In this document: piece after piece, positions 1-64,000 of the stretch | Layout: each line of letters begins with the position of its first letter | Numbering within the stretch: position 1 is the first letter of the stretch | Notes under the pieces: model-generated | What the model was told of the DNA's origin: nothing | Seen by the model: the letters and a program-made list of their open reading frames with translations, nothing else | Database searches by the model: none | Position numbers and translations under genes: made by a program | NCBI GenBank assembly: GCA_028687935.1 | Contig: JAQTZE010000007.1 | Coordinates: 1 to 64,000, forward strand | DNA: 64,000 bases | Reading direction: 5' to 3' | Origin: Sulfurimonas sp. | GTDB taxonomy: Bacteria > Campylobacterota > Campylobacteria > Campylobacterales > Sulfurimonadaceae

Positions 1-122
1 CTCTCAAGCATATGATCTAAAAAACCTACACCACTATTGATATGGCTTACGCCGCTTCCCATAATATCAAGGGAAATTGTAATATCAGTCTCTTTTGTTT
101 TTCTTGTTTTAGTTATCATCAT
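1..122 (-). CDS. hisB: Imidazoleglycerol-phosphate dehydratase, N-terminal part (runs off the window)
   Basis: Only the first 40 or so codons are present; the gene continues leftward out of the window. The visible start reads MMITKTRKT, followed by an acidic ET pair and then the GFLDHML motif whose aspartate-histidine pair binds the metal in HisB enzymes. The enzyme removes water from imidazole-glycerol phosphate in histidine synthesis. Two ATGs are adjacent (120-122 and 117-119); a GAGAGGA ribosome site lies just upstream, overlapping the end of rlpA, so the gene is probably translated from the same transcript as rlpA and mltD. The identification rests on a short but characteristic stretch. 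Confidence 0.85.
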
Positions 123-126
123 CTTA

Positions 127-1017
127 TCAATCCTCTCTTACAATAAATGCATTTTTAAAATAGCCTAGCGCTTTGTACTCTCTTACTTCTTGTTCATTTT
201 TAAAGCCTTTGATCCAAACTTTAAAAATTCTTCCGTTTTCATTCTCTATATCTTTGATCTCTGCTCTATATCCGTTATCATCTTTAAAAGTTTCCTGCGT
301 TTTAATAGCACTTTCTATTTTAGAAAAAGATGCTATTTGTAAAGCATATGAGGTGCCAGGCGGCAGTACTTTTGGAGCACTTGGACGAGGATGAATAGTT
401 GGTTCAGCAAGATCAATTTTTTTATTCTTATTCATAGGTGAACCAATATCATTTCTATCGTAATATTCCGCTTTATAGTAGCCTAAAACTTCGACTTTCA
501 CTGGAGCCGTACCGTTTTGTATCATATCGAGTTTTCTTGCTGCAGTGTTAGAGAGATCTATGATTCTGGTTCCTATAAAAGGGCCTCTATCATTGATACG
601 GACAACCGTGCTGAGATCATTTTTGGTATTTGTGACTTTTACAATCGTATTCATTGGTAATGTTTTATGTGCCGCAGTCATATCATACATATTATACGTT
701 TCGCCATTTGATGTCAATTTACCATGAAAGTCAGGTCCATACCAGCTCGCATCACCATTATATTCATCCCCGACAGTAGCTGGAGTTGGTTGGTACTCGA
801 TACCATAGACGACATACGATCGCATTGTTGGATGTGCAAAATCTTTTTGATCTAAACTCGTACGATATGCTCCACTATCTTCAGAATATGAAGTCGGGGC
901 TGAAGATGAAGGAGTAGCTGGAGTAGCAGAGCCATTATACGTTCCTACCCCGCGCGTACTACAACCTGTGACAAAGAGCAATGTAGCAGTAAAAAAAAGT
1001 GCATTTAGCTTATTCAT
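127..1017 (-). CDS. rlpA: RlpA-like septal lytic transglycosylase lipoprotein with SPOR domain
   Basis: This is a 296-residue lipoprotein: a short signal ends in the lipobox TGC at about residue 19. A double-psi beta-barrel follows at about 88-170, starting at [12 protein letters not shown] and containing the INDRGPF segment typical of RlpA. A C-terminal SPOR domain (about 222-296, starting YALQIASF) should bind denuded peptidoglycan at the septum. A proline- and serine-rich linker follows the lipid anchor. Its start overlaps the 3' end of mltD by 8 bases, so the two wall enzymes are probably co-translated. The order tatD-mltD-rlpA matches what I remember from Helicobacter. hisB follows after four bases. 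Confidence 0.9.
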
Positions 1018-2236
1018 AAATCTCCAATTTAGTACCTATCTTAAGCATGTCTGTACGTAAATTATTTTTTTCTTTGATATCTGCAATGCTCACTTTATGT
1101 GCCTTTGCAATCGAGACTATAGAGTCACCTTTTTGTACTGTATGAAAAAGTTTTTTAGGAACCTTTTTAAAAGCTTGCGTATTTGGAACAGGCATAATAA
1201 GTGTTTGTTTGATTTTAAGTGCACTCGTTTTGAGATGATTAAATTCCATAATCTCTTTTGTAGAAACACCATATTTCTTGCTTAAAAACAATAAACTGTC
1301 TCCTTTTCCAACTACATGATGCTTATAGCTATTTGCAATAGGCGCCTGAGTATAATTTTGATTAAACTCAGCGAGTTTTTCATAAGGAATATGAATAGCG
1401 TAATTATTCATACTCGGTGGAACAAAATCTTGCTTTAGATGTCTATTTAACTTCTGTAAATCTTCTAAAGGAACATCAATTATTTCAGATAATCTCTGTA
1501 AAGATTCCCCGTGAGAAACTTTTATCGTCGAAACTGGAAATGCACAGGATCTGTTTAAAAGGTATTCACACTCATTTTTTAGCAAAAACTGTTCATCATT
1601 TCCGATTAATGAAAGTGCCACTATTTTTCTTATGTAAAGTCTGCTCTCTTTTGGAATATATTTCTCATCTTGGTCAAGTAAAACAGCTAAATCATCTGTT
1701 CCCGCTTTTTCTATCGCTTTACTGAGTCTACCACTTCCGCAATTGTATGCAAGTGCAGCTAAATACCACTTTCCAAACTGACCATACAACTTTGTGAGAT
1801 ATTTTGAAGCTGCTTCTGTAGATTTCACAAAGTCTTGTCTCTCATCTACATATTGATCTATCTTGAGATTAAATTTTTTCGCAGTTGCGGGCATAAACTG
1901 CCAAAGTCCTGAAGCACGTTTTGCTGAAGATGCACCATTCTCAAAATTTGACTCCGCCATGGCAAGATATAAAAACTCTTGCGGTATTTTATGTTTTGCT
2001 AAAATATCTTTTATTGCTGGAACGAGAAAAGCTGCATCATCCATTTTTTTGATAAAAAATTGCTCTGCACCAGCTTCACTTTTCGTCTCTCTCATTTCAT
2101 TCATCATAGGATCGTAGATAAAGGAAGGATCGATGTTTAAAGATTCTAATATTGCCAACTCTTTATTATAGTTGGACTCATAAGCTAAGTTTGCGTAGAG
2201 AAAAATAGGTAATAACAGTGCTAAAAAATATTTCAA
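1010..2236 (-). CDS. mltD: Membrane-bound lytic murein transglycosylase D with three LysM repeats
   Basis: The 408-residue product starts with a signal peptide, then a lysozyme-like SLT domain (about 60-190). The catalytic glutamate lies in MAESNF, and GLWQFMPATA is the usual second motif. Three LysM-type repeats follow at about 240, 305 and 365, each with the G-D/E-S-L/I pattern for glycan binding. It cuts peptidoglycan in the periplasm. The start codon is TTG (complement of CAA at 2234-2236); GAGAG lies about nine bases upstream and no better ATG precedes the signal sequence. It overlaps rlpA downstream. Confidence 0.9.
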   Translation of the reverse strand: MKYFLALLLPIFLYANLAYESNYNKELAILESLNIDPSFIYDPMMNEMRETKSEAGAEQFFIKKMDDAAFLVPAIKDILAKHKIPQEFLYLAMAESNFENGASSAKRASGLWQFMPATAKKFNLKIDQYVDERQDFVKSTEAASKYLTKLYGQFGKWYLAALAYNCGSGRLSKAIEKAGTDDLAVLLDQDEKYIPKESRLYIRKIVALSLIGNDEQFLLKNECEYLLNRSCAFPVSTIKVSHGESLQRLSEIIDVPLEDLQKLNRHLKQDFVPPSMNNYAIHIPYEKLAEFNQNYTQAPIANSYKHHVVGKGDSLLFLSKKYGVSTKEIMEFNHLKTSALKIKQTLIMPVPNTQAFKKVPKKLFHTVQKGDSIVSIAKAHKVSIADIKEKNNLRTDMLKIGTKLEIYE

Positions 2237-2336
2237 ATTATATTGCTCTCTTGTTGGTTTAAGACCAAGATTTTATCCAAATTTAACTAATAGTGAGCTG
2301 TTATGAGAGTTTCAGAGGCTTTAGGACTCTCTAATA

Positions 2337-3113
2337 TTATGAAATATTAAAGAGTTTCAGGGCGTTGTGCGTTGTCGTATTTTTTATCTCTTTTAAACTT
2401 ATTTCTAGTAATTCAGAGATCTTTTGAGCGACTAAAGTTGTATATAAAGGCTCATTTCTCTCTCCACGATGTGGCATTGGAGTGAGATACGGGCCATCTG
2501 TTTCGATAAGAAGTTTATCATGAGGAATACGTGGCAAAACATTGACAAGTTTTTTGGCATTTTTAAAGGTTAAAACGCCACCAATTCCGAAATAAAAGCC
2601 CTCTTTTGCTAGGCTGAGGAGCTCATCATCTGCATTGTAACAATGTAAAACGCCACCAACTTCTTTGGCATTATATGCAAGCAACAACTCTTTTGAATCT
2701 CTTGAAGCATCACGGATATGGACGATAAGAGGCTTTTTATACTTCTTAGCGATCTCTATCTGCGCTACAAAGACCTCTTTTTGTCTGCGTTTTTCAAGCT
2801 CTTTTTCTTCCTCACTTCCTTCGAGTCTAAAATAATCAAGTCCACATTCTCCGATTGCCACACATTTTTTATGATGCACATAAGCTTCAAAATCAAGCGC
2901 TTCAAACGCAGCCATATCATAAGGATGTACGCCTATAGCAAAATAGACATCATCATATTTTTCGGCAATTTCTACGGCTCTTGGAAGTGTTACAGGGTCT
3001 GCACCGGGGATAATAAAACGCTTTACTCCACTCTCACGCGCACGTGCAAGCACTGCATCCAAATCTGCTTCGTATCTTTTATCATCTAAATGTATATGTG
3101 TATCAATTATCAT
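2337..3113 (-). CDS. tatD: TatD family metal-dependent deoxyribonuclease
   Basis: This 258-residue TIM-barrel hydrolase carries the family signatures in order: the N-terminal DTHIHLD metal ligands, GECGLDY (about 88-94), HIRDA (about 134) and the late ETDGPY motif (about 205). TatD proteins are cytoplasmic 3'-5' DNases of the amidohydrolase superfamily. Length is normal. The start is an ATG inside the last 11 bases of the small membrane-protein gene upstream, so translation is probably coupled. A 100-base gap separates it from mltD. Confidence 0.92.
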   Translation of the reverse strand: MIIDTHIHLDDKRYEADLDAVLARARESGVKRFIIPGADPVTLPRAVEIAEKYDDVYFAIGVHPYDMAAFEALDFEAYVHHKKCVAIGECGLDYFRLEGSEEEKELEKRRQKEVFVAQIEIAKKYKKPLIVHIRDASRDSKELLLAYNAKEVGGVLHCYNADDELLSLAKEGFYFGIGGVLTFKNAKKLVNVLPRIPHDKLLIETDGPYLTPMPHRGERNEPLYTTLVAQKISELLEISLKEIKNTTTHNALKLFNIS

Positions 3114-3273
3114 TTTTTTTCTCTTTCAATTTTTTAACGTAGAGTATATTTTTCACCATTAAATAGATAAAAAAGCAAGAAACTAAAACGCAGCCGCCAG
3201 CTAAAAGTAAGTTGCCTGCCATGAAAAAGTTGTACGCGAGAATAGCAGAAACAATAGAAATTATGAAACACAT
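3103..3273 (-). CDS. Small two-helix membrane protein between recN and tatD
   Basis: A 56-codon frame starts at an ATG 13 bases inside the end of recN and ends 11 bases inside tatD. The product begins MCFIISIVSA, has two hydrophobic stretches (about residues 3-20 and 22-40) and ends in a basic tail (KKLKEKKNDN). The tight overlap at both ends, and the absence of any other frame filling the space, support a real translationally coupled gene. I recognise no family. Its job is unknown; proximity to RecN and TatD may only reflect operon packing. Confidence 0.6.
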   Translation of the reverse strand: MCFIISIVSAILAYNFFMAGNLLLAGGCVLVSCFFIYLMVKNILYVKKLKEKKNDN

Positions 3274-4805
3274 TTCGCAGCCTCTAAAAGCTCTTTAGCA
3301 AATACTTTTGCCTCACTTGATATTTTTTCTCCACTGATGATTCTTGCAATCTCGTCTATCTTCTCTTCAAAATTGAGCTCTTTTGTAAAGGAAACATCTC
3401 CTTTTTTGTAGATAAGAAAGTGCTGATCTCCCATAGATGTGAGTTGTGGCTGATGTGAAACTACAAAAATCTGAAAATATTTAGAGAGTTGTCGCAAGAC
3501 CTTAGCAACGCTCATGGACTCTTCACCACTGAGATTTGCATCGATCTCATCGAGCATTAAAACGCCACCATTTTGTTTCATAAACTCTGATTTGAGCGCC
3601 AAAACAGCGAGTCTGAGTCTGTTAAACTCTCCTGTACTTATCTTTTGGAGTGCAGTTCCATTAAGATTTATCTCCACCATATCTTTGCCAAATTCAGTAT
3701 AAGGCATCTCTTCTATGCTTATCTGTGCTTCACGCAAATAGAGCTCTTTGAGATATCTGTTCAGGTCAGTTGTAAAAGATTTGAGTTCCTTTGTTCTAAG
3801 CTCTGTCATCTCTTGAGCTAGTAAACGCAGCTCTTTGTCCAAAAACGCAACTCTTTGTTCTAAATCTTTTTTTTCGATCTCAATATTCTCATATTTGGCA
3901 AGTTCAAGCTTTTTCTTTTCTTTGTAGCTGAGTGCTTCTTCTATACTTCCATAGCGTCTTTTTAAAGCGCTGAGCTCTTCTATACGGTTGAGCACCTCTT
4001 CTACATCTATCTCATCAAGTGCTGAGAATTTTTCCTGAGCACTATCAAGTGTCGCTCGAAGCTCATTCATCGCATCACTAAAAAAAGAGCTGTTTATATC
4101 CAGAGCATCAAGTGCTGATATTGCATGATATTCGCTCTCAAAGATCTTATTTGCTTGGGAGATACTTTGCAAAACTTTTTCTTTTTTTGAGAGCTCTTTT
4201 TTTATGAGTAAAAGATCATCATCTTCAGAAACTAAAGGATTAATATCTTCTATCTTTTGTATCTCAAAAGATGCGAACTCTTTGAGTTCTACAATACGGC
4301 GCTCTTCATCTTCAATCTTTTGTAGTGCAAATTTTGCCTCTTTATGTTCTAAAAAACAGCTTTTGTAATGCTCTTGCGTTTCATAAATCTTTGTTTTTTT
4401 GACATCAAGCCTCTCATCTAAAATGGCAAGGAGATTTTCGTTTTCAAAATCACTATAATCTTTGAGACTCAAATGTCGCAGATATCCAGAAGCGAGTTCA
4501 TTCATTGACTTTTTTGAAACACTTTGATTATTGACAAAATAGCGCGTTTTATCTTTTTTCGTCTGCTTAAAGACATTGATCTCATCACTCTCTATGCCAA
4601 TATCATTGAGGTTGATATCCCATGTTACGCTTGATTCACACAGAGCAGCTTCACATGAGCTCGCACCGAGTGACGAGAGTATAGAATTTACTAAGATAGA
4701 TTTTCCACTGCCACTAGGTCCTGTAAAGACGACTAAACCCGAAGAGAGACCAAGTTCGACCTCTTTGAAACTCAGGTAATCTTTGAGATAAAACCTCTCA
4801 ATCAT
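3261..4805 (-). CDS. recN: DNA repair protein RecN
   Basis: The 514-residue SMC-like ATPase has a Walker A motif near the N terminus (GPSGSGKS, about 29-36), a long coiled-coil middle (about 150-340), and a C-terminal half with the TGEFNRLRLAVLAL signature followed by the Walker B MLDEIDANLSG (about 417). RecN helps in double-strand break repair by tethering broken ends. It is slightly shorter than the 550 residues usual elsewhere, as is normal for this phylum. It sits four bases downstream of nadK, a pairing I also recall from C. jejuni. Confidence 0.92.
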   Translation of the reverse strand: MIERFYLKDYLSFKEVELGLSSGLVVFTGPSGSGKSILVNSILSSLGASSCEAALCESSVTWDINLNDIGIESDEINVFKQTKKDKTRYFVNNQSVSKKSMNELASGYLRHLSLKDYSDFENENLLAILDERLDVKKTKIYETQEHYKSCFLEHKEAKFALQKIEDEERRIVELKEFASFEIQKIEDINPLVSEDDDLLLIKKELSKKEKVLQSISQANKIFESEYHAISALDALDINSSFFSDAMNELRATLDSAQEKFSALDEIDVEEVLNRIEELSALKRRYGSIEEALSYKEKKKLELAKYENIEIEKKDLEQRVAFLDKELRLLAQEMTELRTKELKSFTTDLNRYLKELYLREAQISIEEMPYTEFGKDMVEINLNGTALQKISTGEFNRLRLAVLALKSEFMKQNGGVLMLDEIDANLSGEESMSVAKVLRQLSKYFQIFVVSHQPQLTSMGDQHFLIYKKGDVSFTKELNFEEKIDEIARIISGEKISSEAKVFAKELLEAAKCVS

Positions 4806-4808
4806 TTT

Positions 4809-5663
4809 CTACTCTCCCCAATTTAACTTCTGTTTGAGAACATCAAAATAGTTAAACTCTTCCCTATGTATAAGTTTTGCCGTCTTATCAGCAAGTTTGA
4901 TATAGACGCTCTCATCCATCTCTATCTCGATCATATCTTGTCCATCAACGATCATAAGTGCTGGATTTGTCGGTGTTCGCATCTCTATAGAATAGGTTCC
5001 AGGTAAAACTACAGGTCTTTGAGTAAGTGAGTGCGGGCAAATAGGCGTCAGGGTAAATACCTGCGTCAAAGGAAATAAAACAGGTCCGCCTGCCGAGAGA
5101 TTATACGCCGTAGAACCTGTTGGGGTAGAGACAATCACGCCATCTCCATAATAGGTATTAAAGGCTTTACCATCAACAAGAGTCTGGATATTTATCATAT
5201 TAGAGATGGATGGTCGCGTTAAGACGATATCATTAAATGCAAACATACGAATCTCTTCACCATTTTTTATGAAGTTTGCTTCTAAAACAGAACGCTCGTC
5301 TATACGGTATTTTCCAAGGACAAGATTACCTACAAACGCATCAAGTTCATCGACACTAACATCCGCTAAAAATCCAAGTTTTCCAGCATAAACGCCAAAA
5401 ACGGGAATATCATAGTTAAAACTTCTGCGTACTGCCGAGATGAGCGTGCCATCTCCGCCTACAGTTACCAAAGCATCACACTGCTTGCATAAAAGCTCAA
5501 AATTCATACCCATGACATCTATCATACCGCCACTGTTACTATCGATATAGACTTCTATTTCATATTTGTTAAAAATTTTTTCCAGTTTAAAAAAAGTACT
5601 TTTAAGCTCAGGCGTTGAAGGCCGTAAAATGACACCAACTTTTTTAATCTCTTTTTTTTGCAA
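4809..5663 (-). CDS. nadK: NAD kinase
   Basis: This 284-residue enzyme phosphorylates NAD to NADP in the cytoplasm. The GGDGT motif (about residues 68-72, in VTVGGDGTLI) and the later TPTGSTAYN segment (about 180) are the nucleotide-binding and catalytic signatures. The start codon is TTG (complement of CAA at 5661-5663), with AGGA eight bases upstream; no ATG lies near. It leads the minus-strand run nadK-recN-tatD and faces aspS divergently; a TATAAT box on the minus strand at 5707-5712 is a likely promoter. Confidence 0.93.
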   Translation of the reverse strand: MQKKEIKKVGVILRPSTPELKSTFFKLEKIFNKYEIEVYIDSNSGGMIDVMGMNFELLCKQCDALVTVGGDGTLISAVRRSFNYDIPVFGVYAGKLGFLADVSVDELDAFVGNLVLGKYRIDERSVLEANFIKNGEEIRMFAFNDIVLTRPSISNMINIQTLVDGKAFNTYYGDGVIVSTPTGSTAYNLSAGGPVLFPLTQVFTLTPICPHSLTQRPVVLPGTYSIEMRTPTNPALMIVDGQDMIEIEMDESVYIKLADKTAKLIHREEFNYFDVLKQKLNWGE

Positions 5664-5706
5664 AACTGATCCTTTTTTACTTTAGGGGTTCGAAATATTT
5701 TCCCCG

Positions 5707-5712
5707 ATTATA
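5707..5712 (-). promoter_or_regulatory. Probable -10 box for the nadK-recN run
   Basis: The minus strand reads TATAATCGGGG, a perfect -10 hexamer about 45 bases upstream of the nadK TTG start. No convincing -35 was seen, which is usual for the main sigma factor of Campylobacterota. Confidence 0.5.
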
Positions 5713-5801
5713 CACTTTTGAGGTTTAAATATAAAAAATATTTCAAATTGTCATATAAACGCAGCGTTTTACCACTCATATTTATGTAAGGCTAGTTTGG
5801 T

Positions 5802-5807
5802 TATAAT
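5802..5807 (+). promoter_or_regulatory. Probable -10 box for aspS
   Basis: TATAAT at 5802-5807 is preceded by TTTGGT and followed by an AGGA ribosome site (5824-5827) and the aspS ATG at 5838. Spacing fits a short leader of about 20 bases. Confidence 0.6.
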
Positions 5808-5837
5808 CGCGAAAATTATTTTTAGGACTCACTATTT

Positions 5838-7595
5838 ATGAGAAGCCATTATTGTACAGATGTAAGTGAAGCAAACGTAGGAGAGAGTGTCGTTCTGACT
5901 GGTTGGGCTAATAATAGCCGTGATCATGGCGGTATCGTCTTTATAGATTTACGTGACAAAACAGGTTTGGTGCAACTTACCTGTGATCCTGAGCACAACG
6001 CAGTTGCTCACAAAGTTGCCAATGAGGTTCGTGATGAGTTTGTTCTTATCGCAAAAGGTATCGTACGTCACCGTGGAGAAGGCTTGGTAAATCCTCGTCT
6101 TAAAACGGGAACTATCGAGATCATGGTAACTGAGCTTATCATCGAGAACAGAAGTGCTCCGGTTCCTTTTGTCATCGGAGATAAAAATGTTGGAGAAGAG
6201 ACGCGTCTGAAGTACCGTTATCTTGAACTGAGAGATCCTGATATGTATGAGACTTTCCGTCTTCGTTCAAAAGCTGCTATTGCTGCGAGAAATATTCTCG
6301 ATGCAAATGGTTTCTTGGAAGTTGAAACGCCTATCCTTACAAAATCAACTCCAGAGGGTGCAAGAGATTATCTCGTACCATCTCGTGTGCATGCAGGTGA
6401 GTTTTATGCACTGCCTCAATCTCCACAGCTTTTTAAACAACTTTTGATGGTTGGCGGATTTGATAGATATTTCCAAATAGCAAAATGTTTCCGTGACGAA
6501 GATTTGCGTGCTGATAGACAACCTGAGTTTACTCAGATAGACGTCGAGATGAGTTTTTGTGATCAAGAAGATGTTATCAAGATAGCAGAAGAGCTTCTTG
6601 TCGCAATGTTTGGCGCGTGTGGCGTGGATATCAAGCCTCCATTTAACCGTATCACATACAAAAACGCAATGGAATGGTATGGTTCAGATAAACCTGACCT
6701 CAGATATGATTTGAAAATGGTTGATGTTATCGATATCTTTAAGAGATGTGACAATGAAATCTTTACAAATATCGCAAAACAGCCACACAAAAACCGTATC
6801 AAAGCGCTTAAAGTCCCAGGTGCGGATTTAGTATTCTCAAAACGTGAGATGAAAACTTTTGAAGACTTCGTACGCAAATTCGGCGCGCAGGGCCTTGGCT
6901 ATTTCCAGATGAAAGAAGACGGGCTTAAAGGTCCACTTATCAAGTTCTTCTCAGAAGCTGATATCGCTCTTTTAGTTGAGAGACTTGGTATGGAACTTGG
7001 TGATGTTGTATTTTTCGGTGCAGGTGAGAAAAAAACTGTATGGGATTATATGGGAAGACTGAGAATCTTTATCGCAGAGCATGAGCGCATGAATCTTGTA
7101 GACAAAGACGCGTATGAGTTTGTATGGGTTGTTGATTTCCCTATGTTTGAAGTAGAAGACGGACGTGTAAAAGCGCTTCACCATCCATTTACTCAGCCTA
7201 AAGATACAGACAAAGATGATATTGAAGAGATAGAATCTATCGCTTACGATATCGTTTTAAACGGTACAGAACTTGGTGGTGGATCTATTCGTATCCACAA
7301 ACAAGCGATGCAAGAAGAGATCTTTAAACTCCTCGGCATCGACGAAGAAGAAGCACAAGAGAAATTTGGTTTCTTACTTGACGCACTCAAATTTGGTGCA
7401 CCACCACACGGCGGTTTTGCTATTGGATTTGACAGACTTATGATGCTTCTTTCCAAAAAATCTAGCATCCGTGACGTTATTGCGTTTCCTAAAACACAAA
7501 AAGCTTCTTGTATCCTTACAAAAGCTCCAAGTGAAGTGGATGCAACACAGCTTAGAGACTTACATATTCGTCTACGTGACAAAGCAAAAGCGTAA
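5838..7595 (+). CDS. aspS: Aspartyl-tRNA synthetase (probably Asp/Asn non-discriminating)
   Basis: This 585-residue class II synthetase has an N-terminal OB fold (about 1-100, [19 protein letters not shown]) and the catalytic domain with motif 2 ([16 protein letters not shown], about 220-235) and motif 3 ([13 protein letters not shown], about 535). The bacterial GAD insertion lies between about 280 and 420. It charges tRNA-Asp. Many Campylobacterota use a non-discriminating AspRS plus GatCAB; that is an inference here. The gene is followed five bases later by adk, the order known from C. jejuni. Confidence 0.95.
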
Positions 7596-7600
7596 TCTTT

Positions 7601-8179
7601 ATGCCTAGTCGTAAAAAACTCTTTTTGATCATCGGAGCGCCCGGTTCGGGCAAAACGACCGATGCTGAGCTTATCGCCGCACAAAACGCAGCGATAACAC
7701 ACTACTCAACTGGCGATATGCTTCGAGCAGAAGTTGCAAGTGCTAGTGTACTTGGATCTGAGATCAACAACTACATCTCAAAAGGTCTTATCGTTCCTAT
7801 CAAAATAGCGATAGAGACTATCGTAAACGCAATCAAAAACGCACCTACTCCTATCATCATTATTGATGGTTATCCAAGAAGTATGGAGCAATTAGGCGCA
7901 CTCGATGAGTATCTAAACGCAGACTCCTTTTTAGAGCTTTGTAGCGTGATAGAAGTGAAAGTATGTGAAGAGACTGCAAGAGATAGAGTTCTCGGCCGTG
8001 CTCGCGGTGCTGATGACAATACAGAAGTCTTCGATAACCGCATGAGAGTCTACACGGAACCTCTCGCTGAGATACAAGCTTTTTACAGTGCAAAAGATCT
8101 TTTAAAAGTGATTTCTGGTGAAGGGAGTATCGAAGAGATAGTTTCTGAGATGGGAAGTTTTCTTAAAAGTAAAATATAG
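7601..8179 (+). CDS. adk: Adenylate kinase, short epsilon-type
   Basis: The 192-residue P-loop kinase has GAPGSGKTT (about 12-20), the AMP-binding [11 protein letters not shown] segment (about 38) and DGYPRS (about 90). It lacks the long LID of canonical adenylate kinase. It interconverts ATP+AMP and 2 ADP. The length and position directly after aspS match the standard adenylate kinase of Campylobacter. A second, longer adenylate kinase lies at 17663-18310, so this genome has two classes. A strong hairpin (8200-8226) follows. Confidence 0.85.
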
Positions 8180-8199
8180 CATTGAACAAACGCAAATAT

Positions 8200-8226
8200 T
8201 TCCCTACTTCTCTTTGAAGTAGGGAA
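8200..8226. terminator. Bidirectional terminator between adk and the C11 peptidase
   Basis: A perfect 11-base stem (TTCCCTACTTC at 8200-8210, GAAGTAGGGAA at 8216-8226) closes a five-base loop between two convergent genes. One AAACGCA heptamer lies just upstream, at 8188-8194. Confidence 0.8.
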
Positions 8227-8232
8227 CGATAT

Positions 8233-10335
8233 TTATGGAAGCAAAGCTACTTTTGCAGGTTCTGTATTTACCCAGTTACCCGCGATATCCATTGCAATCA
8301 TCATGTAATAATAATCTAAAGGTTTATCATTATCATCAGTGAAGACCAGCTGTTCAAGCTGAAATGTAGGTTCTTTTGTCATCGTTAAAAAATCACCCTC
8401 ATAAAACCAATGTGCATCAAATGTTGTCATATTGAAGTATTCAGCTAACAATTGAACTTTATCCCCTGCTTTGAGTTTATATGAGGCTTTGTCATATAAA
8501 ACATTTCCTGTTGTGTCTTCCGCTGATTGATAGACAATTTTATATGGTCGTACATTGTGTTCAACAGAGTCATTATTATCATTGACTATTACAGAAAGCT
8601 TCGCATAATCATACTTTTGATCTGCAGGATATTTTGAATAATCCTTATTTACATCGATATATTCTATTTCAGCCGAGTAAGTTGTATAATTTACATCTGC
8701 AACTGTATATGCGTTTTCAAAAGCTAAAGAGAGCCAGCTACTATCACTCACATTATCACCAAAATACATAACATACCATTTTTGATCCCATGTAGGTGTA
8801 AAGTATTCCCCCGAATTACTTGTCTTTGTAGTTGGCAAAGTAGCTACAGAAGCAAAATATTTTGTGCCATCTGCTTCAGTGATGATATTGCCATATACTG
8901 TTGTCACACTTGCAAGATTTGTATCTGTAAAAGTTGCATGAGTACCGATAGTAGAAGCGTTCTGCTCTGTGATAGTCGGTTTAGTTGTATCTTCACTAAT
9001 AATACCCAACATACTGCGTGTCAAAGCATACCATCCATTACTTGGAGCAACTGCTTGATTGTAGTCATCATAGCCTTGAGTAGGGACAATACTTACACCA
9101 TTAGAATTAGGACGAGTACCATCATTTTTTGCATAAATAACATAGTTAGCAAATGATGTATTTAAATCAGTTGTTAGAGAAGCTTGTCCTTGTGTCGCAA
9201 GTTCTGCTGCTATACCGTCACTAAAACCTTTAAGATCGATAGTTATTGCTGCGTCCCCGCGTCCTGACTTGCCATATTGTTGTGCTTGGACTTCTGACTG
9301 AATAACAGATTCTTTAACGCCTGAAGTACCAAGGTTTAGACTCACATATGCTGCCAATGCATTCACTGATGCATTAAGCTCATCATATTGAGTTAAATCA
9401 ACCATAGAGAGTGTTTTTCCATCAGATTCATAATCGTGTGAGCTAGAATCCACATAGTTATCAATTATTGCTTTTCCATACACTTCTAAATCACTATTAT
9501 TTGCATAAGCAGGGATTACAGCTTTGTAGTTCCATCCATGACCTGGTTCAAGTTCTTCTGAACCGATATGATAATGGGCATATTTTTTTGTTACAGAAGC
9601 TAACTCAAAGTTGGCATTGAGACATGCATCATAACCTATGACATCAAATGTTAAACCTACTGCGCCTAGCGCACTATCTGTTTCAGCCATTGTCAGACCG
9701 TCACCATCAAACATACTGTCATTTCCAAAACTTCCGTATGCAGAACCATGATCCCACATCGTCAAGACTTTTTGAGCATCATTGCCATAACCAGCTTTTA
9801 AATATTCTAGAAAAAATTCTAGTGAAGAGACATCTCCCATATGAGCGCCTGTAGCGGTATGCTCGTATGTAGCATTTCCAAATACACCATCACTATTATC
9901 AGCAATAAGTTGTGCCATAGTAGCAATACGCATCCCACGCCATCCATCTTTATCTGATCCACCAAAGGCAACAATAATATCTAAATTACTTCTGTTAGCG
10001 TCAATTGAAGAATCGTTATATCCATCTATTAGTTCTTTGAGATCAGTTGTACCAGCCTCTGCGTTTGTTTCAAGGTCACTTCCGACCATATAGATTGCAA
10101 AGAGTTTTCTGTCTGTTCCAACAGAATTAACATAAGCAGAAGCTAGCGTATAATCAGTAGTATTAAGATCACCCTGCTCAATACTATATCCCTTAATGTC
10201 AGTAGAAGTTTGTAGCGTTTGGTCTACTTTCCCCTCTGTTGTAGATGCTTGTTGTGTGCTACTATTGGAGCTACATCCATAAAAAAATGTGCTTACCGAA
10301 AGAAGCAATGCGCTGAGGATGAGAGTCTGTTTCAT
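8233..10335 (-). CDS. Clostripain-like (C11 family) cysteine peptidase, surface lipoprotein
   Basis: The 700-residue protein begins with a lipoprotein signal (YGCSS, lipid cysteine at about 21). A clostripain-type fold follows. The candidate catalytic histidine is H196 in MWDHGSA, after a hydrophobic strand, and the candidate catalytic cysteine is C238 in GYDACLNA, the spacing and context of peptidase family C11. The C-terminal third (about 450-700) is probably beta-rich and may bind substrate or surface. It would cut after arginine or lysine if active. No peptidase-activation partner is nearby. The 1.86 kb from 8195 to 10059 lacks the AAACGCA heptamer, unlike most neighbours. Family confidence is good, substrate unknown. 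Confidence 0.8.
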   Translation of the reverse strand: MKQTLILSALLLSVSTFFYGCSSNSSTQQASTTEGKVDQTLQTSTDIKGYSIEQGDLNTTDYTLASAYVNSVGTDRKLFAIYMVGSDLETNAEAGTTDLKELIDGYNDSSIDANRSNLDIIVAFGGSDKDGWRGMRIATMAQLIADNSDGVFGNATYEHTATGAHMGDVSSLEFFLEYLKAGYGNDAQKVLTMWDHGSAYGSFGNDSMFDGDGLTMAETDSALGAVGLTFDVIGYDACLNANFELASVTKKYAHYHIGSEELEPGHGWNYKAVIPAYANNSDLEVYGKAIIDNYVDSSSHDYESDGKTLSMVDLTQYDELNASVNALAAYVSLNLGTSGVKESVIQSEVQAQQYGKSGRGDAAITIDLKGFSDGIAAELATQGQASLTTDLNTSFANYVIYAKNDGTRPNSNGVSIVPTQGYDDYNQAVAPSNGWYALTRSMLGIISEDTTKPTITEQNASTIGTHATFTDTNLASVTTVYGNIITEADGTKYFASVATLPTTKTSNSGEYFTPTWDQKWYVMYFGDNVSDSSWLSLAFENAYTVADVNYTTYSAEIEYIDVNKDYSKYPADQKYDYAKLSVIVNDNNDSVEHNVRPYKIVYQSAEDTTGNVLYDKASYKLKAGDKVQLLAEYFNMTTFDAHWFYEGDFLTMTKEPTFQLEQLVFTDDNDKPLDYYYMMIAMDIAGNWVNTEPAKVALLP

Positions 10336-10448
10336 ATCATTTCCTTGTATTATATAAAAACAGAATAATACAATAAATAGTGCTTTTTTGCTCTAGCAAC
10401 AGATAATTATTTTTAATATTTATACTATCACTTTTTCTCAGCAATAAC

Positions 10449-10982
10449 TTACTCTTTTATAATCGTAATCACCAATTCCCCTACTTCAAACCCAAATTTT
10501 TTCATCTTAGAGTGGTTGATGATAACACCGTCTTCTTGTAGATGTAACCAATCTCTTACATCTATATCAATCGTATCCTCGCCATAAGGCACGCGCATTG
10601 TGTAGTCTATCATCACCGTGTTGCCATTGGCGACCATCGGTGCTTCACCTACGATATCACCTGCAGTTCCGATATATTTTTTGCCTTCTTTTGTAGGTTG
10701 TAGCGTCCAAACGCGATGTTGTTTTTCGCCATCGTTATAGACAAAATGTTCATCAAGTGTTATTACACCATTCGCATCAGAGCTTCCAAATAAGTCACCC
10801 TTGAAACTGCGCGTTATCTTGCCGTTAAAATCTTTGACTATTCCATAGGCACGCATCTTGCCTTGGAAATAATCTTGGGGAATAAACTCAGGTTTTGCAT
10901 TGTCAAAATCTTCTATCTGCATAGAAGAACATGCTCCCAGAAATAAAGCCAAAAAGAGGCTCGCGAGTGTTTTTAAAATCAT
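10449..10982 (-). CDS. DUF3833 family lipoprotein
   Basis: This 177-residue protein has a lipoprotein signal (LGACSS, cysteine at about 18), and the remainder is beta-rich with a conserved-looking FKGDLFG and DWLHLQEDG. This is the DUF3833 pattern. Such proteins accompany CFA-synthase/DUF1365/amine-oxidase clusters, and may handle modified acyl lipids in the envelope; the exact function is not known to me. Its ATG overlaps the end of the upstream methyltransferase by four bases, and it closes the cluster. Confidence 0.75.
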   Translation of the reverse strand: MILKTLASLFLALFLGACSSMQIEDFDNAKPEFIPQDYFQGKMRAYGIVKDFNGKITRSFKGDLFGSSDANGVITLDEHFVYNDGEKQHRVWTLQPTKEGKKYIGTAGDIVGEAPMVANGNTVMIDYTMRVPYGEDTIDIDVRDWLHLQEDGVIINHSKMKKFGFEVGELVITIIKE

Positions 10983-12205
10983 GCTATAAGTCCTTTATTG
11001 AGATGAATGTTTTGATCACGGGAAAATACCATTTGCACCAAACCGATGTTACGCGTAATAAACGCAGCTTCACAATAGTTGAGATACATTTTCCACATAC
11101 GGATAAAGTACTCATCAAATCCGAGTGCTCTTACATCATCGAGTTTTGTACTAAAGTTTTCATCCCATAAACGCAGCGTTTTTGCATAGTCTTCAGCAAA
11201 CTCTTCCATATGAATGAGGTTAAGTCTGGTATGTTTTGTTGTCACTTCAAGAACTCTACTTACACTAGGAAGGTGTCCGCCTGGAAAGATATATTTTTGT
11301 ATAAAGTCCGTACTTTTACTATAGGCTCTATAACGCTGATCTGGAATCGTGATGACCTGCATAGCCAAAACGCCGCTTGGTTTGAGCAAACTCTCACATT
11401 TTGTAAAAAACGCATCAAAGTACTCAGCACCGACTGCTTCAAACATCTCTATAGAGATAATAGCATCAAAGCTTCCTTCAAGGTCACGATAATCTTTGAG
11501 TAAAATATCGATCTTCTCTTCTACGTTTTCTAGCTTAAAACGCGCATGACATAGCTCTTTTTGCTCAGAACTGAGAGTAACCGTTGTAACATCACACTGC
11601 ATCTCTTTTGCCAAGTAGATAGCCATAGCACCCCAGCCAGAACCAATTTCGAGCACTTTAGCACCTAGTTTGATACGGAGCTTTTGTGCAAGATGTTGCA
11701 TCTTTCTTTTTTGTGCGCTATGCAAGTCGTCTTCAGCGCTCTCAAAGAGTGCACTTGAATACATCATAGTCTCATCAAGCATCAATTTGAAAAAATCATT
11801 CGAGAGATCATAGTGCTCTGAAATATTTTTACGAGAACGGGTTTTGGAGTTTTTACGCATAATATGCTTGATACGGTTTGCAAAAGGAAAAAGATTGCCC
11901 AGCCTATTTTTAGAATAATCTTCACTTTTTGTTCCAAGTCTATGCGAATTTAAAAGTGCCAACTTCACCAAATCGTGCAACATTGGCGTATCAAAATCGC
12001 CGTCCATATAACTCTCAGCAAAACCTATATCTCCATACAAAGCCAAACGCTTGAAAAAATCGCTCGAGTGAATCGTGATATCTACAATTGGCAGACTCTT
12101 ATTTCCATAGCTGCGTTTCTCTCCCGATGGATAAGTAACATTGAGTGTTCCGACTTCGATTTTACTGAGATATTTTTCACCCATTTTGTTCCAAAAACTT
12201 TTCAT
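10979..12205 (-). CDS. cfa: Cyclopropane-fatty-acyl-phospholipid synthase-like methyltransferase
   Basis: The 408-residue enzyme has the SAM-binding loop VLEIGSGWGAMA (about 188-199), a preceding lipid-binding N-terminal domain, and the later HYDLSND and SIEMFEAVG segments typical of CFA synthases. It transfers a methylene or methyl group from SAM to unsaturated acyl chains of membrane lipids. In clusters of this composition the enzyme may make other methylated acyl chains instead of cyclopropane rings, so the product is open. It lies two bases after DUF1365 and overlaps DUF3833. Confidence 0.85.
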   Translation of the reverse strand: MKSFWNKMGEKYLSKIEVGTLNVTYPSGEKRSYGNKSLPIVDITIHSSDFFKRLALYGDIGFAESYMDGDFDTPMLHDLVKLALLNSHRLGTKSEDYSKNRLGNLFPFANRIKHIMRKNSKTRSRKNISEHYDLSNDFFKLMLDETMMYSSALFESAEDDLHSAQKRKMQHLAQKLRIKLGAKVLEIGSGWGAMAIYLAKEMQCDVTTVTLSSEQKELCHARFKLENVEEKIDILLKDYRDLEGSFDAIISIEMFEAVGAEYFDAFFTKCESLLKPSGVLAMQVITIPDQRYRAYSKSTDFIQKYIFPGGHLPSVSRVLEVTTKHTRLNLIHMEEFAEDYAKTLRLWDENFSTKLDDVRALGFDEYFIRMWKMYLNYCEAAFITRNIGLVQMVFSRDQNIHLNKGLIA

Positions 12206-12207
12206 AA

Positions 12208-12936
12208 TTAATACCTTTTGATTTGATCTTGAGCACTCACGCTATAAAACGCCAAGCCCTTAGTGTAAAGCCGTAGTGACTGCCAGAGTGTGCGAGTAAC
12301 AACTCTAAAAGTCAAAAAGAGATGCGAAAAAAATATTGCTCGTACATTTTGCTCTGTATACGCTTGCGCTTTTGTACGCAAAGAGGCGATAAGCGTCTTT
12401 TGATTCTCTTCATACAGAGTGACAGAGAGATTGAGATACCCACTTGTATAGTCAAGGGCGAACTTATACAAACCATCACGTTTTAAAAAAGGTGAAACAT
12501 ACATATCTTTAAACGCAACGCCGCTGTACTTACTCCCACCATTAGACTCCAAAGTAACAGGATAAACAACTCTTCCGCCGTTATAGTTATGCACCTCAAC
12601 GAGCATTTGCGTTGGCGTTTTTTCTGCGTTAAAGAGCACTAAAATACTTATAGGGTTAAAGACATAGTTGAGCATTCTTGGTAGCGTCAAAAAACGCATA
12701 AACGCAGGTTTTTCTATGCCAAACTTCTCCAAGAGTGCATCGATATTTTGCTCAAAATCATCACTTTCTCCAAAATGATCTTTTGGGGCAAAAGAGAAAA
12801 ATTTTGATCGTAAACTTTTAAAATCACGCATATCAATGTCTAACAAAAAAAAGGGATAGGTAAACTCATGCGTCTTTGGGATAAAACGCTTGTGATACAC
12901 CTCTCCCTCATAGAGCATATGACTCATAACTGACAT
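12208..12936 (-). CDS. DUF1365 domain protein
   Basis: The 242-residue protein begins MSVMSHMLYEGEVYHKRFIPKTH, a standard DUF1365 opening, and contains FNPISILV and VEVHNYNGGR. The domain is found beside amine oxidases and CFA synthases across proteobacteria; its chemistry is not established to my knowledge. Three in-frame ATGs lie within the first seven codons (12936, 12927, 12918); the first overlaps the FAD gene by 13 bases. It is cytoplasmic, with no signal peptide. Confidence 0.85.
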   Translation of the reverse strand: MSVMSHMLYEGEVYHKRFIPKTHEFTYPFFLLDIDMRDFKSLRSKFFSFAPKDHFGESDDFEQNIDALLEKFGIEKPAFMRFLTLPRMLNYVFNPISILVLFNAEKTPTQMLVEVHNYNGGRVVYPVTLESNGGSKYSGVAFKDMYVSPFLKRDGLYKFALDYTSGYLNLSVTLYEENQKTLIASLRTKAQAYTEQNVRAIFFSHLFLTFRVVTRTLWQSLRLYTKGLAFYSVSAQDQIKRY

Positions 12937-14159
12937 CCAAATTCTTCTGCGATACTATTGGCACTCCAGAGTCCATCTTCATGAAAACCATAACGCCAGT
13001 ATGCACCTGCATAGTAGGTATTATTGACACCGCTTATCTCGTGGCGCTGCGTTTGGGCATTGATGGCTGCGGTATTAAACTGAGGATGCGAATAGGTGAT
13101 ACGCTCTATCACTTTCTCCAAAGAGTCGATCTCATTGAGTGAGACAAAATACTCTGTATCAGTGGGAATATTTTGCAATCTGTTAATCCAGTAAGAGAGT
13201 GTCACTGCGTTTGCCTTGCCACCATTTTTATAATTCCATGCGGCATAAATCTTCTTATCAGGATAGAGTGCGTTTGTATCATTATGCAAAAGAGCATCGT
13301 TGCGTTTATATCCAAAACAAGAGAGAATCTCTTTTTCACTCTCGCTTGCATCACCGAGTATCGCTAAGGCTTCTGGCGCATGCATAGCAAGGACTACTTT
13401 GTCATAGTGTGAGAGCTTTCCATCTGCATGATGCAACACAACGCCCTCTTCTTCTCGTTTAATATATATGACATCAGAGTTTAAAATGATTTTTCCTGAG
13501 ATCTGCTTTTGGATTTTATTGACATAGTTCACTGAACCATTACTCACTGTGAGCCACTGGTGCTGGGTTGTGACACCCAAAAGCCCATGATTTTTGAAAA
13601 ACTGTAAAAATGTGCGTGTAGGAAAATGCTGCATTTCATCACTCGGTGTTGACCAGATAGCCGCTCCCATTGGTAGAAGATATCTCTCTTTAAACGCAGT
13701 GCCATAATCACTCAAATATTCGCTGAGTGTTTTATCAAGCTCAGTTGTATTGTTATCAACATCATAATTTGCTTTTTTGTTAAAACGCATAATGTCAAAA
13801 ATCATTTTGTAGTGCGTAGGCGAGAAGAGATTTTTCTTCTGAAAAAAGACTCCGCCTAGTGTTTGGGCATTGTAAGCGACATTTGTCGCCTTATCCCAAA
13901 ACCCAAAACTCATATCAGAGTTTTCTATCTTGACACCGAGCCTTTTGAAGAGTTTTGTAAGTAGCGGATAGGTTTCATTATTAAAGACTAAAAATCCAGT
14001 ATCAACACCAAATTGTTTTCCATCTTCATTTATCTGTGTGGTGCGTGCATGACCACCAAGACGACTCTGCGTTTCATAGAGATCTACTTCGTGTTTTTGA
14101 CTCAGTAGATAAGCAGAGCCAAGCCCACTGATACCTGCACCTATAACTGCGATTTTCAT
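12924..14159 (-). CDS. FAD-dependent amine oxidase-like oxidoreductase
   Basis: The 411-residue protein starts with a dinucleotide-binding fold (AVIGAGISGLGSAYLL), then the GGHARTT segment, and ends with the FAD-contact region NTYYAGAYWRYGFHEDG. This is the NAD/FAD-dependent oxidoreductase that pairs with DUF1365 and CFA synthase. Related enzymes act as fatty-acyl desaturases or oxidases in furan fatty-acid pathways of alphaproteobacteria; that role is inference here. Four-base overlap with the lipocalin gene upstream. Confidence 0.85.
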   Translation of the reverse strand: MKIAVIGAGISGLGSAYLLSQKHEVDLYETQSRLGGHARTTQINEDGKQFGVDTGFLVFNNETYPLLTKLFKRLGVKIENSDMSFGFWDKATNVAYNAQTLGGVFFQKKNLFSPTHYKMIFDIMRFNKKANYDVDNNTTELDKTLSEYLSDYGTAFKERYLLPMGAAIWSTPSDEMQHFPTRTFLQFFKNHGLLGVTTQHQWLTVSNGSVNYVNKIQKQISGKIILNSDVIYIKREEEGVVLHHADGKLSHYDKVVLAMHAPEALAILGDASESEKEILSCFGYKRNDALLHNDTNALYPDKKIYAAWNYKNGGKANAVTLSYWINRLQNIPTDTEYFVSLNEIDSLEKVIERITYSHPQFNTAAINAQTQRHEISGVNNTYYAGAYWRYGFHEDGLWSANSIAEEFGCQL

Positions 14160-14674
14160 TTATATCTTCCTTCTTTATCTTGTGGTGTGTAGAGCAATGA
14201 TTTTGTATCCATACTTTGCGTGAGGTATGCAAGTATCTCACTGAGCTTTTCTTGTGGCATAAATGGTTTTCGCGACATTATCCAGACTTGTTCAAAATCT
14301 TTATCTGCAACAACTGCATAACTGTAATCCTCTGCTAAATAGTAAACGCTATACTCTTTAGTGAATACCCAAAAATAGGTCATATCAATTGAGGACATAC
14401 TTTTGCCCTGCGTTGGTTCTGCAGATCCAATATACTCGATGAGGTCACCACCGATGGCTGTGTCAAAACATCTGTTAAAGACTTTGTACTCAAGCGGTGC
14501 AATCAAACGATACTCCACACTTGAAGCGACACACTTCTCTTGATAAGAGTTATAGGTTCTTGCTATCTCATACCAAAGACCGCTGAACTTTTGGGGACTT
14601 ACAAACGCAACAGGAGTTAATGTTTGCGCTGCAAGATCAAGTGTAATAATGAGGCTTAGGAATAAATATTTCAT
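14156..14674 (-). CDS. Lipocalin family (Blc-like) periplasmic protein
   Basis: This 172-residue protein has a cleavable signal peptide (about 1-18) and the lipocalin signature GLWYEIARTYNSYQ (about 32-45), with the usual later YAVV and WIMSR segments. Bacterial lipocalins bind fatty acids or lysophospholipids in the envelope. It is shorter than Blc. Placed between the MFS transporter and the FAD enzyme, it probably carries a lipid used or made by the cluster. Confidence 0.85.
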   Translation of the reverse strand: MKYLFLSLIITLDLAAQTLTPVAFVSPQKFSGLWYEIARTYNSYQEKCVASSVEYRLIAPLEYKVFNRCFDTAIGGDLIEYIGSAEPTQGKSMSSIDMTYFWVFTKEYSVYYLAEDYSYAVVADKDFEQVWIMSRKPFMPQEKLSEILAYLTQSMDTKSLLYTPQDKEGRYK

Positions 14675-14720
14675 AAAATGATTTTATGAAATATTCTTAT
14701 ATCTTCGTAGGTGAAAAATG

Positions 14721-15983
14721 TCAGTTGATAGCGTGATACTCTTTTTCTTTGTGTTTGGAGAGAACAAAAATTGCAAGCAGCTTGAGAATGACAGGCAGTG
14801 CCCCATAGAGCAAGGATAAAACCAAAAGGGAACTCTCACTTGGCTGCGTAGTGCTAAAGTCAAAAAGTCCAAGTATCGCGAAACTCACACCCACCCCAAC
14901 AGCCAAAGAGAGCTTGGTAAGCATCGCAAAGAAACCAAAAAGCGTTCCTCCGAGCTGTTTTTGAGGTGAAGATGCGTTTTGTGCGACATCCGCTTGCATG
15001 GAAGCTGGCAGAGCCATATCTGCTCCTAAACTCATCCCTGAAAATATCGTGATGATTAAAAAATAATTGAAATCACCCTCCCCCAAAAATGGGACAAAGG
15101 AGAAGAAAAACACTGCGTTTATGATAGATACAATCCACGCTCTTTTCTTTGAAAACTTAGCCGCGAGCATATACCAAAAAGGAAGTGCCAAGATACCTGA
15201 TACAAAATAAACAATCAAAAGAATGCCTGAACTCTCTTTTGCTCCAATAACTAATGCGACATAGAGTAAAAAAAGTGTCGCAGGAAGCGCATTGGCAAAG
15301 CTGTTTAAAAAGAAAGCCCCAAAGAGATACTTTGAGCTTTTAAGTTCACAAACAAAATGAGTATAGACTTCTTTGAGAGAGTGCAGAGAACTTTTCACAC
15401 GCTGGGCATGGACACTCAGAAAAAAAATGAGAAGTATAATCGGTAGAAGAATTACAATCACACTAAACATCAAAGTAAGTGATTTTGCAGGATTATCAGC
15501 GACACCAAGAAAATATGGTAAAAGTAGCGCTAAAAGTACACCAGAGATATTGAAGAGTTCTCTAAAAGAGGCATATCCGCTGTTTTGCTTATAACTCTCT
15601 CCCAAGTCAGCACCAAGCGCATAGTAGGGAATACTGATAAGACTCCAGCCAAAATAAACAAGCATCGAAAAACTAAAAAGCCACAAAGAAGTAGCTCCGG
15701 CAATGGGATGGCTGAGATAATAAAATCCACCGAGCAAAAAAAACAGGCCTACAAACATCAAAGCTTTACGAGGAAAATATCTGTCACTCCAATACCCAAT
15801 AAGAGGATCACTAATCATATCAAAAAGACGTGCGACCAAAAGCACTATCCCGACTTCAAAAAGACCAAGCTCAACATCTTGTGCATAATAGCTTGGAAGA
15901 TAAACATACAGCGGCAGACCCAACAGCGCCAAAGGAAGTGCTGGAAGTGCATATAAGAGATAGTTTTTATAGGTGCTAAGCAT
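14721..15983 (-). CDS. MFS_2-type membrane transporter (lipid or sugar symporter family)
   Basis: The ATG at 15981-15983 (MLSTYKNYLL) gives 420 residues and has an AAAGAAAGG ribosome site; a longer frame upstream lies inside the preceding gene and was rejected. About twelve transmembrane helices are visible. The segment DMISDPLIGYWSD (about 50) is the motif of the MFS_2 / glycoside-pentoside-hexuronide group, which also includes lysophospholipid carriers. Given the neighbours, transport of a lipid seems more likely than sugar; this is inference. The start overlaps the NTF2-like gene by eight bases. Confidence 0.8.
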   Translation of the reverse strand: MLSTYKNYLLYALPALPLALLGLPLYVYLPSYYAQDVELGLFEVGIVLLVARLFDMISDPLIGYWSDRYFPRKALMFVGLFFLLGGFYYLSHPIAGATSLWLFSFSMLVYFGWSLISIPYYALGADLGESYKQNSGYASFRELFNISGVLLALLLPYFLGVADNPAKSLTLMFSVIVILLPIILLIFFLSVHAQRVKSSLHSLKEVYTHFVCELKSSKYLFGAFFLNSFANALPATLFLLYVALVIGAKESSGILLIVYFVSGILALPFWYMLAAKFSKKRAWIVSIINAVFFFSFVPFLGEGDFNYFLIITIFSGMSLGADMALPASMQADVAQNASSPQKQLGGTLFGFFAMLTKLSLAVGVGVSFAILGLFDFSTTQPSESSLLVLSLLYGALPVILKLLAIFVLSKHKEKEYHAIN

Positions 15984-16404
15984 GTACCTTTCTTTTGATA
16001 AAACGCAGCACAGAACCAAGCAGAGGAATTTTTTCATAAACATGTTGTGCAGCATCCCAATAGTCAATGTGACTCACTACTTTTGCATCTTCAAATGTTA
16101 CTCTTGAGAGACCTATAAAAGAGTCTCTAGCATGTTTTGGAGAGAGTGAATATCTAAACTCCCAGCGTATATAAGCAACATTGTCTGAGCAAACCACTTC
16201 ATCAATAATAAACACAGGTTCGTGAAGTTTTTTATACATATCCACAAAAATAGCATAAATATTATCAATTCCATAGACTCTTTGAAAAGGATCTTCAAAA
16301 TAAGAATACGCATCAAAAAAAGTCTCATATTCTTCTTTGCTTGTAGAAGAGTTCATCTTTGCATAAAAGTTTGCATATGCCTCAGCATAGAGTTTCGTAT
16401 CCAT
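15976..16404 (-). CDS. NTF2/SnoaL-like protein
   Basis: The 142-residue protein has the compact alpha-beta layout of the NTF2-like superfamily: N-terminal helices, FDAYSYFEDPFQRVYG, then strands including VAYIRWEFRYS and SFIGLSRVTFED. Members act as small isomerases, cyclases or binding proteins. Its ATG shares one base with the stop of the upstream SDR gene. It is a regular member of CFA-synthase/DUF1365 clusters; substrate unknown. Confidence 0.75.
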   Translation of the reverse strand: MDTKLYAEAYANFYAKMNSSTSKEEYETFFDAYSYFEDPFQRVYGIDNIYAIFVDMYKKLHEPVFIIDEVVCSDNVAYIRWEFRYSLSPKHARDSFIGLSRVTFEDAKVVSHIDYWDAAQHVYEKIPLLGSVLRFIKRKVHA

Positions 16405-17156
16405 CAGAGTGCCTTTTTTGTGAGACTAAACGCAAGCGAATACGGCACAATGCGAAGAAAATGTAAAAATCTTGTAAGTGCCCAAGGAAACTTGATTTCA
16501 AAAGCTTTAGAGTGCGTTACTCCCTCATAGATTTTGCGTGCTGCTTCTTCTGGCTCTAAGAGTTGCGGCATCTCAAAGGCATTTTTTGCCGTGAGTCTTG
16601 TTTTTACAAAACCATGATTGATTACTTGGAGTTTTATTTTTTTAGCTGCAAGTTCAGGCTGAATGGACTCACAAAGATTTAGAAGTGCTGCCTTTGGCGC
16701 AGAGTATCCACCTCCATAGGGAAGACCAAAATAGCTCGATATACTAATATTAAAAGCGATATGTCCTTTTTTTTGCTTTTCAAACAGAGGTGTAAGCTGC
16801 GTTAAAACGCGAACAGCACCCATATAGTTGACTTGATTCATCGCTTCAAAATGTTCCAAGTTCCACTGCTCTATTTTCATACTTTCATAGACTCCAGCAT
16901 TATAAATACACATGTCAAGACCTCCGTACGTATTCCAAACTTGCTGCGTTTGCGTGAGTACACTTCGTGTCTGTGAGACATCCATGTCTATAAGATGTAA
17001 GGTGGTTTCGTACTCTGCTTTTAACACAGAGAGTGCAACAGAGTGAGCTGTATCGCGTGCTGAGACTATTACTCTGTATTTTTTTTCTAAATATATTTTT
17101 GCAAGTTCTAAGCCTATGCCATTGCTAGCACCGATAAGCCATACTATTTGTGACAT
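16404..17156 (-). CDS. Short-chain dehydrogenase/reductase
   Basis: The 250-residue SDR opens with the NAD(P)-binding loop WLIGASNGIGLELA, has NAGVYE (about 90) and the active-site serine-tyrosine-lysine layout: SISSYFGLPYGGGYSAPKAAL holds the Tyr-x-x-x-Lys (about 152-156). It leads the eight-gene cluster, behind a strong AGGAGGA ribosome site and a hairpin in the leader. It probably oxidises or reduces a hydroxyl or keto group on an acyl intermediate; the substrate is inference. Confidence 0.88.
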   Translation of the reverse strand: MSQIVWLIGASNGIGLELAKIYLEKKYRVIVSARDTAHSVALSVLKAEYETTLHLIDMDVSQTRSVLTQTQQVWNTYGGLDMCIYNAGVYESMKIEQWNLEHFEAMNQVNYMGAVRVLTQLTPLFEKQKKGHIAFNISISSYFGLPYGGGYSAPKAALLNLCESIQPELAAKKIKLQVINHGFVKTRLTAKNAFEMPQLLEPEEAARKIYEGVTHSKAFEIKFPWALTRFLHFLRIVPYSLAFSLTKKAL

Positions 17157-17167
17157 CTTATCCTCCT

Positions 17168-17190
17168 ATGAGAGCTTTGATAGTTCTCAT
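17168..17190. promoter_or_regulatory. Inverted repeat in the leader of the lipid cluster
   Basis: ATGAGA (17168-17173) and TCTCAT (17185-17190) are spaced by 11 bases, just upstream of the SDR ribosome site on the minus strand. It could be an operator or a leader hairpin; the stem is short, so this is weak. Confidence 0.3.
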
Positions 17191-17342
17191 GATATAGGCG
17201 TATTGTATTAGAAGAGTAAATCTGTTTGTACTCTTATTATGTTATTTCATTGTAATGAAACGACAAAAACAACATACAAAGTTAGCATACTTGAGAGTAA
17301 AATAGATCATTAAAAAATAATAATGCTCATAAGGAAAACGCA

Positions 17343-17597
17343 ATGAAAATCATCTACGATATTGAAGAAGCAGCAATTGCCTGTGCTTAAGGTCAAGAGC
17401 TTACATTTGCCATTACCAAGGAGAATAAATACTCCCTTTGTGCTTTTAGCTACTATCAGATTAAACATAAAACATGCAAAGAGTTCAACCATATCTCTTA
17501 TCAAAAAGAGAAAGATTTATTCTACTATTTTTTACGCTGCTGCGCGAAGCTCTCGTTTGGAAAATATACACTTAGTTATGATTTTGTAGAAAAATAA
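17343..17597 (+). pseudogene. Small gene interrupted by one in-frame TAA
   Basis: An ATG at 17343, after AAGGA and an AAACGCA heptamer, opens a frame reading MKIIYDIEEAAIACA. It then hits TAA at 17388-17390 and continues open for 68 codons in the same frame (GQELTFAITKENKYSL onward) to TAA at 17595-17597. The continuation looks like a small mixed alpha-beta domain. No good internal start follows the stop. I recognise no family. Either a nonsense mutation has killed an 84-residue protein, or the TAA is a sequencing error. A terminator hairpin follows. Confidence 0.55.
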
Positions 17598-17630
17598 AAG
17601 TGTTTTAAAAGAAAGGAAGAAAAAAGAAAT

Positions 17631-17655
17631 AGTATCCAGAAAGGCTCTGGATACT
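17631..17655. terminator. Bidirectional terminator before the long adenylate kinase
   Basis: A perfect ten-base stem (AGTATCCAGA at 17631-17640, TCTGGATACT at 17646-17655) closes a five-base loop. On the minus strand it is followed by ATTTCTTTTTTC, a good rho-independent tail for the adenylate kinase gene. Confidence 0.85.
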
Positions 17656-17662
17656 GATAAAA

Positions 17663-18322
<660 letters not shown>

Positions 18323-18373
18323 CTATTTTGTTGATGAAATTATATTCAAACGAGGTTAAAACTAACTGTAAGC

Positions 18374-18682
18374 TTATTTTTCGTCTTCGTCTTTAAAGCC
18401 GAAATCTTCATCTTCATCATCATCGCCATTGTGTTCTTGCGCTTCAAGAATATCTTCAATAAGCTCTTGACACTCTTCTTCATCTATTTCATTATTTTTG
18501 ATATCTGTGAGGACATCTTGAAGGTCCGCTTTAAACTCTTGAAGTTCTTCTATCTCTTCTTTAGCATCTTCTGTTGCTTCTTTACTTCCAGCGATCTCTT
18601 CAAAAATCTCATCAAGTCTCTCATTGATATCAGGAATAACAGTTTTAGTTATAAGTTCTTCTAGTTTTTGTGCATAAGACAT
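18374..18682 (-). CDS. Acidic coiled-coil protein of unknown function
   Basis: The 102-residue protein is strongly acidic and helical: MSYAQKLEELI opens it, the middle has heptad-like E and L/I spacing (about 30-85), and the tail is nearly all Asp and Glu (DDDEDEDF). I recognise no family. It sits upstream of adenylate kinase on the same strand with a 63-base gap and back to back with the CinA-like gene. It is probably a cytoplasmic dimer; its function is unknown. Confidence 0.7.
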   Translation of the reverse strand: MSYAQKLEELITKTVIPDINERLDEIFEEIAGSKEATEDAKEEIEELQEFKADLQDVLTDIKNNEIDEEECQELIEDILEAQEHNGDDDEDEDFGFKDEDEK

Positions 18683-18716
18683 ATCTTACCCTCGTTTATT
18701 ATTTATGAAATAATAC

Positions 18717-18722
18717 TATAAT
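18717..18722 (+). promoter_or_regulatory. Probable -10 box for the CinA-like gene
   Basis: TATAAT at 18717-18722 lies 19 bases before the ATG at 18742, leaving a very short leader and no clear Shine-Dalgarno sequence, so the transcript may be nearly leaderless. Confidence 0.45.
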
Positions 18723-18741
18723 TTGCCAAAAAGTAGAACAG

Positions 18742-19473
18742 ATGAACTTTTATGCAGTGATTATCGGAACAGAAATTTTAAACGCAAGACGCACTGACAA
18801 GCATTTTGAGTTTGTTAAAAATGAACTCGCCAAATATGGCCACGAACTTTTTGCCTCTTTTATCATAAAAGATGATAAAGAGCTCATAAAAAGCTGCTAC
18901 AGACTCATACAAGCAGACCAAAACGCAGTAATGTTCTCTTTTGGAGGTATTGGTTCTACTCCTGACGATCTCACACGTGAGATTGCTGCTGAGATCTTTA
19001 CTTCCAAACCACTCTATGCACATGAAAAATTTACACAAGATATATTGGATCGTTTTGGCGAAGAAGCCTATCCTTATCGTATCCATATGGCAGAACTCCC
19101 ACAAAACGCAGAACTGCTTTTCAATCCAGTCAATAATATGTCAGGTTTTTCTCTGCAGCAGCGTTTTTACTTCGTACCAGGGTTTCCACAGATGGCACAT
19201 CCTATGATAAGCTCTGTTATTGAGACTGCGTTTAGTGAAGTAAAAGAGAAGTTTAGATGCACACTGCTCGCACAGACAAGCGAAAATACACTCATCTCTT
19301 TGATGCTAAAAGTTCCTGATACGATTGAACTTTCATCGCTTCCTATCTTTAGTGATAACAAGGCATCGGTGGAGCTTTCCCTCAGTGGAACAGATAAACG
19401 CAGCGTAGAAAAAGAGTTCGAAATATTTTGTAAAGAACTGGAAAATAAAAACATTCAATATAAATTAATCTAA
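18742..19473 (+). CDS. CinA/MoaB-like molybdopterin-binding domain protein
   Basis: This 243-residue protein starts FYAVIIGTEILNARRTDKH and carries FSFGGIGSTPDDLTRE (about 65-80), the molybdopterin-binding loop of the MoaB/MogA/CinA fold, and FVPGFPQMAHPM, which is typical of the CinA N-terminal domain. The CinA amidase part is absent. Stand-alone domains of this kind may act on nucleotides or flavin-like cofactors; the role is not fixed. The name should not be read as evidence for competence. Confidence 0.75.
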   Translation: MNFYAVIIGTEILNARRTDKHFEFVKNELAKYGHELFASFIIKDDKELIKSCYRLIQADQNAVMFSFGGIGSTPDDLTREIAAEIFTSKPLYAHEKFTQDILDRFGEEAYPYRIHMAELPQNAELLFNPVNNMSGFSLQQRFYFVPGFPQMAHPMISSVIETAFSEVKEKFRCTLLAQTSENTLISLMLKVPDTIELSSLPIFSDNKASVELSLSGTDKRSVEKEFEIFCKELENKNIQYKLI

Positions 19474-19527
19474 TATGTAAAGTATGCCGATAGTACTATA
19501 TAAACATTATTTGCAGAGAGGTTTAGG

Positions 19528-19656
19528 ATGTTAATTTATTTATTGGCACTTTTATTGCTCATACTTTTCATATATGTTATTTATAGAACTTTTGTACTTC
19601 CTTCAAAAAAAGAGTTACAAGAAAAAGAAAAACACCACTACACTTTCAAAATATAA
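19528..19656 (+). CDS. Single-span membrane microprotein
   Basis: A 42-codon frame starts at an ATG behind GAGAGGTTTAGG. The product is one hydrophobic helix (MLIYLLALLLLILFIYVIY) and a basic, then mixed, cytoplasmic tail ending FKI. No family is recognised. Its good ribosome site and position between two same-strand genes support it, but the small size limits confidence. Confidence 0.5.
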   Translation: MLIYLLALLLLILFIYVIYRTFVLPSKKELQEKEKHHYTFKI

Positions 19657-19700
19657 AATAACTGCTTATATACCCAATCAACAAAAACGCAAGGTACACT

Positions 19701-19892
19701 ATGAAACCAAAAGATGAAGTCACAAGAAGTTTACTCGTGGATAGAAAAACATGGGATGATTCTATGAAGTATGCAAGAGACAGATATAAAATGAGTCTCA
19801 GTAAAGTTGTAGAATCACTTCTTGGGGAGTGGCTTGAAAAAGAAAAAAGAAAACCACTAGACAATACAAAACAAGGAAAGTTTTTCGACTAA
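19701..19892 (+). CDS. Small basic protein, possibly ribbon-helix-helix
   Basis: The 63-residue product begins MKPKDEVTRSLLVDRKTW, then YKMSLSKVVESLLGEWLEKEK, which resembles the strand-helix-helix spacing of RHH DNA-binding proteins (S-L-S-K-V-V-E-S-L). It follows an AAACGCA heptamer and an AAGG site. It may be a small regulator; no partner toxin gene is next to it. It nearly meets the convergent ankyrin gene. Confidence 0.5.
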   Translation: MKPKDEVTRSLLVDRKTWDDSMKYARDRYKMSLSKVVESLLGEWLEKEKRKPLDNTKQGKFFD

Positions 19893-19895
19893 ACC

Positions 19896-20399
19896 TTATC
19901 TCGCATAGGTTGTATTTTTTGGACTTTTCGGATCATATTCCAAGAGTGCAAGAATACTTTTTTTGTTCATCTTTCTCGCAAAATCAGCAGCACAAAATCC
20001 CTTCGCATCAATAGCGTTTTGATCAACACCATTGGCAATCAAAATCTTTGCAATCTCTACTCTTCCATAACATGCAGCCGCCATAAGTGGAGTAAAACCA
20101 CTTCTTCTGCTTGTTTTACTGACATCAATCTTTTTATTTATAAGATAATTTACCATCTCTACATTGTCATAGGTAATAGCCATATCAAAGATGCTCACCC
20201 CTTCATCATCAAAATCGAAGATATCTGCACCACTATCCATCAAAAGTTCTAAAAGATCAAAATCGCATCTACTACGAAGTGCACAAGCTAAAACAGATTC
20301 ACCACTATCATTTGTAGCAGCAAGATCAGCGCCACTTTTTATATACTGCTTGACACCTATAAAATCATTTTTTCGTAAAAGCTCTAACCATTTATCCAT
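19896..20399 (-). CDS. Ankyrin-repeat protein
   Basis: The 167-residue protein has about four ankyrin repeats, with motifs such as GADLAATNDSGESVLACAL, FTPLMAAACYGRVEIAKILI and ANGVDQNAIDAKGF. The ATG at 20397-20399 has GAGG ten bases upstream and is preferred over a TTG five codons earlier. No signal peptide is present. Ankyrin proteins mediate protein contacts; the partner is unknown. It is transcribed away from dapD. Confidence 0.8.
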   Translation of the reverse strand: MDKWLELLRKNDFIGVKQYIKSGADLAATNDSGESVLACALRSRCDFDLLELLMDSGADIFDFDDEGVSIFDMAITYDNVEMVNYLINKKIDVSKTSRRSGFTPLMAAACYGRVEIAKILIANGVDQNAIDAKGFCAADFARKMNKKSILALLEYDPKSPKNTTYAR

Positions 20400-20458
20400 T
20401 ATCTGCGTCCTCAAATTGATTTTTTAGTGTACACAAAAAGTCATTAGCATTCTTTAAG

Positions 20459-20464
20459 TATAAT
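20459..20464 (+). promoter_or_regulatory. Probable -10 box for dapD
   Basis: TATAAT follows CTTTAAG at 20459-20464, 32 bases before the dapD ATG. Confidence 0.55.
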
Positions 20465-20495
20465 TCCACAAATAAATTATTTAAGCGAGAATTCA

Positions 20496-21695
20496 ATGCA
20501 AATTATAGAAACAGAAGATGCCTTTAAAGCACTCATACAAGAGATAAAATCGACAATACCTGGGTATAGAGATCCTTTGGCGTTTGGTATTTGTAGAGTT
20601 GATTTAGGACAACTAAATGTTGATAAAACACTTCAGGCTACATATCCGATCATTAACTGGAATGAAAACTTTGGAAGTGCTGCAATTTTCATTAAAGCAC
20701 TCGCAGAACAAGGTATCAATGTAGATTTTACACAGAGCGAAGTTGTTTGCGATATCAACCTTGCGTTTTTAAAAAGCACTCTCAATGCATTCACTCCATA
20801 CGCTGATGAAGCACACGGCACTGCACATAGAAATATCCAAGTCGTCTCTTCACTTTACTCTCAAATCATCAGTAATGGAAGCTTTGAAGGTGAGTTCAAA
20901 GTAACTTTCATTTTTGATGATATGCCACTCATAAGCGTAGAAGCAACATATCTTAAACTCTATGCGATGAGTCAGGCAAAAGTAGCCCTAAGAGGAATCA
21001 ATCTCAATGGTGCGTTTGGAGCTCTTCCAAATGTTGCATGGTCAGCAGGACAACCCATAGAGCTTGATTATTTAAGAGAGTTTGAAATTGAACTCAAGCT
21101 TGCAAATGAATATCCTCATATCGATTTTGTAGATAAATTCCCTCGCTTTTTACAACACATCATTCCAGCGGATAATACAAGAATTCTTGATACTTCAAAA
21201 GTAAGATTTGGTGCACAACTCGCAGCTGGAACAACAGTAATGCCAGGTGCTTCATACATCAACTTTAATGCAGGAACAACGGGACCAGTTATGGTTGAGG
21301 GACGTATCTCATCTTCTGCTATTGTTGGCGCAGGCAGTGATGTCGGTGGAGGTGCTTCTATCCTTGGCGTACTCAGTGGTACAGATGGAAACCCTGTTTC
21401 GATAGGTAAAAATACACTTCTTGGAGCGAACTCAACTTGTGGTATTCCTCTAGGTGATGCGTGTATCATCGATGCGGGTCTTGCTATTCTTGAGGGTACA
21501 AAAGTTAGTATTGAGCCTTCTGAACTAATAAAAATCAAAGAAGCAAACGCAGATGCACTTCTTGAGGGCACTATCTTTAAAGCAAAACAATTAGCTGCCT
21601 TAAACGGTCTTCACTTTAGACGTAACTCTATGAATGGTGAGACCACAGTTTCACGGTCAAAAAGAGAGATTAAACTCAATTCTGATTTACATTAG
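20496..21695 (+). CDS. dapD: Tetrahydrodipicolinate N-succinyltransferase, long form
   Basis: The 399-residue protein has a C-terminal left-handed parallel beta-helix (about 240-340), seen as hexapeptide-like turns such as GAQLAAGTTVMPGAS, GRISSSAIVGAGSDVGGGASILG and GKNTLLGANSTCGIPLG. It matches the long DapD used in Campylobacterota and some Actinobacteria. It transfers succinyl from succinyl-CoA in the lysine/diaminopimelate pathway. It stands alone here, with no other dap genes in the window. Confidence 0.9.
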   Translation: MQIIETEDAFKALIQEIKSTIPGYRDPLAFGICRVDLGQLNVDKTLQATYPIINWNENFGSAAIFIKALAEQGINVDFTQSEVVCDINLAFLKSTLNAFTPYADEAHGTAHRNIQVVSSLYSQIISNGSFEGEFKVTFIFDDMPLISVEATYLKLYAMSQAKVALRGINLNGAFGALPNVAWSAGQPIELDYLREFEIELKLANEYPHIDFVDKFPRFLQHIIPADNTRILDTSKVRFGAQLAAGTTVMPGASYINFNAGTTGPVMVEGRISSSAIVGAGSDVGGGASILGVLSGTDGNPVSIGKNTLLGANSTCGIPLGDACIIDAGLAILEGTKVSIEPSELIKIKEANADALLEGTIFKAKQLAALNGLHFRRNSMNGETTVSRSKREIKLNSDLH

Positions 21696-21743
21696 AATAT
21701 TTGCTAATATGAAAGCATAAAGATACTTTTATGCTCTTCGTAT

Positions 21744-21749
21744 TATAAT
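21744..21749 (+). promoter_or_regulatory. Probable -10 box for the mini flagellar-rod-like gene
   Basis: TATAATGG at 21744 is followed by an AAGGAG ribosome site (21761-21766) and the ATG at 21774. Confidence 0.55.
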
Positions 21750-21773
21750 GGCATAAGACTCAAGGAGTATATT

Positions 21774-22079
21774 ATGAATATATCAAGTAACATTTCGTCT
21801 ATGCAGGCACATCAAACAATGATGAACGCGAGTGCAAGTAATATAGCTAATGCTAATACAGATGGCTATATTCCTAAAGATACTAAAATTTCAGAAGCTG
21901 GGAATGGCGTAAAAGCTGATGTTCGTATGTCGAGTGACACTGGATCAGCAAAAAGCCAAACAGATCTTGCAAAAGAGATTACAGATCAAATTGTTGCAAG
22001 TAAGGGAAGTGCTGCCAATGTGACAGCTATCAAAGCCCAAGATGATATTATGGGTTCTATGCTAGACATAAAAGCTTAA
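21774..22079 (+). CDS. Small flagellar basal-body rod-like protein
   Basis: This 101-residue protein has the N-terminal signature of flagellar rod/hook proteins: SNISSMQAHQTMMNASASNIANANTDGY carries the ANxxANxxTxGY pattern. It also has a C-terminal helix (IVASKGSAANVTAIKAQDDIMGSMLDIKA) like the rod proteins' coiled coil. The central domain is missing, so it is shorter even than FlgC. It is a single-gene unit. It may be a rod or junction part, or a minimal paralogue with another use. Confidence 0.7.
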   Translation: MNISSNISSMQAHQTMMNASASNIANANTDGYIPKDTKISEAGNGVKADVRMSSDTGSAKSQTDLAKEITDQIVASKGSAANVTAIKAQDDIMGSMLDIKA

Positions 22080-23401
22080 AAAAGTATATTCATACTTTTG
22101 AAGCTTTTTAGCATCGTTGCGTTTGTATCAAAATATTTTTGCTCTTCGCCTAAATAGAGTGAACTAAATATTGCTCTACCGATAACTACTCTTCCCTCAA
22201 CTCCATCTTTTAGAGTTCTAATACCCCAGGTATCATGAAAAATTACGATTTCATCAGCAACAGTGCCAACATATAAAACTATATGCCCTTTTCTATAAAG
22301 AAGTGTTTTAAAGGGTATCCCTTTTTCTTTAATAGTTTGTATCTTCTCTTCATCGCTCATCCCTTCAAAGCTGATAACTTGACCTACCCTGCTTTGGCTA
22401 TAGGAGTTTCTTGGAAGCCACACACCAAAAGGGGCAAAGAGATCTCTCATCATAGAAGAACAATCTCTTTGCTCATGCATACCACCCCAGCCATAATGTG
22501 ATAAAGCGAGTTGTCCTACAATTTTATTGAGATTTTCACTTGTAAAATCAAGTTTTTCTTTATGTGCAAAAGCTTTGGAAATCTTTGTTTTTACAAACTG
22601 CGGTTCAGATATTTTATACGAAGATACAGCCAAAAGTGTATAGTTTTCGTCATCCTCGTCAATAAGTGCTAACATCATTCCAATTTTAGATTTAAAAAGA
22701 AAGTTTCCCTCTTCATCATGAAGGGCAATGTTATCTTCTGTCAAAAATACTTGCTGTGCATTTTGCCATAAGTCAGTATATATTTTGTCCAAAAACGCAA
22801 TCTGATTCGTTTTTACCCAGCCTGACGCAAAACTACTAAAGACATAGACCCACTCTTTGTCTTTTGAATAATGCGATACAAAAAGAGGTTTGTTTGCATG
22901 AACCGAGCTGTTTTGAAGATAATCAAAAGGAAAACCTTCTCCAGCTAAAGAAGGATCATGAAGAAGCGGTGTATTTGTAGGGAAGAGTCTTAAATCTAGA
23001 CGATATAAAGTAACGGCTCTTTTATTGAGAGTGGAAAAATCATCAAAATTTGAGTTTTCATACATCAAATCAAAAAAACTTTGTGTATGCGGCTGAAGAT
23101 TTTCTCCATAACTATTTTTTGGTGTATACGATCGAAACGGCCACTTTACTTCTTCAAGAAATGTACTCTGTTTTTCAATATTCCAAACTCTAAAATAAGC
23201 ACGTTCGAATCTCTCTTGTATCTCCAAAGGAGAAGCTGTAAAATTGATATCTTTTGTATACACCTCAGGAGTTTGAGCGAGGCGTACCAAATCATAGATA
23301 GGAATATTCTGCTCTACTATTATCTCTACTTTTGGCTCTAACTTTTGATTAGAACATCCAAAAAATAAAAACGCAACTACAAATAGATAGCTAAACTTCA
23401 A
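22076..23401 (-). CDS. SH3 and NlpC/P60-type peptidoglycan hydrolase lipoprotein
   Basis: The 441-residue protein starts with a lipoprotein signal (FLFFGCSN). Its middle has SH3-like strands (about 150-250, with SSFASGWVKTNQI), and its C-terminal half has an NlpC/P60-like domain. The likely nucleophile is the cysteine in EQRDCSSMM (about 325), with a histidine in KGHIVLYVG (about 382). It should cut peptide stems in the periplasm. The start is TTG (complement of CAA at 23399-23401) with AAGGG seven bases upstream. Its stop overlaps the mini rod gene by four bases. Confidence 0.8.
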   Translation of the reverse strand: MKFSYLFVVAFLFFGCSNQKLEPKVEIIVEQNIPIYDLVRLAQTPEVYTKDINFTASPLEIQERFERAYFRVWNIEKQSTFLEEVKWPFRSYTPKNSYGENLQPHTQSFFDLMYENSNFDDFSTLNKRAVTLYRLDLRLFPTNTPLLHDPSLAGEGFPFDYLQNSSVHANKPLFVSHYSKDKEWVYVFSSFASGWVKTNQIAFLDKIYTDLWQNAQQVFLTEDNIALHDEEGNFLFKSKIGMMLALIDEDDENYTLLAVSSYKISEPQFVKTKISKAFAHKEKLDFTSENLNKIVGQLALSHYGWGGMHEQRDCSSMMRDLFAPFGVWLPRNSYSQSRVGQVISFEGMSDEEKIQTIKEKGIPFKTLLYRKGHIVLYVGTVADEIVIFHDTWGIRTLKDGVEGRVVIGRAIFSSLYLGEEQKYFDTNATMLKSFKSMNILF

Positions 23402-23412
23402 TAAAAACCCTT

Positions 23413-24072
23413 CTAATCAACATTTCCAAATCTGCTTACAACACGCCCTACAACCTCAAGCTCACTAGGATGAAGTGTTTGCGTATCATAGACTTTATTG
23501 TCAGATATTATATCTATTTTTCCATCGATTCTGCGTACTACTCTTTTGATGAAAAGCCCTGCTTCGGTTCTTATTGTAAAGATACCGCCACGTCCAAGAT
23601 CTGTTTTAGTTCTGTTGATAAACACAATATCATTATATGAAAATGTTGGCTCCATCGAGTCACCCGAAACATTGATCGCTTCTATATTTTTAAGCTCTCT
23701 CTCACCACCGAGCATCGGGATAAAAGCTTCAGGTATCTCAAGCTCCTCGATTGCTTCACACGCACTCTCTGCTCCACCACCTGCACTTGCGTTTACATCG
23801 TTAAAATATTTCACTATATAGAACTTGTTTGTAGATTCAACAAGACTCTCAGGAGATTGTCCGTAAAGCATCCAGTTGATTGAGATTGATTTTGTTGCAC
23901 AAAAATCTAAAAGTTCTGCAAAAGGAACTTTATCTCTTTTTTTCATCGTCGCAAAATTCATCTGGCTAATCCCAAGAACATCTGCAACATCTTTGTCAAA
24001 AATCTTTCTCGATCCAAAATCATTTGAGATGATACTTTTTATCTCTTCTACTATTTCTGAAAAACTATTCAT
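23413..24072 (-). CDS. Self-cleaving S24 (LexA/CI-like) transcriptional repressor
   Basis: The 219-residue protein has an N-terminal helix-turn-helix (about 20-65, DVADVLGISQMNFATMKKRD) and a C-terminal S24 peptidase domain. Ser139 lies in VSGDSMEP and Lys176 in FIKRV; the 37-residue spacing is that of LexA. Ala97-Gly98 in NASAGGG is a plausible self-cleavage site. It is therefore probably a RecA-sensitive repressor. Campylobacterota generally lack a classic LexA, so this may be a host-adapted phage-type regulator. A palindrome at 24130-24146 is a candidate operator. The 27-residue frame at 24214 faces it. Confidence 0.82.
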   Translation of the reverse strand: MNSFSEIVEEIKSIISNDFGSRKIFDKDVADVLGISQMNFATMKKRDKVPFAELLDFCATKSISINWMLYGQSPESLVESTNKFYIVKYFNDVNASAGGGAESACEAIEELEIPEAFIPMLGGERELKNIEAINVSGDSMEPTFSYNDIVFINRTKTDLGRGGIFTIRTEAGLFIKRVVRRIDGKIDIISDNKVYDTQTLHPSELEVVGRVVSRFGNVD

Positions 24073-24129
24073 AATACACTCCCTGATTTTCTATTTATAA
24101 AGATTATTATACAAGTAATTTGCAATAAA

Positions 24130-24146
24130 GTCAAAATAATTATGAC
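24130..24146. promoter_or_regulatory. Palindrome, candidate operator for the S24 repressor
   Basis: GTCAAAATAATTATGAC is a 17-base inverted repeat with one mismatched pair, lying between the repressor start and the divergent microprotein frame. A second GTCAAAAT half-site lies at 24173-24180. Position and symmetry suggest autoregulation; this is inference. Confidence 0.4.
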
Positions 24147-24213
24147 AATTTGCCATAAAATTTATTTAAAGTGTCAAAATTACATATTATGATAAAAAGT
24201 AAAGGGGTTACAA

Positions 24214-24297
24214 ATGTCACTTATTATGAAAAACGCAGAGAGTCTATTTGAGAAATTTGAGAATAAGATGGAGCTATGGGCAAATAAGATCTTTTAA
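24214..24297 (+). CDS. 27-residue microprotein frame divergent from the S24 repressor
   Basis: ATG at 24214 behind AAGGGG opens a frame for an amphipathic helix (MSLIMKNAESLFEKFENKM and on, ending in WANKIF). It contains an AAACGCA heptamer as Asn-Ala codons. The good ribosome site and its place under a possible SOS-type operator make it worth noting; expression is unproven. Confidence 0.4.
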   Translation: MSLIMKNAESLFEKFENKMELWANKIF

Positions 24298-24437
24298 ATC
24301 TGTGCGTCACGCTCATCTTCGATTTTTTTTGCATCTGCTTCACGTTTAGCAGATTTTGTTTTATGGTAACCACCAAATATAAAGACCATAAATAAAACAA
24401 AGAGAATAACCATGATAATATCAAGAAGTGTACTCAT
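24294..24437 (-). CDS. Small membrane protein, 47 residues
   Basis: A frame starts at the ATG complementary to 24435-24437 behind a clear AAAGGAGA site. The product has one transmembrane helix (LLDIIMVILFVLFMVFIFGG) and a charged helical tail (SAKREADAKKIEDERDAQI). No family is recognised. The layout resembles small respiratory or transport accessory subunits, but nothing nearby confirms it. It overlaps the 27-residue frame by four bases end to end. Confidence 0.6.
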   Translation of the reverse strand: MSTLLDIIMVILFVLFMVFIFGGYHKTKSAKREADAKKIEDERDAQI

Positions 24438-24459
24438 TGAATCTCCTTTTTTCTATTGT

Positions 24460-24924
24460 TTATTTTGAAAATGTAGCAAAATTTTGTCTAATAGCGTCAT
24501 AAAGAACTATCCCTGTACTTATTGCAAGATTCAGGCTTCTGCCCTCTTTTGTCATCGGTATCGTGATATTTTGCTCTTTATATTTATTGAGAATATCCTC
24601 AGGAATTCCAGCCGTTTCACTGCCAAAAAATATATAATCACCCTCTTGAAACGCAGCCTCAAAATAAGGTCTGTCTGTTTTTGTAGTAGCAAAATAGGCA
24701 TTATGAGTGATAGAATTGTGAGCAAAAAAATCATCTAGATTTTCCCAAACATGCAAATCAAGCTTATGCCAATAATCAAGCCCAGCGCGTCTAACTGCTT
24801 TTTCATCTATATCAAAACCAATCGGTTTGATAAGATGTAACGACGCCCCTGCGTTTACGCAAAGTCGCCCTATTGCTCCAGTATTGTTTGGGATCTGCGG
24901 ATGTACAAGTACTAAGTTAAACAC
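24460..24924 (-). CDS. trmL: tRNA (cytidine/uridine-2'-O)-methyltransferase TrmL
   Basis: This 154-residue SPOUT enzyme carries the three signatures of TrmL: LVHPQIPNNTGAIGRLC (about 5-21), FGSETAGIP (about 98) and a late MTKEGRSLNLAIS (about 121). It methylates the 2'-hydroxyl of the wobble base in leucine tRNAs. The start codon is GTG (complement of CAC at 24922-24924) with GGAG six bases upstream. It follows purU after a 23-base gap. Confidence 0.92.
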   Translation of the reverse strand: MFNLVLVHPQIPNNTGAIGRLCVNAGASLHLIKPIGFDIDEKAVRRAGLDYWHKLDLHVWENLDDFFAHNSITHNAYFATTKTDRPYFEAAFQEGDYIFFGSETAGIPEDILNKYKEQNITIPMTKEGRSLNLAISTGIVLYDAIRQNFATFSK

Positions 24925-24947
24925 ATCTTCTCCAATAAATCAAATGA

Positions 24948-25784
24948 TTAAAATATAACTGTTTTATTTGCGTAGACGAAAATTCTGTCTTCAAGTGCAA
25001 GTTTCAGGGCGCGTGAGAGTACTATCTTCTCAACATCTTTACCTTTTCTTTGCATATCTTTCCAGCCATACGCATGATCAACATGGATGACTTCCTGTGC
25101 TATAATCGGACCTTCATCAAGGTTATTATTGACAAAATGTGAAGTAGCACCGATAATTTTTACACCTCTATCATAGGCTTGTTTATAAGGATTTGCACCT
25201 ATAAACGCAGGTAAGAAAGAGTGGTGAATATTGATGATTTTATCTTCATATGCTTCCACAAAACGCGCTGTGAGAATACGCATATATTTTGCAAGAACAA
25301 TATAATCCACATCTTTAAATGTTGCCAAACACTCAAGTATCTTCGTTTCATGCTCTGCACGATCGAGACCTTCATGTGAGATGGTAATAAAAGGAATATC
25401 AAACTTCTCGACCAAAGATTGCAGTGTGTCGTAGTTTGAAACTACTGCAAGGATATTTGCTTCAAGTTCACCTGCTTCATGACGGATCAGGATATCACCA
25501 AGTGCGTGCATCTCTTTTGTGGCCATGATGATGATATTTTTTTTACTTGGTTCGATCACCTCTATGTTCGTGCCTTTAGGCAAAATTTCTTCAAGCGCAT
25601 TGCGAAGATCTTCTAAATTTACATCACCATCCACAACACTTCGCATAAAAAATTTATTATTTTCTTTATCAACAAACTCACTATTTGTCAGGATATTGAG
25701 ATCTAATTTGTAAAAAACAGAAGATACCTTATGAACTAAACCTTTTTCATCATTTGTATCTATAAGAACTCTAAATTGACTCAC
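24948..25784 (-). CDS. purU: Formyltetrahydrofolate deformylase
   Basis: The 278-residue protein has an N-terminal ACT domain (about 4-80, starting FRVLIDTNDEKGLVHKVSS) and a C-terminal formyltransferase-like domain. The latter contains HHSFLPAFIGANPY (about 187), GATSHFV and the aspartate in NLDEGPII. It hydrolyses 10-formyl-THF to formate and THF, balancing the one-carbon pool. The start is GTG (25782-25784 complement) with AGGA upstream, overlapping the end of the CiaD-like gene. Confidence 0.93.
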   Translation of the reverse strand: MSQFRVLIDTNDEKGLVHKVSSVFYKLDLNILTNSEFVDKENNKFFMRSVVDGDVNLEDLRNALEEILPKGTNIEVIEPSKKNIIIMATKEMHALGDILIRHEAGELEANILAVVSNYDTLQSLVEKFDIPFITISHEGLDRAEHETKILECLATFKDVDYIVLAKYMRILTARFVEAYEDKIINIHHSFLPAFIGANPYKQAYDRGVKIIGATSHFVNNNLDEGPIIAQEVIHVDHAYGWKDMQRKGKDVEKIVLSRALKLALEDRIFVYANKTVIF

Positions 25785-26137
25785 TTTTTATTTCCTTTTT
25801 CCAACATCTCTACGCGAGAGTCTATTGTTGCTAGTACATATTCTAAGAAGTTGAGTGTCATATCAACTTTTGCTTCAATATTTGCATTGTTTGGTGCTTG
25901 AAAACCTTCAAAAAGAACTAAAAGACGCTCACGTATCGAGCTTAAATATTTCACTTCACTCTCAGTTGAAGAGTGTTCGTCCTCTTCATCGTCATCATAA
26001 TTTTCTTCTACACTTTTTTGCATAGGTTTTGGGGAAGAAATTTCTTTTTTCTCTATAAAACCTGAAGTCTGTTTTTCGATGATATGGTCATCTTCCATCT
26101 CTGCTAGGGTAGAGAGTATTACATCTTTTAATTCCAT
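25781..26137 (-). CDS. CiaD-like C-terminal domain protein
   Basis: Using the ATG at 26135-26137 the product is 118 residues; a GTG five codons earlier is possible. The first 70 residues are charged and low in order (DDEEDEHSS); the C-terminal part (SSIRERLLVLFEGFQ, then TLNFLEYVLATIDSRVEML) resembles, from memory, the C-terminal domain of Campylobacter CiaD. CiaD is a secreted effector in Campylobacter. In a free-living relative this is more likely a conserved cytoplasmic or flagellum-linked protein. It overlaps its neighbours at both ends. Confidence 0.5.
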   Translation of the reverse strand: MELKDVILSTLAEMEDDHIIEKQTSGFIEKKEISSPKPMQKSVEENYDDDEEDEHSSTESEVKYLSSIRERLLVLFEGFQAPNNANIEAKVDMTLNFLEYVLATIDSRVEMLEKGNKK

Positions 26138-26376
26138 AATTTTAACAACCACCTTTCAAACTCTTTAAACTCAACATCTGTATCCATTTTCAAAAAGAAA
26201 TCTTTCATCTGTGTATTTACGTTGAGATATTTCTTACGCATACCAGAGAGTCTGCGTATCGCGATTTTTGCTTCGCTATTTTGTGGATTTTTCTTCAAAA
26301 TTTCTTTGTAAATTTCCAAGGCCTCTTCTTTGAGACCTTGAAGTTCATAGATATTCGCGAGTGTTAGTGTTTGCAT
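26128..26376 (-). CDS. Small TPR-like protein
   Basis: The 82-residue product begins with one clear tetratricopeptide repeat ([32 protein letters not shown]) and continues as helices ending in a tryptophan-rich tail (ERWLLKLWN). Its ATG lies 13 bases inside the end of leuB, so it is translationally coupled to leuB and to the CiaD-like gene. Function unknown. Confidence 0.7.
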
Positions 26377-27440
26377 TTTGCAACATAATTAGCGATGATA
26401 GAACCCATTTCGCTTGTTGAACAAACTTCTTTTGCATCATATTGTGCAAGATCTTGTGTTCTATAGCCTTCGCTAAGTGCTCTTTTGATCGCTTCATCTA
26501 TCTTATTTGCAGCTTCAACTTCACCAAGTGCATAACGAAGCATCATAGAAGCAGAAGAGATAGTTGCGATAGGATTTGCGATACCTTGACCAGCGATATC
26601 TGGAGCAGAACCATGAATCGGCTCATAAACACCTATCTTCGCACCTACAGAAGCAGATGGTAAAAGACCGATAGAGCCTGAGAGCATACTTGCCTCATCA
26701 CTTAAGATATCTCCAAAAATATTTCCAGTTAGCATAACGTCAAACTGTTTTGGATCACGGATAAGTTGCATAGCTGCATTGTCTACATACATGTGTGAGA
26801 GTTTTACAGCTGGATACTCTTTTGCTACCTCTTCTACCACTTCTCTCCAAAGCTGAGAAACATCAAGAACGTTTGCTTTATCGATAGAACAAACTTTTTT
26901 ATCTCTCTCCATCGCTATATCAAACGCAACACGAGCAATACGCTCAATCTCCATGCGTGTATAGACCATAGTATTCCAGCCTTTGTTCTCATCACGACCT
27001 TTAGGCTCACCAAAATAGATACCGCCGATAAGTTCACGTACAACCATTAAATCAACGCCTTTAACGACTTCAGCTTTGAGTGAAGATGCGTTTACAAGTT
27101 CGTCATAAACCACAGCAGGACGAAGATTTGCGTAAACGCCAAGCTCTTTACGAAATCTTAAAAGTCCACTCTCAGGACGTTTTTCACGAGGAAGATTGTC
27201 CCATTTTTCACCGCCGATAGCTCCAAAAAGTACCGCATCACTCTCAAGTGCTATACGGATTGTCTCATCAGGTAGAGGATCGCCCGTAATATCGTACGCG
27301 CATCCACCCATAAGTGCTTCTTGGTATGAAAACTCTATATCACAGCAAGATGCAACTGCATCTAAAACTTTAACAGCCTCATCAATTATCTCCGGACCTA
27401 TACCATCACCTTTTATAAGTGCTATATTGTATTGTTTCAT
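26364..27440 (-). CDS. leuB: 3-isopropylmalate dehydrogenase
   Basis: This 358-residue enzyme has GDGIGPEII at the N terminus, the substrate arginines in [16 protein letters not shown] (about 92-107), and the metal ligands in [20 protein letters not shown] (about 243-262). It oxidises and decarboxylates 3-isopropylmalate in leucine synthesis. leuD lies immediately upstream (one base apart) on the same strand, so the two form an operon; leuA and leuC are not in the window. Confidence 0.95.
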
Positions 27441-27943
27441 TATTTTCCCTCTATCTCTTTACTTGCAAAATTCATCAGTCCACCTGCATCTATCAGTTCT
27501 TGCATAAACGCAGGAATCGGTATAAATTTATATGTTTTTGAAGTTGTTTTATTTGTGATTGTACCTGCATTCATGTCGATGCTTATAACATCGCCTTCGC
27601 TTATCTCAGCACTCTCATCAAGTTCAAATATAGGAAGTCCCATATTAAACGCATTGCGATAAAAAATTCTTGCAAAAGTTGGTGCTATAACAGCAGCAAC
27701 GCCCGCGGCTTTGAGTGCTATTGGTGCATGTTCGCGTGAGCTTCCGCAACCGAAGTTTTCACCAGCTACGATGATATCTCCCGGAGTCATTTTTTTGACA
27801 AATTCAGGGTCAGCATCTTCCATAACGTGAAGTGCCAATTTTTCAGGAACAGAAGTGTTGAGATAGCGCGCAGCTATAATCAAATCCGTATCTACATCTT
27901 TGCCAAATGTCCAAACTTTGCCGTCAATATTTGCTTTTTGCAT
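27440..27943 (-). CDS. leuD: 3-isopropylmalate dehydratase small subunit
   Basis: The 167-residue protein has the swivelling-domain motif of Leu[14 protein letters not shown] (about 18-30) and [16 protein letters not shown] (about 61-76). With LeuC it isomerises isopropylmalate. It precedes leuB and shares its transcript. Length is normal. Confidence 0.95.
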
Positions 27944-28055
27944 ACAAAATTCCTCATAGTAATTTTTAAATTAATTCCGCGATTATAACCAAAATGAGAT
28001 TGTAAATTTCTAAAGTCTGTAAAATTAATAAGAAAGCAGAAGAAGTAAAAGAGTG

Positions 28056-28093
28056 AAACGCAGCTTAATATGAAATAGTATTAGGCTGTGTTT
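28056..28093. terminator. Hairpin built on an AAACGCA heptamer, after the flagellar rod genes
   Basis: Fifteen bases at 28056-28070 (AAACGCAGCTTAATA) pair with 28079-28093 (TATTAGGCTGTGTTT) through an eight-base loop, with two G-U pairs on the plus strand and two mismatches on the minus strand. The minus-strand side is followed by a T-rich stretch. It lies nine bases after the flgG stop and can end that transcript. Confidence 0.6.
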
Positions 28094-28101
28094 AGGAGGT
28101 T

Positions 28102-28890
28102 TTATCTTTTAAGGCTATTGACTGTTTGGAGCATTTCATCACTTGTTGTGATTACTTTTGAGTTAGAGTCATATGCACGTTGTCCTGTAATAAGATCGGT
28201 AAGTTCAACCACAAGCTCCACATTACTTAGCTCCACAAAACCCTGTCTTAAAACGCCAAGACCATCAACGCCAGGAGTTCCCTCGACAGGTTGTCCTGAA
28301 CTATCCGTTTCTATATAAAGATTATCACCCATAGAGTGAAGACCTGCTGGATTGATGAAGTTTGTTGTAGAGATCTGACCGATTTGTGTAGCCTGCGTTT
28401 GACCAGCTTGGACAACTGAAACGGTTCCGTCAGTACCGATACTTACATTTGTAGCATCAGGCGGAATGACGAGTTCAGGCACCATTTTATAGCCATCACT
28501 GTTTACCATAGTACCATTGTCGTCTATCTTGAAAGCACCGTTTCGGGAGTAAACTTCAGTTCCATCAGGAAGCTCCATTTTAAAAAAGCCTTTCCCTGTG
28601 ATTGCGATATCAAGTTCATTGTCTGTCTGCTTGAGACTTCCCTCTGAAAATATCTTATTGATAGCCGTCGGACGCACACCAAGACCAACTTCAATACCTG
28701 TAGGACTCTTTGTCACATCACTTGTAGATGTTCCAGCGTACTCCATAACATGGTACATAAGGTCCGCAAACTCTGCACGGGATTTTTTAAAGCCTATGGT
28801 GTTAACGTTGGCGATATTATTGGCTGTTGTATCGATCTGAGTCTGCATCCCGAGCATTCCGGTTGAAGCAGTATAGAGTGATTGCATCAT
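28102..28890 (-). CDS. flgG: Flagellar distal rod protein FlgG
   Basis: The 262-residue protein opens MQSLYTASTGMLGMQTQIDTT-type rod sequence, with ANNIANVNTIGFKKSRAEF (about 23-41). It has the central D1 domain pattern (GKGFFKMELPDG, YSRNGAFKID) and the C-terminal EXXXVDLITGQRAYDSNSKVI helix. It builds the distal rod of the flagellar motor. FlgF lies just upstream on the same strand. Two adjacent ATGs start it. Confidence 0.93.
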   Translation of the reverse strand: MMQSLYTASTGMLGMQTQIDTTANNIANVNTIGFKKSRAEFADLMYHVMEYAGTSTSDVTKSPTGIEVGLGVRPTAINKIFSEGSLKQTDNELDIAITGKGFFKMELPDGTEVYSRNGAFKIDDNGTMVNSDGYKMVPELVIPPDATNVSIGTDGTVSVVQAGQTQATQIGQISTTNFINPAGLHSMGDNLYIETDSSGQPVEGTPGVDGLGVLRQGFVELSNVELVVELTDLITGQRAYDSNSKVITTSDEMLQTVNSLKR

Positions 28891-28916
28891 GAGTTATCCT
28901 TTAAGTTTTCTATATT

Positions 28917-29738
28917 TTATGCACGTTTAGCAAGTTTTTCAATTGCATCACGGTTCATATCATTCATCTGTGTATCCATAGCTTTTTGATACATCCCAAC
29001 AAGACGATTTGTTTCAATCATCTCTGTCATCATCTTTACTGCGTTTACATTACTCTTTTCTACAAAACCCTGAATAACGCCACCGCTTTGTGGAACACTT
29101 TGCGCTTGTTCGATATCATCGTAGATATAAAGGTTGTCCCCTTCTTTTTTTATCATAGCAAGATTATCTGGTTGCACCACAAAAAGTTTTCCCGCAAGTG
29201 CCATAGTGGCTGCGTTTGGTACATTTTTATACATTTGACCATCTTTGTCCACTTCTATTACATTATCTTCTACATTAAACGCAATGCTTCCTTGTGTCTC
29301 AAAATAATCACTTGGAAGGACTTCATAGCCTTGCTTTGTTACAAGTTTTCCTTCATCATTGAGAGAAAAAGAACCATCACGTGTGAGTCTCACCCCATTT
29401 GGAGTCTTGACTGCGAAAAAGAGTCCCTCTTTTGAGAGAGCAAAATCCAAAGGATTGTCGGTTTTTTGCATACTGCCGACTGAGTGATCAGTAAAACTAT
29501 CAACAATCTGCGGCGCACGCGTCATAGCTCTATTGATATATTTAGCAGCATCTTCACTATGATTTGCGTTTGGAAGCTCATCACGACTCTCTTTATAGAG
29601 GCGCATAAAGTCACCTATAACAAGATTATCTTCCTTATAACCGGCAGTATTGATATTTGCAAGGTTGTTCGAGATAGTGTCAAGACGGTTGAACTGAGTC
29701 ACCATTCCTGCAGCTGAACTGTAATAGCCTGTTTGCAT
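28917..29738 (-). CDS. flgF: Flagellar proximal rod protein FlgF (FlgG-like)
   Basis: The 273-residue protein has the rod N terminus (MQTGYYSSAAGMVTQFNRLDTISNNLANINTAGY pattern) and the GFVEKSNVNAVKMMTEMIETNRLVGMYQK C-terminal helix. Its core is less conserved than FlgG (DFALSKEGLFFAVKTPNG). In H. pylori the equivalent gene is called flgG-1. It is followed by flgG after 26 bases. Assembly is through the flagellar export apparatus, so no Sec signal is expected. Confidence 0.88.
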   Translation of the reverse strand: MQTGYYSSAAGMVTQFNRLDTISNNLANINTAGYKEDNLVIGDFMRLYKESRDELPNANHSEDAAKYINRAMTRAPQIVDSFTDHSVGSMQKTDNPLDFALSKEGLFFAVKTPNGVRLTRDGSFSLNDEGKLVTKQGYEVLPSDYFETQGSIAFNVEDNVIEVDKDGQMYKNVPNAATMALAGKLFVVQPDNLAMIKKEGDNLYIYDDIEQAQSVPQSGGVIQGFVEKSNVNAVKMMTEMIETNRLVGMYQKAMDTQMNDMNRDAIEKLAKRA

Positions 29739-29855
29739 ATGTCATCCTTGTTTTGGATATTTTCTGTTTAAGAGCAAAGAGTGTTCCAAAAAATAATCTC
29801 TTTTTTTAAATATAAAAATCTTTAATAAAAAAAGCTTACTTTAATATCATTTGGG

Positions 29856-29861
29856 TATAAT
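29856..29861 (+). promoter_or_regulatory. Probable -10 box for rpoD
   Basis: TATAAT at 29856-29861 is preceded by TTTGGG and lies 45 bases upstream of the rpoD ATG. Confidence 0.55.
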
Positions 29862-29906
29862 CCACTCTTTAAAAATCCTTAAAACCTATGGAGCAACCAC
29901 CCTAAT

Positions 29907-31781
29907 ATGACTGCAAAAGAACTTAACCAAGCCATAGAAACATTTTTCACAAGTAAAAAATCTAAAGATTGTTCTACTTATGAATCTCTTATTGAACTTT
30001 TCGATAAACAACCGACATCTGCTCAAGCAAAAGCAATTCACAAACTTGTAGTAAAACATAAAGCATGTCTCTATACATCTTCTGAACATGCAAAACTTCT
30101 CAATGATAGAGAAGCTCAAGCACAACGTGATGCACAAAGAAAAATGATCGCTGATAATGATTCAGATAGTTTTGACATTCTCAAAGAGCATGAACTTCTT
30201 GAGTGGTCTCGCTCAGACTCTCCCGTTCGTATGTATCTTCGTGAGATGGGACAGATCCCTCTTTTAACTAAAGAAGAGGAGATCGAGATCTCAAAAACAA
30301 TCGAACGTGGTGAAGGCATTATTATTGATGCTATCTGTTCTGTTCCTTATCTTATAGACTTTATACTTGACTATAAAGATCCTCTTATCAACCGTGAAAG
30401 ACGCGTAAAAGAACTTTTCAAAAGCTTTGAAGATGATAATGAAAGCGACAATGATGATGAGAGCGAAGAAGAGAATGATGATGAGGGCGAAGAGAAAGAA
30501 GCTGGAGAGAAAAATCTTTCTGCAAAAGATAAAACAAGAGTAGAGAAAGTATCTACAAGCTTTAAAGCACTTGAAAAAGCAAAAAAAGATTGGACTAAAT
30601 CAACTGAAAAAGCTCCAGAAGACCTAGAAGGTGGCGAGATAACTGAAGAGATAGTAAACTATTTCTTGAATCTCACATTCAAAAAAAGTATCCTTAAAGA
30701 GAAACTTCTTGAACTAGGGCCAACTTCAAAACTTATCAACGAACTTGTAAAAGCTATGGAAACTGCACTTAAAAGTGATGACGGTTATGATAGGGAGCTT
30801 AAGCGCCTTGAGTACAAACTGCCACTCTTTAACGCAACACTCAAAGCAAATCACAAAGTCCTTGTTGCAAAAATCAGTGAACTCAACAAAGAAGATATCG
30901 CCAACATGGTTCCTGAAGCGACTATGGTTAGTACATATATGGAGATCAAAAAACTTGTTCAGACAAAAGAAGCTTCAAAAAACAGCTTTGATATGGAACC
31001 TGAAAAACTTGCAGATATCTTAGAGCAGATCAAACGCGGTAAAAATATTTCAGAGATTTCAAAAACAAGAATGGCAAAATCAAACCTCAGACTTGTTGTA
31101 TCTATCGCAAAACGCTACACAAATAGAGGGCTTCCTTTCCTTGACCTTATCCAAGAAGGAAACATCGGTCTTATGAAAGCCGTTGACAAGTTTGAATACC
31201 AAAAAGGATATAAGTTCTCTACCTATGCAACGTGGTGGATTCGTCAGGCTATCTCACGCGCTATCGCTGATCAGGCTAGAACAATCCGTATTCCTATACA
31301 TATGATAGAGACGATCAACCGTATCAACAAAATCATGCGTAAACACCTCCAAGAGCATGGAAAAGAGCCAGATGTTGAAACAATTGCAGAAGAAGTCGGT
31401 CTCTCAGTTGAAAAGGTCAAAAACGTTATCAAAATCACAAAAGAGCCAATCTCTCTTGAAGCACCTATCGGGAGTGAAGAGGATGGTAGATTTGGTGATT
31501 TTATCGAAGATAAAACATCAATATCTCCATCAGATGCAATCCTCAAAGATGACTTACGTGTACAAATCGAGCACGTTTTAGAGCAACTCAATGAAAGAGA
31601 AAAAGCGGTAATCAAGCTGCGTTTTGGAATCATGGATGATGAAAGTGATAGAACACTCGAAGAGATAGGAAAAGAGCTTAACGTGACACGTGAACGCGTT
31701 CGCCAAATCGAATCAAGTGCTATTAAAAAACTTAAACACCCTAAAGTCGGACGTAAACTTAAAAATTATATAGAAGAATAA
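29907..31781 (+). CDS. rpoD: RNA polymerase primary sigma factor (sigma-70)
   Basis: The 624-residue protein has region 1.1 (about 1-75), region 1.2 ([16 protein letters not shown], about 106), and a long acidic non-conserved insert (about 170-200, runs of D and E). Region 2 contains the -10 recognition helix ([17 protein letters not shown], about 432-448), region 3, and region 4 with the helix-turn-helix ([19 protein letters not shown]). It directs transcription of housekeeping genes. The insert is typical of campylobacterotan RpoD. Only one AAACGCA copy lies in the gene, consistent with strong sequence constraint. Confidence 0.96.
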
Positions 31782-31782
31782 T

Positions 31783-32475
31783 ATGACATTTGAACAACAG
31801 TGGCTAGAGTATGACTACAACCCTTTCATACTCTTCAACACAAATGGAAAAATAGACTCACTCAACGCAGAAGCCCAGTTCCTTTTGGGCTTTGCTTCAA
31901 CACATGAACTCTTTGAACTTGCTACCTCTTATGCCAGTGTCAACTTTGGCTTTAAAACAAGTTTTATGGAGATTGAGTTTGGAAGATACAAGTTTTTTGG
32001 TATCACAGTAGGCTATGAAAATGAAGAACAGATTGGTCTCAAACTCTATCAAGCACCTGTTTTCAAGATAACGAATCCTAAAACAAATGACGGAGAGCTT
32101 ACAAATATCTATACACTTATAGATCTCTGTATCGCTACAAACTCTATCAGTTCAAAGATAAACTTTGTTAAAGATTTCGACCCGACAATACCGAGCGTAT
32201 TACTTAACTCTAACAAAATTATCAAAATTCTCAATAAGATGTATGATTGTTTCAAAGAGAACGAGAAAATTCTTACAAAAGTTTACTACCGTGTAGGTGA
32301 ACATATCAAATTTGAAGAGAAAAAATACTCTATATTTTCTATAGAAATTGCATCTGATATTATGAATAAAAGTAAACTTCAAGAGCTAAAGCACTTCGTA
32401 GAAGAGAGCGGTTACTATATCGAAGTAAAAAATGGGATTACCCTCAATATTCCTATGATTCTCTCCAAAGATTAA
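31783..32475 (+). CDS. PAS-like / degenerate histidine-kinase-like protein linked to rpoD
   Basis: The 230-residue protein follows rpoD by one base. Its N terminus (YNPFILFNTNGKIDSLNAEAQFLLGFAS) reads like a PAS domain. The middle (LIDLCIATNSISSKINFVKDFDPTIPSVLLNSNKIIKILNKMY) resembles the dimerisation helix and N box of a histidine kinase ATPase domain. The phospho-accepting histidine and the glycine-rich ATP lid are not visible. It may be a sensor without kinase activity. Co-transcription with rpoD is likely. Family assignment is by eye only. Confidence 0.5.
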   Translation: MTFEQQWLEYDYNPFILFNTNGKIDSLNAEAQFLLGFASTHELFELATSYASVNFGFKTSFMEIEFGRYKFFGITVGYENEEQIGLKLYQAPVFKITNPKTNDGELTNIYTLIDLCIATNSISSKINFVKDFDPTIPSVLLNSNKIIKILNKMYDCFKENEKILTKVYYRVGEHIKFEEKKYSIFSIEIASDIMNKSKLQELKHFVEESGYYIEVKNGITLNIPMILSKD

Positions 32476-32494
32476 GCGGAAATTTTTTCCGCTT
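32474..32494. terminator. Bidirectional terminator after the rpoD unit
   Basis: A perfect nine-base stem AAGCGGAAA / TTTCCGCTT closes a three-base loop. It overlaps the stop codon of the upstream gene and lies between convergent genes. Confidence 0.75.
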
Positions 32495-32496
32495 CT

Positions 32497-33006
32497 CTAT
32501 TTCAAAATCTCTTTTGCACTCAAATATCCAATAATCATACCAGGTAATAACGACACAAGATATACAGGTATATCTAAAAGATTGTTGTTTTTAAGCGCTA
32601 TAAAGCCAAGCACTAAAAAAACATACGGTATAAGTCGAAACGCAGAGACACTGCCTCTTGCCCCATGTTTCGCACTACTGAGTGAAAATGTTTTTATCTT
32701 TTTCTTCTCTTCTTTGACTATCTCTCGCAGATTCAACTCTTCATAAGGTGCTTCATTTAAAGGTGTCTCATCATACAGTTCATAGGGATCTTCAATCTCA
32801 TCAAGCAGATCTCTTTTTTCTTCTATCTGATTAGTATCTATCTGCGTTTGTATCATCTTTTTATAGGCAAACATAGAACCAAACATGATAAACGCAGCGG
32901 TGATAAACGCGACTTGAAGGTTCATATAAAACGTGAAGGAGTAAAAATAGGTCAGCAGAATTATGAGCTGCGAGACTCCAAGAAGACTAATAGCTTTTTT
33001 CACCAT
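32497..33006 (-). CDS. Membrane protein of unknown function downstream of the AtpZ-like gene
   Basis: The likely start is the ATG at 33004-33006 ([10 protein letters not shown], with GAGGACT upstream), giving 169 residues; earlier ATGs lie inside the preceding gene. Four hydrophobic helices are visible: two near the N terminus (about 8-30, 33-52), then a charged cytoplasmic loop (about 60-115, acidic then lysine-rich), then two near the C terminus (RLIPYVFLVLGFIAL and VYLVSLLPGMIIGYL). No family is recognised. It overlaps the AtpZ-like gene by 20 bases. Confidence 0.65.
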   Translation of the reverse strand: MVKKAISLLGVSQLIILLTYFYSFTFYMNLQVAFITAAFIMFGSMFAYKKMIQTQIDTNQIEEKRDLLDEIEDPYELYDETPLNEAPYEELNLREIVKEEKKKIKTFSLSSAKHGARGSVSAFRLIPYVFLVLGFIALKNNNLLDIPVYLVSLLPGMIIGYLSAKEILK

Positions 33007-33319
33007 AGTCCTCATCGTCATCATTCTCTTGAAGCTGTTTTTTTATTGCATAACGAGGCTCTTTTGCAAGTTCTTGCATCGCTTTATATTGTTTTGAGTA
33101 GGCTTTATAGACATTTAATACTGCCGCAGCAATACCTATAAATACACCCACCCACAAGAGCCAGCCTATACCTGTGAGATTACGAAGTAAAAAACCTATT
33201 CCCACACCCATAAGGATAGCCACAACCATAGATATACCCAAAGAGAGGCTATCAGCCGCTTCTATAATAGGTTTAATTCTTGGCTTTTTTTCTTCTTGCG
33301 TTTGCTGCTTATCAGCCAT
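32987..33319 (-). CDS. AtpZ/AtpI-like small membrane protein
   Basis: Starting at the ATG complementary to 33317-33319 ([10 protein letters not shown]), the protein has 110 residues. Two glycine-containing hydrophobic helices ([18 protein letters not shown] and [20 protein letters not shown]) are followed by an acidic tail ([12 protein letters not shown]). This fits the AtpZ family often found beside ATP synthase genes. No atp genes lie here. The ATG overlaps the hemL stop. Confidence 0.75.
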
Positions 33320-34604
33320 TTGTGATCTCTTTAAATACTTTTTCACTTGCGCTAATCGTATCTTCTATCATCATATCTGTCGTAGCCGTAGAGATAAAAC
33401 CTGTTTCATAGAGTGAACATGCGAAGTAAAAACCTTCGCGAAGCATTTTGGAGTGAAACTTTGCAAAAAGTGCTGCATCAGAGTTGCATGCATCAGCAAA
33501 GTTTTTGACCGGTTTTTCATTGAAGAAAAAGCCAAACATACTGCCTCTTACATCTATCTGCATTGTGATGCCGTATTTTTTCGCAGCAGCTTGCATCCCC
33601 TCAACAAGTCTTCTTCCTCGTGCTTCAAGCACTGCCATCACTCTTGCGTTTGCTTTTAGCTTTGTAAGTGCTGCAAGACCTGCCGCCATTGCAACAGGAT
33701 TACCACTGAGTGTTCCTGCTTGATATACTGGACCCTCAGGAGAGAGCATAGACATGATCTCTTTTCTTGCGCCAAACGCACCTACAGGCATACCGCCACC
33801 GATAACTTTTCCAAGTGTCACGATATCAGGCTTTGTCCCTGTGATAGACTCTGCCCCATTGATAGATGCACGAAAACCACTCATAACTTCATCAAAGATA
33901 AGAAGCGTGCCGTGCGCATCACAAAGCTTGCGTAATTCCGCCAAAAACTCTTTATCTGCAGGAACAAGTCCCATATTTCCTGCAATCGGCTCGATGATAA
34001 CACAGGCAATATCTTTTGAATCAGCAAAACATTTTTTGACACTCTCGATATTGTTATACTCCGCTAAAAGCGTATGTTTTGTAAAGTCAGCTGGAACACC
34101 AGGAGAGCTTGGATTGCCAAAAGTCGCCGCACCGCTTCCTGCTTGGACTAAAAGTGCATCACTATGTCCATGGTAACAACCCGTAAATTTTACAATATCA
34201 TCACGTCCAGTAAATCCACGAGCAAGGCGAATAGCACTCATAACTGCTTCTGTGCCACTGCTGACGAAACGTACTTTTTCTATAGAATCAAAGAAAGAGA
34301 TGACAAGTTTTGCAAGCTGCGTTTCTGCTTCTGTCGGTGTTCCAAAGCTTAGACCATGTTTGACTGCGTTTATCACTGCATTTTCTATACTTTCATCTCT
34401 GTGGCCAAAAATTAAAGGGCCCCAACTTTGAACGAAATCTACATATTTGTTTCCATCAATGTCTGTCAAATATGCACCCTCACCTTCTGCTATAAAAAGA
34501 GGTGTGCCTCCAACGCTTTTAAATGCTCTTACAGGAGAGTTCACTCCGCCTGGGATGAGACTCTGTGCTTCTTCAAATGCTTTTACTGACGCTTCTGTAC
34601 TCAT
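33312..34604 (-). CDS. hemL: Glutamate-1-semialdehyde 2,1-aminomutase
   Basis: The 430-residue PLP enzyme has [11 protein letters not shown] (about 17-27), the [18 protein letters not shown] segment (about 114), the PLP aspartate in [10 protein letters not shown] (about 239) and the lysine in [16 protein letters not shown] (about 267). It makes 5-aminolevulinate in the C5 haem pathway. An ATTATA on the plus strand at 34631-34636 is a TATAAT for this gene. It is followed by the AtpZ-like and membrane-protein genes. Confidence 0.96.
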
Positions 34605-34695
34605 GAATAAACCTTATAAATATTTTTCTTATTATAGCGAAGTAGGATTAATTTATATTCGCTATACTTCCGAAAATATACACTATGGAAAATAC

Positions 34696-35586
34696 TTGAG
34701 CAGATCCTCCTTCGCACTTTTTGTTGCACTCCTTATTCATTTGGTCTTATTGCTTCTTTTCTGGATTTTAGGAACGACTGCTGCAAATATGAAAAAAGAG
34801 CCGCCTAAAGAGGAAGAGAAAAAGATAAAAATCTCGCTCAAAGAGATGCCAAAAAAACACAAAGAATCAGGCCTGCCAAAAGAGCAGCCAAAAAAAGAGC
34901 CGATGCCTATTGCTCCGCCGATGCCAAAAGGTTCTCAGCTCAAAGAAGTGACCCAACAAACACCTATAAAATATGAGCCAAAAAAAGAGCCAATCAAGCC
35001 AAAACTCAACCAAGAATCTAAACCTAGCAAAGCAAAACCAGTTGAGACGCCAAAAGTAGAACCGCTGCCACCTGAAAAACCCTATATTCCTCTCCAAGAG
35101 ACAAAGCCGAAAAAAGAGATGCCGAAAAAAGAAAAAACAAAAGAGGACTCTCTTTTTGATATCCTCTCACAAGATAAATCTGCACAGGAAGCACCACAAA
35201 AAGAGGAAAAAACAGCTTCAGGCGGCAATATCTCCCAAAATATCAAAGAGCTTTATGGCGATGAATTTGGGAAGATGACTCCAGGCCAACAGCAGTATCT
35301 CATAGACAATCAAGAGGTTATGCGAAGAATAACGCAACAAGTCCTCACCCGTGTCGCACGTGTCAATATCAAAGAGAACTTGAACGTGAACAAAACAAAT
35401 ATCATCGAGTTTCATCTCCATCCAAATGGAGATATGACAGATTTTAGATTTATCAAAAAAACGGGGTATTATGTACTCGATGATACGACAAAAGAGACGA
35501 TAGAGTACGCTTACAGCAGATATCCAAGACCAAAAGAGACGATACTTATACGATACAACGTTTTTTACAATCTTGCAAACTATTAA
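34696..35586 (+). CDS. tonB: TonB energy-transducing protein
   Basis: The proposed start is the TTG at 34696-34698 (MSRSSFALFVALL), because upstream codons lie in or against the divergent hemL start; GGAA lies eight bases before it. That gives 296 residues: one N-terminal transmembrane helix (about 5-27), a long lysine- and proline-rich spacer (about 35-160, repeated KKEP and PKKE), and a C-terminal TonB domain (about 215-296, IEFHLHPNGDMTDFRF). It couples proton motive force to outer-membrane transport. No exbB or exbD lies next to it. Confidence 0.8.
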   Translation: MSRSSFALFVALLIHLVLLLLFWILGTTAANMKKEPPKEEEKKIKISLKEMPKKHKESGLPKEQPKKEPMPIAPPMPKGSQLKEVTQQTPIKYEPKKEPIKPKLNQESKPSKAKPVETPKVEPLPPEKPYIPLQETKPKKEMPKKEKTKEDSLFDILSQDKSAQEAPQKEEKTASGGNISQNIKELYGDEFGKMTPGQQQYLIDNQEVMRRITQQVLTRVARVNIKENLNVNKTNIIEFHLHPNGDMTDFRFIKKTGYYVLDDTTKETIEYAYSRYPRPKETILIRYNVFYNLANY

Positions 35587-35666
35587 GATAGTTTGAGGCT
35601 GACTTAAAGTTCATCCGATACTATAACGTACTAAAAGTGCCCTTTATTGCCGGCCAAAGGAGTACC

Positions 35667-37082
35667 ATGCTACATACTCTTTCTATAAGATCAAAAGAAC
35701 ATCTCTTGCAACTTTTAGTTTTTGCCATCGGTGTTGCAATATGGTTTGCCCCAGTCCCAGAAGGCCTAAAACCTCAGGCTTGGCATCTTTTTGCTATTTT
35801 TATCACTGCGATTTTGGCAGTGATAGTAAACGCAACTTCTATTCTCACCTCTTCAATCATCGCTTCATCACTCGCTGTTTTGACGGGTACACTTACTCCA
35901 CAGCAGGCATATAGCGGATTTGCAGAAGATTTTATCTTACTCATTATCGTTGCGTTTCTTATCGCCAGGGGTGTTATCAAATCAGGTCTTGGTAAACGCA
36001 TCGCCTTTCTTATCATCAAAAAATTTGGTAAATCAACTCTGGGACTCTCCTACTCCATTATCGCAGCAGATATGTTTATCTCTCCTGCGTTTCCAAGTAA
36101 TACAGCCCGCTCAGGCGTACTCTTTCCTATCGTAAATGCACTCGCCATAGACAGCGGTTCAAAGATAGCTGATGGAACAAGAAAAAAACTCGGTTCATAT
36201 CTCATGATGTCTTCTATGGCAGGACTTACACTCTCCTCAACACTTTGGCTTACAGCGATGGCTGCAAATCCTGCAGGAGCAAAAATGGCGCAAAGTTATG
36301 GGGTAGAGATAAGCTACGGCTCATGGGCTTTGGCTGCTTCTTTACCAATATTACTACTCTTTTTTCTCGTGCCTTGGATACTTTTTAAGATCTATCCGCC
36401 AGAAATTACTAAAACACCTAATGCACCAAAAATAGCACAAGAAGCTCTCACAAAAATGGGAAAAGTAAGCAAAAATGAGTGGACCATGGCGGCAACATTT
36501 ATTGGTATGGTCTTTTTGTGGGTGATGGCTGAATCTTTTGGATTTAACAAAACAGCCGTTGCGTTTATGGGTCTTGGAGTTTTGATGCTGAGTAATATCT
36601 TTACTTTAGAAGATATGAAAGAAGAAGGCAATGCCCTTGGAACGCTCATCTGGTTTGCTATACTCTTTTCTCTGAGTGTCAATCTCGATGCACTTGGCTT
36701 TATGTCTTGGATAGGGTCTAATATATCAGCGATGCTAGTTGGGCTCTCTTGGCCTTTTGTCTATCTCTCTTTGATACTCTCTTATGTGTTTATCCACTAT
36801 TTCTTTGTTTCACAAACAGCGCAGATGCTGGCTCTTTTTTCTGTCTTTTTGGGGGTTGGGATAAACACAGGAGTTCCTAGTGAGCTTATGGCTTTGATGC
36901 TTCTTTTTGCGACCAACTTCAACGCTATCATCACACCGCAAGGCTCTTCAGCAAATGTTATCTATGTGGGAAGCGGCTATATTGAAGCTGGGGAAATTTA
37001 TAAAGTAGGCGGTATTATCACGCTTGTCAATACCCTTGTATTTTTAAGTGTGGGAAGTGCGTGGATACTTTTTATCAGCTAA
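35667..37082 (+). CDS. SLC13/DASS family anion transporter
   Basis: Starting at the ATG behind AAAGGAGTACC, the protein has 471 residues and about 11-12 transmembrane helices. FPSNTARSGVLFP (about 141-153) is the first Ser-Asn-Thr substrate/sodium motif, and ITPQGSSANVIYVGSGY (about 425) the second. Such carriers import dicarboxylates, sulfate or phosphate with sodium. In an autotroph, dicarboxylate or sulfate are both plausible. Its stop codon is one arm of the 37080-37100 hairpin. Confidence 0.85.
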   Translation: MLHTLSIRSKEHLLQLLVFAIGVAIWFAPVPEGLKPQAWHLFAIFITAILAVIVNATSILTSSIIASSLAVLTGTLTPQQAYSGFAEDFILLIIVAFLIARGVIKSGLGKRIAFLIIKKFGKSTLGLSYSIIAADMFISPAFPSNTARSGVLFPIVNALAIDSGSKIADGTRKKLGSYLMMSSMAGLTLSSTLWLTAMAANPAGAKMAQSYGVEISYGSWALAASLPILLLFFLVPWILFKIYPPEITKTPNAPKIAQEALTKMGKVSKNEWTMAATFIGMVFLWVMAESFGFNKTAVAFMGLGVLMLSNIFTLEDMKEEGNALGTLIWFAILFSLSVNLDALGFMSWIGSNISAMLVGLSWPFVYLSLILSYVFIHYFFVSQTAQMLALFSVFLGVGINTGVPSELMALMLLFATNFNAIITPQGSSANVIYVGSGYIEAGEIYKVGGIITLVNTLVFLSVGSAWILFIS

Positions 37083-37100
37083 ACGCAACTCTTGCGTTTA
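37080..37100. terminator. Hairpin formed by two inverted AAACGCA heptamers, ending in both stop codons
   Basis: TAAACGCAA (37080-37088) and TTGCGTTTA (37092-37100) form a perfect nine-base stem with a three-base loop CTC. The left TAA is the stop of the transporter on the plus strand, and the right TTA is the stop of the CitE-like gene on the minus strand. Its position makes it a bidirectional terminator. The arrangement closely parallels inverted uptake sequences used as terminators in Neisseria and Haemophilus. Confidence 0.85.
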
Positions 37101-38036
37101 ATCCACTAAATCATGTAAAAGCGCCAAAGCACCTTTATAAATAGGCTCATCAATAAAACCATACTCTTCATCCACAAAGCCGCTCACACCCATCTCCTGA
37201 TGCATTTCAAAGAGTTTGATGATGATCTTGGCTCTGTTTATCTGTGCTTCTTCATTGACAAATATGAGATTGACCATCTCTACTTGCTTGGGTGAGATGC
37301 ACCCTTTTGCGTCATATCCCATTCCTTTTTCCAAAGAGAGCCATTTGCCAAATTCTACGAGATTTGTAAACTCCTGATAGACAAAAGAGACAGGTTTTAT
37401 ACCCATAGATTTACACGTCACAAGAAAATGTGAAAGCATATAAAGCATAGTCGGATTGTGGCGCTCGATGAGGTGATGTGAGAGTCTCATATCTGCAAAA
37501 AGATCAAAAATCCCCAGATAAAAAGTAGTGATTTTTTGACTTATTGCAAGTGAAGAGAGATTATGCCACGCCTCAGCGGTCTCTATAGAGAGGTGCAACT
37601 CCGTATCCTCGTTTAAAAGTGCCAAAACATTTCTCACCTGTTGCACACTTCGTATCTTTGGAACACGAATCGCATCTGGCATAAACTGGTTGAGATAGGT
37701 AATCTCTTCATAACCGCCCTCATCGAGTGCATTGACACGCACGACCAGTTTTTTGTCTGATTTTTGATGCAAAGACAAGAAAATAGCGCATAATACAAGG
37801 GCGAAAGGCTTCTCCTCTTTACTGACACCATCTTCGAGATTGAGCATAATACAATCTGCTTCTAGACTCTCTATTTTTGAGAGATGTTTGATATTGTTAC
37901 AAGAGAGCATAAGCACTGAAGAGAAGTTTTTATTGGCATTGAGTGTTCTTACTCTTGGAGTGGCTAAGGCATCAAGAGCCGCTAAATCTCTATTGGCGTA
38001 CGCTTCTTCTATTTTTTCAAAAAAATTATTTTGCAT
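37098..38036 (-). CDS. HpcH/HpaI (CitE-like) aldolase/lyase family protein
   Basis: This 312-residue TIM-barrel protein has LMLSCNNIKHLSKIESLEADCIMLNLEDGVS (about 41-72), RVNALDEGGYEE, and VPKIRSVQQVR, the metal- and CoA-ester-binding layout of CitE-type lyases. It lacks obvious citrate lyase partners. It could cleave malyl-CoA, citramalyl-CoA or a similar thioester; the substrate is unknown. The last part (about 220-312) has GYDAKGCISPKQV, usual for the family. It is followed by the cytochrome gene upstream on the same strand (11-base overlap). Confidence 0.8.
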   Translation of the reverse strand: MQNNFFEKIEEAYANRDLAALDALATPRVRTLNANKNFSSVLMLSCNNIKHLSKIESLEADCIMLNLEDGVSKEEKPFALVLCAIFLSLHQKSDKKLVVRVNALDEGGYEEITYLNQFMPDAIRVPKIRSVQQVRNVLALLNEDTELHLSIETAEAWHNLSSLAISQKITTFYLGIFDLFADMRLSHHLIERHNPTMLYMLSHFLVTCKSMGIKPVSFVYQEFTNLVEFGKWLSLEKGMGYDAKGCISPKQVEMVNLIFVNEEAQINRAKIIIKLFEMHQEMGVSGFVDEEYGFIDEPIYKGALALLHDLVD

Positions 38037-38625
38037 TTTTGGCCTCGGTTGCTTCTCTAAATAATGCGTTGATATCGATTGCTTCTGCAGGTTTCGTGTT
38101 TTCCTTTGGTTCTTCCACGACTTCTTTTGTCTCTTGCGTTTCGTTCACTTCTTTTGTTTCATGGACTTCTTTAATCTCTTTTGTTTCGTTGACTTCTTTT
38201 GTTTCACTCACTTTTTTTGCTTCTTGTGCTTTTTTGACTTTTTCTGCTTCTTGTGCTTTTTTCTTCTCTTGTGCTTCTTTGAGTTCTTGTGCTTTTTTCA
38301 ACTCTTCTTGATTGAGATAAAAATAGAGTGCACTGATCTCTTTTGGAGTTAAAAAGTAACGAGGCATGCTATCAATTCTGCTGTTGAGCGCTTTATAAAA
38401 CGCAGCATAATCAAGCTTATCTATAGCTGGTCCGCCAAAACTTTTTTGTATTTTTTTATGCGTATAGTTCGCTACAATCTTCCCTTTGCCTTGATCTCCA
38501 TGGCAGTGCTGACACCCAATCCCCCGTGGGTTTTTATAGAGTTGTGCTGCGTACTCTTCTTGTGTAATAAAGCTAGTTTTTGCATACAAAAAAAGTGGTA
38601 AAGTTAAAAAAAGTATATATTTCAT
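38026..38625 (-). CDS. Periplasmic c-type cytochrome with a Glu/Lys-rich repeat tail
   Basis: Starting at the second ATG (38623-38625, MKYILFLTLPLFLYA) the protein has 199 residues with a cleavable signal. One haem site (GCQHCHGDQG, about 32) and a methionine ligand region (YFLTPKEISALYFYL) give a small class I cytochrome of about 100 residues. A highly charged repeat follows (about 105-180: KKAQEA, KKVSETKEVNETKE and so on), which is probably a helical stalk. The nucleotide repeats run over about 38130-38300. It may anchor or space the haem domain. Confidence 0.8.
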   Translation of the reverse strand: MKYILFLTLPLFLYAKTSFITQEEYAAQLYKNPRGIGCQHCHGDQGKGKIVANYTHKKIQKSFGGPAIDKLDYAAFYKALNSRIDSMPRYFLTPKEISALYFYLNQEELKKAQELKEAQEKKKAQEAEKVKKAQEAKKVSETKEVNETKEIKEVHETKEVNETQETKEVVEEPKENTKPAEAIDINALFREATEAKNAK

Positions 38626-38657
38626 CTCAAAGCGACCTTTTATCATTTAGACGGTAT

Positions 38658-38663
38658 TATAAT
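38658..38663 (+). promoter_or_regulatory. Probable -10 box for the folD run
   Basis: TATAAT lies at 38658-38663, 25 bases before the folD ATG. Confidence 0.5.
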
Positions 38664-38687
38664 AGAAAATTTATTTATGGGGTTTAA

Positions 38688-39545
38688 ATGACACTTCTTG
38701 ATGGAAAAGCACTCTCACAAAAGATAGAACTCGGCGTTCATGCTGGCGTAAAAGAACTCAAAAGCAAAACAGGTTCAGTTCCTGGACTCGCTGTTATTTT
38801 AGTTGGGCAAGACCCAGCAAGTGCTGCGTATGTAAACATGAAAAAGAAAGCATGTGACCGTGTAGGATTTTATTCCGTGACACACGAAATGCCTGAAGAT
38901 ATCTCACAAGATGCAATAGAAAATACAATTAAAATGATGAATAACAATCCAAATATCGATGGAATACTTATCCAACTTCCTCTTCCAAAACAGATAGATA
39001 CAACAAAAATATTAGAACTTGTAGACCCAAGTAAAGACGTTGACGGCTTTCATCCATACAATGTAGGAAGACTCGCAACTGGACTTGATGGCTTCGTTCC
39101 ATGTACACCGCTTGGTGTTATGAAACTTTTAGAAGAGTACAATATCGATCCAAAAGGAAAAAACTGTTGTGTTGTCGGTGCTTCAAATATCGTTGGAAAA
39201 CCTATGGCTGCCCTACTTCTCAACGCAAACGCAACGGTTGAAATCTGTCATATCTTCACAGATGATCTGAAAAAACATACCCTAAACGCAGATATCATTC
39301 TCGTGGGTGTTGGTGTTATCAATCTTATCAAAGAAGATATGGTAAAAGATGGTGCGATTATCATCGATATCGGTATCAACAGAGCAGACAACGGTAAACT
39401 TGTGGGCGATGTTGATTATGAAAACGTAAGTACAAAATGCTCTTATATCACGCCTGTTCCAGGTGGTGTCGGCCCGATGACTATCGCCATGCTTCTAAGC
39501 AACACACTCAAAGCTGCACAAATAAATTACAAAGAAAAGAACTAA
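38688..39545 (+). CDS. folD: Bifunctional methylenetetrahydrofolate dehydrogenase/cyclohydrolase
   Basis: The 285-residue protein has YVNMKKKACDRVGF with the catalytic lysine (about 52-65), ILIQLPLPK, DVDGFHPYNVG, and the NADP site VVGASNIVGKPMA (about 163). It ends with TPVPGGVGPMTIAML. It interconverts methylene- and formyl-THF. It opens the run folD-lepB-M50-rpiB-hyp-apt, which I recall as the order of HP0577-HP0572 in H. pylori. Confidence 0.96.
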   Translation: MTLLDGKALSQKIELGVHAGVKELKSKTGSVPGLAVILVGQDPASAAYVNMKKKACDRVGFYSVTHEMPEDISQDAIENTIKMMNNNPNIDGILIQLPLPKQIDTTKILELVDPSKDVDGFHPYNVGRLATGLDGFVPCTPLGVMKLLEEYNIDPKGKNCCVVGASNIVGKPMAALLLNANATVEICHIFTDDLKKHTLNADIILVGVGVINLIKEDMVKDGAIIIDIGINRADNGKLVGDVDYENVSTKCSYITPVPGGVGPMTIAMLLSNTLKAAQINYKEKN

Positions 39546-40355
39546 ATGAAAAAAGCCCTACACAAAGCGTATAAATTTTCAAACTCATGGACCGGAACTG
39601 TTATCATAGTTCTTTTTGTTATATTTTTTATAGCACAAGCCTTTAGAATCCCTTCTGGTTCGATGAAAGACTCACTCCTTATTGGTGATCATCTTTTTGC
39701 CAAAAAATTTGCATACGGTATCTCTATGCCACATATTCCTTTTCTTGAACTCTCTATCATGCCGTGGAGCGACAAGCTGCGTTTGATAGATGGGGACAAA
39801 CCAGAACGTGGAGATATTATCATCTTCCGCTATCCTGGTAATGTCAAACAACACTTTGTCAAGCGCTGTGTCGGACTTCCTGGAGATGAGCTTTTTATAG
39901 ACAACAAAGACCTCTATCTACACCATGCAGAGGGCAATGAATGGATTTTAGAACACTTTAAAGGTTATGAAACTATCACGCTTGCGGACAAAATCTGGGT
40001 AAAAAATCCTTATATGAAAGAGCATCCAGGTATCCACCATGATGAGAAAATCATCAACAACGGTATCTACCCGACACCTCTGTTTTATTTTTCTCCTATC
40101 AAAGTTCCAGAGGGCGAATATTTTATGATGGGTGACAACCGTGATCACTCTAATGATAGCCGTTTTTGGGGTTCTGTTCCTTATGATAATATCGAAGGGA
40201 CACCTTGGTTTATCTACTTCTCTATCAGTGAGGATTGGGAAATCAGATGGGATCGTATAGGGAAAACACCGACAGACCTTGAAGCTCCCGAACATTTGGA
40301 CCTAGCTATCAAAGATCGCCGTAAAACAGAAAAAGATGATCATGGAATCTATTGA
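39546..40355 (+). CDS. lepB: Signal peptidase I
   Basis: The 269-residue protein has one N-terminal transmembrane helix (about 18-33), the catalytic serine in RIPSGSMKDSL (about 33-43), the general-base lysine in KQHFVKRCVGLPGDE (about 105), and box E GDNRDHSNDSRFWG (about 200). It cleaves Sec signal peptides. It lies one codon behind folD and overlaps the M50 protease. Confidence 0.96.
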   Translation: MKKALHKAYKFSNSWTGTVIIVLFVIFFIAQAFRIPSGSMKDSLLIGDHLFAKKFAYGISMPHIPFLELSIMPWSDKLRLIDGDKPERGDIIIFRYPGNVKQHFVKRCVGLPGDELFIDNKDLYLHHAEGNEWILEHFKGYETITLADKIWVKNPYMKEHPGIHHDEKIINNGIYPTPLFYFSPIKVPEGEYFMMGDNRDHSNDSRFWGSVPYDNIEGTPWFIYFSISEDWEIRWDRIGKTPTDLEAPEHLDLAIKDRRKTEKDDHGIY

Positions 40356-41019
40356 TATTCTCAAAATCGCAGCCGCTGTACTAGCCCTTGCAATAGCAAT
40401 TATCGGGCATGAAATCATGCATGGCTGGGTTGCATACAAGTATGGAGATTTTACTGCAAAAAACGCAGGCAGGCTCTCTATAAATCCACTTATCCATGTG
40501 GACTTGGTTGGGACTATTATCGTTCCTGCTACGATGTATTTTTTGCCTATGCTCTTGGGGGCTGATAGCGGATTTTTATTTGGCTGGGCAAAACCCGTGC
40601 CTATAAATACTGCTACCGTTATACGAAACGCAGGCTATAATGGAGCGATGCAAGTGGATCTAGCAGGTATCGTTTACAACTTTACCTTAGCAGTTTTTGC
40701 TTCTATCTTTCTAGTAGCGATGAGTGCACCGACTTCTGTGGATGGTTTGGCATATATATTTTTATATCTGCTTGTCTATCAATTGCTTATTATCAATGTG
40801 GTTCTTGGAGTTTTCAATCTTCTCCCTATTCCACAGTTTGATGGAGCGCATTTTTTGATGCACCTTTCACTCAAATACAAGATAAACGCAGTCGCTGAAT
40901 TTTTTTATAAAAATGAGCGTTATGGCATCATTATCGTACTTATTGTACTGATGACACCGCTCAAAGATTATCTGTTGCTACTTCCAGTACGCACGATATT
41001 GCAACTACTCACAACATAA
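40336..41019 (+). CDS. Site-2-type (M50) membrane metalloprotease, FwdE-lacking short form
   Basis: The 227-residue polytopic protein has the zinc motif GHEIMHGW (about 23-30) and a second conserved site LLPIPQFDGAHFL (about 160-172), giving the third ligand aspartate. It belongs to the short site-2 protease group without PDZ domains. Two in-frame ATGs (40336, 40342) are possible, both inside the lepB end. Such proteases cut membrane-spanning substrates; the target is unknown. The order lepB-M50-rpiB is conserved in Helicobacter. Confidence 0.85.
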   Translation: MIMESIDILKIAAAVLALAIAIIGHEIMHGWVAYKYGDFTAKNAGRLSINPLIHVDLVGTIIVPATMYFLPMLLGADSGFLFGWAKPVPINTATVIRNAGYNGAMQVDLAGIVYNFTLAVFASIFLVAMSAPTSVDGLAYIFLYLLVYQLLIINVVLGVFNLLPIPQFDGAHFLMHLSLKYKINAVAEFFYKNERYGIIIVLIVLMTPLKDYLLLLPVRTILQLLTT

Positions 41020-41033
41020 ATAAAGGAACAAAA

Positions 41034-41465
41034 ATGAAATTTTATATAGCTACAGACCACGCAGGAATTGACTTAAAAGATTACACAGTAGAACTTTTAA
41101 AACAAAAAGGACATGAGGTTATCGATCTTGGACCTTTTTCTAAAGAGAGAGTTGACTATCCTGATTATGCCCACAAAGTCGCTATAAGTGTTTTAGAAGA
41201 TGCAGGCACACAAGGTATACTTATCTGCGGTTCTGGTATTGGAATGAGCGTTGCTGCAAATCGTCATGCGGGTATCCGTGCGGCACTCTGCCACGATGCA
41301 TACACGGCAAGCGTAGCACGTGGACACAATGATGCGAATATTTTATGTTTTGGTGAGCGTATTATCGGAAAAGGTGTCGCAGAATCTATTATAGATGCGT
41401 GGCTTGCAGGTAGTTTTGAAGGTGGTCGTCACTGTGGTAGAGTTGAAAAAATAGAAATTTTATAG
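41034..41465 (+). CDS. rpiB: Ribose-5-phosphate isomerase B
   Basis: The 143-residue protein has ATDHAGIDLK (about 4-13), the active-site cysteine in GILICGSGIGMSVAANR (about 61-77) and HNDANILCFGER (about 96). It interconverts ribose 5-phosphate and ribulose 5-phosphate. RBS is AAAGGA. Length is standard. Confidence 0.95.
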   Translation: MKFYIATDHAGIDLKDYTVELLKQKGHEVIDLGPFSKERVDYPDYAHKVAISVLEDAGTQGILICGSGIGMSVAANRHAGIRAALCHDAYTASVARGHNDANILCFGERIIGKGVAESIIDAWLAGSFEGGRHCGRVEKIEIL

Positions 41466-41484
41466 AGTCAAAAAAGGATACGCT

Positions 41485-41817
41485 ATGTTTTGGGAATGGT
41501 CACTTTTAACAATACTTTCGATGCTCTCTGTCTATCTCTTTGTGAAGATGTTTTATTTTAAAAGCATTACAAACAAAGAGCAAAGAGGTAATGATCTTAT
41601 GAAACTTACGCTCAAAGAGGCGGAAATACTCATACGAAAATATCAGATACAACTCCAACGAGCACTCGGAAATGTTGATATATTAAGTGAGGAGCTCGCT
41701 AAACTCAGAAATGAGCTCAAAGTCCTCAAACAAAGAAACTCTAAACATAGACAAGAAACAGATCGTCTCAATGGCAAAATAAAAGCACTTGAGAGTAGAA
41801 TAGACGCATTACTCTAG
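41485..41817 (+). CDS. Membrane-anchored coiled-coil protein
   Basis: The 110-residue protein has one transmembrane helix near the N terminus ([20 protein letters not shown]) and then a coiled coil to the end ([30 protein letters not shown]). I recognise no family. A hypothetical gene is also found between rpiB and apt in H. pylori (HP0573 by memory), so it may be conserved by position. RBS AAAGG. Confidence 0.7.
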
Positions 41818-41825
41818 GAGATAAT

Positions 41826-42374
41826 ATGACATTAAGTAATACTGAGAGAAAAATCATTGAAAACTCTATCCGAGATATCAAAGATTTTCCAAAACCGGGA
41901 ATAGTATTTAAGGATATCACAACACTTTTGAGCGACAAAGAAGCGTATGGCGTTTTGATGAACCATCTCTACCAGAAATACAAAGACTATAATCTAGACT
42001 TTGTCGCAGGTATCGATGCACGAGGATTTATCTTTGGAGCGGCTCTTGCGCAGATGTTGGGTGTAGGTTTTGTCCCTATTAGAAAAAAAGGCAAACTTCC
42101 CTATACAACTATCAGCGAAAAATATTCTCTAGAATATGGTGTGGATGAAGTCGAGATCCACCTTGATGCTTTTAGAGATATCAAAAACGCAAGAGTCCTT
42201 CTTATAGATGATCTTATCGCGACAGGCGGAACTGCAAACGCAGCGGCAAAACTTATCAACAAAGCCGGAGCGCAGTGTATCGAAGCATGTTTTATCATCG
42301 CTCTCGCTTTTTTAGAGGGGCAAAAAATTTTACAAGAGCAGACTGAAGTCTACTCGCTTATAGAGGTTCATTAA
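41826..42374 (+). CDS. apt: Adenine phosphoribosyltransferase
   Basis: This 182-residue enzyme has [15 protein letters not shown] (about 21-35), the PRPP loop [17 protein letters not shown] (about 124-140) and [12 protein letters not shown] (about 62). It salvages adenine to AMP. Its last base is the first base of trpB start overlap, so the two are coupled. Confidence 0.95.
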
Positions 42375-43573
42375 TGTATATTCCTAGTAAATCAAAATTT
42401 GATCCGGATGAAGATGGACATTTTGGCATCTTTGGCGGTAGATATGTGCCTGAGACACTTATGCCAGCACTCAAGCAACTCAAAGAAGAGTATGAAGCAA
42501 TTCGTTTTGACAAAAACTTTTGGCAAGAAGTTGACTACTATCTCAAAGATTATGTAGGTCGTCCTTCTCCTTTGTACTTTGCAGAGAATATCTCTAAAGA
42601 GCTTGGAGCAAAAGTTTACTTCAAACGCGAAGATCTGAACCATACAGGTGCACATAAAGTCAATAACGTTATCGCTCAAGGCCTTATGGCAAAGCGTCTA
42701 GGCTATACTAAAGTTATCGCTGAAACAGGGGCCGGACAGCACGGTGTAGCAACGGCTACGATAGCTGCCCTGCTCGGACTTGAATGTGAGATATTTATGG
42801 GTGCAAAAGATGTAAAACGTCAAGAGCTCAATGTCTTTCGTATGAAACTCCTCGGGGCAAAGGTAAACGCAGTCGAGAGTGGAAGTAAAACACTCAAAGA
42901 CGCGATGAACGATGCCATCCGCCACTGGGTAACAAACGCAAGAGATACTTTTTATATCATAGGAACCGTCGCAGGACCGCACCCTTACCCAATGATGGTT
43001 CGTGACTTTCAAGCCATCATAGGCTACGAAGCACGTGCACAGATACTTGAAAAAGAGAACCGTCTTCCTGATCATGTTATCGCATGTATCGGTGGCGGCT
43101 CAAACGCAATCGGAATCTTCCAGCACTTTTTAGAAGACAAAGAGGTGGAGTGTATCGGCATCGAAGCTGGTGGACTTGGCGTAGAGACCGACAAGCACGG
43201 CTGTTCTTTAGAAAAAGGACGTCCTGGCGTACTTCATGGGCAGATGACCTATCTACTACAAGATGAAGATGGTCAGATTCAAGAGGCTCACTCTATCTCT
43301 GCGGGACTTGATTATCCAGGTATTGGACCTGAGCATGCGTTTCACAAAGAAAATCTCTCTGTGAGTTATGATAATATCACAGATCAAGAGGCGCTTGATG
43401 CTTTTGTATGGCTCTCACGAAAAGAGGGAATTATTCCTGCATTTGAGAGCTCACATGCAGTTGCATATCTCAAAAAACTGCCAAACATCAAAAACAAACT
43501 CATCATCGTCAATATGTCAGGACGCGGTGATAAAGATATGATTCAAGCAAAAGATTTGCTTCATTTTGACTAA
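42374..43573 (+). CDS. trpB: Tryptophan synthase beta chain
   Basis: The 399-residue PLP enzyme carries [16 protein letters not shown], the lysine in [10 protein letters not shown] (about 92-96), [11 protein letters not shown] (about 115) and [10 protein letters not shown] (about 236). It condenses indole and serine. trpA is not nearby. It sits between apt and pepA, where H. pylori and C. jejuni have a DedA family gene, by memory; so this is a lone trpB in a housekeeping block. Its length and the KVNN motif are those of the normal TrpB1 type. Confidence 0.95.
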
Positions 43574-43584
43574 AAGAGGAAACT

Positions 43585-45000
43585 ATGAATATCAAACTGT
43601 CTAAAAAAAATATTAACGAGCTCGATGCAGATATCTTTCTTGCGTTTGTAAGTGAAAAAGATCTCAAAGCACATGAGCAAGGAAAGCTTTTAACGCAAGC
43701 AGGCTTCAAAGGCGAGCAAGATACACTCTGTTTTTTACATGAGCAAGGTCTGCTTGTTTGTGGTGTTGAAAGTGAAACAAAAGATGAGCTCAGAAGTGCG
43801 GCTTCTGTCGCCATCAAAGCGCTCAAAGCATCTAATTATAAGAGTGTGAAAGTACTCTGCGAATCGACTACGCTTATAAGCGCTCTTGTTGAGGGTTTTG
43901 TTCTTGGCGGTTATGAGTATACAAAATACAAATCCCAGCCAAAAAAAGCTGCACTGAAGAAGATAAGTATCTCTTGCGGTGAGGCTGACTTTGCCTCTTT
44001 AGAAGCTGCGTTTGATGCAGCAATCATTGTTGCAAACGCAACAAACTTTACACGAGATATCGTCAATGAAATTCCAGAAGATCTTAATCCACCTTCGTTT
44101 GCAAAACTTGCAAAAGAGCTTGCAAAAACAAATAATCTCGGCTGTGAAATCCTCGGCGAAAAAGAGCTTGATGCCCAGAATATGCACTCAATGCTAGCAG
44201 TTGGGCGTGCTTCAAGACATGAGAGCCAACTTATTCATCTCAGCTACAAACCAAAAAATGCTAAAAAGATCATCTCTCTTGTCGGCAAAGGTTTGACATA
44301 CGATAGTGGTGGGCTTAGCCTCAAAGCTGCAACATCTATGGTAACTATGAAGATGGATAAAGCAGGTGGATGTGCTGTTCTTGGAATGATGAAAGTAGCA
44401 AGTGAACTCAAACTCGATATCGAAATTCATGTCTTTATCGGCGCAGTTGAAAACATGATAGGCGGCGATGCATATAAACCTGATGATGTTCTTGTCTCAC
44501 GTAGCGGCACAACTATCGAAGTGAGAAATACAGATGCAGAGGGTCGTTTAGTGCTTGCTGACGTACTTGATTATGCACAGGAGAAAGTAAAAGCAGATTA
44601 TCTCTTTGACTTTGCAACACTTACGGGTGCATGTATGGTTGCTCTTGGGCAATATACAACTGGAATCATGGGACACTCAAGCGCACTCAAACACACTATC
44701 TTTGAATCGGCAAACAACTCTGGAGAGCTTGTTGGTTCTCTTCCTTTTAATCAACACCTCAAAAAGCTACTCAAAAGTGAGATAGCTGACATCTCAAATA
44801 CCTCTTCAAAACCTTACGGCGGAGCGATAACTGCAGGACTTTTCCTCGATAAGTTTATCAAAGAAGAGAACAAAGAGAAGTGGCTACACTTTGACATCGC
44901 AGGTTCTGCTTATACAGAGACTCCTTGGGATTGTAATGGTTATGGCGCTACGGGTGCGGCAGTACGTATGATAAGTGACTTTTTGAAAAATATTAAATAA
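43585..45000 (+). CDS. pepA: Leucyl aminopeptidase
   Basis: The 471-residue M17 peptidase has VGKGLTYDSGGLSLK (about 232-246), the metal site MDKAGG (about 255) and NTDAEGRLVLADVL (about 312-325). It frees N-terminal residues with two divalent metals. The order pepA-ychF is conserved in relatives; here a DUF3465 gene and the Wadjet island separate them. Confidence 0.95.
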   Translation: MNIKLSKKNINELDADIFLAFVSEKDLKAHEQGKLLTQAGFKGEQDTLCFLHEQGLLVCGVESETKDELRSAASVAIKALKASNYKSVKVLCESTTLISALVEGFVLGGYEYTKYKSQPKKAALKKISISCGEADFASLEAAFDAAIIVANATNFTRDIVNEIPEDLNPPSFAKLAKELAKTNNLGCEILGEKELDAQNMHSMLAVGRASRHESQLIHLSYKPKNAKKIISLVGKGLTYDSGGLSLKAATSMVTMKMDKAGGCAVLGMMKVASELKLDIEIHVFIGAVENMIGGDAYKPDDVLVSRSGTTIEVRNTDAEGRLVLADVLDYAQEKVKADYLFDFATLTGACMVALGQYTTGIMGHSSALKHTIFESANNSGELVGSLPFNQHLKKLLKSEIADISNTSSKPYGGAITAGLFLDKFIKEENKEKWLHFDIAGSAYTETPWDCNGYGATGAAVRMISDFLKNIK

Positions 45001-45005
45001 TCTCT

Positions 45006-45473
45006 ATGCTCAGCAAAAATAATCGTAACAAACTCCTAGGACTCGTTGTTCTCCTAGGGTTTGGACTTTTTAACTATCTCAGTACAAACACTCCCCACTC
45101 TCCTCCAACACACGAACCCTCTAAAACGCATGAACTCTCTACAAAAAGTTCTATCTCAGAAGCTTTTAAACGCAAGCAAAGTGATCTTCAAGTTCAAGGC
45201 GAAGGCATTGTAATACGTCTTCTCAAAGATGATCTACAAGGGCTAAAACACCAAAAATTTCTACTGCGTTTAAAATCAGGAGAGACTATTCTCATCGCAC
45301 ATAATATCGATCTAGCTCCAAGAATTAATGACTTAAAAAAAGGCGATAGCGTTGCGTTTTATGGAGAGTATGAGTACAACGAAAAAGGCGGAGTCCTCCA
45401 CTGGACACATCATGATCCAAAACAACGCCATGAAAATGGATGGCTCAAACATAATAATAAAATCTACCAGTAG
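45006..45473 (+). CDS. DUF3465 family exported protein
   Basis: The 155-residue protein has an N-terminal membrane anchor or signal (NKLLGLVVLLGFGLFNYL) and a beta-rich C-terminal OB-like domain (VQGEGIVIRLLKDDL, KGDSVAFYGEYEYNEKGGVLHWTHHDP). HWTHHDP near the end is typical of DUF3465. Function unknown; it is predicted to face the periplasm. It follows pepA by five bases and carries four AAACGCA heptamers in 300 bases, so it looks native. It is the last native gene before the Wadjet operon. Confidence 0.7.
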   Translation: MLSKNNRNKLLGLVVLLGFGLFNYLSTNTPHSPPTHEPSKTHELSTKSSISEAFKRKQSDLQVQGEGIVIRLLKDDLQGLKHQKFLLRLKSGETILIAHNIDLAPRINDLKKGDSVAFYGEYEYNEKGGVLHWTHHDPKQRHENGWLKHNNKIYQ

Positions 45474-45557
45474 ACTCTTTCAAGAACGCTTTGGGCTCTT
45501 CGTTACTCACAATTTCATCCCCTATAAGGTAGTGTATTTTAGCTCTGCATTTGACAT

Positions 45558-46406
45558 TTACTTCAAAAAATACTCTTGTTCAAGAGTCCTTCCTATGCAC
45601 TTAACAGTTTCAATAAGAGATGCAATACTGGGAGTATTTCCGATAAGAGTTTGATATTTCTCATCATGCGTCTTGGACAGGTCTTTTATACCTTTTCTCT
45701 TTAAAAGACTTTCTATGTTATTAGGTATAAAGAAAGAGCCTCGGGTACCCACTATCGGCTCGTACTCTGTTTGATAGATAAATATTCCTGCCAAATCTAT
45801 ATCTCCAAAGTGTAGATAATCATTACTGATTTTAGATAGTAAGTGTCGTAGACTCTTACTTCTTTCAATAAAAAGTATTTTCTTATCTGGAAAAATAGTT
45901 CTGTCTTTTAACTTCCCGCTAATGTTTTCAAAGTTTTCAACACCAACAATTAAAATATCTTCATCGAAAGTAATATGGTTCTCCTTATGAACAAACAATG
46001 CACATCCTTTAGGAAAGCCTAGTTTTACTTCTTCTCCATTAATTTTCACACTTATATTGTCAGGACTATCCATATGAAGACCACTTTTAGGATTTACACT
46101 CTTTAACTTTGTATTGATGCCAAGCTCTGAAAGCTCTGACCTAGATAGTCCATCAGCAGTAAGAGCTAAGATGTAATTACGAAGATTATCTATGAATAAA
46201 TAGTTTGCTAAATAGTTAGTAAATGCATCTTGATTGCCCATAGAAATGTTAAATGAGTTTCTAGTTACTTTGACTTCCATAAGCGAACCTATTTCAATCA
46301 TTTCGTCTAATGTTTTTATAAAGGATTTTCCAAAAGAACTTCTCTTGACAGTCTCGCCCTGCTCTATTAAAAGCAAGACTCTAACATCTCTAAGATTTAC
46401 ACTCAT
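45558..46406 (-). CDS. jetD: Wadjet JetD (MksG): TOPRIM-type nuclease
   Basis: The 282-residue protein has a C-terminal TOPRIM domain: a strand followed by VENFEN with the metal glutamate (about 156), and HFGDIDLAGI with the paired aspartates (about 197-206). It ends in LEQEYFL, as JetD proteins do. The first 140 residues are helical/winged-helix-like. In Wadjet, JetD nicks or cuts the small circular DNA that the JetABC condensin loads and loops. It is shorter than many described JetD proteins. Its ATG overlaps jetC by four bases. Confidence 0.85.
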   Translation of the reverse strand: MSVNLRDVRVLLLIEQGETVKRSSFGKSFIKTLDEMIEIGSLMEVKVTRNSFNISMGNQDAFTNYLANYLFIDNLRNYILALTADGLSRSELSELGINTKLKSVNPKSGLHMDSPDNISVKINGEEVKLGFPKGCALFVHKENHITFDEDILIVGVENFENISGKLKDRTIFPDKKILFIERSKSLRHLLSKISNDYLHFGDIDLAGIFIYQTEYEPIVGTRGSFFIPNNIESLLKRKGIKDLSKTHDEKYQTLIGNTPSIASLIETVKCIGRTLEQEYFLK

Positions 46407-49400
46407 TGTCTCATTGCACCCTGTATTATCTTTGTTTTTCCATTGATTATTTTATAGTGATATATGCATTTATAAAAAGCAGGGATCTTTACATCAGGAG
46501 CAGCATTGAGAAATAGTATTCCTGCATTGTTGGCAAACTTGATAACCTCTCGCATGTTTCTTTGGTCAATCTTTCCGATTTCGTCTAGCAGTACATGAAC
46601 ATTCGCCTCTGTGTTTTTACGAGTCATTGATAGAACTGTATCAAGCATTGCAACATAGAGTAGAGTTTTAACAATAACAGAAGTACCCTCAGAACCAATT
46701 TGTTTTCGAGCCATAATCCACCCAGTAGATTTACCATTTTCAACAGCCATCATCTCAACACTAAATGTGTCAGCGACAGTAATCTCTTTCTCTTTTTCAG
46801 TTTTTAGATAATCCAATAACTTATCAAACCTATCTAGAATAAGATGAGTGGATTTTGAACTCTTAGCGGGTTCTGCGAATAAAGATTTAGCGTCACCATA
46901 AGGAATATCAATTTCGCTTATCGCCTGAAGCTCTGAAAGTATTCTATTTTCGCTTTTTACATACCTTAATCCTATATCATCTAGTACTGGAATTTCTCTA
47001 ACGGCGGAAGAGAGGCGTTTGCTTATTTTATCAATGCTTGATTTGATCTTCTCACTTTGGGTATTAAGATTGCCATACCTTTGCGATATATTACTCTGTA
47101 TCCCTTTGATAGATTTTGCAACAAGTTCTTTTGTTTGAGAGATACCACCACCCTGCATAAACATCTTCAAACTTTCAATTGAGGAGATTGTTTCAGAAGT
47201 AGTTTTGTTCTTATAAGTAAACCACACATGCTTATCATTACCTATCTTGCCTACTAGCCTTGTAAGAGCACTATCTAGTGAAAAATATAACTCTCTATTA
47301 GAGTTTAATAGCGATGATATTTTAGAAAATACTGCATATATGTTTTCAGCTTCAATCGCGTTTGTATTTTCCAATAGTTTATTCTCAACTAGGTATTTTT
47401 TATAGTCTGGAGTATCGAACACTTCTTTTGTTCTCTCTATAGCTTTTTTTGTGCTATCAAATTTCTCTTGTGCTACTCTCACCTTTTTCTCTAGTGCTTG
47501 AAGTTCTCCATAAATGAGAAGTTTTTGTGTCTTACTTTCTTCATCAGCCTTTGTAAATTTAGCTTGATTTATAGACAGTTCTTCTGATAGTTGTGGGATT
47601 TTATCAAAAAACTTTTTGTCTTCTCTCCAGACTGCTACCTCATTAATATACTGCTTCACTTTATCTAAAACTTTTAACGATTCGTCAAGGGCTGTCCTAG
47701 CCTTATGAAGCTCTTCTTTACTAACGCCACCATCCAAAAGTGCTTTAGTTTTGTTTTCTTCTATTTCTAAGACTTTGGCTTTAAGTGCTGTATCGAGTTT
47801 TAGTATTTCATCTTTTAGTTTTTCTTTGAGTGATGATATCTCAGCAGTTGAATTCTTTTTATACTCGTGAAACTCATCTTTTGTTTTTTGAATACGAATA
47901 GAGATAATATTATTTAGCTCATCTTTAGTGTTCTCGGACTCCTGTAACTCTTTTACTTTCTCGGTTAACTCTTGTTCTGCTTTTTTAATTGCATCTTTCC
48001 ATGCTTGAAGAGAATTTGTTACTTCAAAGTGCAACTCATCCTTAGAAGAGACAATAAGTGTTTTTAATTTTAGGATTTTACCTTCAAGCTCCTCAATGTC
48101 ATTGTTTGCAAAGAAACTATCTTTTTGGAGTTTAGCCTCAGCTTTAGTGAGCTCTTCTTTTTTCTCAGAGAGTTGTTTGTCAACATCTAGTCTTAGCTTT
48201 ATAATTAGATTTTTTTGTTCATTAATCTTTGCAGAGATGTTAGCATGAGAGTACTCCGACTCTTCAAGGTTCTGAGTATTGATTTGAAGTCCGTACATGC
48301 TCTCTATCTGTTGTGAACTTGAAGGCTCTAACACCTTGCTGTATAAAACTTGATCCTTAAGGAGTGATGTAAGTGTGAACTCAACATCTGCATGATTTTC
48401 CCTGATGTAGTGAAGTAGAGTGTCTTCTGATACATTAAGTAGTTTTTGGAGTGTCGCAATTTCTTGTTCATGAGGCTTTATCATTAAGCGATAGCGCTCC
48501 TGCGCAGAAATGTCAGCATCCTCTATTCTTCTTTCAATGCCTTTTCTTTGCTCAAGTAGTGATTGTTGTTTCTCTTGTGTTTGACTAATCTGTGCTTCTA
48601 AAGCCAAAAGTTCAGCCTCAAGCTTGCTAATATGTGCAATTAACGCATCTACTTTTTTACTAAATGGGTTATTTGCCTTTATTAGTGCAAGAGATATATT
48701 GGCCTTTGACTTTAGCTCCTGGTACTCTTTTATTTTTTGATTAGCCTCTCTTAATTTGGCATCAAATAGATCGGTAATACTTTTAATATCAGATTCTACT
48801 TTAGACTCTTTTTCTTCTAGTTGATCTCTAATTTCTTTAATCTTATTCTCTGTTATTTCAGAAAGTGCTTGCTTATTAGATGATGCATGTGTTTGTGCCT
48901 GCAGTAACTGATTGTCGTATAGCTGCGTAACATTATGCTGTTCGCCAACAAGAGCCGTGTATGTTACATTAGCATCCTTATGATTAGATTCAAATATAGA
49001 CAAGCTATCAACAAGAATTACTTTTTGCATAAAGCTGTCATCGTATTTTGCTTTTAAACTCTCAGCTCTTTGTAATTCTCTTTTAGAAAATTCGTAATTA
49101 CTCTTAGCCTCATCCCTACTTGCGTTTAGTGATGCCATTATTTCATCAAATTGTTCTTTTTTAACTTGCTGCTCTTTGTTTGAATTATGTAACTTTTCTT
49201 CAAAGTTTGCTAGGTTTGATGTGTTAAATTTATGATTCGCAACTGCTAGTTTCATTTTCGATACAAGCTCATCTTGTTCTTGAGTAAACTGTGTATATTC
49301 TTTAAATATACTAGCTATTAAACTCTTTTGTGTTTCATAAACCTTAATTGCATAATAGTCACTCATAGAATCGTATAGCTGCTCTTTTATATTGGCAATA

Positions 49401-50053
49401 TCTATTGTTTCATCACTACCAAAACTATTAGAGATTGCTTTTTCAAATGAACCTGTTTCAACACGAGAGCTTAAAAATATACTTGATTGTACATCATGTA
49501 TTAAATCATAATTCCCCTCTGCTTTCATAAGTGCAAAATCTCTAAACTCTTTAAATGTTTTGTCATTTTTAAGTGAATCTCCGCCGTAGAGTATTTCTCT
49601 ATATTTACTTGATGAAATAACTTGAGAACTTGGCTTAAATCCTTTGGCAATAAAACTTGAGAGTATTTCCTCTCTTTCTTTAATTGTTTTTCCATCTTCC
49701 AAAACAAGCGATTTTAAATCCAAATCCATATCAAGAGACATAAATCTATAAGCTATCTGATTACCATTTGCATAGGTCATCAGAAGAGTATTTCCATAAA
49801 TTCCCTCATACTCGTAGAATGCATATGAGTTCATAAATGGATATGTATATTTAAGCCAGTTGTCTTTTCCTTCTCCTCGATGAATACCTAATTTATCACT
49901 CTTGCTTGAGCCATAGAAAAAGAGTACCGCCTGCATAGTAGTTGTTTTGCCGGCTCCATTTGTACCAGTAAAAAGAGTGTTTCCTGAAACATCAACCTCT
50001 CCATAAAGAAATCTACCTGTATTTACAAATGTTATTTTTTTAAGCCCTATCAT
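46403..50053 (-). CDS. jetC: Wadjet JetC (MksB): SMC-like condensin ATPase
   Basis: The 1216-residue protein has Walker A (TGTNGAGKTTTM, about 29-40) and Walker B (VHVLLDEIGKID, about 1155) at opposite ends. Very long coiled coils (about 270-470 and 600-900) lie between, and a hinge-like middle near 540-590. A signature-like GTSVIVKTLLYV precedes Walker B. This is the MksB/JetC layout that extrudes DNA loops and senses plasmid topology. It is coupled to jetB (one-base overlap) and jetD. The sequence contains only one AAACGCA, at 49121. Confidence 0.9.
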   Translation of the reverse strand: MIGLKKITFVNTGRFLYGEVDVSGNTLFTGTNGAGKTTTMQAVLFFYGSSKSDKLGIHRGEGKDNWLKYTYPFMNSYAFYEYEGIYGNTLLMTYANGNQIAYRFMSLDMDLDLKSLVLEDGKTIKEREEILSSFIAKGFKPSSQVISSSKYREILYGGDSLKNDKTFKEFRDFALMKAEGNYDLIHDVQSSIFLSSRVETGSFEKAISNSFGSDETIDIANIKEQLYDSMSDYYAIKVYETQKSLIASIFKEYTQFTQEQDELVSKMKLAVANHKFNTSNLANFEEKLHNSNKEQQVKKEQFDEIMASLNASRDEAKSNYEFSKRELQRAESLKAKYDDSFMQKVILVDSLSIFESNHKDANVTYTALVGEQHNVTQLYDNQLLQAQTHASSNKQALSEITENKIKEIRDQLEEKESKVESDIKSITDLFDAKLREANQKIKEYQELKSKANISLALIKANNPFSKKVDALIAHISKLEAELLALEAQISQTQEKQQSLLEQRKGIERRIEDADISAQERYRLMIKPHEQEIATLQKLLNVSEDTLLHYIRENHADVEFTLTSLLKDQVLYSKVLEPSSSQQIESMYGLQINTQNLEESEYSHANISAKINEQKNLIIKLRLDVDKQLSEKKEELTKAEAKLQKDSFFANNDIEELEGKILKLKTLIVSSKDELHFEVTNSLQAWKDAIKKAEQELTEKVKELQESENTKDELNNIISIRIQKTKDEFHEYKKNSTAEISSLKEKLKDEILKLDTALKAKVLEIEENKTKALLDGGVSKEELHKARTALDESLKVLDKVKQYINEVAVWREDKKFFDKIPQLSEELSINQAKFTKADEESKTQKLLIYGELQALEKKVRVAQEKFDSTKKAIERTKEVFDTPDYKKYLVENKLLENTNAIEAENIYAVFSKISSLLNSNRELYFSLDSALTRLVGKIGNDKHVWFTYKNKTTSETISSIESLKMFMQGGGISQTKELVAKSIKGIQSNISQRYGNLNTQSEKIKSSIDKISKRLSSAVREIPVLDDIGLRYVKSENRILSELQAISEIDIPYGDAKSLFAEPAKSSKSTHLILDRFDKLLDYLKTEKEKEITVADTFSVEMMAVENGKSTGWIMARKQIGSEGTSVIVKTLLYVAMLDTVLSMTRKNTEANVHVLLDEIGKIDQRNMREVIKFANNAGILFLNAAPDVKIPAFYKCIYHYKIINGKTKIIQGAMRQ

Positions 50054-50649
50054 TACTCTTCATCCTCTATCTCATTCTTTTTTGCAACTTCATTATTTAT
50101 TCTCTGTACTGATTCATAAAACTCTGTTAGGTAATTATATGAAGAACCAACGAGATAGTTATTGAATATGTCGTCAAGCGGTATCATGCATCCGAATTTA
50201 CTAAGTGTATCAAATATGCTCACGCATCTTTCTGTGAGCGTTTTACCTTTAATACTACGCATATTTTCAAGTTCTTCCCTTCGTAAAGTATCTCCCTTGA
50301 GAGCTATTTCGAGTTCTGAGGGTGAACCTTTCCATCCTACATTGAAGTTAGGAAAAACACCTAAGACTAGAGTTATAATGTCTAGCATGCTAATCATCTG
50401 ATTCATCCTGTGCTCTTTTGCTGAATCAACAAGGTCTTTAATATAAAAAAGAAAGAAACCATCGCCCTCTTCCAAATCGTAACCAAGAGGCTCAAAGTAA
50501 GCTCTAAGAGTAGGAAGATAACTCTCACAATCTATAAACATCTTTCTTTGCTCTGGTTCAGGATGATTATCAATAATAAAGTTTCCACCTCTTAGAGTGT
50601 CAAAGATAGCTTTTGTTGTGCTTGGAAGTCTATTGGTATCTATCATCAT
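50053..50649 (-). CDS. jetB: Wadjet JetB (MksE): kite subunit
   Basis: The 198-residue winged-helix protein (LPSTTKAIFDTLRGGNFI at the start, then FEPLGYDLEEGDGFFLFYI) has the size and placement of the MksE/JetB kite subunit that bridges the condensin kleisin and head. Its ATG overlaps the jetA stop by four bases. The family call depends mainly on position between jetA and jetC. Confidence 0.85.
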   Translation of the reverse strand: MMIDTNRLPSTTKAIFDTLRGGNFIIDNHPEPEQRKMFIDCESYLPTLRAYFEPLGYDLEEGDGFFLFYIKDLVDSAKEHRMNQMISMLDIITLVLGVFPNFNVGWKGSPSELEIALKGDTLRREELENMRSIKGKTLTERCVSIFDTLSKFGCMIPLDDIFNNYLVGSSYNYLTEFYESVQRINNEVAKKNEIEDEE

Positions 50650-51878
50650 AATATTGAGTCCTGTAATGTTTTAGCTGTGTTAGAAATTGAATAAGCACTC
50701 ATGCACCTATAACCATAAACCATCTCATCCTCTTGTGTAAAAACAAGTTCTTGCGAGTTAGTGATAATTGTGTCCAGATAAGCTGCAAGTAGCTCTTCTC
50801 CATCAAGCTCTGGTTCTTTATGCTGTAAGTATGTTAAAAAACTACCCTCTTGCTCTTTTGCATCTATATATTCATAAAGAATATCACTATAATCAACTGT
50901 CACAATAATGGCTTCTTCCAAGAAATCATCTTCAATAGGTTCATTTAAGTTCGCTTTTTTCTCAATCATATTTGGCTTATTTAAACTGGCCAAATACCTT
51001 AGCTCAAACTCTTCTTCGTTGGCATAGTCTGGATAAAATTTAATCTGGACATTTCTTTTCTCAACAACGGACAAACCAGAAAGCAAGGGTTCGCGTTTGG
51101 CGTTAAAAATAAGCTCATACATATTTGTTTTGCTACGGATCTCTTTTCTGTCACTCAGCTCTTTTAGCTCAACAAGATGTTTATGAAAATGAATACTTCT
51201 CTCTGTATCCCTAATATAATCAATAACAATTTGTGTCGTTTTAATAAGAGTATCTCTTATGGTGAGTATATATTCTCCTACTCGGAACCTTTGGAGGTCT
51301 AGAGCATTATCATTTATCTGTTCAAAGAACTCCAGATGAACTCTCATGTTCCTGCTTATAAATTCAAGAGTTTCATAGAATTCATCAAGCATTTCATTAT
51401 AACCTTTGAGTTCTTGAAGTTTTTCTCTATTCGTAGCAGCGGAACGATATGTAAATTCAACATGATGTTGCATACTCTTGAGCGAATCTAAAAGATTATT
51501 GGGAATTCTTCTAAGATATCTATGTATATTTCTTGTGTGCTTGTGTGCATCTCCACTGACCTCAAACGAAGTGCGATAAAGCTCTATTGATTTTGATATC
51601 TTAAGAAAAATGTTTTTATAGTCAAAAAGCTCTTCATCATAATTATCAACCAACTGAGCCTCTAAAAACCTTGTAAGATGTTCCCCTAGTAAAACTTCAT
51701 TGTTGAAAATTTCAATAAGATTATTTGCTTCTAATTCTTCAATAGAAATATCATCAATCAAATTTCTCGCATTGGAAAGACTCATCTGCCTATTTTTACT
51801 CTCAAAAACAGCATTGAGAAAATCCTTTTTAGTTCTAAGCACAGAAATTAGCTCTAAAAAGTTTCTAGCTCTAGTCAT
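50646..51878 (-). CDS. jetA: Wadjet JetA (MksF): kleisin-like subunit
   Basis: The 410-residue protein is the first gene of the operon. It is largely helical: an N-terminal winged-helix-like part (LISVLRTKKDFLNAVFESK), a central helical bundle (about 90-250), and an acidic C-terminal half (about 300-360). This fits the MksF/JetA kleisin of Wadjet. Which Wadjet subtype it belongs to cannot be decided by eye. AAAGG lies eight bases upstream of its ATG. Confidence 0.83.
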   Translation of the reverse strand: MTRARNFLELISVLRTKKDFLNAVFESKNRQMSLSNARNLIDDISIEELEANNLIEIFNNEVLLGEHLTRFLEAQLVDNYDEELFDYKNIFLKISKSIELYRTSFEVSGDAHKHTRNIHRYLRRIPNNLLDSLKSMQHHVEFTYRSAATNREKLQELKGYNEMLDEFYETLEFISRNMRVHLEFFEQINDNALDLQRFRVGEYILTIRDTLIKTTQIVIDYIRDTERSIHFHKHLVELKELSDRKEIRSKTNMYELIFNAKREPLLSGLSVVEKRNVQIKFYPDYANEEEFELRYLASLNKPNMIEKKANLNEPIEDDFLEEAIIVTVDYSDILYEYIDAKEQEGSFLTYLQHKEPELDGEELLAAYLDTIITNSQELVFTQEDEMVYGYRCMSAYSISNTAKTLQDSIL

Positions 51879-52422
51879 TTGATATACCTTTTGTGTTGCA
51901 GAGTGTTAAATTATTAAATTTTATCAAAATATCTATTGTTTTCAAAATAAGCTTAAAAAAAATACCTTATTTTTCTATTTATCTATATATGTACAGTGCA
52001 TGACTTTAATTCAGTTTTCAACTTTTGAAAGCAAGTCGTTCTTTTTGCTATTACGTCATAAATTGCTTCTATTAAAATGTCTTATTACTCTATGAATTTT
52101 TTTCTTTTTACCATTAAATTTTGCAATACTGTAATTTGTAGTTTATAAGGTTTATTAAGTATAATCCCATTTATCTTAACTGTTTAATCATCTGTCAGAA
52201 TTCTCTTTTGAGTAGACTATGGATGAATGAACTTGATATTTGATGTTATTTTTTTATTTTATACTTACTATTTCCTCAAATACTCCCTATCAAACGTAAG
52301 GGGTGGTGCTTTTAGTGAGATTAGAAGTGTTAAAATATACCTAAAATACATTAAAAAAAAGCTATAAAAGCCTAAGATAAGGGCTATAAATACAAAAAAT
52401 ATTAATATATATCGGAGAAATA
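51879..52422. other. 544-base AT-rich gap between the Wadjet operon and ychF
   Basis: No convincing gene is present. It holds a candidate jetA promoter on the minus strand: TTGAAA (complement of 51941-51946) and TAAAAT (complement of 51919-51924), 16 bases apart. On the plus strand, TATAAT at 52160-52165 is a possible distant ychF promoter. GCTATAAA occurs twice (52361, 52383). No AAACGCA copy and no tRNA or att-like repeat were seen. It is the outer flank of the putative acquired segment. Confidence 0.5.
51919..51946 (-). promoter_or_regulatory. Candidate promoter of the jetABCD operon
   Basis: The minus strand reads TTGAAA, 16 bases, TAAAAT, then a 40-base leader with AAAGG before jetA. 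Both boxes are one base from consensus. Confidence 0.4.
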
Positions 52423-53523
52423 ATGGGTTTAGCAATAGGTCTAGTCGGACTTCCAAACGTAGGTAAATCAACAACTTTCAATGCACTCACAAAAGCACAA
52501 AACGCAGAAGCGGCAAACTATCCATTTTGTACTATCGAGCCAAATAAAGCAATCGTTCCGGTTCCGGATAAAAGATTAAACGCACTTGCAAAAATCGTAA
52601 ATCCTGAGAGAATTCAATACTCTACACTCGACTTCGTAGATATTGCAGGTCTTGTCAAAGGTGCGAGCAAGGGTGAAGGTCTTGGAAACAAGTTCTTATC
52701 AAATATCCGTGAAACAGAAGTTATCCTTCAAATCGTTCGTTGTTTTGATGATGACAATATTGTACACAATGAAGGAAATATCGATCCGCTTCGTGATGTC
52801 GATATCATCGAAGGTGAACTTATTCTTGCAGATATCGAAGTACTTTCTAACCGCACAGAGAGACTCAAGAAACAAGCAAAAACAGACAAAACTGCAAAAA
52901 TCATGCTTGAAATTGGTGAAGAACTTTTAGAATTCTTAGGTGATGGAAATCTTGCGATCAACTTTACTAATAATCAAAGTGAGGAATTTAAGCTCCTTAT
53001 GCATGAAACAAGACTTCTTACATACAAAGAGATTATGTACGGGGCAAATGTCGATGAAGATGGTCTTCTTGAAGATAATGCATACGTTGTAGCACTCAAA
53101 GAACACGCGGCAAAACACAACTGCGAAATCATCAAACTTTGTGCAAAAATCGAAGAAGAGCTTATTGGTCTTACAGAAGAAGAAGCGAATGAATTTTTGA
53201 CAGATTTAGGTGTTGAAGAGTCTGGTCTTGAACAGATTATCCACAAAGGCTTTGATAAACTTGGACTTATGAGCTACTTTACAGCTGGTGTCAAAGAAGT
53301 ACGTGCTTGGACTATTCGTAAAAACACAACTGCTCCACGCGCAGCAGCAGTTATACACAACGATTTTGAAAAAGGCTTTATCCGTGCAGAAGTTATCGCA
53401 TATAATGACTTTGTAGAACTTGGCGGCGAAGCAAAAGCAAAAGAGGCTGGCAAGATGAGACTTGAGGGGAAAGAGTATATCGTGCAAGACGGAGACATCA
53501 TGCACTTTAGATTTAACCTCTAA
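52423..53523 (+). CDS. ychF: Redox-regulated/ribosome-binding ATPase YchF (Obg-like)
   Basis: The 366-residue P-loop ATPase has GLVGLPNVGKSTTFNALT at the start, DFVDIAGLVKGASKGEGLGNKFL (about 67-89), and a C-terminal TGS domain (about 280-366, ending DGDIMHFRFNL). The motif NKAIVP replaces the usual NKxD, as in YchF, where ATP is preferred. The start is the ATG after CGGAGAAATA. In relatives it sits beside pepA. Confidence 0.96.
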   Translation: MGLAIGLVGLPNVGKSTTFNALTKAQNAEAANYPFCTIEPNKAIVPVPDKRLNALAKIVNPERIQYSTLDFVDIAGLVKGASKGEGLGNKFLSNIRETEVILQIVRCFDDDNIVHNEGNIDPLRDVDIIEGELILADIEVLSNRTERLKKQAKTDKTAKIMLEIGEELLEFLGDGNLAINFTNNQSEEFKLLMHETRLLTYKEIMYGANVDEDGLLEDNAYVVALKEHAAKHNCEIIKLCAKIEEELIGLTEEEANEFLTDLGVEESGLEQIIHKGFDKLGLMSYFTAGVKEVRAWTIRKNTTAPRAAAVIHNDFEKGFIRAEVIAYNDFVELGGEAKAKEAGKMRLEGKEYIVQDGDIMHFRFNL

Positions 53524-53552
53524 AATATATAGAAGATATTGAGGAGTAAAAA

Positions 53553-54152
53553 ATGAAGCTAGCATATGCTGGGCCAAAGCCTATTATCTCTCATACAGGT
53601 GTTGCCTTTGATAAGAACAAAGAGGATAAGTACAGCTATCTCAGCGTACTTATCACTCTTTTAAATGCTTTTAATCATGAATATATTAAAGATAAAACCT
53701 ACATATGTGATGCAAATGCACATGAGTTAAAAGCTGATGATATCTACAGTGAATTGAAAAAATATTGTCCAAACATTGATACGATAATTCAGTCTCAAAA
53801 TCATGACATAGAAGCTGCAATCGAACATGATTTACATAGAGTGGAAGAAAATAGAATATTAAACGAATTTGAAAAAGAAGCGCTTCATAATAACATTGAA
53901 TTAATGCACGATTATAAAATACAAAGATCTATCAATAAAAGTATTTATTATTGTGGGATTCATGCCTTAGCAGAACTAATTGAAAGAGAAAAAATCGAGC
54001 ATATTACTGTACCTATGTTTATAAAATACACACATATACTACACTCAGTCCAAGGAGTTCTCCAAACAGAGAAAAGACCTCTTGAGAGTAGCTTGAGTAT
54101 TTTTGAAGAAGATGAGAAGCTTATGGCAAAACTTCAGATATCTTATATCTGA
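53553..54152 (+). CDS. Conserved protein of unknown function after ychF
   Basis: The 199-residue product begins MKLAYAGPKPIISHTGVAFDKNKEDKY and is otherwise helical with many charged residues (IQSQNHDIEAAIEHDLHRVEENRIL). I recognise the opening as a pattern kept in Campylobacterota but know no function. It lacks a signal or membrane segment. It follows ychF by 29 bases on the same strand and overlaps the psd stop region by ten bases. Confidence 0.7.
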   Translation: MKLAYAGPKPIISHTGVAFDKNKEDKYSYLSVLITLLNAFNHEYIKDKTYICDANAHELKADDIYSELKKYCPNIDTIIQSQNHDIEAAIEHDLHRVEENRILNEFEKEALHNNIELMHDYKIQRSINKSIYYCGIHALAELIEREKIEHITVPMFIKYTHILHSVQGVLQTEKRPLESSLSIFEEDEKLMAKLQISYI

Positions 54153-54154
54153 AG
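54132..54154. terminator. Bidirectional terminator inside overlapping convergent gene ends
   Basis: CTTCAGATAT (54132-54141) and ATATCTGAAG (54145-54154) form a perfect ten-base stem with a three-base loop. It spans the stop codons of both the unknown gene and psd, so the last codons of each gene lie in the hairpin. Confidence 0.75.
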
Positions 54155-54967
54155 CTTCGCTATTACCTCTCCAAACTTTACATGCTCTCCCGTACTAACA
54201 GTGAGTTCCAGCATCTCTTTTTGCGCTAGAATAACTATCGTAGAGCCCATCTCAAAACATCCAAAATCAGCACCTTTATCAAGATAAAGATTTTCAAATG
54301 TATATGCGTTTGGTCTCGTTGCTACTGCGTTTGTTTGGATGCGTGGCTCAAAACTCACTTGCATAACTCCAACATTTAACGCACTTACCAAAACCATGTA
54401 AAATCTTTGCTTCGCCGTTGTTTCACAAAGCAAGACAACACGCTCATTCTCTATAAACAGATTGATTCTTTTTTTAAGAGAAGGCACATTTACTGGGTAA
54501 AACTTTCCTGGAATATGTACCGCTTTTAAAACTTTTGTATTTGTAGGCATATGATAACGGTGATAATCTTTTGGTGAAAGATAAAAGTTGATAAACGTTC
54601 CATCACTGATAATATTCTTCTCATCAGCACTAAATTCACTGCCTAAAAGCTCTTCACACTTATAACGCATCCCTTTGATTTGGAGCGCATAATCTTCTTG
54701 GATGACGCCACACTCAGAGATAAATGAATCACATGGAGAGATAAAATCTTCTGCCGCTAGAGAGTAAATTCTCTCTTCTCTCAGTCTTCTTGTAAAGAGT
54801 GCATTTAAGCTTTTGTATGTACTTGGAGCATGAAATTCTCTCATATCTAGACCCATCAAAGAGACGTAACTCCCGTTGACTACTTTTTGAAACCATGTTG
54901 GAAATTTCTTAGAAGCAAACTTTCCAAAACTTTGTGAAATCGCTGATGTTATATGTCTTTTTTCCAT
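54143..54967 (-). CDS. psd: Phosphatidylserine decarboxylase
   Basis: The 274-residue proenzyme has FNFYLSPKDYHRYHMP-type active-site region (YLSPKDYHRYHMP, about 134) and the self-cleavage site GST in EMGSTIVIL (about 241), where the serine becomes the pyruvoyl group. It makes phosphatidylethanolamine. Alone here; pssA is not in the window. Its last residues share the terminator hairpin with the convergent gene. Confidence 0.94.
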   Translation of the reverse strand: MEKRHITSAISQSFGKFASKKFPTWFQKVVNGSYVSLMGLDMREFHAPSTYKSLNALFTRRLREERIYSLAAEDFISPCDSFISECGVIQEDYALQIKGMRYKCEELLGSEFSADEKNIISDGTFINFYLSPKDYHRYHMPTNTKVLKAVHIPGKFYPVNVPSLKKRINLFIENERVVLLCETTAKQRFYMVLVSALNVGVMQVSFEPRIQTNAVATRPNAYTFENLYLDKGADFGCFEMGSTIVILAQKEMLELTVSTGEHVKFGEVIAKLQI

Positions 54968-54983
54968 TCTTATCCTTTTTGTA

Positions 54984-56060
54984 TTATTCTTTAATCTTGC
55001 GTTTAGCTATCTCTTCGATTAAAACTGTTGCGTAAGAGCCTTTTGGAAGGGTAAAATTCATCTCATACTGCGCGTCCTGTGAGAGATATCGTCCTTCTAC
55101 CTGCGTCGCATAGATCCAAGCATATCTTCTTGCCCCATCTTCTTGTATCTCAGAATCAAAATCTTTTTCTATCTCGCCAGCTGTGCCACTCGAAGTTTTC
55201 ACTTTTTTTCCACAAAGCAGACCTGTAACAGAGATATCGCGTTTGTCAAATCTTTCAAGATCATGCGCATCCCCTTCATAGTCGAATAATCTTCCATACG
55301 GATAGTGCTCCATAATATCTCCGGTGATGAGTTTAAATGGATGCTTTTGTGCTTTCATCTTCGTTACTTCATCATTTGGAAAATTTAAAATCGGTTCAAG
55401 TTCTTTGACGCTAAAGCTGTTTACAAGAGAGTTGATCTCAAGACGACGACTCAGCCAAAGATTGAAAAGATGACTTTGATACGCAGAGATAAGAAGTTTT
55501 TTTATCTTCGGATTTCTCTCTTTTTTCTCACCTTTTGCAATCTGTTCACCTAAAATATGGTTGTCTCCATCATTTCCAAAACGCTGGTATCCAAAATAGT
55601 TTGGCATACCAAAATCAGCTATGTTTTTGAGTGCTTCGTCTATCTTTTTAGCAGAGGTTGGATTAACTTTTTTAAGCTTAATATAAAATCTGTTTCCCTG
55701 AAGATGCCCAATACGAATCTTATTATTATGATACGTTTTAGTGAGTATTTTGATACTTTCATGCTCAAATTTATCCAACGCTTCTTCATGTTTTCTATGC
55801 AAAGAGATATACTGTTTTGTCATCGCGTGTTTGTCTTTAAGACCTGCATAACCTATCTCTTTTTGCTGTATACCGAGATATCTTGCAAGTGCGCTTACAA
55901 GTTCTAAAGTAGATAAACTCTTTTTTCTTACAAAAAGGATAAGATGCTCACCCTCGCCTGAAAACTCATATAAAGGTATCTCTTCGACTACGAAATCTCT
56001 TGGAGTCTGTCTAAAGTGAAAATCGATACTTGCGTGAGCAAGAGAATAAAATCTATCCAT
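54984..56060 (-). CDS. truD: tRNA pseudouridine(13) synthase TruD
   Basis: The 358-residue enzyme has the TruD motifs GYAGLKDKHAMTKQYISL (catalytic aspartate at about 78), then RFYIKLKKV, and FPNYFGYQRFG-type NYFGYQRFG (about 155). It isomerises U13 of tRNA-Glu. It contains the TRUD insert domain in its middle. Psd follows 17 bases later. Confidence 0.93.
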   Translation of the reverse strand: MDRFYSLAHASIDFHFRQTPRDFVVEEIPLYEFSGEGEHLILFVRKKSLSTLELVSALARYLGIQQKEIGYAGLKDKHAMTKQYISLHRKHEEALDKFEHESIKILTKTYHNNKIRIGHLQGNRFYIKLKKVNPTSAKKIDEALKNIADFGMPNYFGYQRFGNDGDNHILGEQIAKGEKKERNPKIKKLLISAYQSHLFNLWLSRRLEINSLVNSFSVKELEPILNFPNDEVTKMKAQKHPFKLITGDIMEHYPYGRLFDYEGDAHDLERFDKRDISVTGLLCGKKVKTSSGTAGEIEKDFDSEIQEDGARRYAWIYATQVEGRYLSQDAQYEMNFTLPKGSYATVLIEEIAKRKIKE

Positions 56061-56070
56061 AATGTGCCTT

Positions 56071-56889
56071 TTAAAAATGATGCGATTTGCACCTATTTGT
56101 GTATTTCATCCTTGCCGATTTGGCGAAGATATTCAACTTTACCCTACTTTGTGCCGCGCGTTTAAGAACTGTTTTTTTCTCTCTTTTATCAAACGCCACC
56201 AACATTTCATACTCTTCTCCGCTACAGCCAACTGTTTTTTTTATTTTTTTAAAAAATTTAAAACCAATATTGTTGACTTCAGAGAGTTTATTTAAATCAC
56301 TAAAGAGTCCATCCGAGATATCCATTCCAGAACTCAAAAATCTGCTTGCGTTTTGTATAAATTTTTGTCTCAAAGTGATATTAACAAACTTTGATTGTCT
56401 ATGAATAGAGCCCAAATTTGATAATTTTTTCAAATCTCTTATCGAGCGTCCCAAACTGCCTGTATACGCTAAAAGATAATCTTTTCGAAGACCACTGCGG
56501 AGCAGAGGTTTTGTAACCTCAGAGATAATCGTAATCGTGATATCAAGTTTTGTGTTACTTATCGTATCACCACCGATAATCTCTACACCATAAAACGCAG
56601 CACTCTCTTGAAATCCTCTTGCAAGAGAACGCATCTGCTCTTTTGTGATACTCTTAGGCATCGCAACACTCAAAAGTGCATAACGAGGCTTTGCATTCAT
56701 TGCTATTGCATCTGAAATATTTACAAGCATTGATTTTTTTGCAATCTGATAGTGCGTCATCCAGCTTGTTTTAAAGTGTACATTCTCAAAAAATGCATCT
56801 TTTGAATAAACATAACCTCCAACTACGGCACCATCATCACCAATGCGCTTACTGTTAAATTGTGCGATAAAATAATTTTCTAAATTCAT
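56071..56889 (-). CDS. thiL: Thiamine-monophosphate kinase
   Basis: Start chosen at the ATG complementary to 56887-56889 (MNLENYFIAQFNS), giving 272 residues; the longer frame upstream carries no conserved sequence. It has RIGDDGAVVGGYVYSKDAFFENVHF, SDAIAMNAKPRYALL (about 65) and GGDTISNTKLDITITI (about 120). It phosphorylates thiamine monophosphate to the diphosphate. It is a short form. A TATAAT on the minus strand (complement of 56945-56950) is a likely promoter. Confidence 0.9.
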   Translation of the reverse strand: MNLENYFIAQFNSKRIGDDGAVVGGYVYSKDAFFENVHFKTSWMTHYQIAKKSMLVNISDAIAMNAKPRYALLSVAMPKSITKEQMRSLARGFQESAAFYGVEIIGGDTISNTKLDITITIISEVTKPLLRSGLRKDYLLAYTGSLGRSIRDLKKLSNLGSIHRQSKFVNITLRQKFIQNASRFLSSGMDISDGLFSDLNKLSEVNNIGFKFFKKIKKTVGCSGEEYEMLVAFDKREKKTVLKRAAQSRVKLNIFAKSARMKYTNRCKSHHF

Positions 56890-56970
56890 CAAAATTCTTA
56901 ACTTTAAGTTTTTCTTAATCGCTATCTCTATAAAATAGTGATGGATTATACCATTTATTAGGAAAACATT

Positions 56971-58203
56971 ATGAAACACTCTATCGCTAAAATATTTAGC
57001 AATCTTAACACTTATTTACTTTTTATACTTTTTATTGCTCTTGTTGGGACTTTTTTGATTATTGAACAAAAAATATCTTTTAGCAAGGTCAACAATCTTG
57101 AAAATCAAAAAAAAGTACTTACTTCTTTACTTACATTAAATATAGATGATATCAATCTTGCTCTTATCCAACTCAATGGCAAAGATGTTCTTTTAACAAG
57201 TGAAATTGAAAAACTTTATTCTATCAATCAATACAACTTTACAGAGAAATTTTTTCTTGGACATGAAGAAGAATACCTTGTAGATTTAAATGATTTAGAA
57301 AACGCAACAAAGGTTTTTCTAAAAGATGCCAATTTTTACTACACAATGCACGTAAACGCAGTACTTTTTGGGAATATTGAGACACTTGAAGTTCAAGCAA
57401 AAGCGAAAATGCAAGCTTCTTTTGATCTTCTCAATAATCATATAAATACCATGCTTATCAAAAATATAAACTATGATGTACAAAAGTTCAATATAATCGA
57501 AAATCTGGCTCTTGTATCATTAGTGATTATTTTAATTGCTACACTTTGGTACAGAAAGAGGCTCAATAGCATCTACGAAGATATCAGTTTTTTATACACT
57601 ATAAAAACACAAAAAAGTGATCATGTTATCTTTACGCAAGAGATGGATGCCATTGCCCTCAGAATGAATAGAAAAGTATCCGTTAGTAGCAATCCTGAAT
57701 TTACAGATCAACTCACAGGTATCAATAACTTCAAAGGTATGCTCACATCGTATCGACAAAAAAAAGGTATCAAAGATCAGAACTATCTCTCAGTTACGCT
57801 ATTATCAATAGATAACATTTCACAGACAGATACAATATATTCGCAAGATCTTATTCACTCTATCCTGAAAAAAGTAGCCTTTTCTCTCTCGTTATATGAG
57901 CAACCAACTGATGTTATCGCCAGAATTGACGAGAATCTGTTTGTATTAATTTTCTCACGTAGTAGCAAAGAACTCTGTTTTAAAGATATTGAAAAAGTAC
58001 ATCAAAGTCTCTCTGAGATAAAAATCAGTACTCCAGATCAAGGTATTGTCCATATCTCTGTTAGTGCTGGTTTTGCAGTAAAACAAAACAAAGCACATCT
58101 TGAAGAGACTATAAAAGTTTCTAAAGGTATCCTAGAATTTGCTCAATCAAGCGGCGGAAATAAAATATATCAGATAAAAGATGTAGCGAATCGTAATCTA
58201 TAA
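56971..58203 (+). CDS. Membrane protein with a degenerate GGDEF domain
   Basis: The 410-residue protein has two transmembrane helices (about 12-31 and 172-192) flanking a periplasmic sensor region of about 140 residues. A C-terminal GGDEF-like fold starts at TDQLTGINNFKGML (about 247-260). Where an active enzyme has GGDEF, this has RIDENLFVLIF (about 316-326), so diguanylate cyclase activity is unlikely. It may bind c-di-GMP, GTP or a partner. It faces thiL divergently. Confidence 0.75.
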   Translation: MKHSIAKIFSNLNTYLLFILFIALVGTFLIIEQKISFSKVNNLENQKKVLTSLLTLNIDDINLALIQLNGKDVLLTSEIEKLYSINQYNFTEKFFLGHEEEYLVDLNDLENATKVFLKDANFYYTMHVNAVLFGNIETLEVQAKAKMQASFDLLNNHINTMLIKNINYDVQKFNIIENLALVSLVIILIATLWYRKRLNSIYEDISFLYTIKTQKSDHVIFTQEMDAIALRMNRKVSVSSNPEFTDQLTGINNFKGMLTSYRQKKGIKDQNYLSVTLLSIDNISQTDTIYSQDLIHSILKKVAFSLSLYEQPTDVIARIDENLFVLIFSRSSKELCFKDIEKVHQSLSEIKISTPDQGIVHISVSAGFAVKQNKAHLEETIKVSKGILEFAQSSGGNKIYQIKDVANRNL

Positions 58204-58215
58204 TCTTAGATTACG
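58192..58215. terminator. Hairpin at the end of the GGDEF-like gene
   Basis: CGTAATCTA (58192-58200) and TAGATTACG (58207-58215) form a nine-base stem with a six-base loop. It includes the stop codon. No T-run follows, so termination is uncertain. Confidence 0.5.
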
Positions 58216-58304
58216 ACAACTTCCCCTCCAATCAAAGGCACATAAACATCTCGATGTGTCTCAAATTGTAACAAAGTATAAGTTCCCAAAAACAAAGCTT
58301 CCAT
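58206..58304 (-). other. 32-codon open frame of doubtful status
   Basis: The minus strand has an ATG frame MEALFLGTYTLLQFETHRD and on, ending EVVVI, in the only space between the GGDEF-like gene and sdhA. It has no clear ribosome site, and a stop is directly upstream of the ATG. It could be a remnant of a larger gene; I would not annotate it as expressed. Confidence 0.2.
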
Positions 58305-58330
58305 TTAATATTCAATAAGTCTACTCACGA

Positions 58331-58336
58331 TATAAT
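58331..58336 (+). promoter_or_regulatory. Probable -10 box for sdhABE
   Basis: TATAAT at 58331-58336 is 36 bases before the sdhA ATG, with GAAGGAAAG as ribosome site. Confidence 0.55.
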
Positions 58337-58371
58337 CAGCATTATTTTAGTTCTTTATTGAAGGAAAGTTA

Positions 58372-60084
58372 ATGAGTATTCCTATTTATACATATGATGC
58401 GATTGTCGTTGGTGCAGGTCTTGCGGGATGTGCAGCAGCGAGAGAGTTACAAAACGCAGGAAAAAAAGTTGCTGTAATCACAAAGCTTCACCCACTTAGA
58501 AGTCATTCTGGTGCAGCACAAGGTGGCATAAACGCAGCGTTTAGTGACAAAGACAGTGTAGAGTTACACGAATTTGATACGGTAAAAGGTTCAGACTATC
58601 TTGCTGATCAAGATGCAGTTGAATTTATGTGTCAAAAAGCACCTGAGACTATCAGATGGATAGAAAGAATGGGAGCTGCGTTTAGCAGAACTCCAGATGG
58701 AAAGATTGCACAACGCCCTTTTGGTGGTCAATCTTCTCCTCGTGCATGTTTTGCAAAAGATAGAACAGGTTTGACGCTTTTACAAACTATCTACGAACAA
58801 GCACACCGTGCAGGTGTAAAGTTTTGGGATGAGTGGTATGCTGCGGATATCATCTATAAAGATGGAAAAGTATCGGGTGTCGTTGCGTTTAATATCCGTG
58901 ATATGCAAACAGTTATCTTCAATGCAAAATCTGTAATGTTCGCAACAGGCGGATATGCACGTTCATACAAGATTAACTCTAACGCACACGCAAACACAGG
59001 TGATGGTCTCTCTATCGTAGCACGTCATGGTCTTCCACTCGAAGATATGGAGTTTGTTCAGTTTCACCCATCTGGTTTATCAGGTAATGGTGTTTTGATC
59101 TCTGAAGCTGCTCGTGGTGAAGGTGGAAGACTTTTCAACTCACTTGGCGAGAGATTTATGGAAAAATACGCTCCAAACGCAATGGAACTCGCTTCACGCG
59201 ACGTTGTTGCTCGCGCTATTTTAAATGAGATCAGAGAAGGACGCGGTGTCGGTCCAAGAAAAGATGCTGTGTTTATCGATGTAACACACCTTGGAAAAGA
59301 TCTCATTATGCAAAAGCTTCCAGAGCTTCGTGAACTAGCTATCACATTTTTAGGTCTTGATATGATCAAAGAGCCTATCCTTATCTCTGCAACTGCACAC
59401 TACTCTATGGGTGGTATTCCGGTTAATATCGCAGGAAATGTCCGCAAAAACAATGAAGAGTTTGTAGAAGGTTTCTATGCTGCAGGTGAATGTTCATGTG
59501 TATCCGTGCATGGTGCAAACCGTCTTGGTGCAAACTCTGTGCTTGAAGCACTCCTCTTTGGTCGTTTTGTTGGTAAGACAATGGTCAAAGAGATTGATAC
59601 TATCGAACTCCGTCCCGCAACTGTTTCTGATGCTGATACTGCTCTCGCTGAGATGCAGTTTATCCTTCAAAATAATGGGGATGAAAGCATTACAGTGCTT
59701 CGTGAAGAGTTACAACAATGTATGACAGCAAACGCAGGTGCGTTTAGAACAAAAGAGACACTTGAAATTGCTATTGCTACAATAAAAGATTTACGTGCAA
59801 GATTTCAGCATATTCGTATCAAAGACAAATCAACAGTTTTCAATACTGAACTGCAAGAAGCTATCGAATTTGGCCACATGCTTGACTACTCTGCGTTTAT
59901 CGTAGAGAGTGCTGTTGCAAGAAATGAGAGCCGTGGTGCACACTATAGAGAAGATTTTGAAACACGTGATGATGAAAACTTCTTAAAACACACAATGGCT
60001 TATATGGATAACAACGGAAATATCGAACTTGATTACATGGATGTTGTTCTAGGCAAACATGAGCTTAAAGCTAGAAACTACTAA
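58372..60084 (+). CDS. sdhA: Fumarate reductase/succinate dehydrogenase flavoprotein (type E)
   Basis: The 570-residue flavoprotein has VVGAGLAGCAAAREL (about 12-26), the FAD-histidine region RSHSGAAQGGINAAF (about 44-58), the substrate arginine/histidine stretches SPRACFAKDRTG and HYSMGGIPVN (about 343), and GANRLGANSVLEAL. It has no Tat or Sec signal, so it acts in the cytoplasm, unlike periplasmic Mfr of Campylobacter. It may run either way; in the reductive TCA cycle it would reduce fumarate. It leads an operon with sdhB and sdhE. Confidence 0.92.
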   Translation: MSIPIYTYDAIVVGAGLAGCAAARELQNAGKKVAVITKLHPLRSHSGAAQGGINAAFSDKDSVELHEFDTVKGSDYLADQDAVEFMCQKAPETIRWIERMGAAFSRTPDGKIAQRPFGGQSSPRACFAKDRTGLTLLQTIYEQAHRAGVKFWDEWYAADIIYKDGKVSGVVAFNIRDMQTVIFNAKSVMFATGGYARSYKINSNAHANTGDGLSIVARHGLPLEDMEFVQFHPSGLSGNGVLISEAARGEGGRLFNSLGERFMEKYAPNAMELASRDVVARAILNEIREGRGVGPRKDAVFIDVTHLGKDLIMQKLPELRELAITFLGLDMIKEPILISATAHYSMGGIPVNIAGNVRKNNEEFVEGFYAAGECSCVSVHGANRLGANSVLEALLFGRFVGKTMVKEIDTIELRPATVSDADTALAEMQFILQNNGDESITVLREELQQCMTANAGAFRTKETLEIAIATIKDLRARFQHIRIKDKSTVFNTELQEAIEFGHMLDYSAFIVESAVARNESRGAHYREDFETRDDENFLKHTMAYMDNNGNIELDYMDVVLGKHELKARNY

Positions 60085-60093
60085 GGGGAAGTT

Positions 60094-61074
60094 ATGAGTA
60101 CACATACAATTACCACACAAAAAGTAAACTTCAAAGTATTCCGTTTCAATGCTGATGAAGATTACCTTCCATACTATGATGACTATACTATGGAAGTGAC
60201 TTCAGAAGAAGTTGTGCTAGATATTTTAAATAGAATCAAATGGGATCATGATGGTAGTTTTTCTTATCGTCGTAGCTGCCGCCACGGTATTTGTGGAGCT
60301 TGTGCTATCAAGGTAAATGGTCGATCTACTCTCGCATGTAAAGAGAGTATGAATAAGATGGTTGAGCTTTTTGGAAGCGATCTTGTATTTGAGCCACTGA
60401 GCATCAAACGCGCTGTTAAAGATATGATCATCGACAAAAAAGATTTCTGGGAAAAACATGATGCAATCCATCCGTATCTCATCTCTGATGTTGATGAACA
60501 TCCTGAACATGAGCACTTAGTAACACCTGAAGAAGCAGAAGAACTCAACGAAGCAGATTTATGTATCCAGTGTGGTGCATGTCACTATGCTTGTCCAGTT
60601 GTAGAGATCAATGAAGACTTCTTTGGTCCTGCTGCGTTTGCTAAGGCATACCGTTTTGAAGCGGATGTTCGTGATGATGCACATACTCTCAGACTTTTAG
60701 AGCTTCATGAAGAAAAACAAGGCGTTTGGGACTGTGTCAAATGTATGGAGTGTGCTGAAGTATGTCCAAAAGATGTTAATCCAATAGAAAAAATTACAAA
60801 ACTACACAATATGCTCTTTAGAGAAGGTGTAGCGACGTCAAATGTCGCTACACGTCACGCAGTTGGATTCAAGCACTCAATTGCCAAAAATGGTGTCCTT
60901 GATGAGGGTGGACTTGTTCTTTATTCTGAAGGTCTAGGTATTGTCAAACATATCCCTGTAGCACTCAGAATGTTTGTAAAAGGTAAAATAGTTCCACCAT
61001 GGGGCATTACAAAATCAGACAACCTTGATGAGATCCAAAAACTTGTAAAATCTTCATCTACAGCTAAGTTCTAG
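60094..61074 (+). CDS. sdhB: Fumarate reductase/succinate dehydrogenase iron-sulfur protein (type E)
   Basis: The 326-residue protein has the [2Fe-2S] set SCRHGICGACAIKV with a later STLAC (about 65-90), and two cubane-type sets CIQCGACHYACPV (about 151) and CVKCMECAEVCPK (about 214). It is longer than classic SdhB, as expected for the type E enzymes that hand electrons to a CCG-domain subunit. It follows sdhA by nine bases. Confidence 0.92.
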   Translation: MSTHTITTQKVNFKVFRFNADEDYLPYYDDYTMEVTSEEVVLDILNRIKWDHDGSFSYRRSCRHGICGACAIKVNGRSTLACKESMNKMVELFGSDLVFEPLSIKRAVKDMIIDKKDFWEKHDAIHPYLISDVDEHPEHEHLVTPEEAEELNEADLCIQCGACHYACPVVEINEDFFGPAAFAKAYRFEADVRDDAHTLRLLELHEEKQGVWDCVKCMECAEVCPKDVNPIEKITKLHNMLFREGVATSNVATRHAVGFKHSIAKNGVLDEGGLVLYSEGLGIVKHIPVALRMFVKGKIVPPWGITKSDNLDEIQKLVKSSSTAKF

Positions 61075-61084
61075 GAGTAAAGAT

Positions 61085-61966
61085 ATGAAAAAATTAAAAT
61101 ATGCACTTTTTACGGGTTGTACAGCAAAACAAAGTACTCCTGAGCAAATGATGTCAACTCTCGCCGTAGCAGATAAGCTCGGAATCGAACTTGTAGAACT
61201 CACAGAGGCTTCTTGTTGTGGAGCTTCTCACCTTCAGGATTATGATGACTTTTTGTCTTTAGTTCTCAATGCAAGAAATATCGCGTATGCTGAAAAGCAT
61301 GGTCTCACAATGGTCACTATTTGTAACACATGTCAACTCAACACTGCCATGACTAAACACCGTTTAGATAAAGATGCTGCATTAAAAGCACGTGTTAATG
61401 AAAAGCTTGGAGAAGTTGGTTTGGAGTACAAAGGTACTTCTATGGTAACACATTTCTTGTATGCTATTATTGATGATTTTGGTCTTGATAAAATCAAGGA
61501 GATGGTTGTCACACCACTGAGCCAATTTAACATTGCACCATTTTATGGTTGTCACAATATCCGTCCTTCTGAACTTCAGAATGAAACGCATAAAAAACCT
61601 GAAAGCGCATATCGCCCTACTTCACTAGATGATCTTATCATCGCATGTGGCGGTATGAATGTTGATTATGAAGAGAAAAATAAATGCTGTGGTTTCCATG
61701 TTGAGCTTCAGGCACCTCGTACAGCTGCAATCCTTACAGGAAACGCAATTGCAGGGGCTATGGATAACAATGCAGACTGGATGGTCACACCTTGCCCTCT
61801 TTGTCACTTAAAACTTGATACACAAACAGGCCATGCTTCTGAAGCAATCGGCCGTGAAGTAGCACTTCCTGTACTTCATATGCAACAGATGCTAGGTCTT
61901 GCTCTTGGCTGTTCTGCTGAGCAACTTGGATTGAAACATCACCTTACAAAAGTAAACTTTATCTAG
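61085..61966 (+). CDS. sdhE: Succinate dehydrogenase type E membrane-docking subunit (HdrB-like)
   Basis: The 293-residue protein has FTGCTAKQSTPE at the start and two CCG domains: SCCGASHLQ (about 43) with CNTCQLN (about 80), and KCCGFHVELQ (about 205) with CPLCHLKL (about 243). This is the HdrB-type subunit that replaces the haem-bearing membrane anchors. It links the complex to the membrane and quinone, partly by amphipathic helices. A ten-base-stem hairpin follows. Confidence 0.9.
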   Translation: MKKLKYALFTGCTAKQSTPEQMMSTLAVADKLGIELVELTEASCCGASHLQDYDDFLSLVLNARNIAYAEKHGLTMVTICNTCQLNTAMTKHRLDKDAALKARVNEKLGEVGLEYKGTSMVTHFLYAIIDDFGLDKIKEMVVTPLSQFNIAPFYGCHNIRPSELQNETHKKPESAYRPTSLDDLIIACGGMNVDYEEKNKCCGFHVELQAPRTAAILTGNAIAGAMDNNADWMVTPCPLCHLKLDTQTGHASEAIGREVALPVLHMQQMLGLALGCSAEQLGLKHHLTKVNFI

Positions 61967-61973
61967 CTATCAC

Positions 61974-61997
61974 ATCAAAGGAAGTAATTCCTTTGAT
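61974..61997. terminator. Hairpin after sdhABE
   Basis: ATCAAAGGAA (61974-61983) and TTCCTTTGAT (61988-61997) form a perfect ten-base stem with the loop GTAA. No T-run follows, but its place after the operon supports a terminator or mRNA-stabilising role. Confidence 0.7.
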
Positions 61998-62071
61998 TAG
62001 ACTACATTTAGGGCTCACAAACCTAAGTATTTTTTATAAAACTTCACAAACTACAATCATATGGAAATCTT

Positions 62072-62848
62072 ATGTCAAACTCAATAGAAATCATCTCATG
62101 GAACGTCAATGGCATACGTGCTGTAGCGAACAAAGAAGCGCTTAAATGGATAGATGAGCGACAGACTGATATCTTATGTCTCCAAGAGATAAAAGCGCTT
62201 GAGGAGCAGATACCGCAAGACCTTTTTGCTAAAGAGTATCAAGAGAGCTTTGTAAACTCCGCAACCAAAAAAGGCTACAGCGGCACGATGACATGGAGTA
62301 CACTTCAAAGTGATTATCACTCAACATGTGATCATGTAGATACCACGGCAGAAGGTCGAATCGTTGAGACCCATTATGGCGATATCGCCCTTTTTAATGT
62401 CTATTTTCCCAATGGACAAAAAGATGAAGAGCGCTTGGCGCATAAGATGAAGTTTTATGATAACTTTTTAGCCCACTGTGAAGCCTTACGCAAAGAGGGA
62501 AAATCTATCATCATCTGTGGAGATGTCAATACAGCTCATAAAGAGATAGACCTCAAAAACCCAAAAGCAAACTCGAAAACTTCGGGCTTTTTACCAATAG
62601 AGCGAGAGTGGATAGACAAACTGCTTGACCATGGATATATTGATACCTTTCGATACGTCAACGGAGACGAAGCTGATCGATATAGTTGGTGGTCGTATCG
62701 TGCCTCTGCTAGAGTTAACAATGTCGGCTGGAGAATAGATTATTTCTTCATCTCAGAAGATTTAGCAGAAAACCTTGAAGATGCGTTTATCCTTGATTAT
62801 ATTGAAGGCTCAGACCATTGCCCAGTCGGAATTAGGCTCAGTATTTAA
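62072..62848 (+). CDS. xthA: Exodeoxyribonuclease III (AP endonuclease)
   Basis: The 258-residue protein has ISWNVNGIRAV (about 6-16), LCLQEIKA (catalytic glutamate, about 39), CGDVNTAHKEIDL (about 149) and the terminal GSDHCPVGI. It repairs abasic sites and has 3'-5' exonuclease activity. It meets mogA end to end with no spacer. Confidence 0.95.
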   Translation: MSNSIEIISWNVNGIRAVANKEALKWIDERQTDILCLQEIKALEEQIPQDLFAKEYQESFVNSATKKGYSGTMTWSTLQSDYHSTCDHVDTTAEGRIVETHYGDIALFNVYFPNGQKDEERLAHKMKFYDNFLAHCEALRKEGKSIIICGDVNTAHKEIDLKNPKANSKTSGFLPIEREWIDKLLDHGYIDTFRYVNGDEADRYSWWSYRASARVNNVGWRIDYFFISEDLAENLEDAFILDYIEGSDHCPVGIRLSI

Positions 62849-63382
62849 CTACTTTGCCTTTGGTCTGAAAGCTTTTATTACATCTTCATTTGTCTCTATA
62901 AACGGTCCTTCAATAAGGTCTATACAGTAAGGAACAGCTGGAAAAACCGCATCCAAACATTCCCGAATAGATTTTGGTTTACCAGGAAGATTAATAATGA
63001 GAGATTTTCCTCGTATACCAGCAGTCTGACGTGATAAAATGGCTGTAGGGACATATTGCAGACTCACCTGACGCATAAGTTCACCAAAACCAGGCATCAT
63101 CTTTTGACATACATTTTCAGTTGCCTCAGGCGTTACATCTCGAAGCGCCGGACCAGTTCCACCCGTTGTCACGACCAAACAACATCCTGCCTCATCACAC
63201 AGCTCTTTCATAGTCGCTTCAAGTATATCTTGCTCATCAGGAATACATCTATAGACTATCTCAAACTCACTTTTGAGATAATCTTTCATAGTTTCTTGAA
63301 TAGCAACTCCAGAAATATCTTCATAGATACCTTTACTAGCTCTGTCACTCGCGGTTATTACACCTATTTTAATTTCACTCAT
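62849..63382 (-). CDS. mogA: Molybdopterin adenylyltransferase
   Basis: The 177-residue protein has GVITASDRASKGIYEDISG (about 7-25), TTGGTGPALRDVTPEAT (about 72-88) and the substrate-loop NLPGKPKSI (about 132). It adenylylates molybdopterin before molybdenum insertion. It implies molybdoenzymes such as nitrate or formate dehydrogenase elsewhere. It follows bioV on the same strand. Confidence 0.93.
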   Translation of the reverse strand: MSEIKIGVITASDRASKGIYEDISGVAIQETMKDYLKSEFEIVYRCIPDEQDILEATMKELCDEAGCCLVVTTGGTGPALRDVTPEATENVCQKMMPGFGELMRQVSLQYVPTAILSRQTAGIRGKSLIINLPGKPKSIRECLDAVFPAVPYCIDLIEGPFIETNEDVIKAFRPKAK

Positions 63383-63390
63383 TTTCTCTC

Positions 63391-63912
63391 CTAATCTCTT
63401 TGTAAAAAATGATTTGCATCTTTCATATATGTCACTGTCGCATTACTTAAAAAAAATACTCGCGCTGCGTTTACATCGATAATCTGATCCTCACCGCCAA
63501 GATAAACTTCTATCTTGACACCTTTATGATGGAGCCATGCAAGATCTGAGAGAAGCCATTTATACTCCAAAAGCTCTTCAAGTTCTTGAGGTGATGTCTC
63601 TTTATGCAATATCTCACTGCGTTTATAAGGCAAAAAGGATGTTGCTATAAACTGATCGAGATACGCTTCTTTACTTTTTGTATAGGCGAGTCTTTGCAGC
63701 CGTTTAAACTTCTCTGTTTTTGTCTGAAAAAACGCAGGAGAGAAAAGTTGCAATGTATCCACTCTTTGCGCTCTTTCAAGCTCTTCTTTTACATATTTCA
63801 AGGCTTTGATAGCACCATAACTAAAACCACAAACGCAGTAATCAGAGTCTATAATAAAATTCTCAAAAAAATGAGACTCATCTGTAAGAGAAAATCCGCT
63901 ATAAAACTTCAT
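63391..63912 (-). CDS. bioV: BioV-like pimeloyl-ACP methyl ester esterase
   Basis: The 173-residue short alpha/beta-hydrolase has the nucleophile elbow CGFSYGAIKAL (serine at about 31), a GGEDQIID segment with an aspartate (about 142), and a C-terminal histidine in DANHFLQ. The size and opening MKFYSGFSL match BioV of Helicobacter, as I remember it. It would free pimeloyl-ACP for biotin synthesis. No bio genes lie next to it. It overlaps the upstream gene by 14 bases. Confidence 0.75.
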   Translation of the reverse strand: MKFYSGFSLTDESHFFENFIIDSDYCVCGFSYGAIKALKYVKEELERAQRVDTLQLFSPAFFQTKTEKFKRLQRLAYTKSKEAYLDQFIATSFLPYKRSEILHKETSPQELEELLEYKWLLSDLAWLHHKGVKIEVYLGGEDQIIDVNAARVFFLSNATVTYMKDANHFLQRD

Positions 63913-64000
63913 CTAATAACTTTCGAACCTCGTCCTTTGTGATACTCTCACGTTCATAAAGAACTTTTTCTACAAGATTTACAACAACAATCATCGACTC
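63899..64000 (-). CDS. C-terminal end of a possible FtsH-type protease (runs off the window)
   Basis: The last 33 codons of a minus-strand gene are present, reading ESMIVVVNLVEKVLYERESITKDEVRKLLDEVL in short helices; the acid-and-leucine pattern VLYERESITKDEVRKLL resembles the end of M41 FtsH proteases. Only the tail is visible, so the call is tentative. It overlaps bioV by 14 bases. Confidence 0.35.
   Translation of the reverse strand, partial: ESMIVVVNLVEKVLYERESITKDEVRKLLDEVL

Follow-up and report, generated by a model that had tools for sequence, protein, structure and literature searches.

We found that the genome of this Sulfurimonas sp. is saturated with the seven-base word AAACGCA, extended HAAACGCAR, which probably serves as the self-recognition word of an independently arisen uptake system within one part of the genus around Sulfurimonas. 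The word occurs in excess beyond codon use, is neutral in orientation, is conserved at orthologous positions and gives way in other genus members to dialects that keep the core ACGC(C)A. While AAACGCA works like an uptake sequence, it is not a proven member of that class, and we infer uptake as the driver behind its spread.

An exact count in the window, i.e., the whole analysed stretch of 64,000 nucleotides (64 kb), gave 131 copies of AAACGCA/TGCGTTT, 73 on the forward and 58 on the reverse strand, which makes AAACGCA the commonest 7-mer of the window. A first-pass annotation of this DNA had estimated about 128 copies (72 and 56), one per 500 bases, with about eight predicted from composition; these values and the span given for the copies (Table 1) proved accurate, the computed expectation from base composition being 8.0. 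Markov models of order 1 and order 2 predicted 9.9 and 15.6 copies, and an order-4 model 72. An order-5 model, the check suggested in the first-pass annotation, nearly predicted the count (114 of 131), since most occurrences of the component hexamers lie within the word itself (131 of 149 for AACGCA and 131 of 172 for AAACGC); being trained on AAACGCA itself, this model was set aside as a null. Shuffling of synonymous codons is a fair null for coding DNA, and there the prediction failed: 123 coding copies compared with a mean of 16.8 when codons were shuffled with all genes pooled (200 shuffles), and with 20.6 when they were shuffled within genes. AAACGCA also ranked first among the 7-mers of the window in a codon comparison with 60 shuffles. 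A drop to background outside the window, raised in the first-pass annotation as a counter-sign, was not seen, since 19 other stretches of the genome carry 1.5-2.75 copies per kb (about 1.5-2.75 for all 20 stretches), and the genome of 2.58 Mb holds 4,758 copies versus 740 for the reversed word, which, counted over the whole genome, was used as the control.

The sharp edge attributed to the word was likewise confirmed. Variants at the left edge are rare in the window (7 CAACGCA, 1 GAACGCA and 10 TAACGCA), and those at the right edge number 15 (AAACGCC), 13 (AAACGCG) and 13 (AAACGCT). One-base variants in general showed no clear excess, a point that speaks against an uptake sequence. Alignment of the copies yielded the extended consensus HAAACGCAR (887 and 984 copies in this genome), with G at only 0.08 at position -1, G (0.48) or A (0.39) at +7, C at 0.38 at +8, and almost no information beyond positions -1 and +10. 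A bias of mutation or repair, e.g., from T to C in AAA[T/C]GCA, could in principle leave such a word behind without any function; in line with this, coding AAATGC is depleted in the window (38 versus 80.5 expected), and both favoured reading frames of the word (see below) lie one base (T/C) from a common alternative. However, the loss of 42 AAATGC is too small for a gain of 120 AAACGC (163 versus 43.1, coding DNA of the window), AAACGCA and AAATGCA together amount to 1,009 copies versus 244 by an order-1 model (443 kb), and dipeptide use is shifted by the word as well. Upon comparing these sums and totals, we rejected a T-to-C repair bias, and we regard a functionless word of this kind as very improbable.

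The word had further been described as indifferent to gene orientation and to coding. Its density is indeed similar inside ORFs (2.06 per kb) and outside them (1.85 per kb, 86 copies in 46.5 kb; 483 kb sampled, ORFs of at least 80 amino acids), and the strands are balanced genome-wide (2,407/2,351), but the reading frame is not ignored: among 122 copies in chosen ORFs of the window, 51 are read as A AAC GCA and 41 as T GCG TTT, and the gene-sense orientation is the commoner one (72 versus 51 coding copies). Asn-Ala following a base A is written AAC GCA in 332 of 465 cases; following C, G and T, the same spelling occurs in only 9 of 113, 4 of 34 and 13 of 77 cases. In genus members that lack the word, Asn-Ala after A is spelled in this way in 18 of 349 cases. 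The pressure of AAACGCA reaches the proteins, as seen from the shifts in dipeptides, with 689 Asn-Ala versus 539 Ala-Asn (694/733 in relatives without the word) and 580 Ala-Phe versus 508 Phe-Ala (531/638 in these relatives). Codon use and amino-acid make-up are ruled out as the cause by the codon shuffling, the effect of the preceding base, and the relatives that lack the word. The window has another frequent 7-mer, AAAAGAG/CTCTTTT, with 101 copies. Its numbers are likewise high in genus members that lack AAACGCA, and it strongly favours one gene strand (72 versus 23); we take it for codon context and not for a comparable word.

AAACGCA is a lineage-specific word. It is enriched at least 2.5-fold in 31 of the 135 genus members, in none of the 93 genomes examined from the family's other genera, and in one of 230 genomes from other families (G399, 831/326 = 2.55), whose genus is mildly enriched, at about 1.9 to 2.3 in 12 more members. 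A follow-up of this case gave 10 versus 3.2, 32 versus 20.1, and 20 versus 11.0 copies, and AAACGCA was not the leading word there. A new finding is that altered words saturate the genomes of other members of the genus, with whole-genome counts that rise to 693 copies of AAACGCCA versus 13 for the control, 962 of CTCACGCA versus 33, and 992 of AACACGCA versus 17. A high codon-shuffle score alone is no proof, and the dialects were therefore checked over whole genomes against the reversed control; in a different family, four genomes had other words with scores of 10 to 14. Further words scoring 6 to 11, in samples of 20-73 kb only, were ACATGTA (G117, G053, G141), AAGCGGT (G079) and CACCGACA (G117). 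All four dialects, AAACGCA included, contain the core ACGC(C)A and stand 20 to 58 times above the reversed control in their strongest genomes, the full range of the excess being 6 to 58 times; three of the four are directly followed by a purine. In 94 of the 135 genus members, none of the four words passed the thresholds used. On a tree of rpoD (Table 1), the presence of AAACGCA took 8 changes versus at least 20 with shuffled labels (200 shuffles), and the CTCACGCA genomes form one clade together with the weak G197 (SH-aLRT 99); dialect D1 turns up in several separate clades, and the rooting of this tree is unsure. Dialects follow phylogeny and keep the core.

At orthologous places, AAACGCA is kept 2.2-2.3 times as often as other 7-mers. 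Where the amino acids are unchanged, G071 kept 27 of 32 orthologous copies versus 11.6 expected, and G097 kept 30 of 53 versus 13.4 expected. A Mks/Wadjet-like defence-like block (Table 1) holds one copy versus 14.2 expected, in a block that was chosen after the gap had been seen and whose GC is 0.338 versus 0.379. It matches DUF3584 (E 4.3e-38) and MksE (E 1.1e-12) in Pfam, and its first protein matches JetD1 in PADLOC (E 3.7e-8) on the last third only; the gene at 50646-51878, which had no Pfam or PADLOC match, may be MksF, a candidate by position only. Of the four longest stretches free of the word in 483 kb, three fall in defence-like genes, a post hoc observation that does not cover a full set of acquired genes, and the fourth lies in genes that look core-like by eye. 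The dialects with their shared core, the orthologous conservation and the near-absence from the defence-like block lead us to favour a word of the uptake type over a mere signature. The original notion of an uptake-like or signature word in a campylobacterotan is hence supported by the failure of the codon null, the genome-wide presence of the word, its dialects, and its conservation.

Table 1. Positions of the features in the window.
Feature	Position	Strand	Details
AAACGCA/TGCGTTT field	296..63837	.	131 copies, about 1 per 490 bases; first starts at 296, last at 63831-63837
rpoD	29907..31781	+	NCBIfam NF004208, E 4.4e-214; basis of the genus species tree
Inverted pair outside ORFs	37081..37099	.	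AAACGCA at 37081, TGCGTTT at 37093
Mks/Wadjet-like defence-like block	45558..51878	-	JetD-like, DUF3584, MksE, one further gene
Close inverted pair inside ORF	59730..59745	.	Offset 9 bases; sdhA/frdA-like gene 58372-60084 (NCBIfam)

Roles in repair, methylation or chromosome binding are weaker readings than an uptake sequence. Using GC skew, we found no leading-strand bias of AAACGCA in replication, with 255 forward and 252 reverse copies at positive-skew loci and 198 and 182 at negative-skew loci (Fisher p 0.63), and a replication-strand word of the KOPS or Chi type was rejected, a stretch of contig C4 holding 20 forward and 15 reverse copies. Chi is usually leading-strand biased and usually stable within a genus. 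A Chi-like signal, recognised by an AddAB or RecBCD-type helicase-nuclease during the repair of broken ends and favoured as a protection of the chromosome, would fit the length of 7 bases, the high density, the orthologous conservation and the scarcity in the defence-like block, and AddAB is described as the enzyme used by Campylobacterota (PMC5665897). Yet the word has no orientation to replication, four words in one genus would need repeated changes in the specificity of the repair enzyme, and most genus members (the 94 mentioned above) pass no threshold for any of them, which leaves this role rather unlikely. A chromosome-organising or housekeeping site, serving a nucleoid protein, segregation or a HIP1-like function, agrees with the even spread over the genome, as seen from the similar densities of the 20 stretches and from the absence of any word-free gap above 4.2 kb in 483 kb. 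We consider such a site distinctly unlikely, given that the spacing is irregular and near random (CV 1.12), that balanced strands exclude a polar guide word of the KOPS type, and that the word is non-palindromic, unlike HIP1, and absent from most of the genus.

Non-palindromic targets of 7-8 bases are usual for some types of methyltransferase. The word could be a methylation mark, such that methylated self DNA is favoured in uptake or spared by restriction, in the manner of methylated RAATTY in Campylobacter jejuni, and methylation-dependent uptake is described for this phylum (PMC10046745); the m5C motifs given for S. denitrificans are CGCG, CCNGG, GATC and CCGG (PMC8112702). Methylation alone, however, offers no reason for an excess of 6-58 times the control or for graded dialects with a conserved core, and we judge it unlikely.

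Returning to the uptake sequence, an uptake machine is likely present in the genus, and ComEC and prepilins occur in genomes without the word as well. The search for com and pil genes that had been proposed at the outset found a ComEC-type gene (100 bits) in this genome, with two prepilin-type genes adjoining priA about 7-8 kb away. Genus-wide, 123 of 135 members have a ComEC-type gene, whether or not they carry the word; prepilin-type N-termini are present in all 25 genomes searched, including genomes that lack the word. G119, which carries the word, gave 2 prepilin-type matches at E 0.01 versus 8 in G000, and among the matches listed it has one prepilin-type gene, beside comEC. A conserved pilin beside priA was found in 113 of 135 genus members (E 1e-10), again with and without the word, and had no match at this threshold in several word-carrying genomes (including G207, G175, G163, G169, G182, G192 and G197), of which G207, G175 and G182 have ComEC despite this. 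Because it also occurs in members without the word and is unmatched in genomes with it, the priA-side pilin is not established as the receptor and stays a candidate only. No published transformation of Sulfurimonas was found in the literature searched.

We hypothesize that AAACGCA is recognised by a DNA-binding component of the competence machinery, most likely a competence pilin, which favours DNA containing the word. Kin-derived fragments would then be imported through ComEC and recombined, and word-bearing alleles would displace those lacking the word, a form of molecular drive. A shift in receptor preference could convert a genome to a new dialect, while a loss of preference would let the word decay. 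The uptake-sequence papers cited here treat, in the parts drawn upon, such words in two families, Neisseriaceae and Pasteurellaceae. We lean towards a third independent uptake-sequence system, in Campylobacterota, in which a self word of 7-8 bases changed at least three times (AAACGCA, AAACGCCA, CTCACGCA, AACACGCA) around the fixed core ACGC(C)A, with neighbouring species that differ in dialect and would exchange DNA less; the enrichment of G399 outside the family slightly lowers these odds. If true, the genus would display, side by side, how a bacterial code for self-recognition is gained, changes and decays, and an independent origin in environmental bacteria of another phylum would demonstrate the repeated evolution of genome self-tagging. 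The natural series of dialects, with two-word genomes as living intermediates and cases of apparent decay (G172, G197), could serve to study how codes of this kind arise, shift and isolate species, and AAACGCA added to DNA may offer a practical lever for the genetic tractability of such bacteria. The closed genomes G151 and G001 suggest that there are culturable environmental isolates with the word.

Among the closest known systems are the uptake sequences (DUS) of Neisseriaceae, which are described as occurring in thousands of copies on both strands, in and outside genes, as having dialects that follow phylogeny around a core (CTG, as against ACGC(C)A in this genus), with two dialects in some genomes, and as being better conserved than the adjoining sequence and absent from genes of recent acquisition (PMC3630211, PMC2397512). 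They differ in phylum, in an unrelated word and in length (10-12 bases there, 7-8 here). The USS of Pasteurellaceae similarly have a short core that recurs thousands or hundreds of times, with two types and a conserved inner core GCGG (PMC12616744), and one orientation is commoner in genes (PMC2346458), as is the case here; no flanking A/T-rich tract was found at AAACGCA. Further systems compared are RAATTY of Campylobacter jejuni, a methylated palindromic class of 6 bases and not an iterated non-palindromic word; Chi, which is also short, over-represented and non-palindromic, set apart by the missing leading-strand bias of AAACGCA; and HIP1, the palindrome GCGATCGC frequent in cyanobacteria (PMC1939737), which is highly iterated in genes and between them, whereas AAACGCA is not its own complement. 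Many inverted terminator pairs are described for the uptake sequences of Neisseriaceae (PMC3630211), and such pairs are a usual, not strictly defining, feature of DUS and USS. For AAACGCA, we saw no preference for intergenic terminators in the 483 kb, where its density is no higher outside ORFs than inside and just 2 of its 36 closely spaced inverted pairs fall outside ORFs. The sole intergenic inverted pair within 40 bases in the window (Table 1) sits between convergent ORF ends, at 37082 (+) and 37098 (-).

The first-pass annotation had claimed that the word AAACGCA (TGCGTTT on the opposite strand) saturates the window, and our counts bore this out: with 131 copies (73/58 by strand) spanning 296 to 63837 of the 64,000 bases at 37.5% GC, it is the commonest 7-mer, the expected numbers being 8.0 from base composition and 9.9 under an order-1 Markov model. 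The order-5 Markov model, proposed beforehand as a check, predicted 114 of the 131 copies, yet this figure is no fair null because the model itself contains the word. As a null for coding DNA, synonymous codons were shuffled with every protein and the codon use preserved, and here the excess went beyond codon use, with 123 coding copies compared to a mean of 16.8 (pooled shuffle) or 20.6 (shuffle within genes); AAACGCA ranked first among 7-mers and AAACGCAG first among 8-mers (64 versus 4.1). The word is also not confined to the window, as the whole genome (2,581,018 bases) holds 2,407 + 2,351 copies by strand versus 383 + 357 of the same word read backwards, our reversed control. We regard an origin by mutation bias as nearly excluded.

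The density of AAACGCA was 2.06 per kb in ORFs of at least 80 aa and 1.85 per kb elsewhere (483 kb of the source genome). In the window ORFs, the copies cluster in the frames A-AAC-GCA (51/122) and T-GCG-TTT (41/122), where synonymous choice permits the word. After a codon ending in A, Asn-Ala was spelled AAC GCA in 332 of 465 cases in the source genome, compared to 9/113, 4/34 and 13/77 after C, G and T, and to 18/349 after A in 29 loci of genus members lacking the word. AAACGCA pressure alters protein sequence as well: Asn-Ala exceeds Ala-Asn (689/539; wordless set 694/733; p 0.0001) and Ala-Phe exceeds Phe-Ala (580/508; wordless set 531/638; p 0.0002), dipeptide asymmetries that show the word bending protein sequence.

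The proposed extended-consensus check yielded HAAACGCAR, with C preferred at the next position and almost no information further out. In the source genome, gaps were near exponential (CV 1.12; largest at most 4.2 kb in 483 kb), 53% of adjacent copies lay on the same strand, and orientation showed no association with GC skew (255/252 and 198/182, p 0.63); a Chi role or a chromosome-organising role for the word is unlikely. Copies at orthologous places were conserved. Of the copies with unchanged amino acids, 27/32 were retained in the relative G071 (third-position identity 0.66) and 30/53 in G097 (0.57), while the rate for other 7-mers in the same frame predicted 11.6 and 13.4; among all aligned copies, retention was 29/41 and 38/94.

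Upon repeating the counts in relatives, as the annotation had suggested, we found AAACGCA enriched (at least 2.5 times the reversed control) in 31/135 genus genomes, the lowest passing being G192 (2.7) and G200 (2.9) and the next lying below 2, and in 0/93 genomes of the family's other genera (top about 1.9). In other families of the phylum, 1/230 genomes passed, barely (G399, 831/326 = 2.55). Twelve further members of its genus reached about 1.9 to 2.3, and samples of three members held 10, 32 and 20 copies versus 3.2, 20.1 and 11.0 by codon shuffling, AAACGCA not being the leading word in these scans.

Codon-shuffle scans of relatives without AAACGCA yielded altered words, or dialects, which were then counted across the 135 genomes (word/control). 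CTCACGCA was abundant in G001 (962/33), G203 (948/39), G190 (785/23), G188 (767/25), G039 (757/23), G147 (688/23) and G031 (621/22), weak in G197 (99/8), and near control in all remaining genus genomes. AAACGCCA reached at least 8 times control in 17 genomes (among them G019 693/13, G151 636/24 and G193 389/11), 16 of which also carry AAACGCA, and AACACGCA had a sole carrier, G207 (992/17). All four words align on a core ACGC(C)A. The base after ACGCA is a purine at a frequency of 0.87 for AAACGCA, 0.77 to 0.90 for CTCACGCA and 1.00 for AACACGCA, but AAACGCCA lacks this preference (0.38). At the thresholds used, at least one word occurs in 41/135 genomes, G197 included, and none in 94. Two small genomes at 99% completeness, G119 (1.6 Mb, AAACGCA) and G031 (1.3 Mb, CTCACGCA), have undergone genome reduction with the word retained.

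An rpoD DNA tree was built for 81 genomes of the genus, 35 of them word carriers and the rest a sample of wordless members (G156, G189, G196, G202 and G220, which carry a word, were omitted for want of a usable rpoD match). On it, word presence took 8 changes, whereas 200 label shuffles took at least 20 (mean 26.4). The CTCACGCA genomes and G197 formed a single clade (SH-aLRT 99); with G197 scored wordless, CTCACGCA took 2 changes on the careful tree. AAACGCCA labels covered 11 genomes, fewer than the 17 at the count threshold. Gain and loss are not confidently separable because the outgroup does not make up one side of a branch; slight remnants in wordless neighbours such as G172 (AAACGCA 414/280, AAACGCCA 115/52) suggest decay of the word.

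The window's longest AAACGCA-poor stretch, a Mks/Wadjet-like block picked after looking, holds 1 copy versus 14.2 expected (Poisson 1e-5) at lower GC (0.338 versus 0.379). Within the longest gap in 483 kb lies a gene that PADLOC matches to a defence candidate (PDC-S41, E 3.7e-294); the second-longest appears to hold core genes, BamA-like and others, as read by eye. A passage in PMC2397512 describes neisserial DUS as more conserved than their surroundings and missing from recently acquired genes. The search for com/pil genes recovered a ComEC-type gene in 123/135 genus members and prepilin-type N-termini in 25/25 genomes searched. As G119 (AAACGCA 11 times control) has only 2 such N-termini, the comEC/priA locus is the likelier source of the receptor, if the receptor is a pilin. 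One pilin of locus L219 was found in 113/135 members, with and without the word, and was not found in several word genomes.

Positions of defence-like features and of pilin and ComEC-type genes
Feature	Position	Strand	Remark
Mks/Wadjet-like block	45558-51878	-	JetD-like C-terminus, DUF3584 protein (1216 aa), MksE, 410-aa gene without match
ComEC-type gene, source genome	C24:6401-7678 of L219		
Two prepilin-type genes, source genome	adjoining priA		about 7-8 kb from ComEC-type gene
Pilin	L219:14525-14953		
T2SS-like pilins, source genome	elsewhere, C39		named by eye

Like the uptake sequences of Neisseriaceae (DUS) and Pasteurellaceae (USS), AAACGCA is iterated, orientation-neutral, conserved and accompanied by core-sharing dialects, and it may also be scarce in acquired genes. 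Judged from this pattern, it most likely functions as an independently evolved DNA uptake sequence; a role as a methylation mark is unlikely. Counting against this reading, inverted pairs showed no terminator preference (483 kb, source genome). A literature search, with subscription journals mostly outside its reach, returned nothing for 'Sulfurimonas' with 'DNA uptake sequence' and, among leading results, no uptake word in Campylobacterota.

Other words were also raised. AAAAGAG/CTCTTTT, the window's second commonest 7-mer (101 copies), is raised in many genus members with or without AAACGCA, chiefly on one gene strand. The palindrome-like ACATGTA (TACATGTA), possibly another iterated word, is raised in wordless G117 (45 versus 12.0; L129, L171, L172, L230), G053 (L149, L173, L174) and G141 (L131, L232). 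In G079 (L135, L179, L180), AAGCGGT (20 versus 3.6) resembles the core of one Pasteurellaceae uptake sequence, ACAAGCGGT, as given in a passage of PMC12616744, probably by chance. CTCACGTG is raised alongside CTCACGCA in G039 (12 versus 1.1; L133, L167, L168) and G001 (5 versus 0.3 in 20 kb; L134). In genus g30 of another family (L255-L262; G277, G297), TTGAGCG, AGGGGCGT and other 7-/8-mers are commoner than codon shuffling predicts, scoring 10 to 14.

Follow-up and report, generated by a model that had tools for sequence, protein, structure and literature searches.

A strict genome-wide DNA word in a Sulfurimonas genome, its facing pairs at convergent gene ends, and its probable use as a dialect of a DNA uptake sequence

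AAACGCA is genuinely a word of the DNA in this Sulfurimonas and recurs genome-wide. We consider it probable that the word, in its full form YAAACGCAR, is the species' own dialect of a sequence by which self-DNA is chosen for uptake, and that facing pairs of the word at the ends of convergent genes are partly kept as weak terminators or stabilisers of 3' ends. One such pair forms a hairpin at positions 37080–37100 of the window, by which we mean the whole stretch of DNA analysed, 64,000 nucleotides long. The features discussed are collected in the table.

The word AAACGCA and its strictness

The window contains 131 copies of AAACGCA, against 9.6 in dinucleotide shuffles, and the 2.58-Mb genome contains 4,758, or one per 542 bp; the reversed word, serving as a control, occurs 740 times in the same genome (383 + 357). 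HIP1, the comparable word of cyanobacteria, occurs roughly once in 500–1,000 bp, a density similar to that of AAACGCA. The copies are divided equally between the strands (2,407 on + and 2,351 on −), the forward fraction is 0.51 at positive and 0.49 at negative GC skew, and orientation shows no relation to GC skew (Spearman 0.11, p 0.16). These figures speak against a motif of recombination or segregation like Chi or KOPS, a reading that we regard as very improbable even though the word is short, abundant and over-represented in core genes.

The initial annotation had proposed that the word is functional and no codon artefact, which the codon test supports. Within the first 1.05 Mb read, 70% of the coding copies do lie in the two frames AAC-GCA and GCG-TTT, as would be expected if these were merely favoured codon pairs. 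Given the proteins and their codon usage, however, AAACGCA exceeds the synonymous-codon expectation 4.4- to 10.2-fold in every one of the six classes of frame and orientation; for the reversed word and for neighbouring words, an excess is mostly lacking. Because the excess persists in all six classes, an artefact of codon usage can be dismissed with near certainty; the enrichment of AAACGCA between convergent genes argues the same.

The word is strict. None of its single-mismatch variants at positions 1–6 is appreciably enriched (at most 1.2-fold), with only position 7 weakly tolerating C or G. Outside the seven letters, the next base (position 8) is strongly G or A, and the one before them (position 0) is C or T by preference; the full form is therefore YAAACGCAR. 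Neither AAACGCA nor YAAACGCAR is self-complementary, so that neither is a palindrome of the HIP1 type. In three aligned relatives, 77, 70 and 45% of the AAACGCA sites are kept, compared with 32, 27 and 21% for all 7-mers.

Four word-poor, island-like stretches, one in the window and three elsewhere with gene identities assigned by eye, hold 0–2 copies of AAACGCA, which is the chance level, while the rest of the window holds 130. The stretch in the window, with one copy in 6.3 kb, is a cluster of four genes resembling a Wadjet (Jet) defence system, in which PADLOC reports a JetD-like gene (E 4e-8) and a weak JetC-like match and finds no match for the other two genes. The other three are low in GC: an integrase with restriction-modification genes (L159:1-13000), a transposon-like stretch with a DndC-like gene (L109:1-11866) and an integrase with a type I restriction-like gene (L160:9883-20000).

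The hairpin at 37080–37100 and facing pairs at gene ends

The two genes that converge on the hairpin encode a sodium:sulfate symporter and a CitE-like protein of the HpcH/HpaI aldolase and citrate lyase family. The host is a sulfur-oxidising Sulfurimonas bacterium; by the CitE-like protein, its closest named relative is Sulfurimonas L001 (isolate STC_122), at 92% identity. Read from the sequence, the element between the genes, TAAACGCAACTCTTGCGTTTA, has a stem of 9 bp without mismatch and a loop of 3 nt, as the initial annotation had stated in calling it a perfect hairpin, and its outer triplets are indeed the stop codons of both genes. This overlap of stops and word is unremarkable, since TAA stops are followed by ACGCA at the chance rate genome-wide (19 of 1,040, against 16.5 expected from TAA in general); we therefore reject the idea that the stop codons are part of the design of the hairpin.

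Table. Features of the window bearing on AAACGCA and on the hairpin between the convergent genes
Feature	Position	Strand	Basis and remarks
Sodium:sulfate symporter (SLC13/DASS type) gene	35667..37082	+	PF00939 Na_sulph_symp, E 4e-119; alternative start at 35637 possible
Stop TAA of the symporter gene, overlapping the word	37080..37082	+	Sequence
Hairpin TAAACGCAA-CTC-TTGCGTTTA, two facing genome words	37080..37100	.	Candidate weak bidirectional terminator or 3'-end hairpin; sequence, fold and the enrichment of such pairs where genes converge
AAACGCA, left arm, followed by A: AAACGCAA	37081..37087	+	Word search
AAACGCA (TGCGTTT on +), right arm	37093..37099	-	Word search
Stop TAA (TTA on +) of the CitE-like gene, overlapping the word	37098..37100	-	Sequence
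HpcH/HpaI aldolase / citrate lyase (CitE-like) gene	37098..38036	-	PF03328, E 2e-23
Four-gene Wadjet (Jet)-like cluster, word-poor	45558..51878	-	PADLOC
Second facing pair, AAACGCA-GG-TGCGTTT	59730..59745	.	Word search; codon-phase gap of 2, typical of intragenic pairs

RNAfold gives the hairpin a free energy of −7.7 kcal/mol alone and of −8.7 and −10.6 kcal/mol with flanks on the two strands. A scan for terminators returned no terminator-like site at 37080–37100, and the T-run that marks Rho-independent termination is absent 3' of the stem: three T's lie inside the stem itself, and the tail reads AATCC or AGCTG. Rfam matched zero families within the window. The hairpin is also missing from the orthologous gene end in the three nearest relatives, L001, L002 and L003, all of which carry the word. 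In L001 and L002 a different hairpin, CAAACGGACTTGTTCGTTTG, directly follows the stop codon of the CitE-like gene; this element has a single copy in the present genome and is thus no common repeat here. Hairpins resembling it were seen at two convergent junctions of this genome (L112:13923 and L113:17957).

Within the window, only two inverted pairs of AAACGCA have a gap of up to 60. The genome-wide search that the initial annotation had called for, AAACGCA followed within 20 bases by TGCGTTT, finds 63 facing pairs against 46 expected from word counts. Gene context was assigned with a purpose-built codon-score ORF caller over 1.83 Mb, 71% of the genome; some of these stretches had been picked for inverted pairs, which biases the count about 1.2-fold (53 of the 63 pairs in 71% of the bases). 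In the 1.83 Mb, the four orientations of close pairs number 53, 48, 58 and 58, against 35.8 expected, a similar excess in all. Intragenic sites account for 44 of the 53 facing pairs with a gap of up to 20, and tail-to-tail sites for six; the gaps of intragenic pairs, in the subsets tallied, are in codon phase. Most of the pairs are thus a by-product of the density of the word in coding sequence.

At convergent ends the picture is different. AAACGCA itself is densest there (4.3 copies per kb, against 2.0 in genes, 1.4 between genes placed tail-to-head and 0.8 between those placed head-to-head), and the 151 convergent gaps hold six facing pairs where about 0.2 would be expected from the average density of the word, or 1.0 from its raised local density. 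Facing pairs lie at convergent ends more often than those of the other orientations (6 of 53 against 3 of 164, p 0.008), and perfect stems hold a facing pair in 5 of 53 cases at convergent ends (9%), compared with 21 of 843 within genes (p 0.015). An earlier subset of 665 kb had contained four pairs at 31 convergent gaps, the pair at 37080–37100 among them. Perfect stems as such are found at 46 of 172 convergent junctions (shuffled mean 1.8), and in seven of those most of the word lies inside the stem.

It is a distinct possibility, although not our preferred reading, that the hairpin at 37080–37100 arose by chance from the density of the word and has no function in termination; this would concern the single site and is compatible with the main explanation of the word. 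The lack of conservation in L001–L003, the lack of a T-tail, the chance overlap with the stops and the excess shared by every pair orientation all favour it, while the class of facing pairs at convergent ends stands above chance and is commoner there than other orientations. The hairpin may thus by itself be neutral, and termination by it is our inference. The effect at gene ends belongs to the class of facing pairs and is small, and we predict that use as terminators is minor in this genome. The initial annotation had likened the arrangement to the inverted uptake sequences that double as terminators in Neisseria and Haemophilus; of this likeness, the enrichment at convergent ends holds, with the pairs oriented as known uptake sequences favour, but it is weak for AAACGCA, whose facing pairs are mostly intragenic. 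The hairpin at 37080–37100 itself has no T-tail. Nor is the hairpin the best evidence for a function of the word, as had been suggested: the enrichment in six frames, the conservation, the depletion in islands and the dialects among species are far stronger.

Word dialects and competence genes among Sulfurimonas

AAACGCA is abundant in some Sulfurimonas only. Others have other abundant words, AACACGCAA and TTCCACATGCCAA, and these are mutually exclusive. The word AACACGCA is abundant in G143 only (992 copies against 17 of the reversed word), whereas CCACATGC, with an extended form near ATTTCCACATGCCAA, marks G144 (1,564 against 12), G152, G168, G123, G128, G122, G127 and G142; AAACGCA and CCACATGC are not both high in any of the tested genomes. 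Less strongly indicated are AAACGCC(A) in G151, CTCACGCAG in G138, CTAAACGC in G134 and the palindromic TACATGTA described below. The dialect labels, which for some genomes rest on about 11 kb, cluster on a tree of one protein, the CitE-like one, requiring 12 changes against 24.3 when shuffled. Close pairs of CCACATGC in the genomes that carry it total 189 facing and 204 opposed, against 20 expected, an excess of about tenfold. L046 also carries this word family (5897–5945): beyond the 3' end of its CitE-like gene, two copies of its word face each other, TTCCACATGCCAA...TTGGCATGTGG.

A palindromic word that resembles HIP1, TACATGTA(G), is over-represented in L051, L220 and L221 and in L012, L213 and L214; in the 51 kb of L051 it occurs 44 times on both strands, where 3.7 would be expected.

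The competence gene comEC was found in 29 of the 29 Sulfurimonas genomes tested, and we reject it as a marker that discriminates word-bearing genomes, as it is present everywhere tested. The present genome has eight pilin-type genes, two of which form a tandem immediately upstream of priA, at a distance of about 8 kb from comEC (L139:12635-15490, G000 C24, with the pilins at 14525-15490). Most relatives have related pilins near comEC, with conserved N-termini and divergent C-termini. The presence or absence of the priA-linked pilin is likewise not decisive as a discriminator, the gene being in nearly all genomes with diverged C-termini; comEC and pilins also occur in genomes in which no word was detected, a point against the uptake reading. 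In Campylobacter jejuni, DNA uptake cannot start without the pilin-like protein Cj0683, whose gene lies just before priA (PMC10046745), and because of the matching position beside priA the tandem pilins are candidate readers of the word. Uptake in C. jejuni depends on methylated RAATTY, self-DNA being told by methylation and not by a bare word (PMC10046745), which counts against a bare word as the sign in Sulfurimonas. The motif of C. jejuni, methylated by CtsM, is degenerate, whereas the sign in Sulfurimonas is an over-represented, non-palindromic word.

In the mechanism that we propose, the competence pilus would carry a pilin that recognises the word and binds DNA bearing it, so that the word would mark conspecific DNA for uptake in natural transformation; through recombination of the imported core-genome DNA, words would build up and be retained. 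Facing pairs arise easily, because thousands of copies of the word sit on both strands. Where such a pair falls in a short convergent gap, the transcript of either gene could fold into a hairpin, and some of these pairs may be kept as weak bidirectional terminators or as stabilisers of 3' ends, the one at 37080–37100 possibly among them. That DNA uptake is the cause of the word, and the pilin its reader, is what we infer.

Comparison with known systems and implications

As far as we know, only for Neisseriaceae and Pasteurellaceae have sequence-specific uptake words been established. Text searches of the open-access literature turned up no report of them for either Sulfurimonas or Campylobacterota. 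In Neisseriaceae, uptake sequences are abundant strict words with species variants that follow phylogeny and with inverted pairs at terminators (PMC3630211). Sulfurimonas shares with them a short strict word that recurs thousands of times across both strands (PMC3630211; PMC1852404), dialects that follow phylogeny, near-absence of the word from acquired DNA, and an enrichment of facing pairs at convergent genes with A and T outermost. It differs in the phylum, Campylobacterota, in its words, and in the occurrence of more than one unrelated-looking word family within one genus. The pairs differ as well. Hairpins of Neisseria meningitidis with a gap of up to 10 comprise 94 tail-to-tail and three intragenic ones (PMC1852404 Table 4), unlike the mostly intragenic facing pairs of AAACGCA, and close pairs in the same direction, nearly absent in Neisseria, are common in the AAACGCA genome.

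The Pasteurellaceae uptake signal is similar in its abundance on both strands and in the minor share of terminators that facing pairs supply (PMC1852404); like it, the CCACATGC dialect is enriched for both facing and opposed pairs. Its word, AAGTGCGGT, is unrelated, and no long A/T-rich extended motif was seen in Sulfurimonas. By eye, AAACGCAR is related neither to the Neisseriaceae DUS nor to the Pasteurellaceae USS (GCCGTCTGAA and AAGTGCGGT), which bears on common origin only.

The main rival is that AAACGCA is a word of the HIP1 kind, which would owe its persistence to an orphan DNA methyltransferase, to mutation bias or repair directed by methylation, or to a protein that binds the chromosome; it would then have no role in uptake, and the hairpins would be by-products. 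HIP1 too saturates genomes, mostly in coding sequence, and is linked to orphan methyltransferases (PMC4390886), and the palindromic TACATGTA is enriched in L051 and L012. Nevertheless, we hold this explanation to be unlikely, as HIP1 is palindromic whereas AAACGCAR, AACACGCAA and TTCCACATGCCAA are not, and as the variants are short, strict and related to one another, change from clade to clade and have facing pairs at gene ends, like the dialects of uptake sequences.

Returning to uptake as the preferred explanation, we lean, with less assurance than for the word as a species dialect, towards an independent, sequence-based uptake system in Sulfurimonas (Campylobacterota), with exclusive dialects (YAAACGCAR, AACACGCAA, TTCCACATGCCAA and probably more), fast-evolving pilins beside priA as readers, and words built into hairpins at gene ends. 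If true, this would be a third, independent origin of uptake words, with several dialects in one genus, and would bear on how such words arise and switch. The finding supplies named candidate receptors, the tandem pilins beside priA. The hairpins at gene ends would mean that uptake words have, once more and independently, been put to use as transcription signals, and the dialects would define groups of gene flow among ecologically important bacteria of vents and groundwater.
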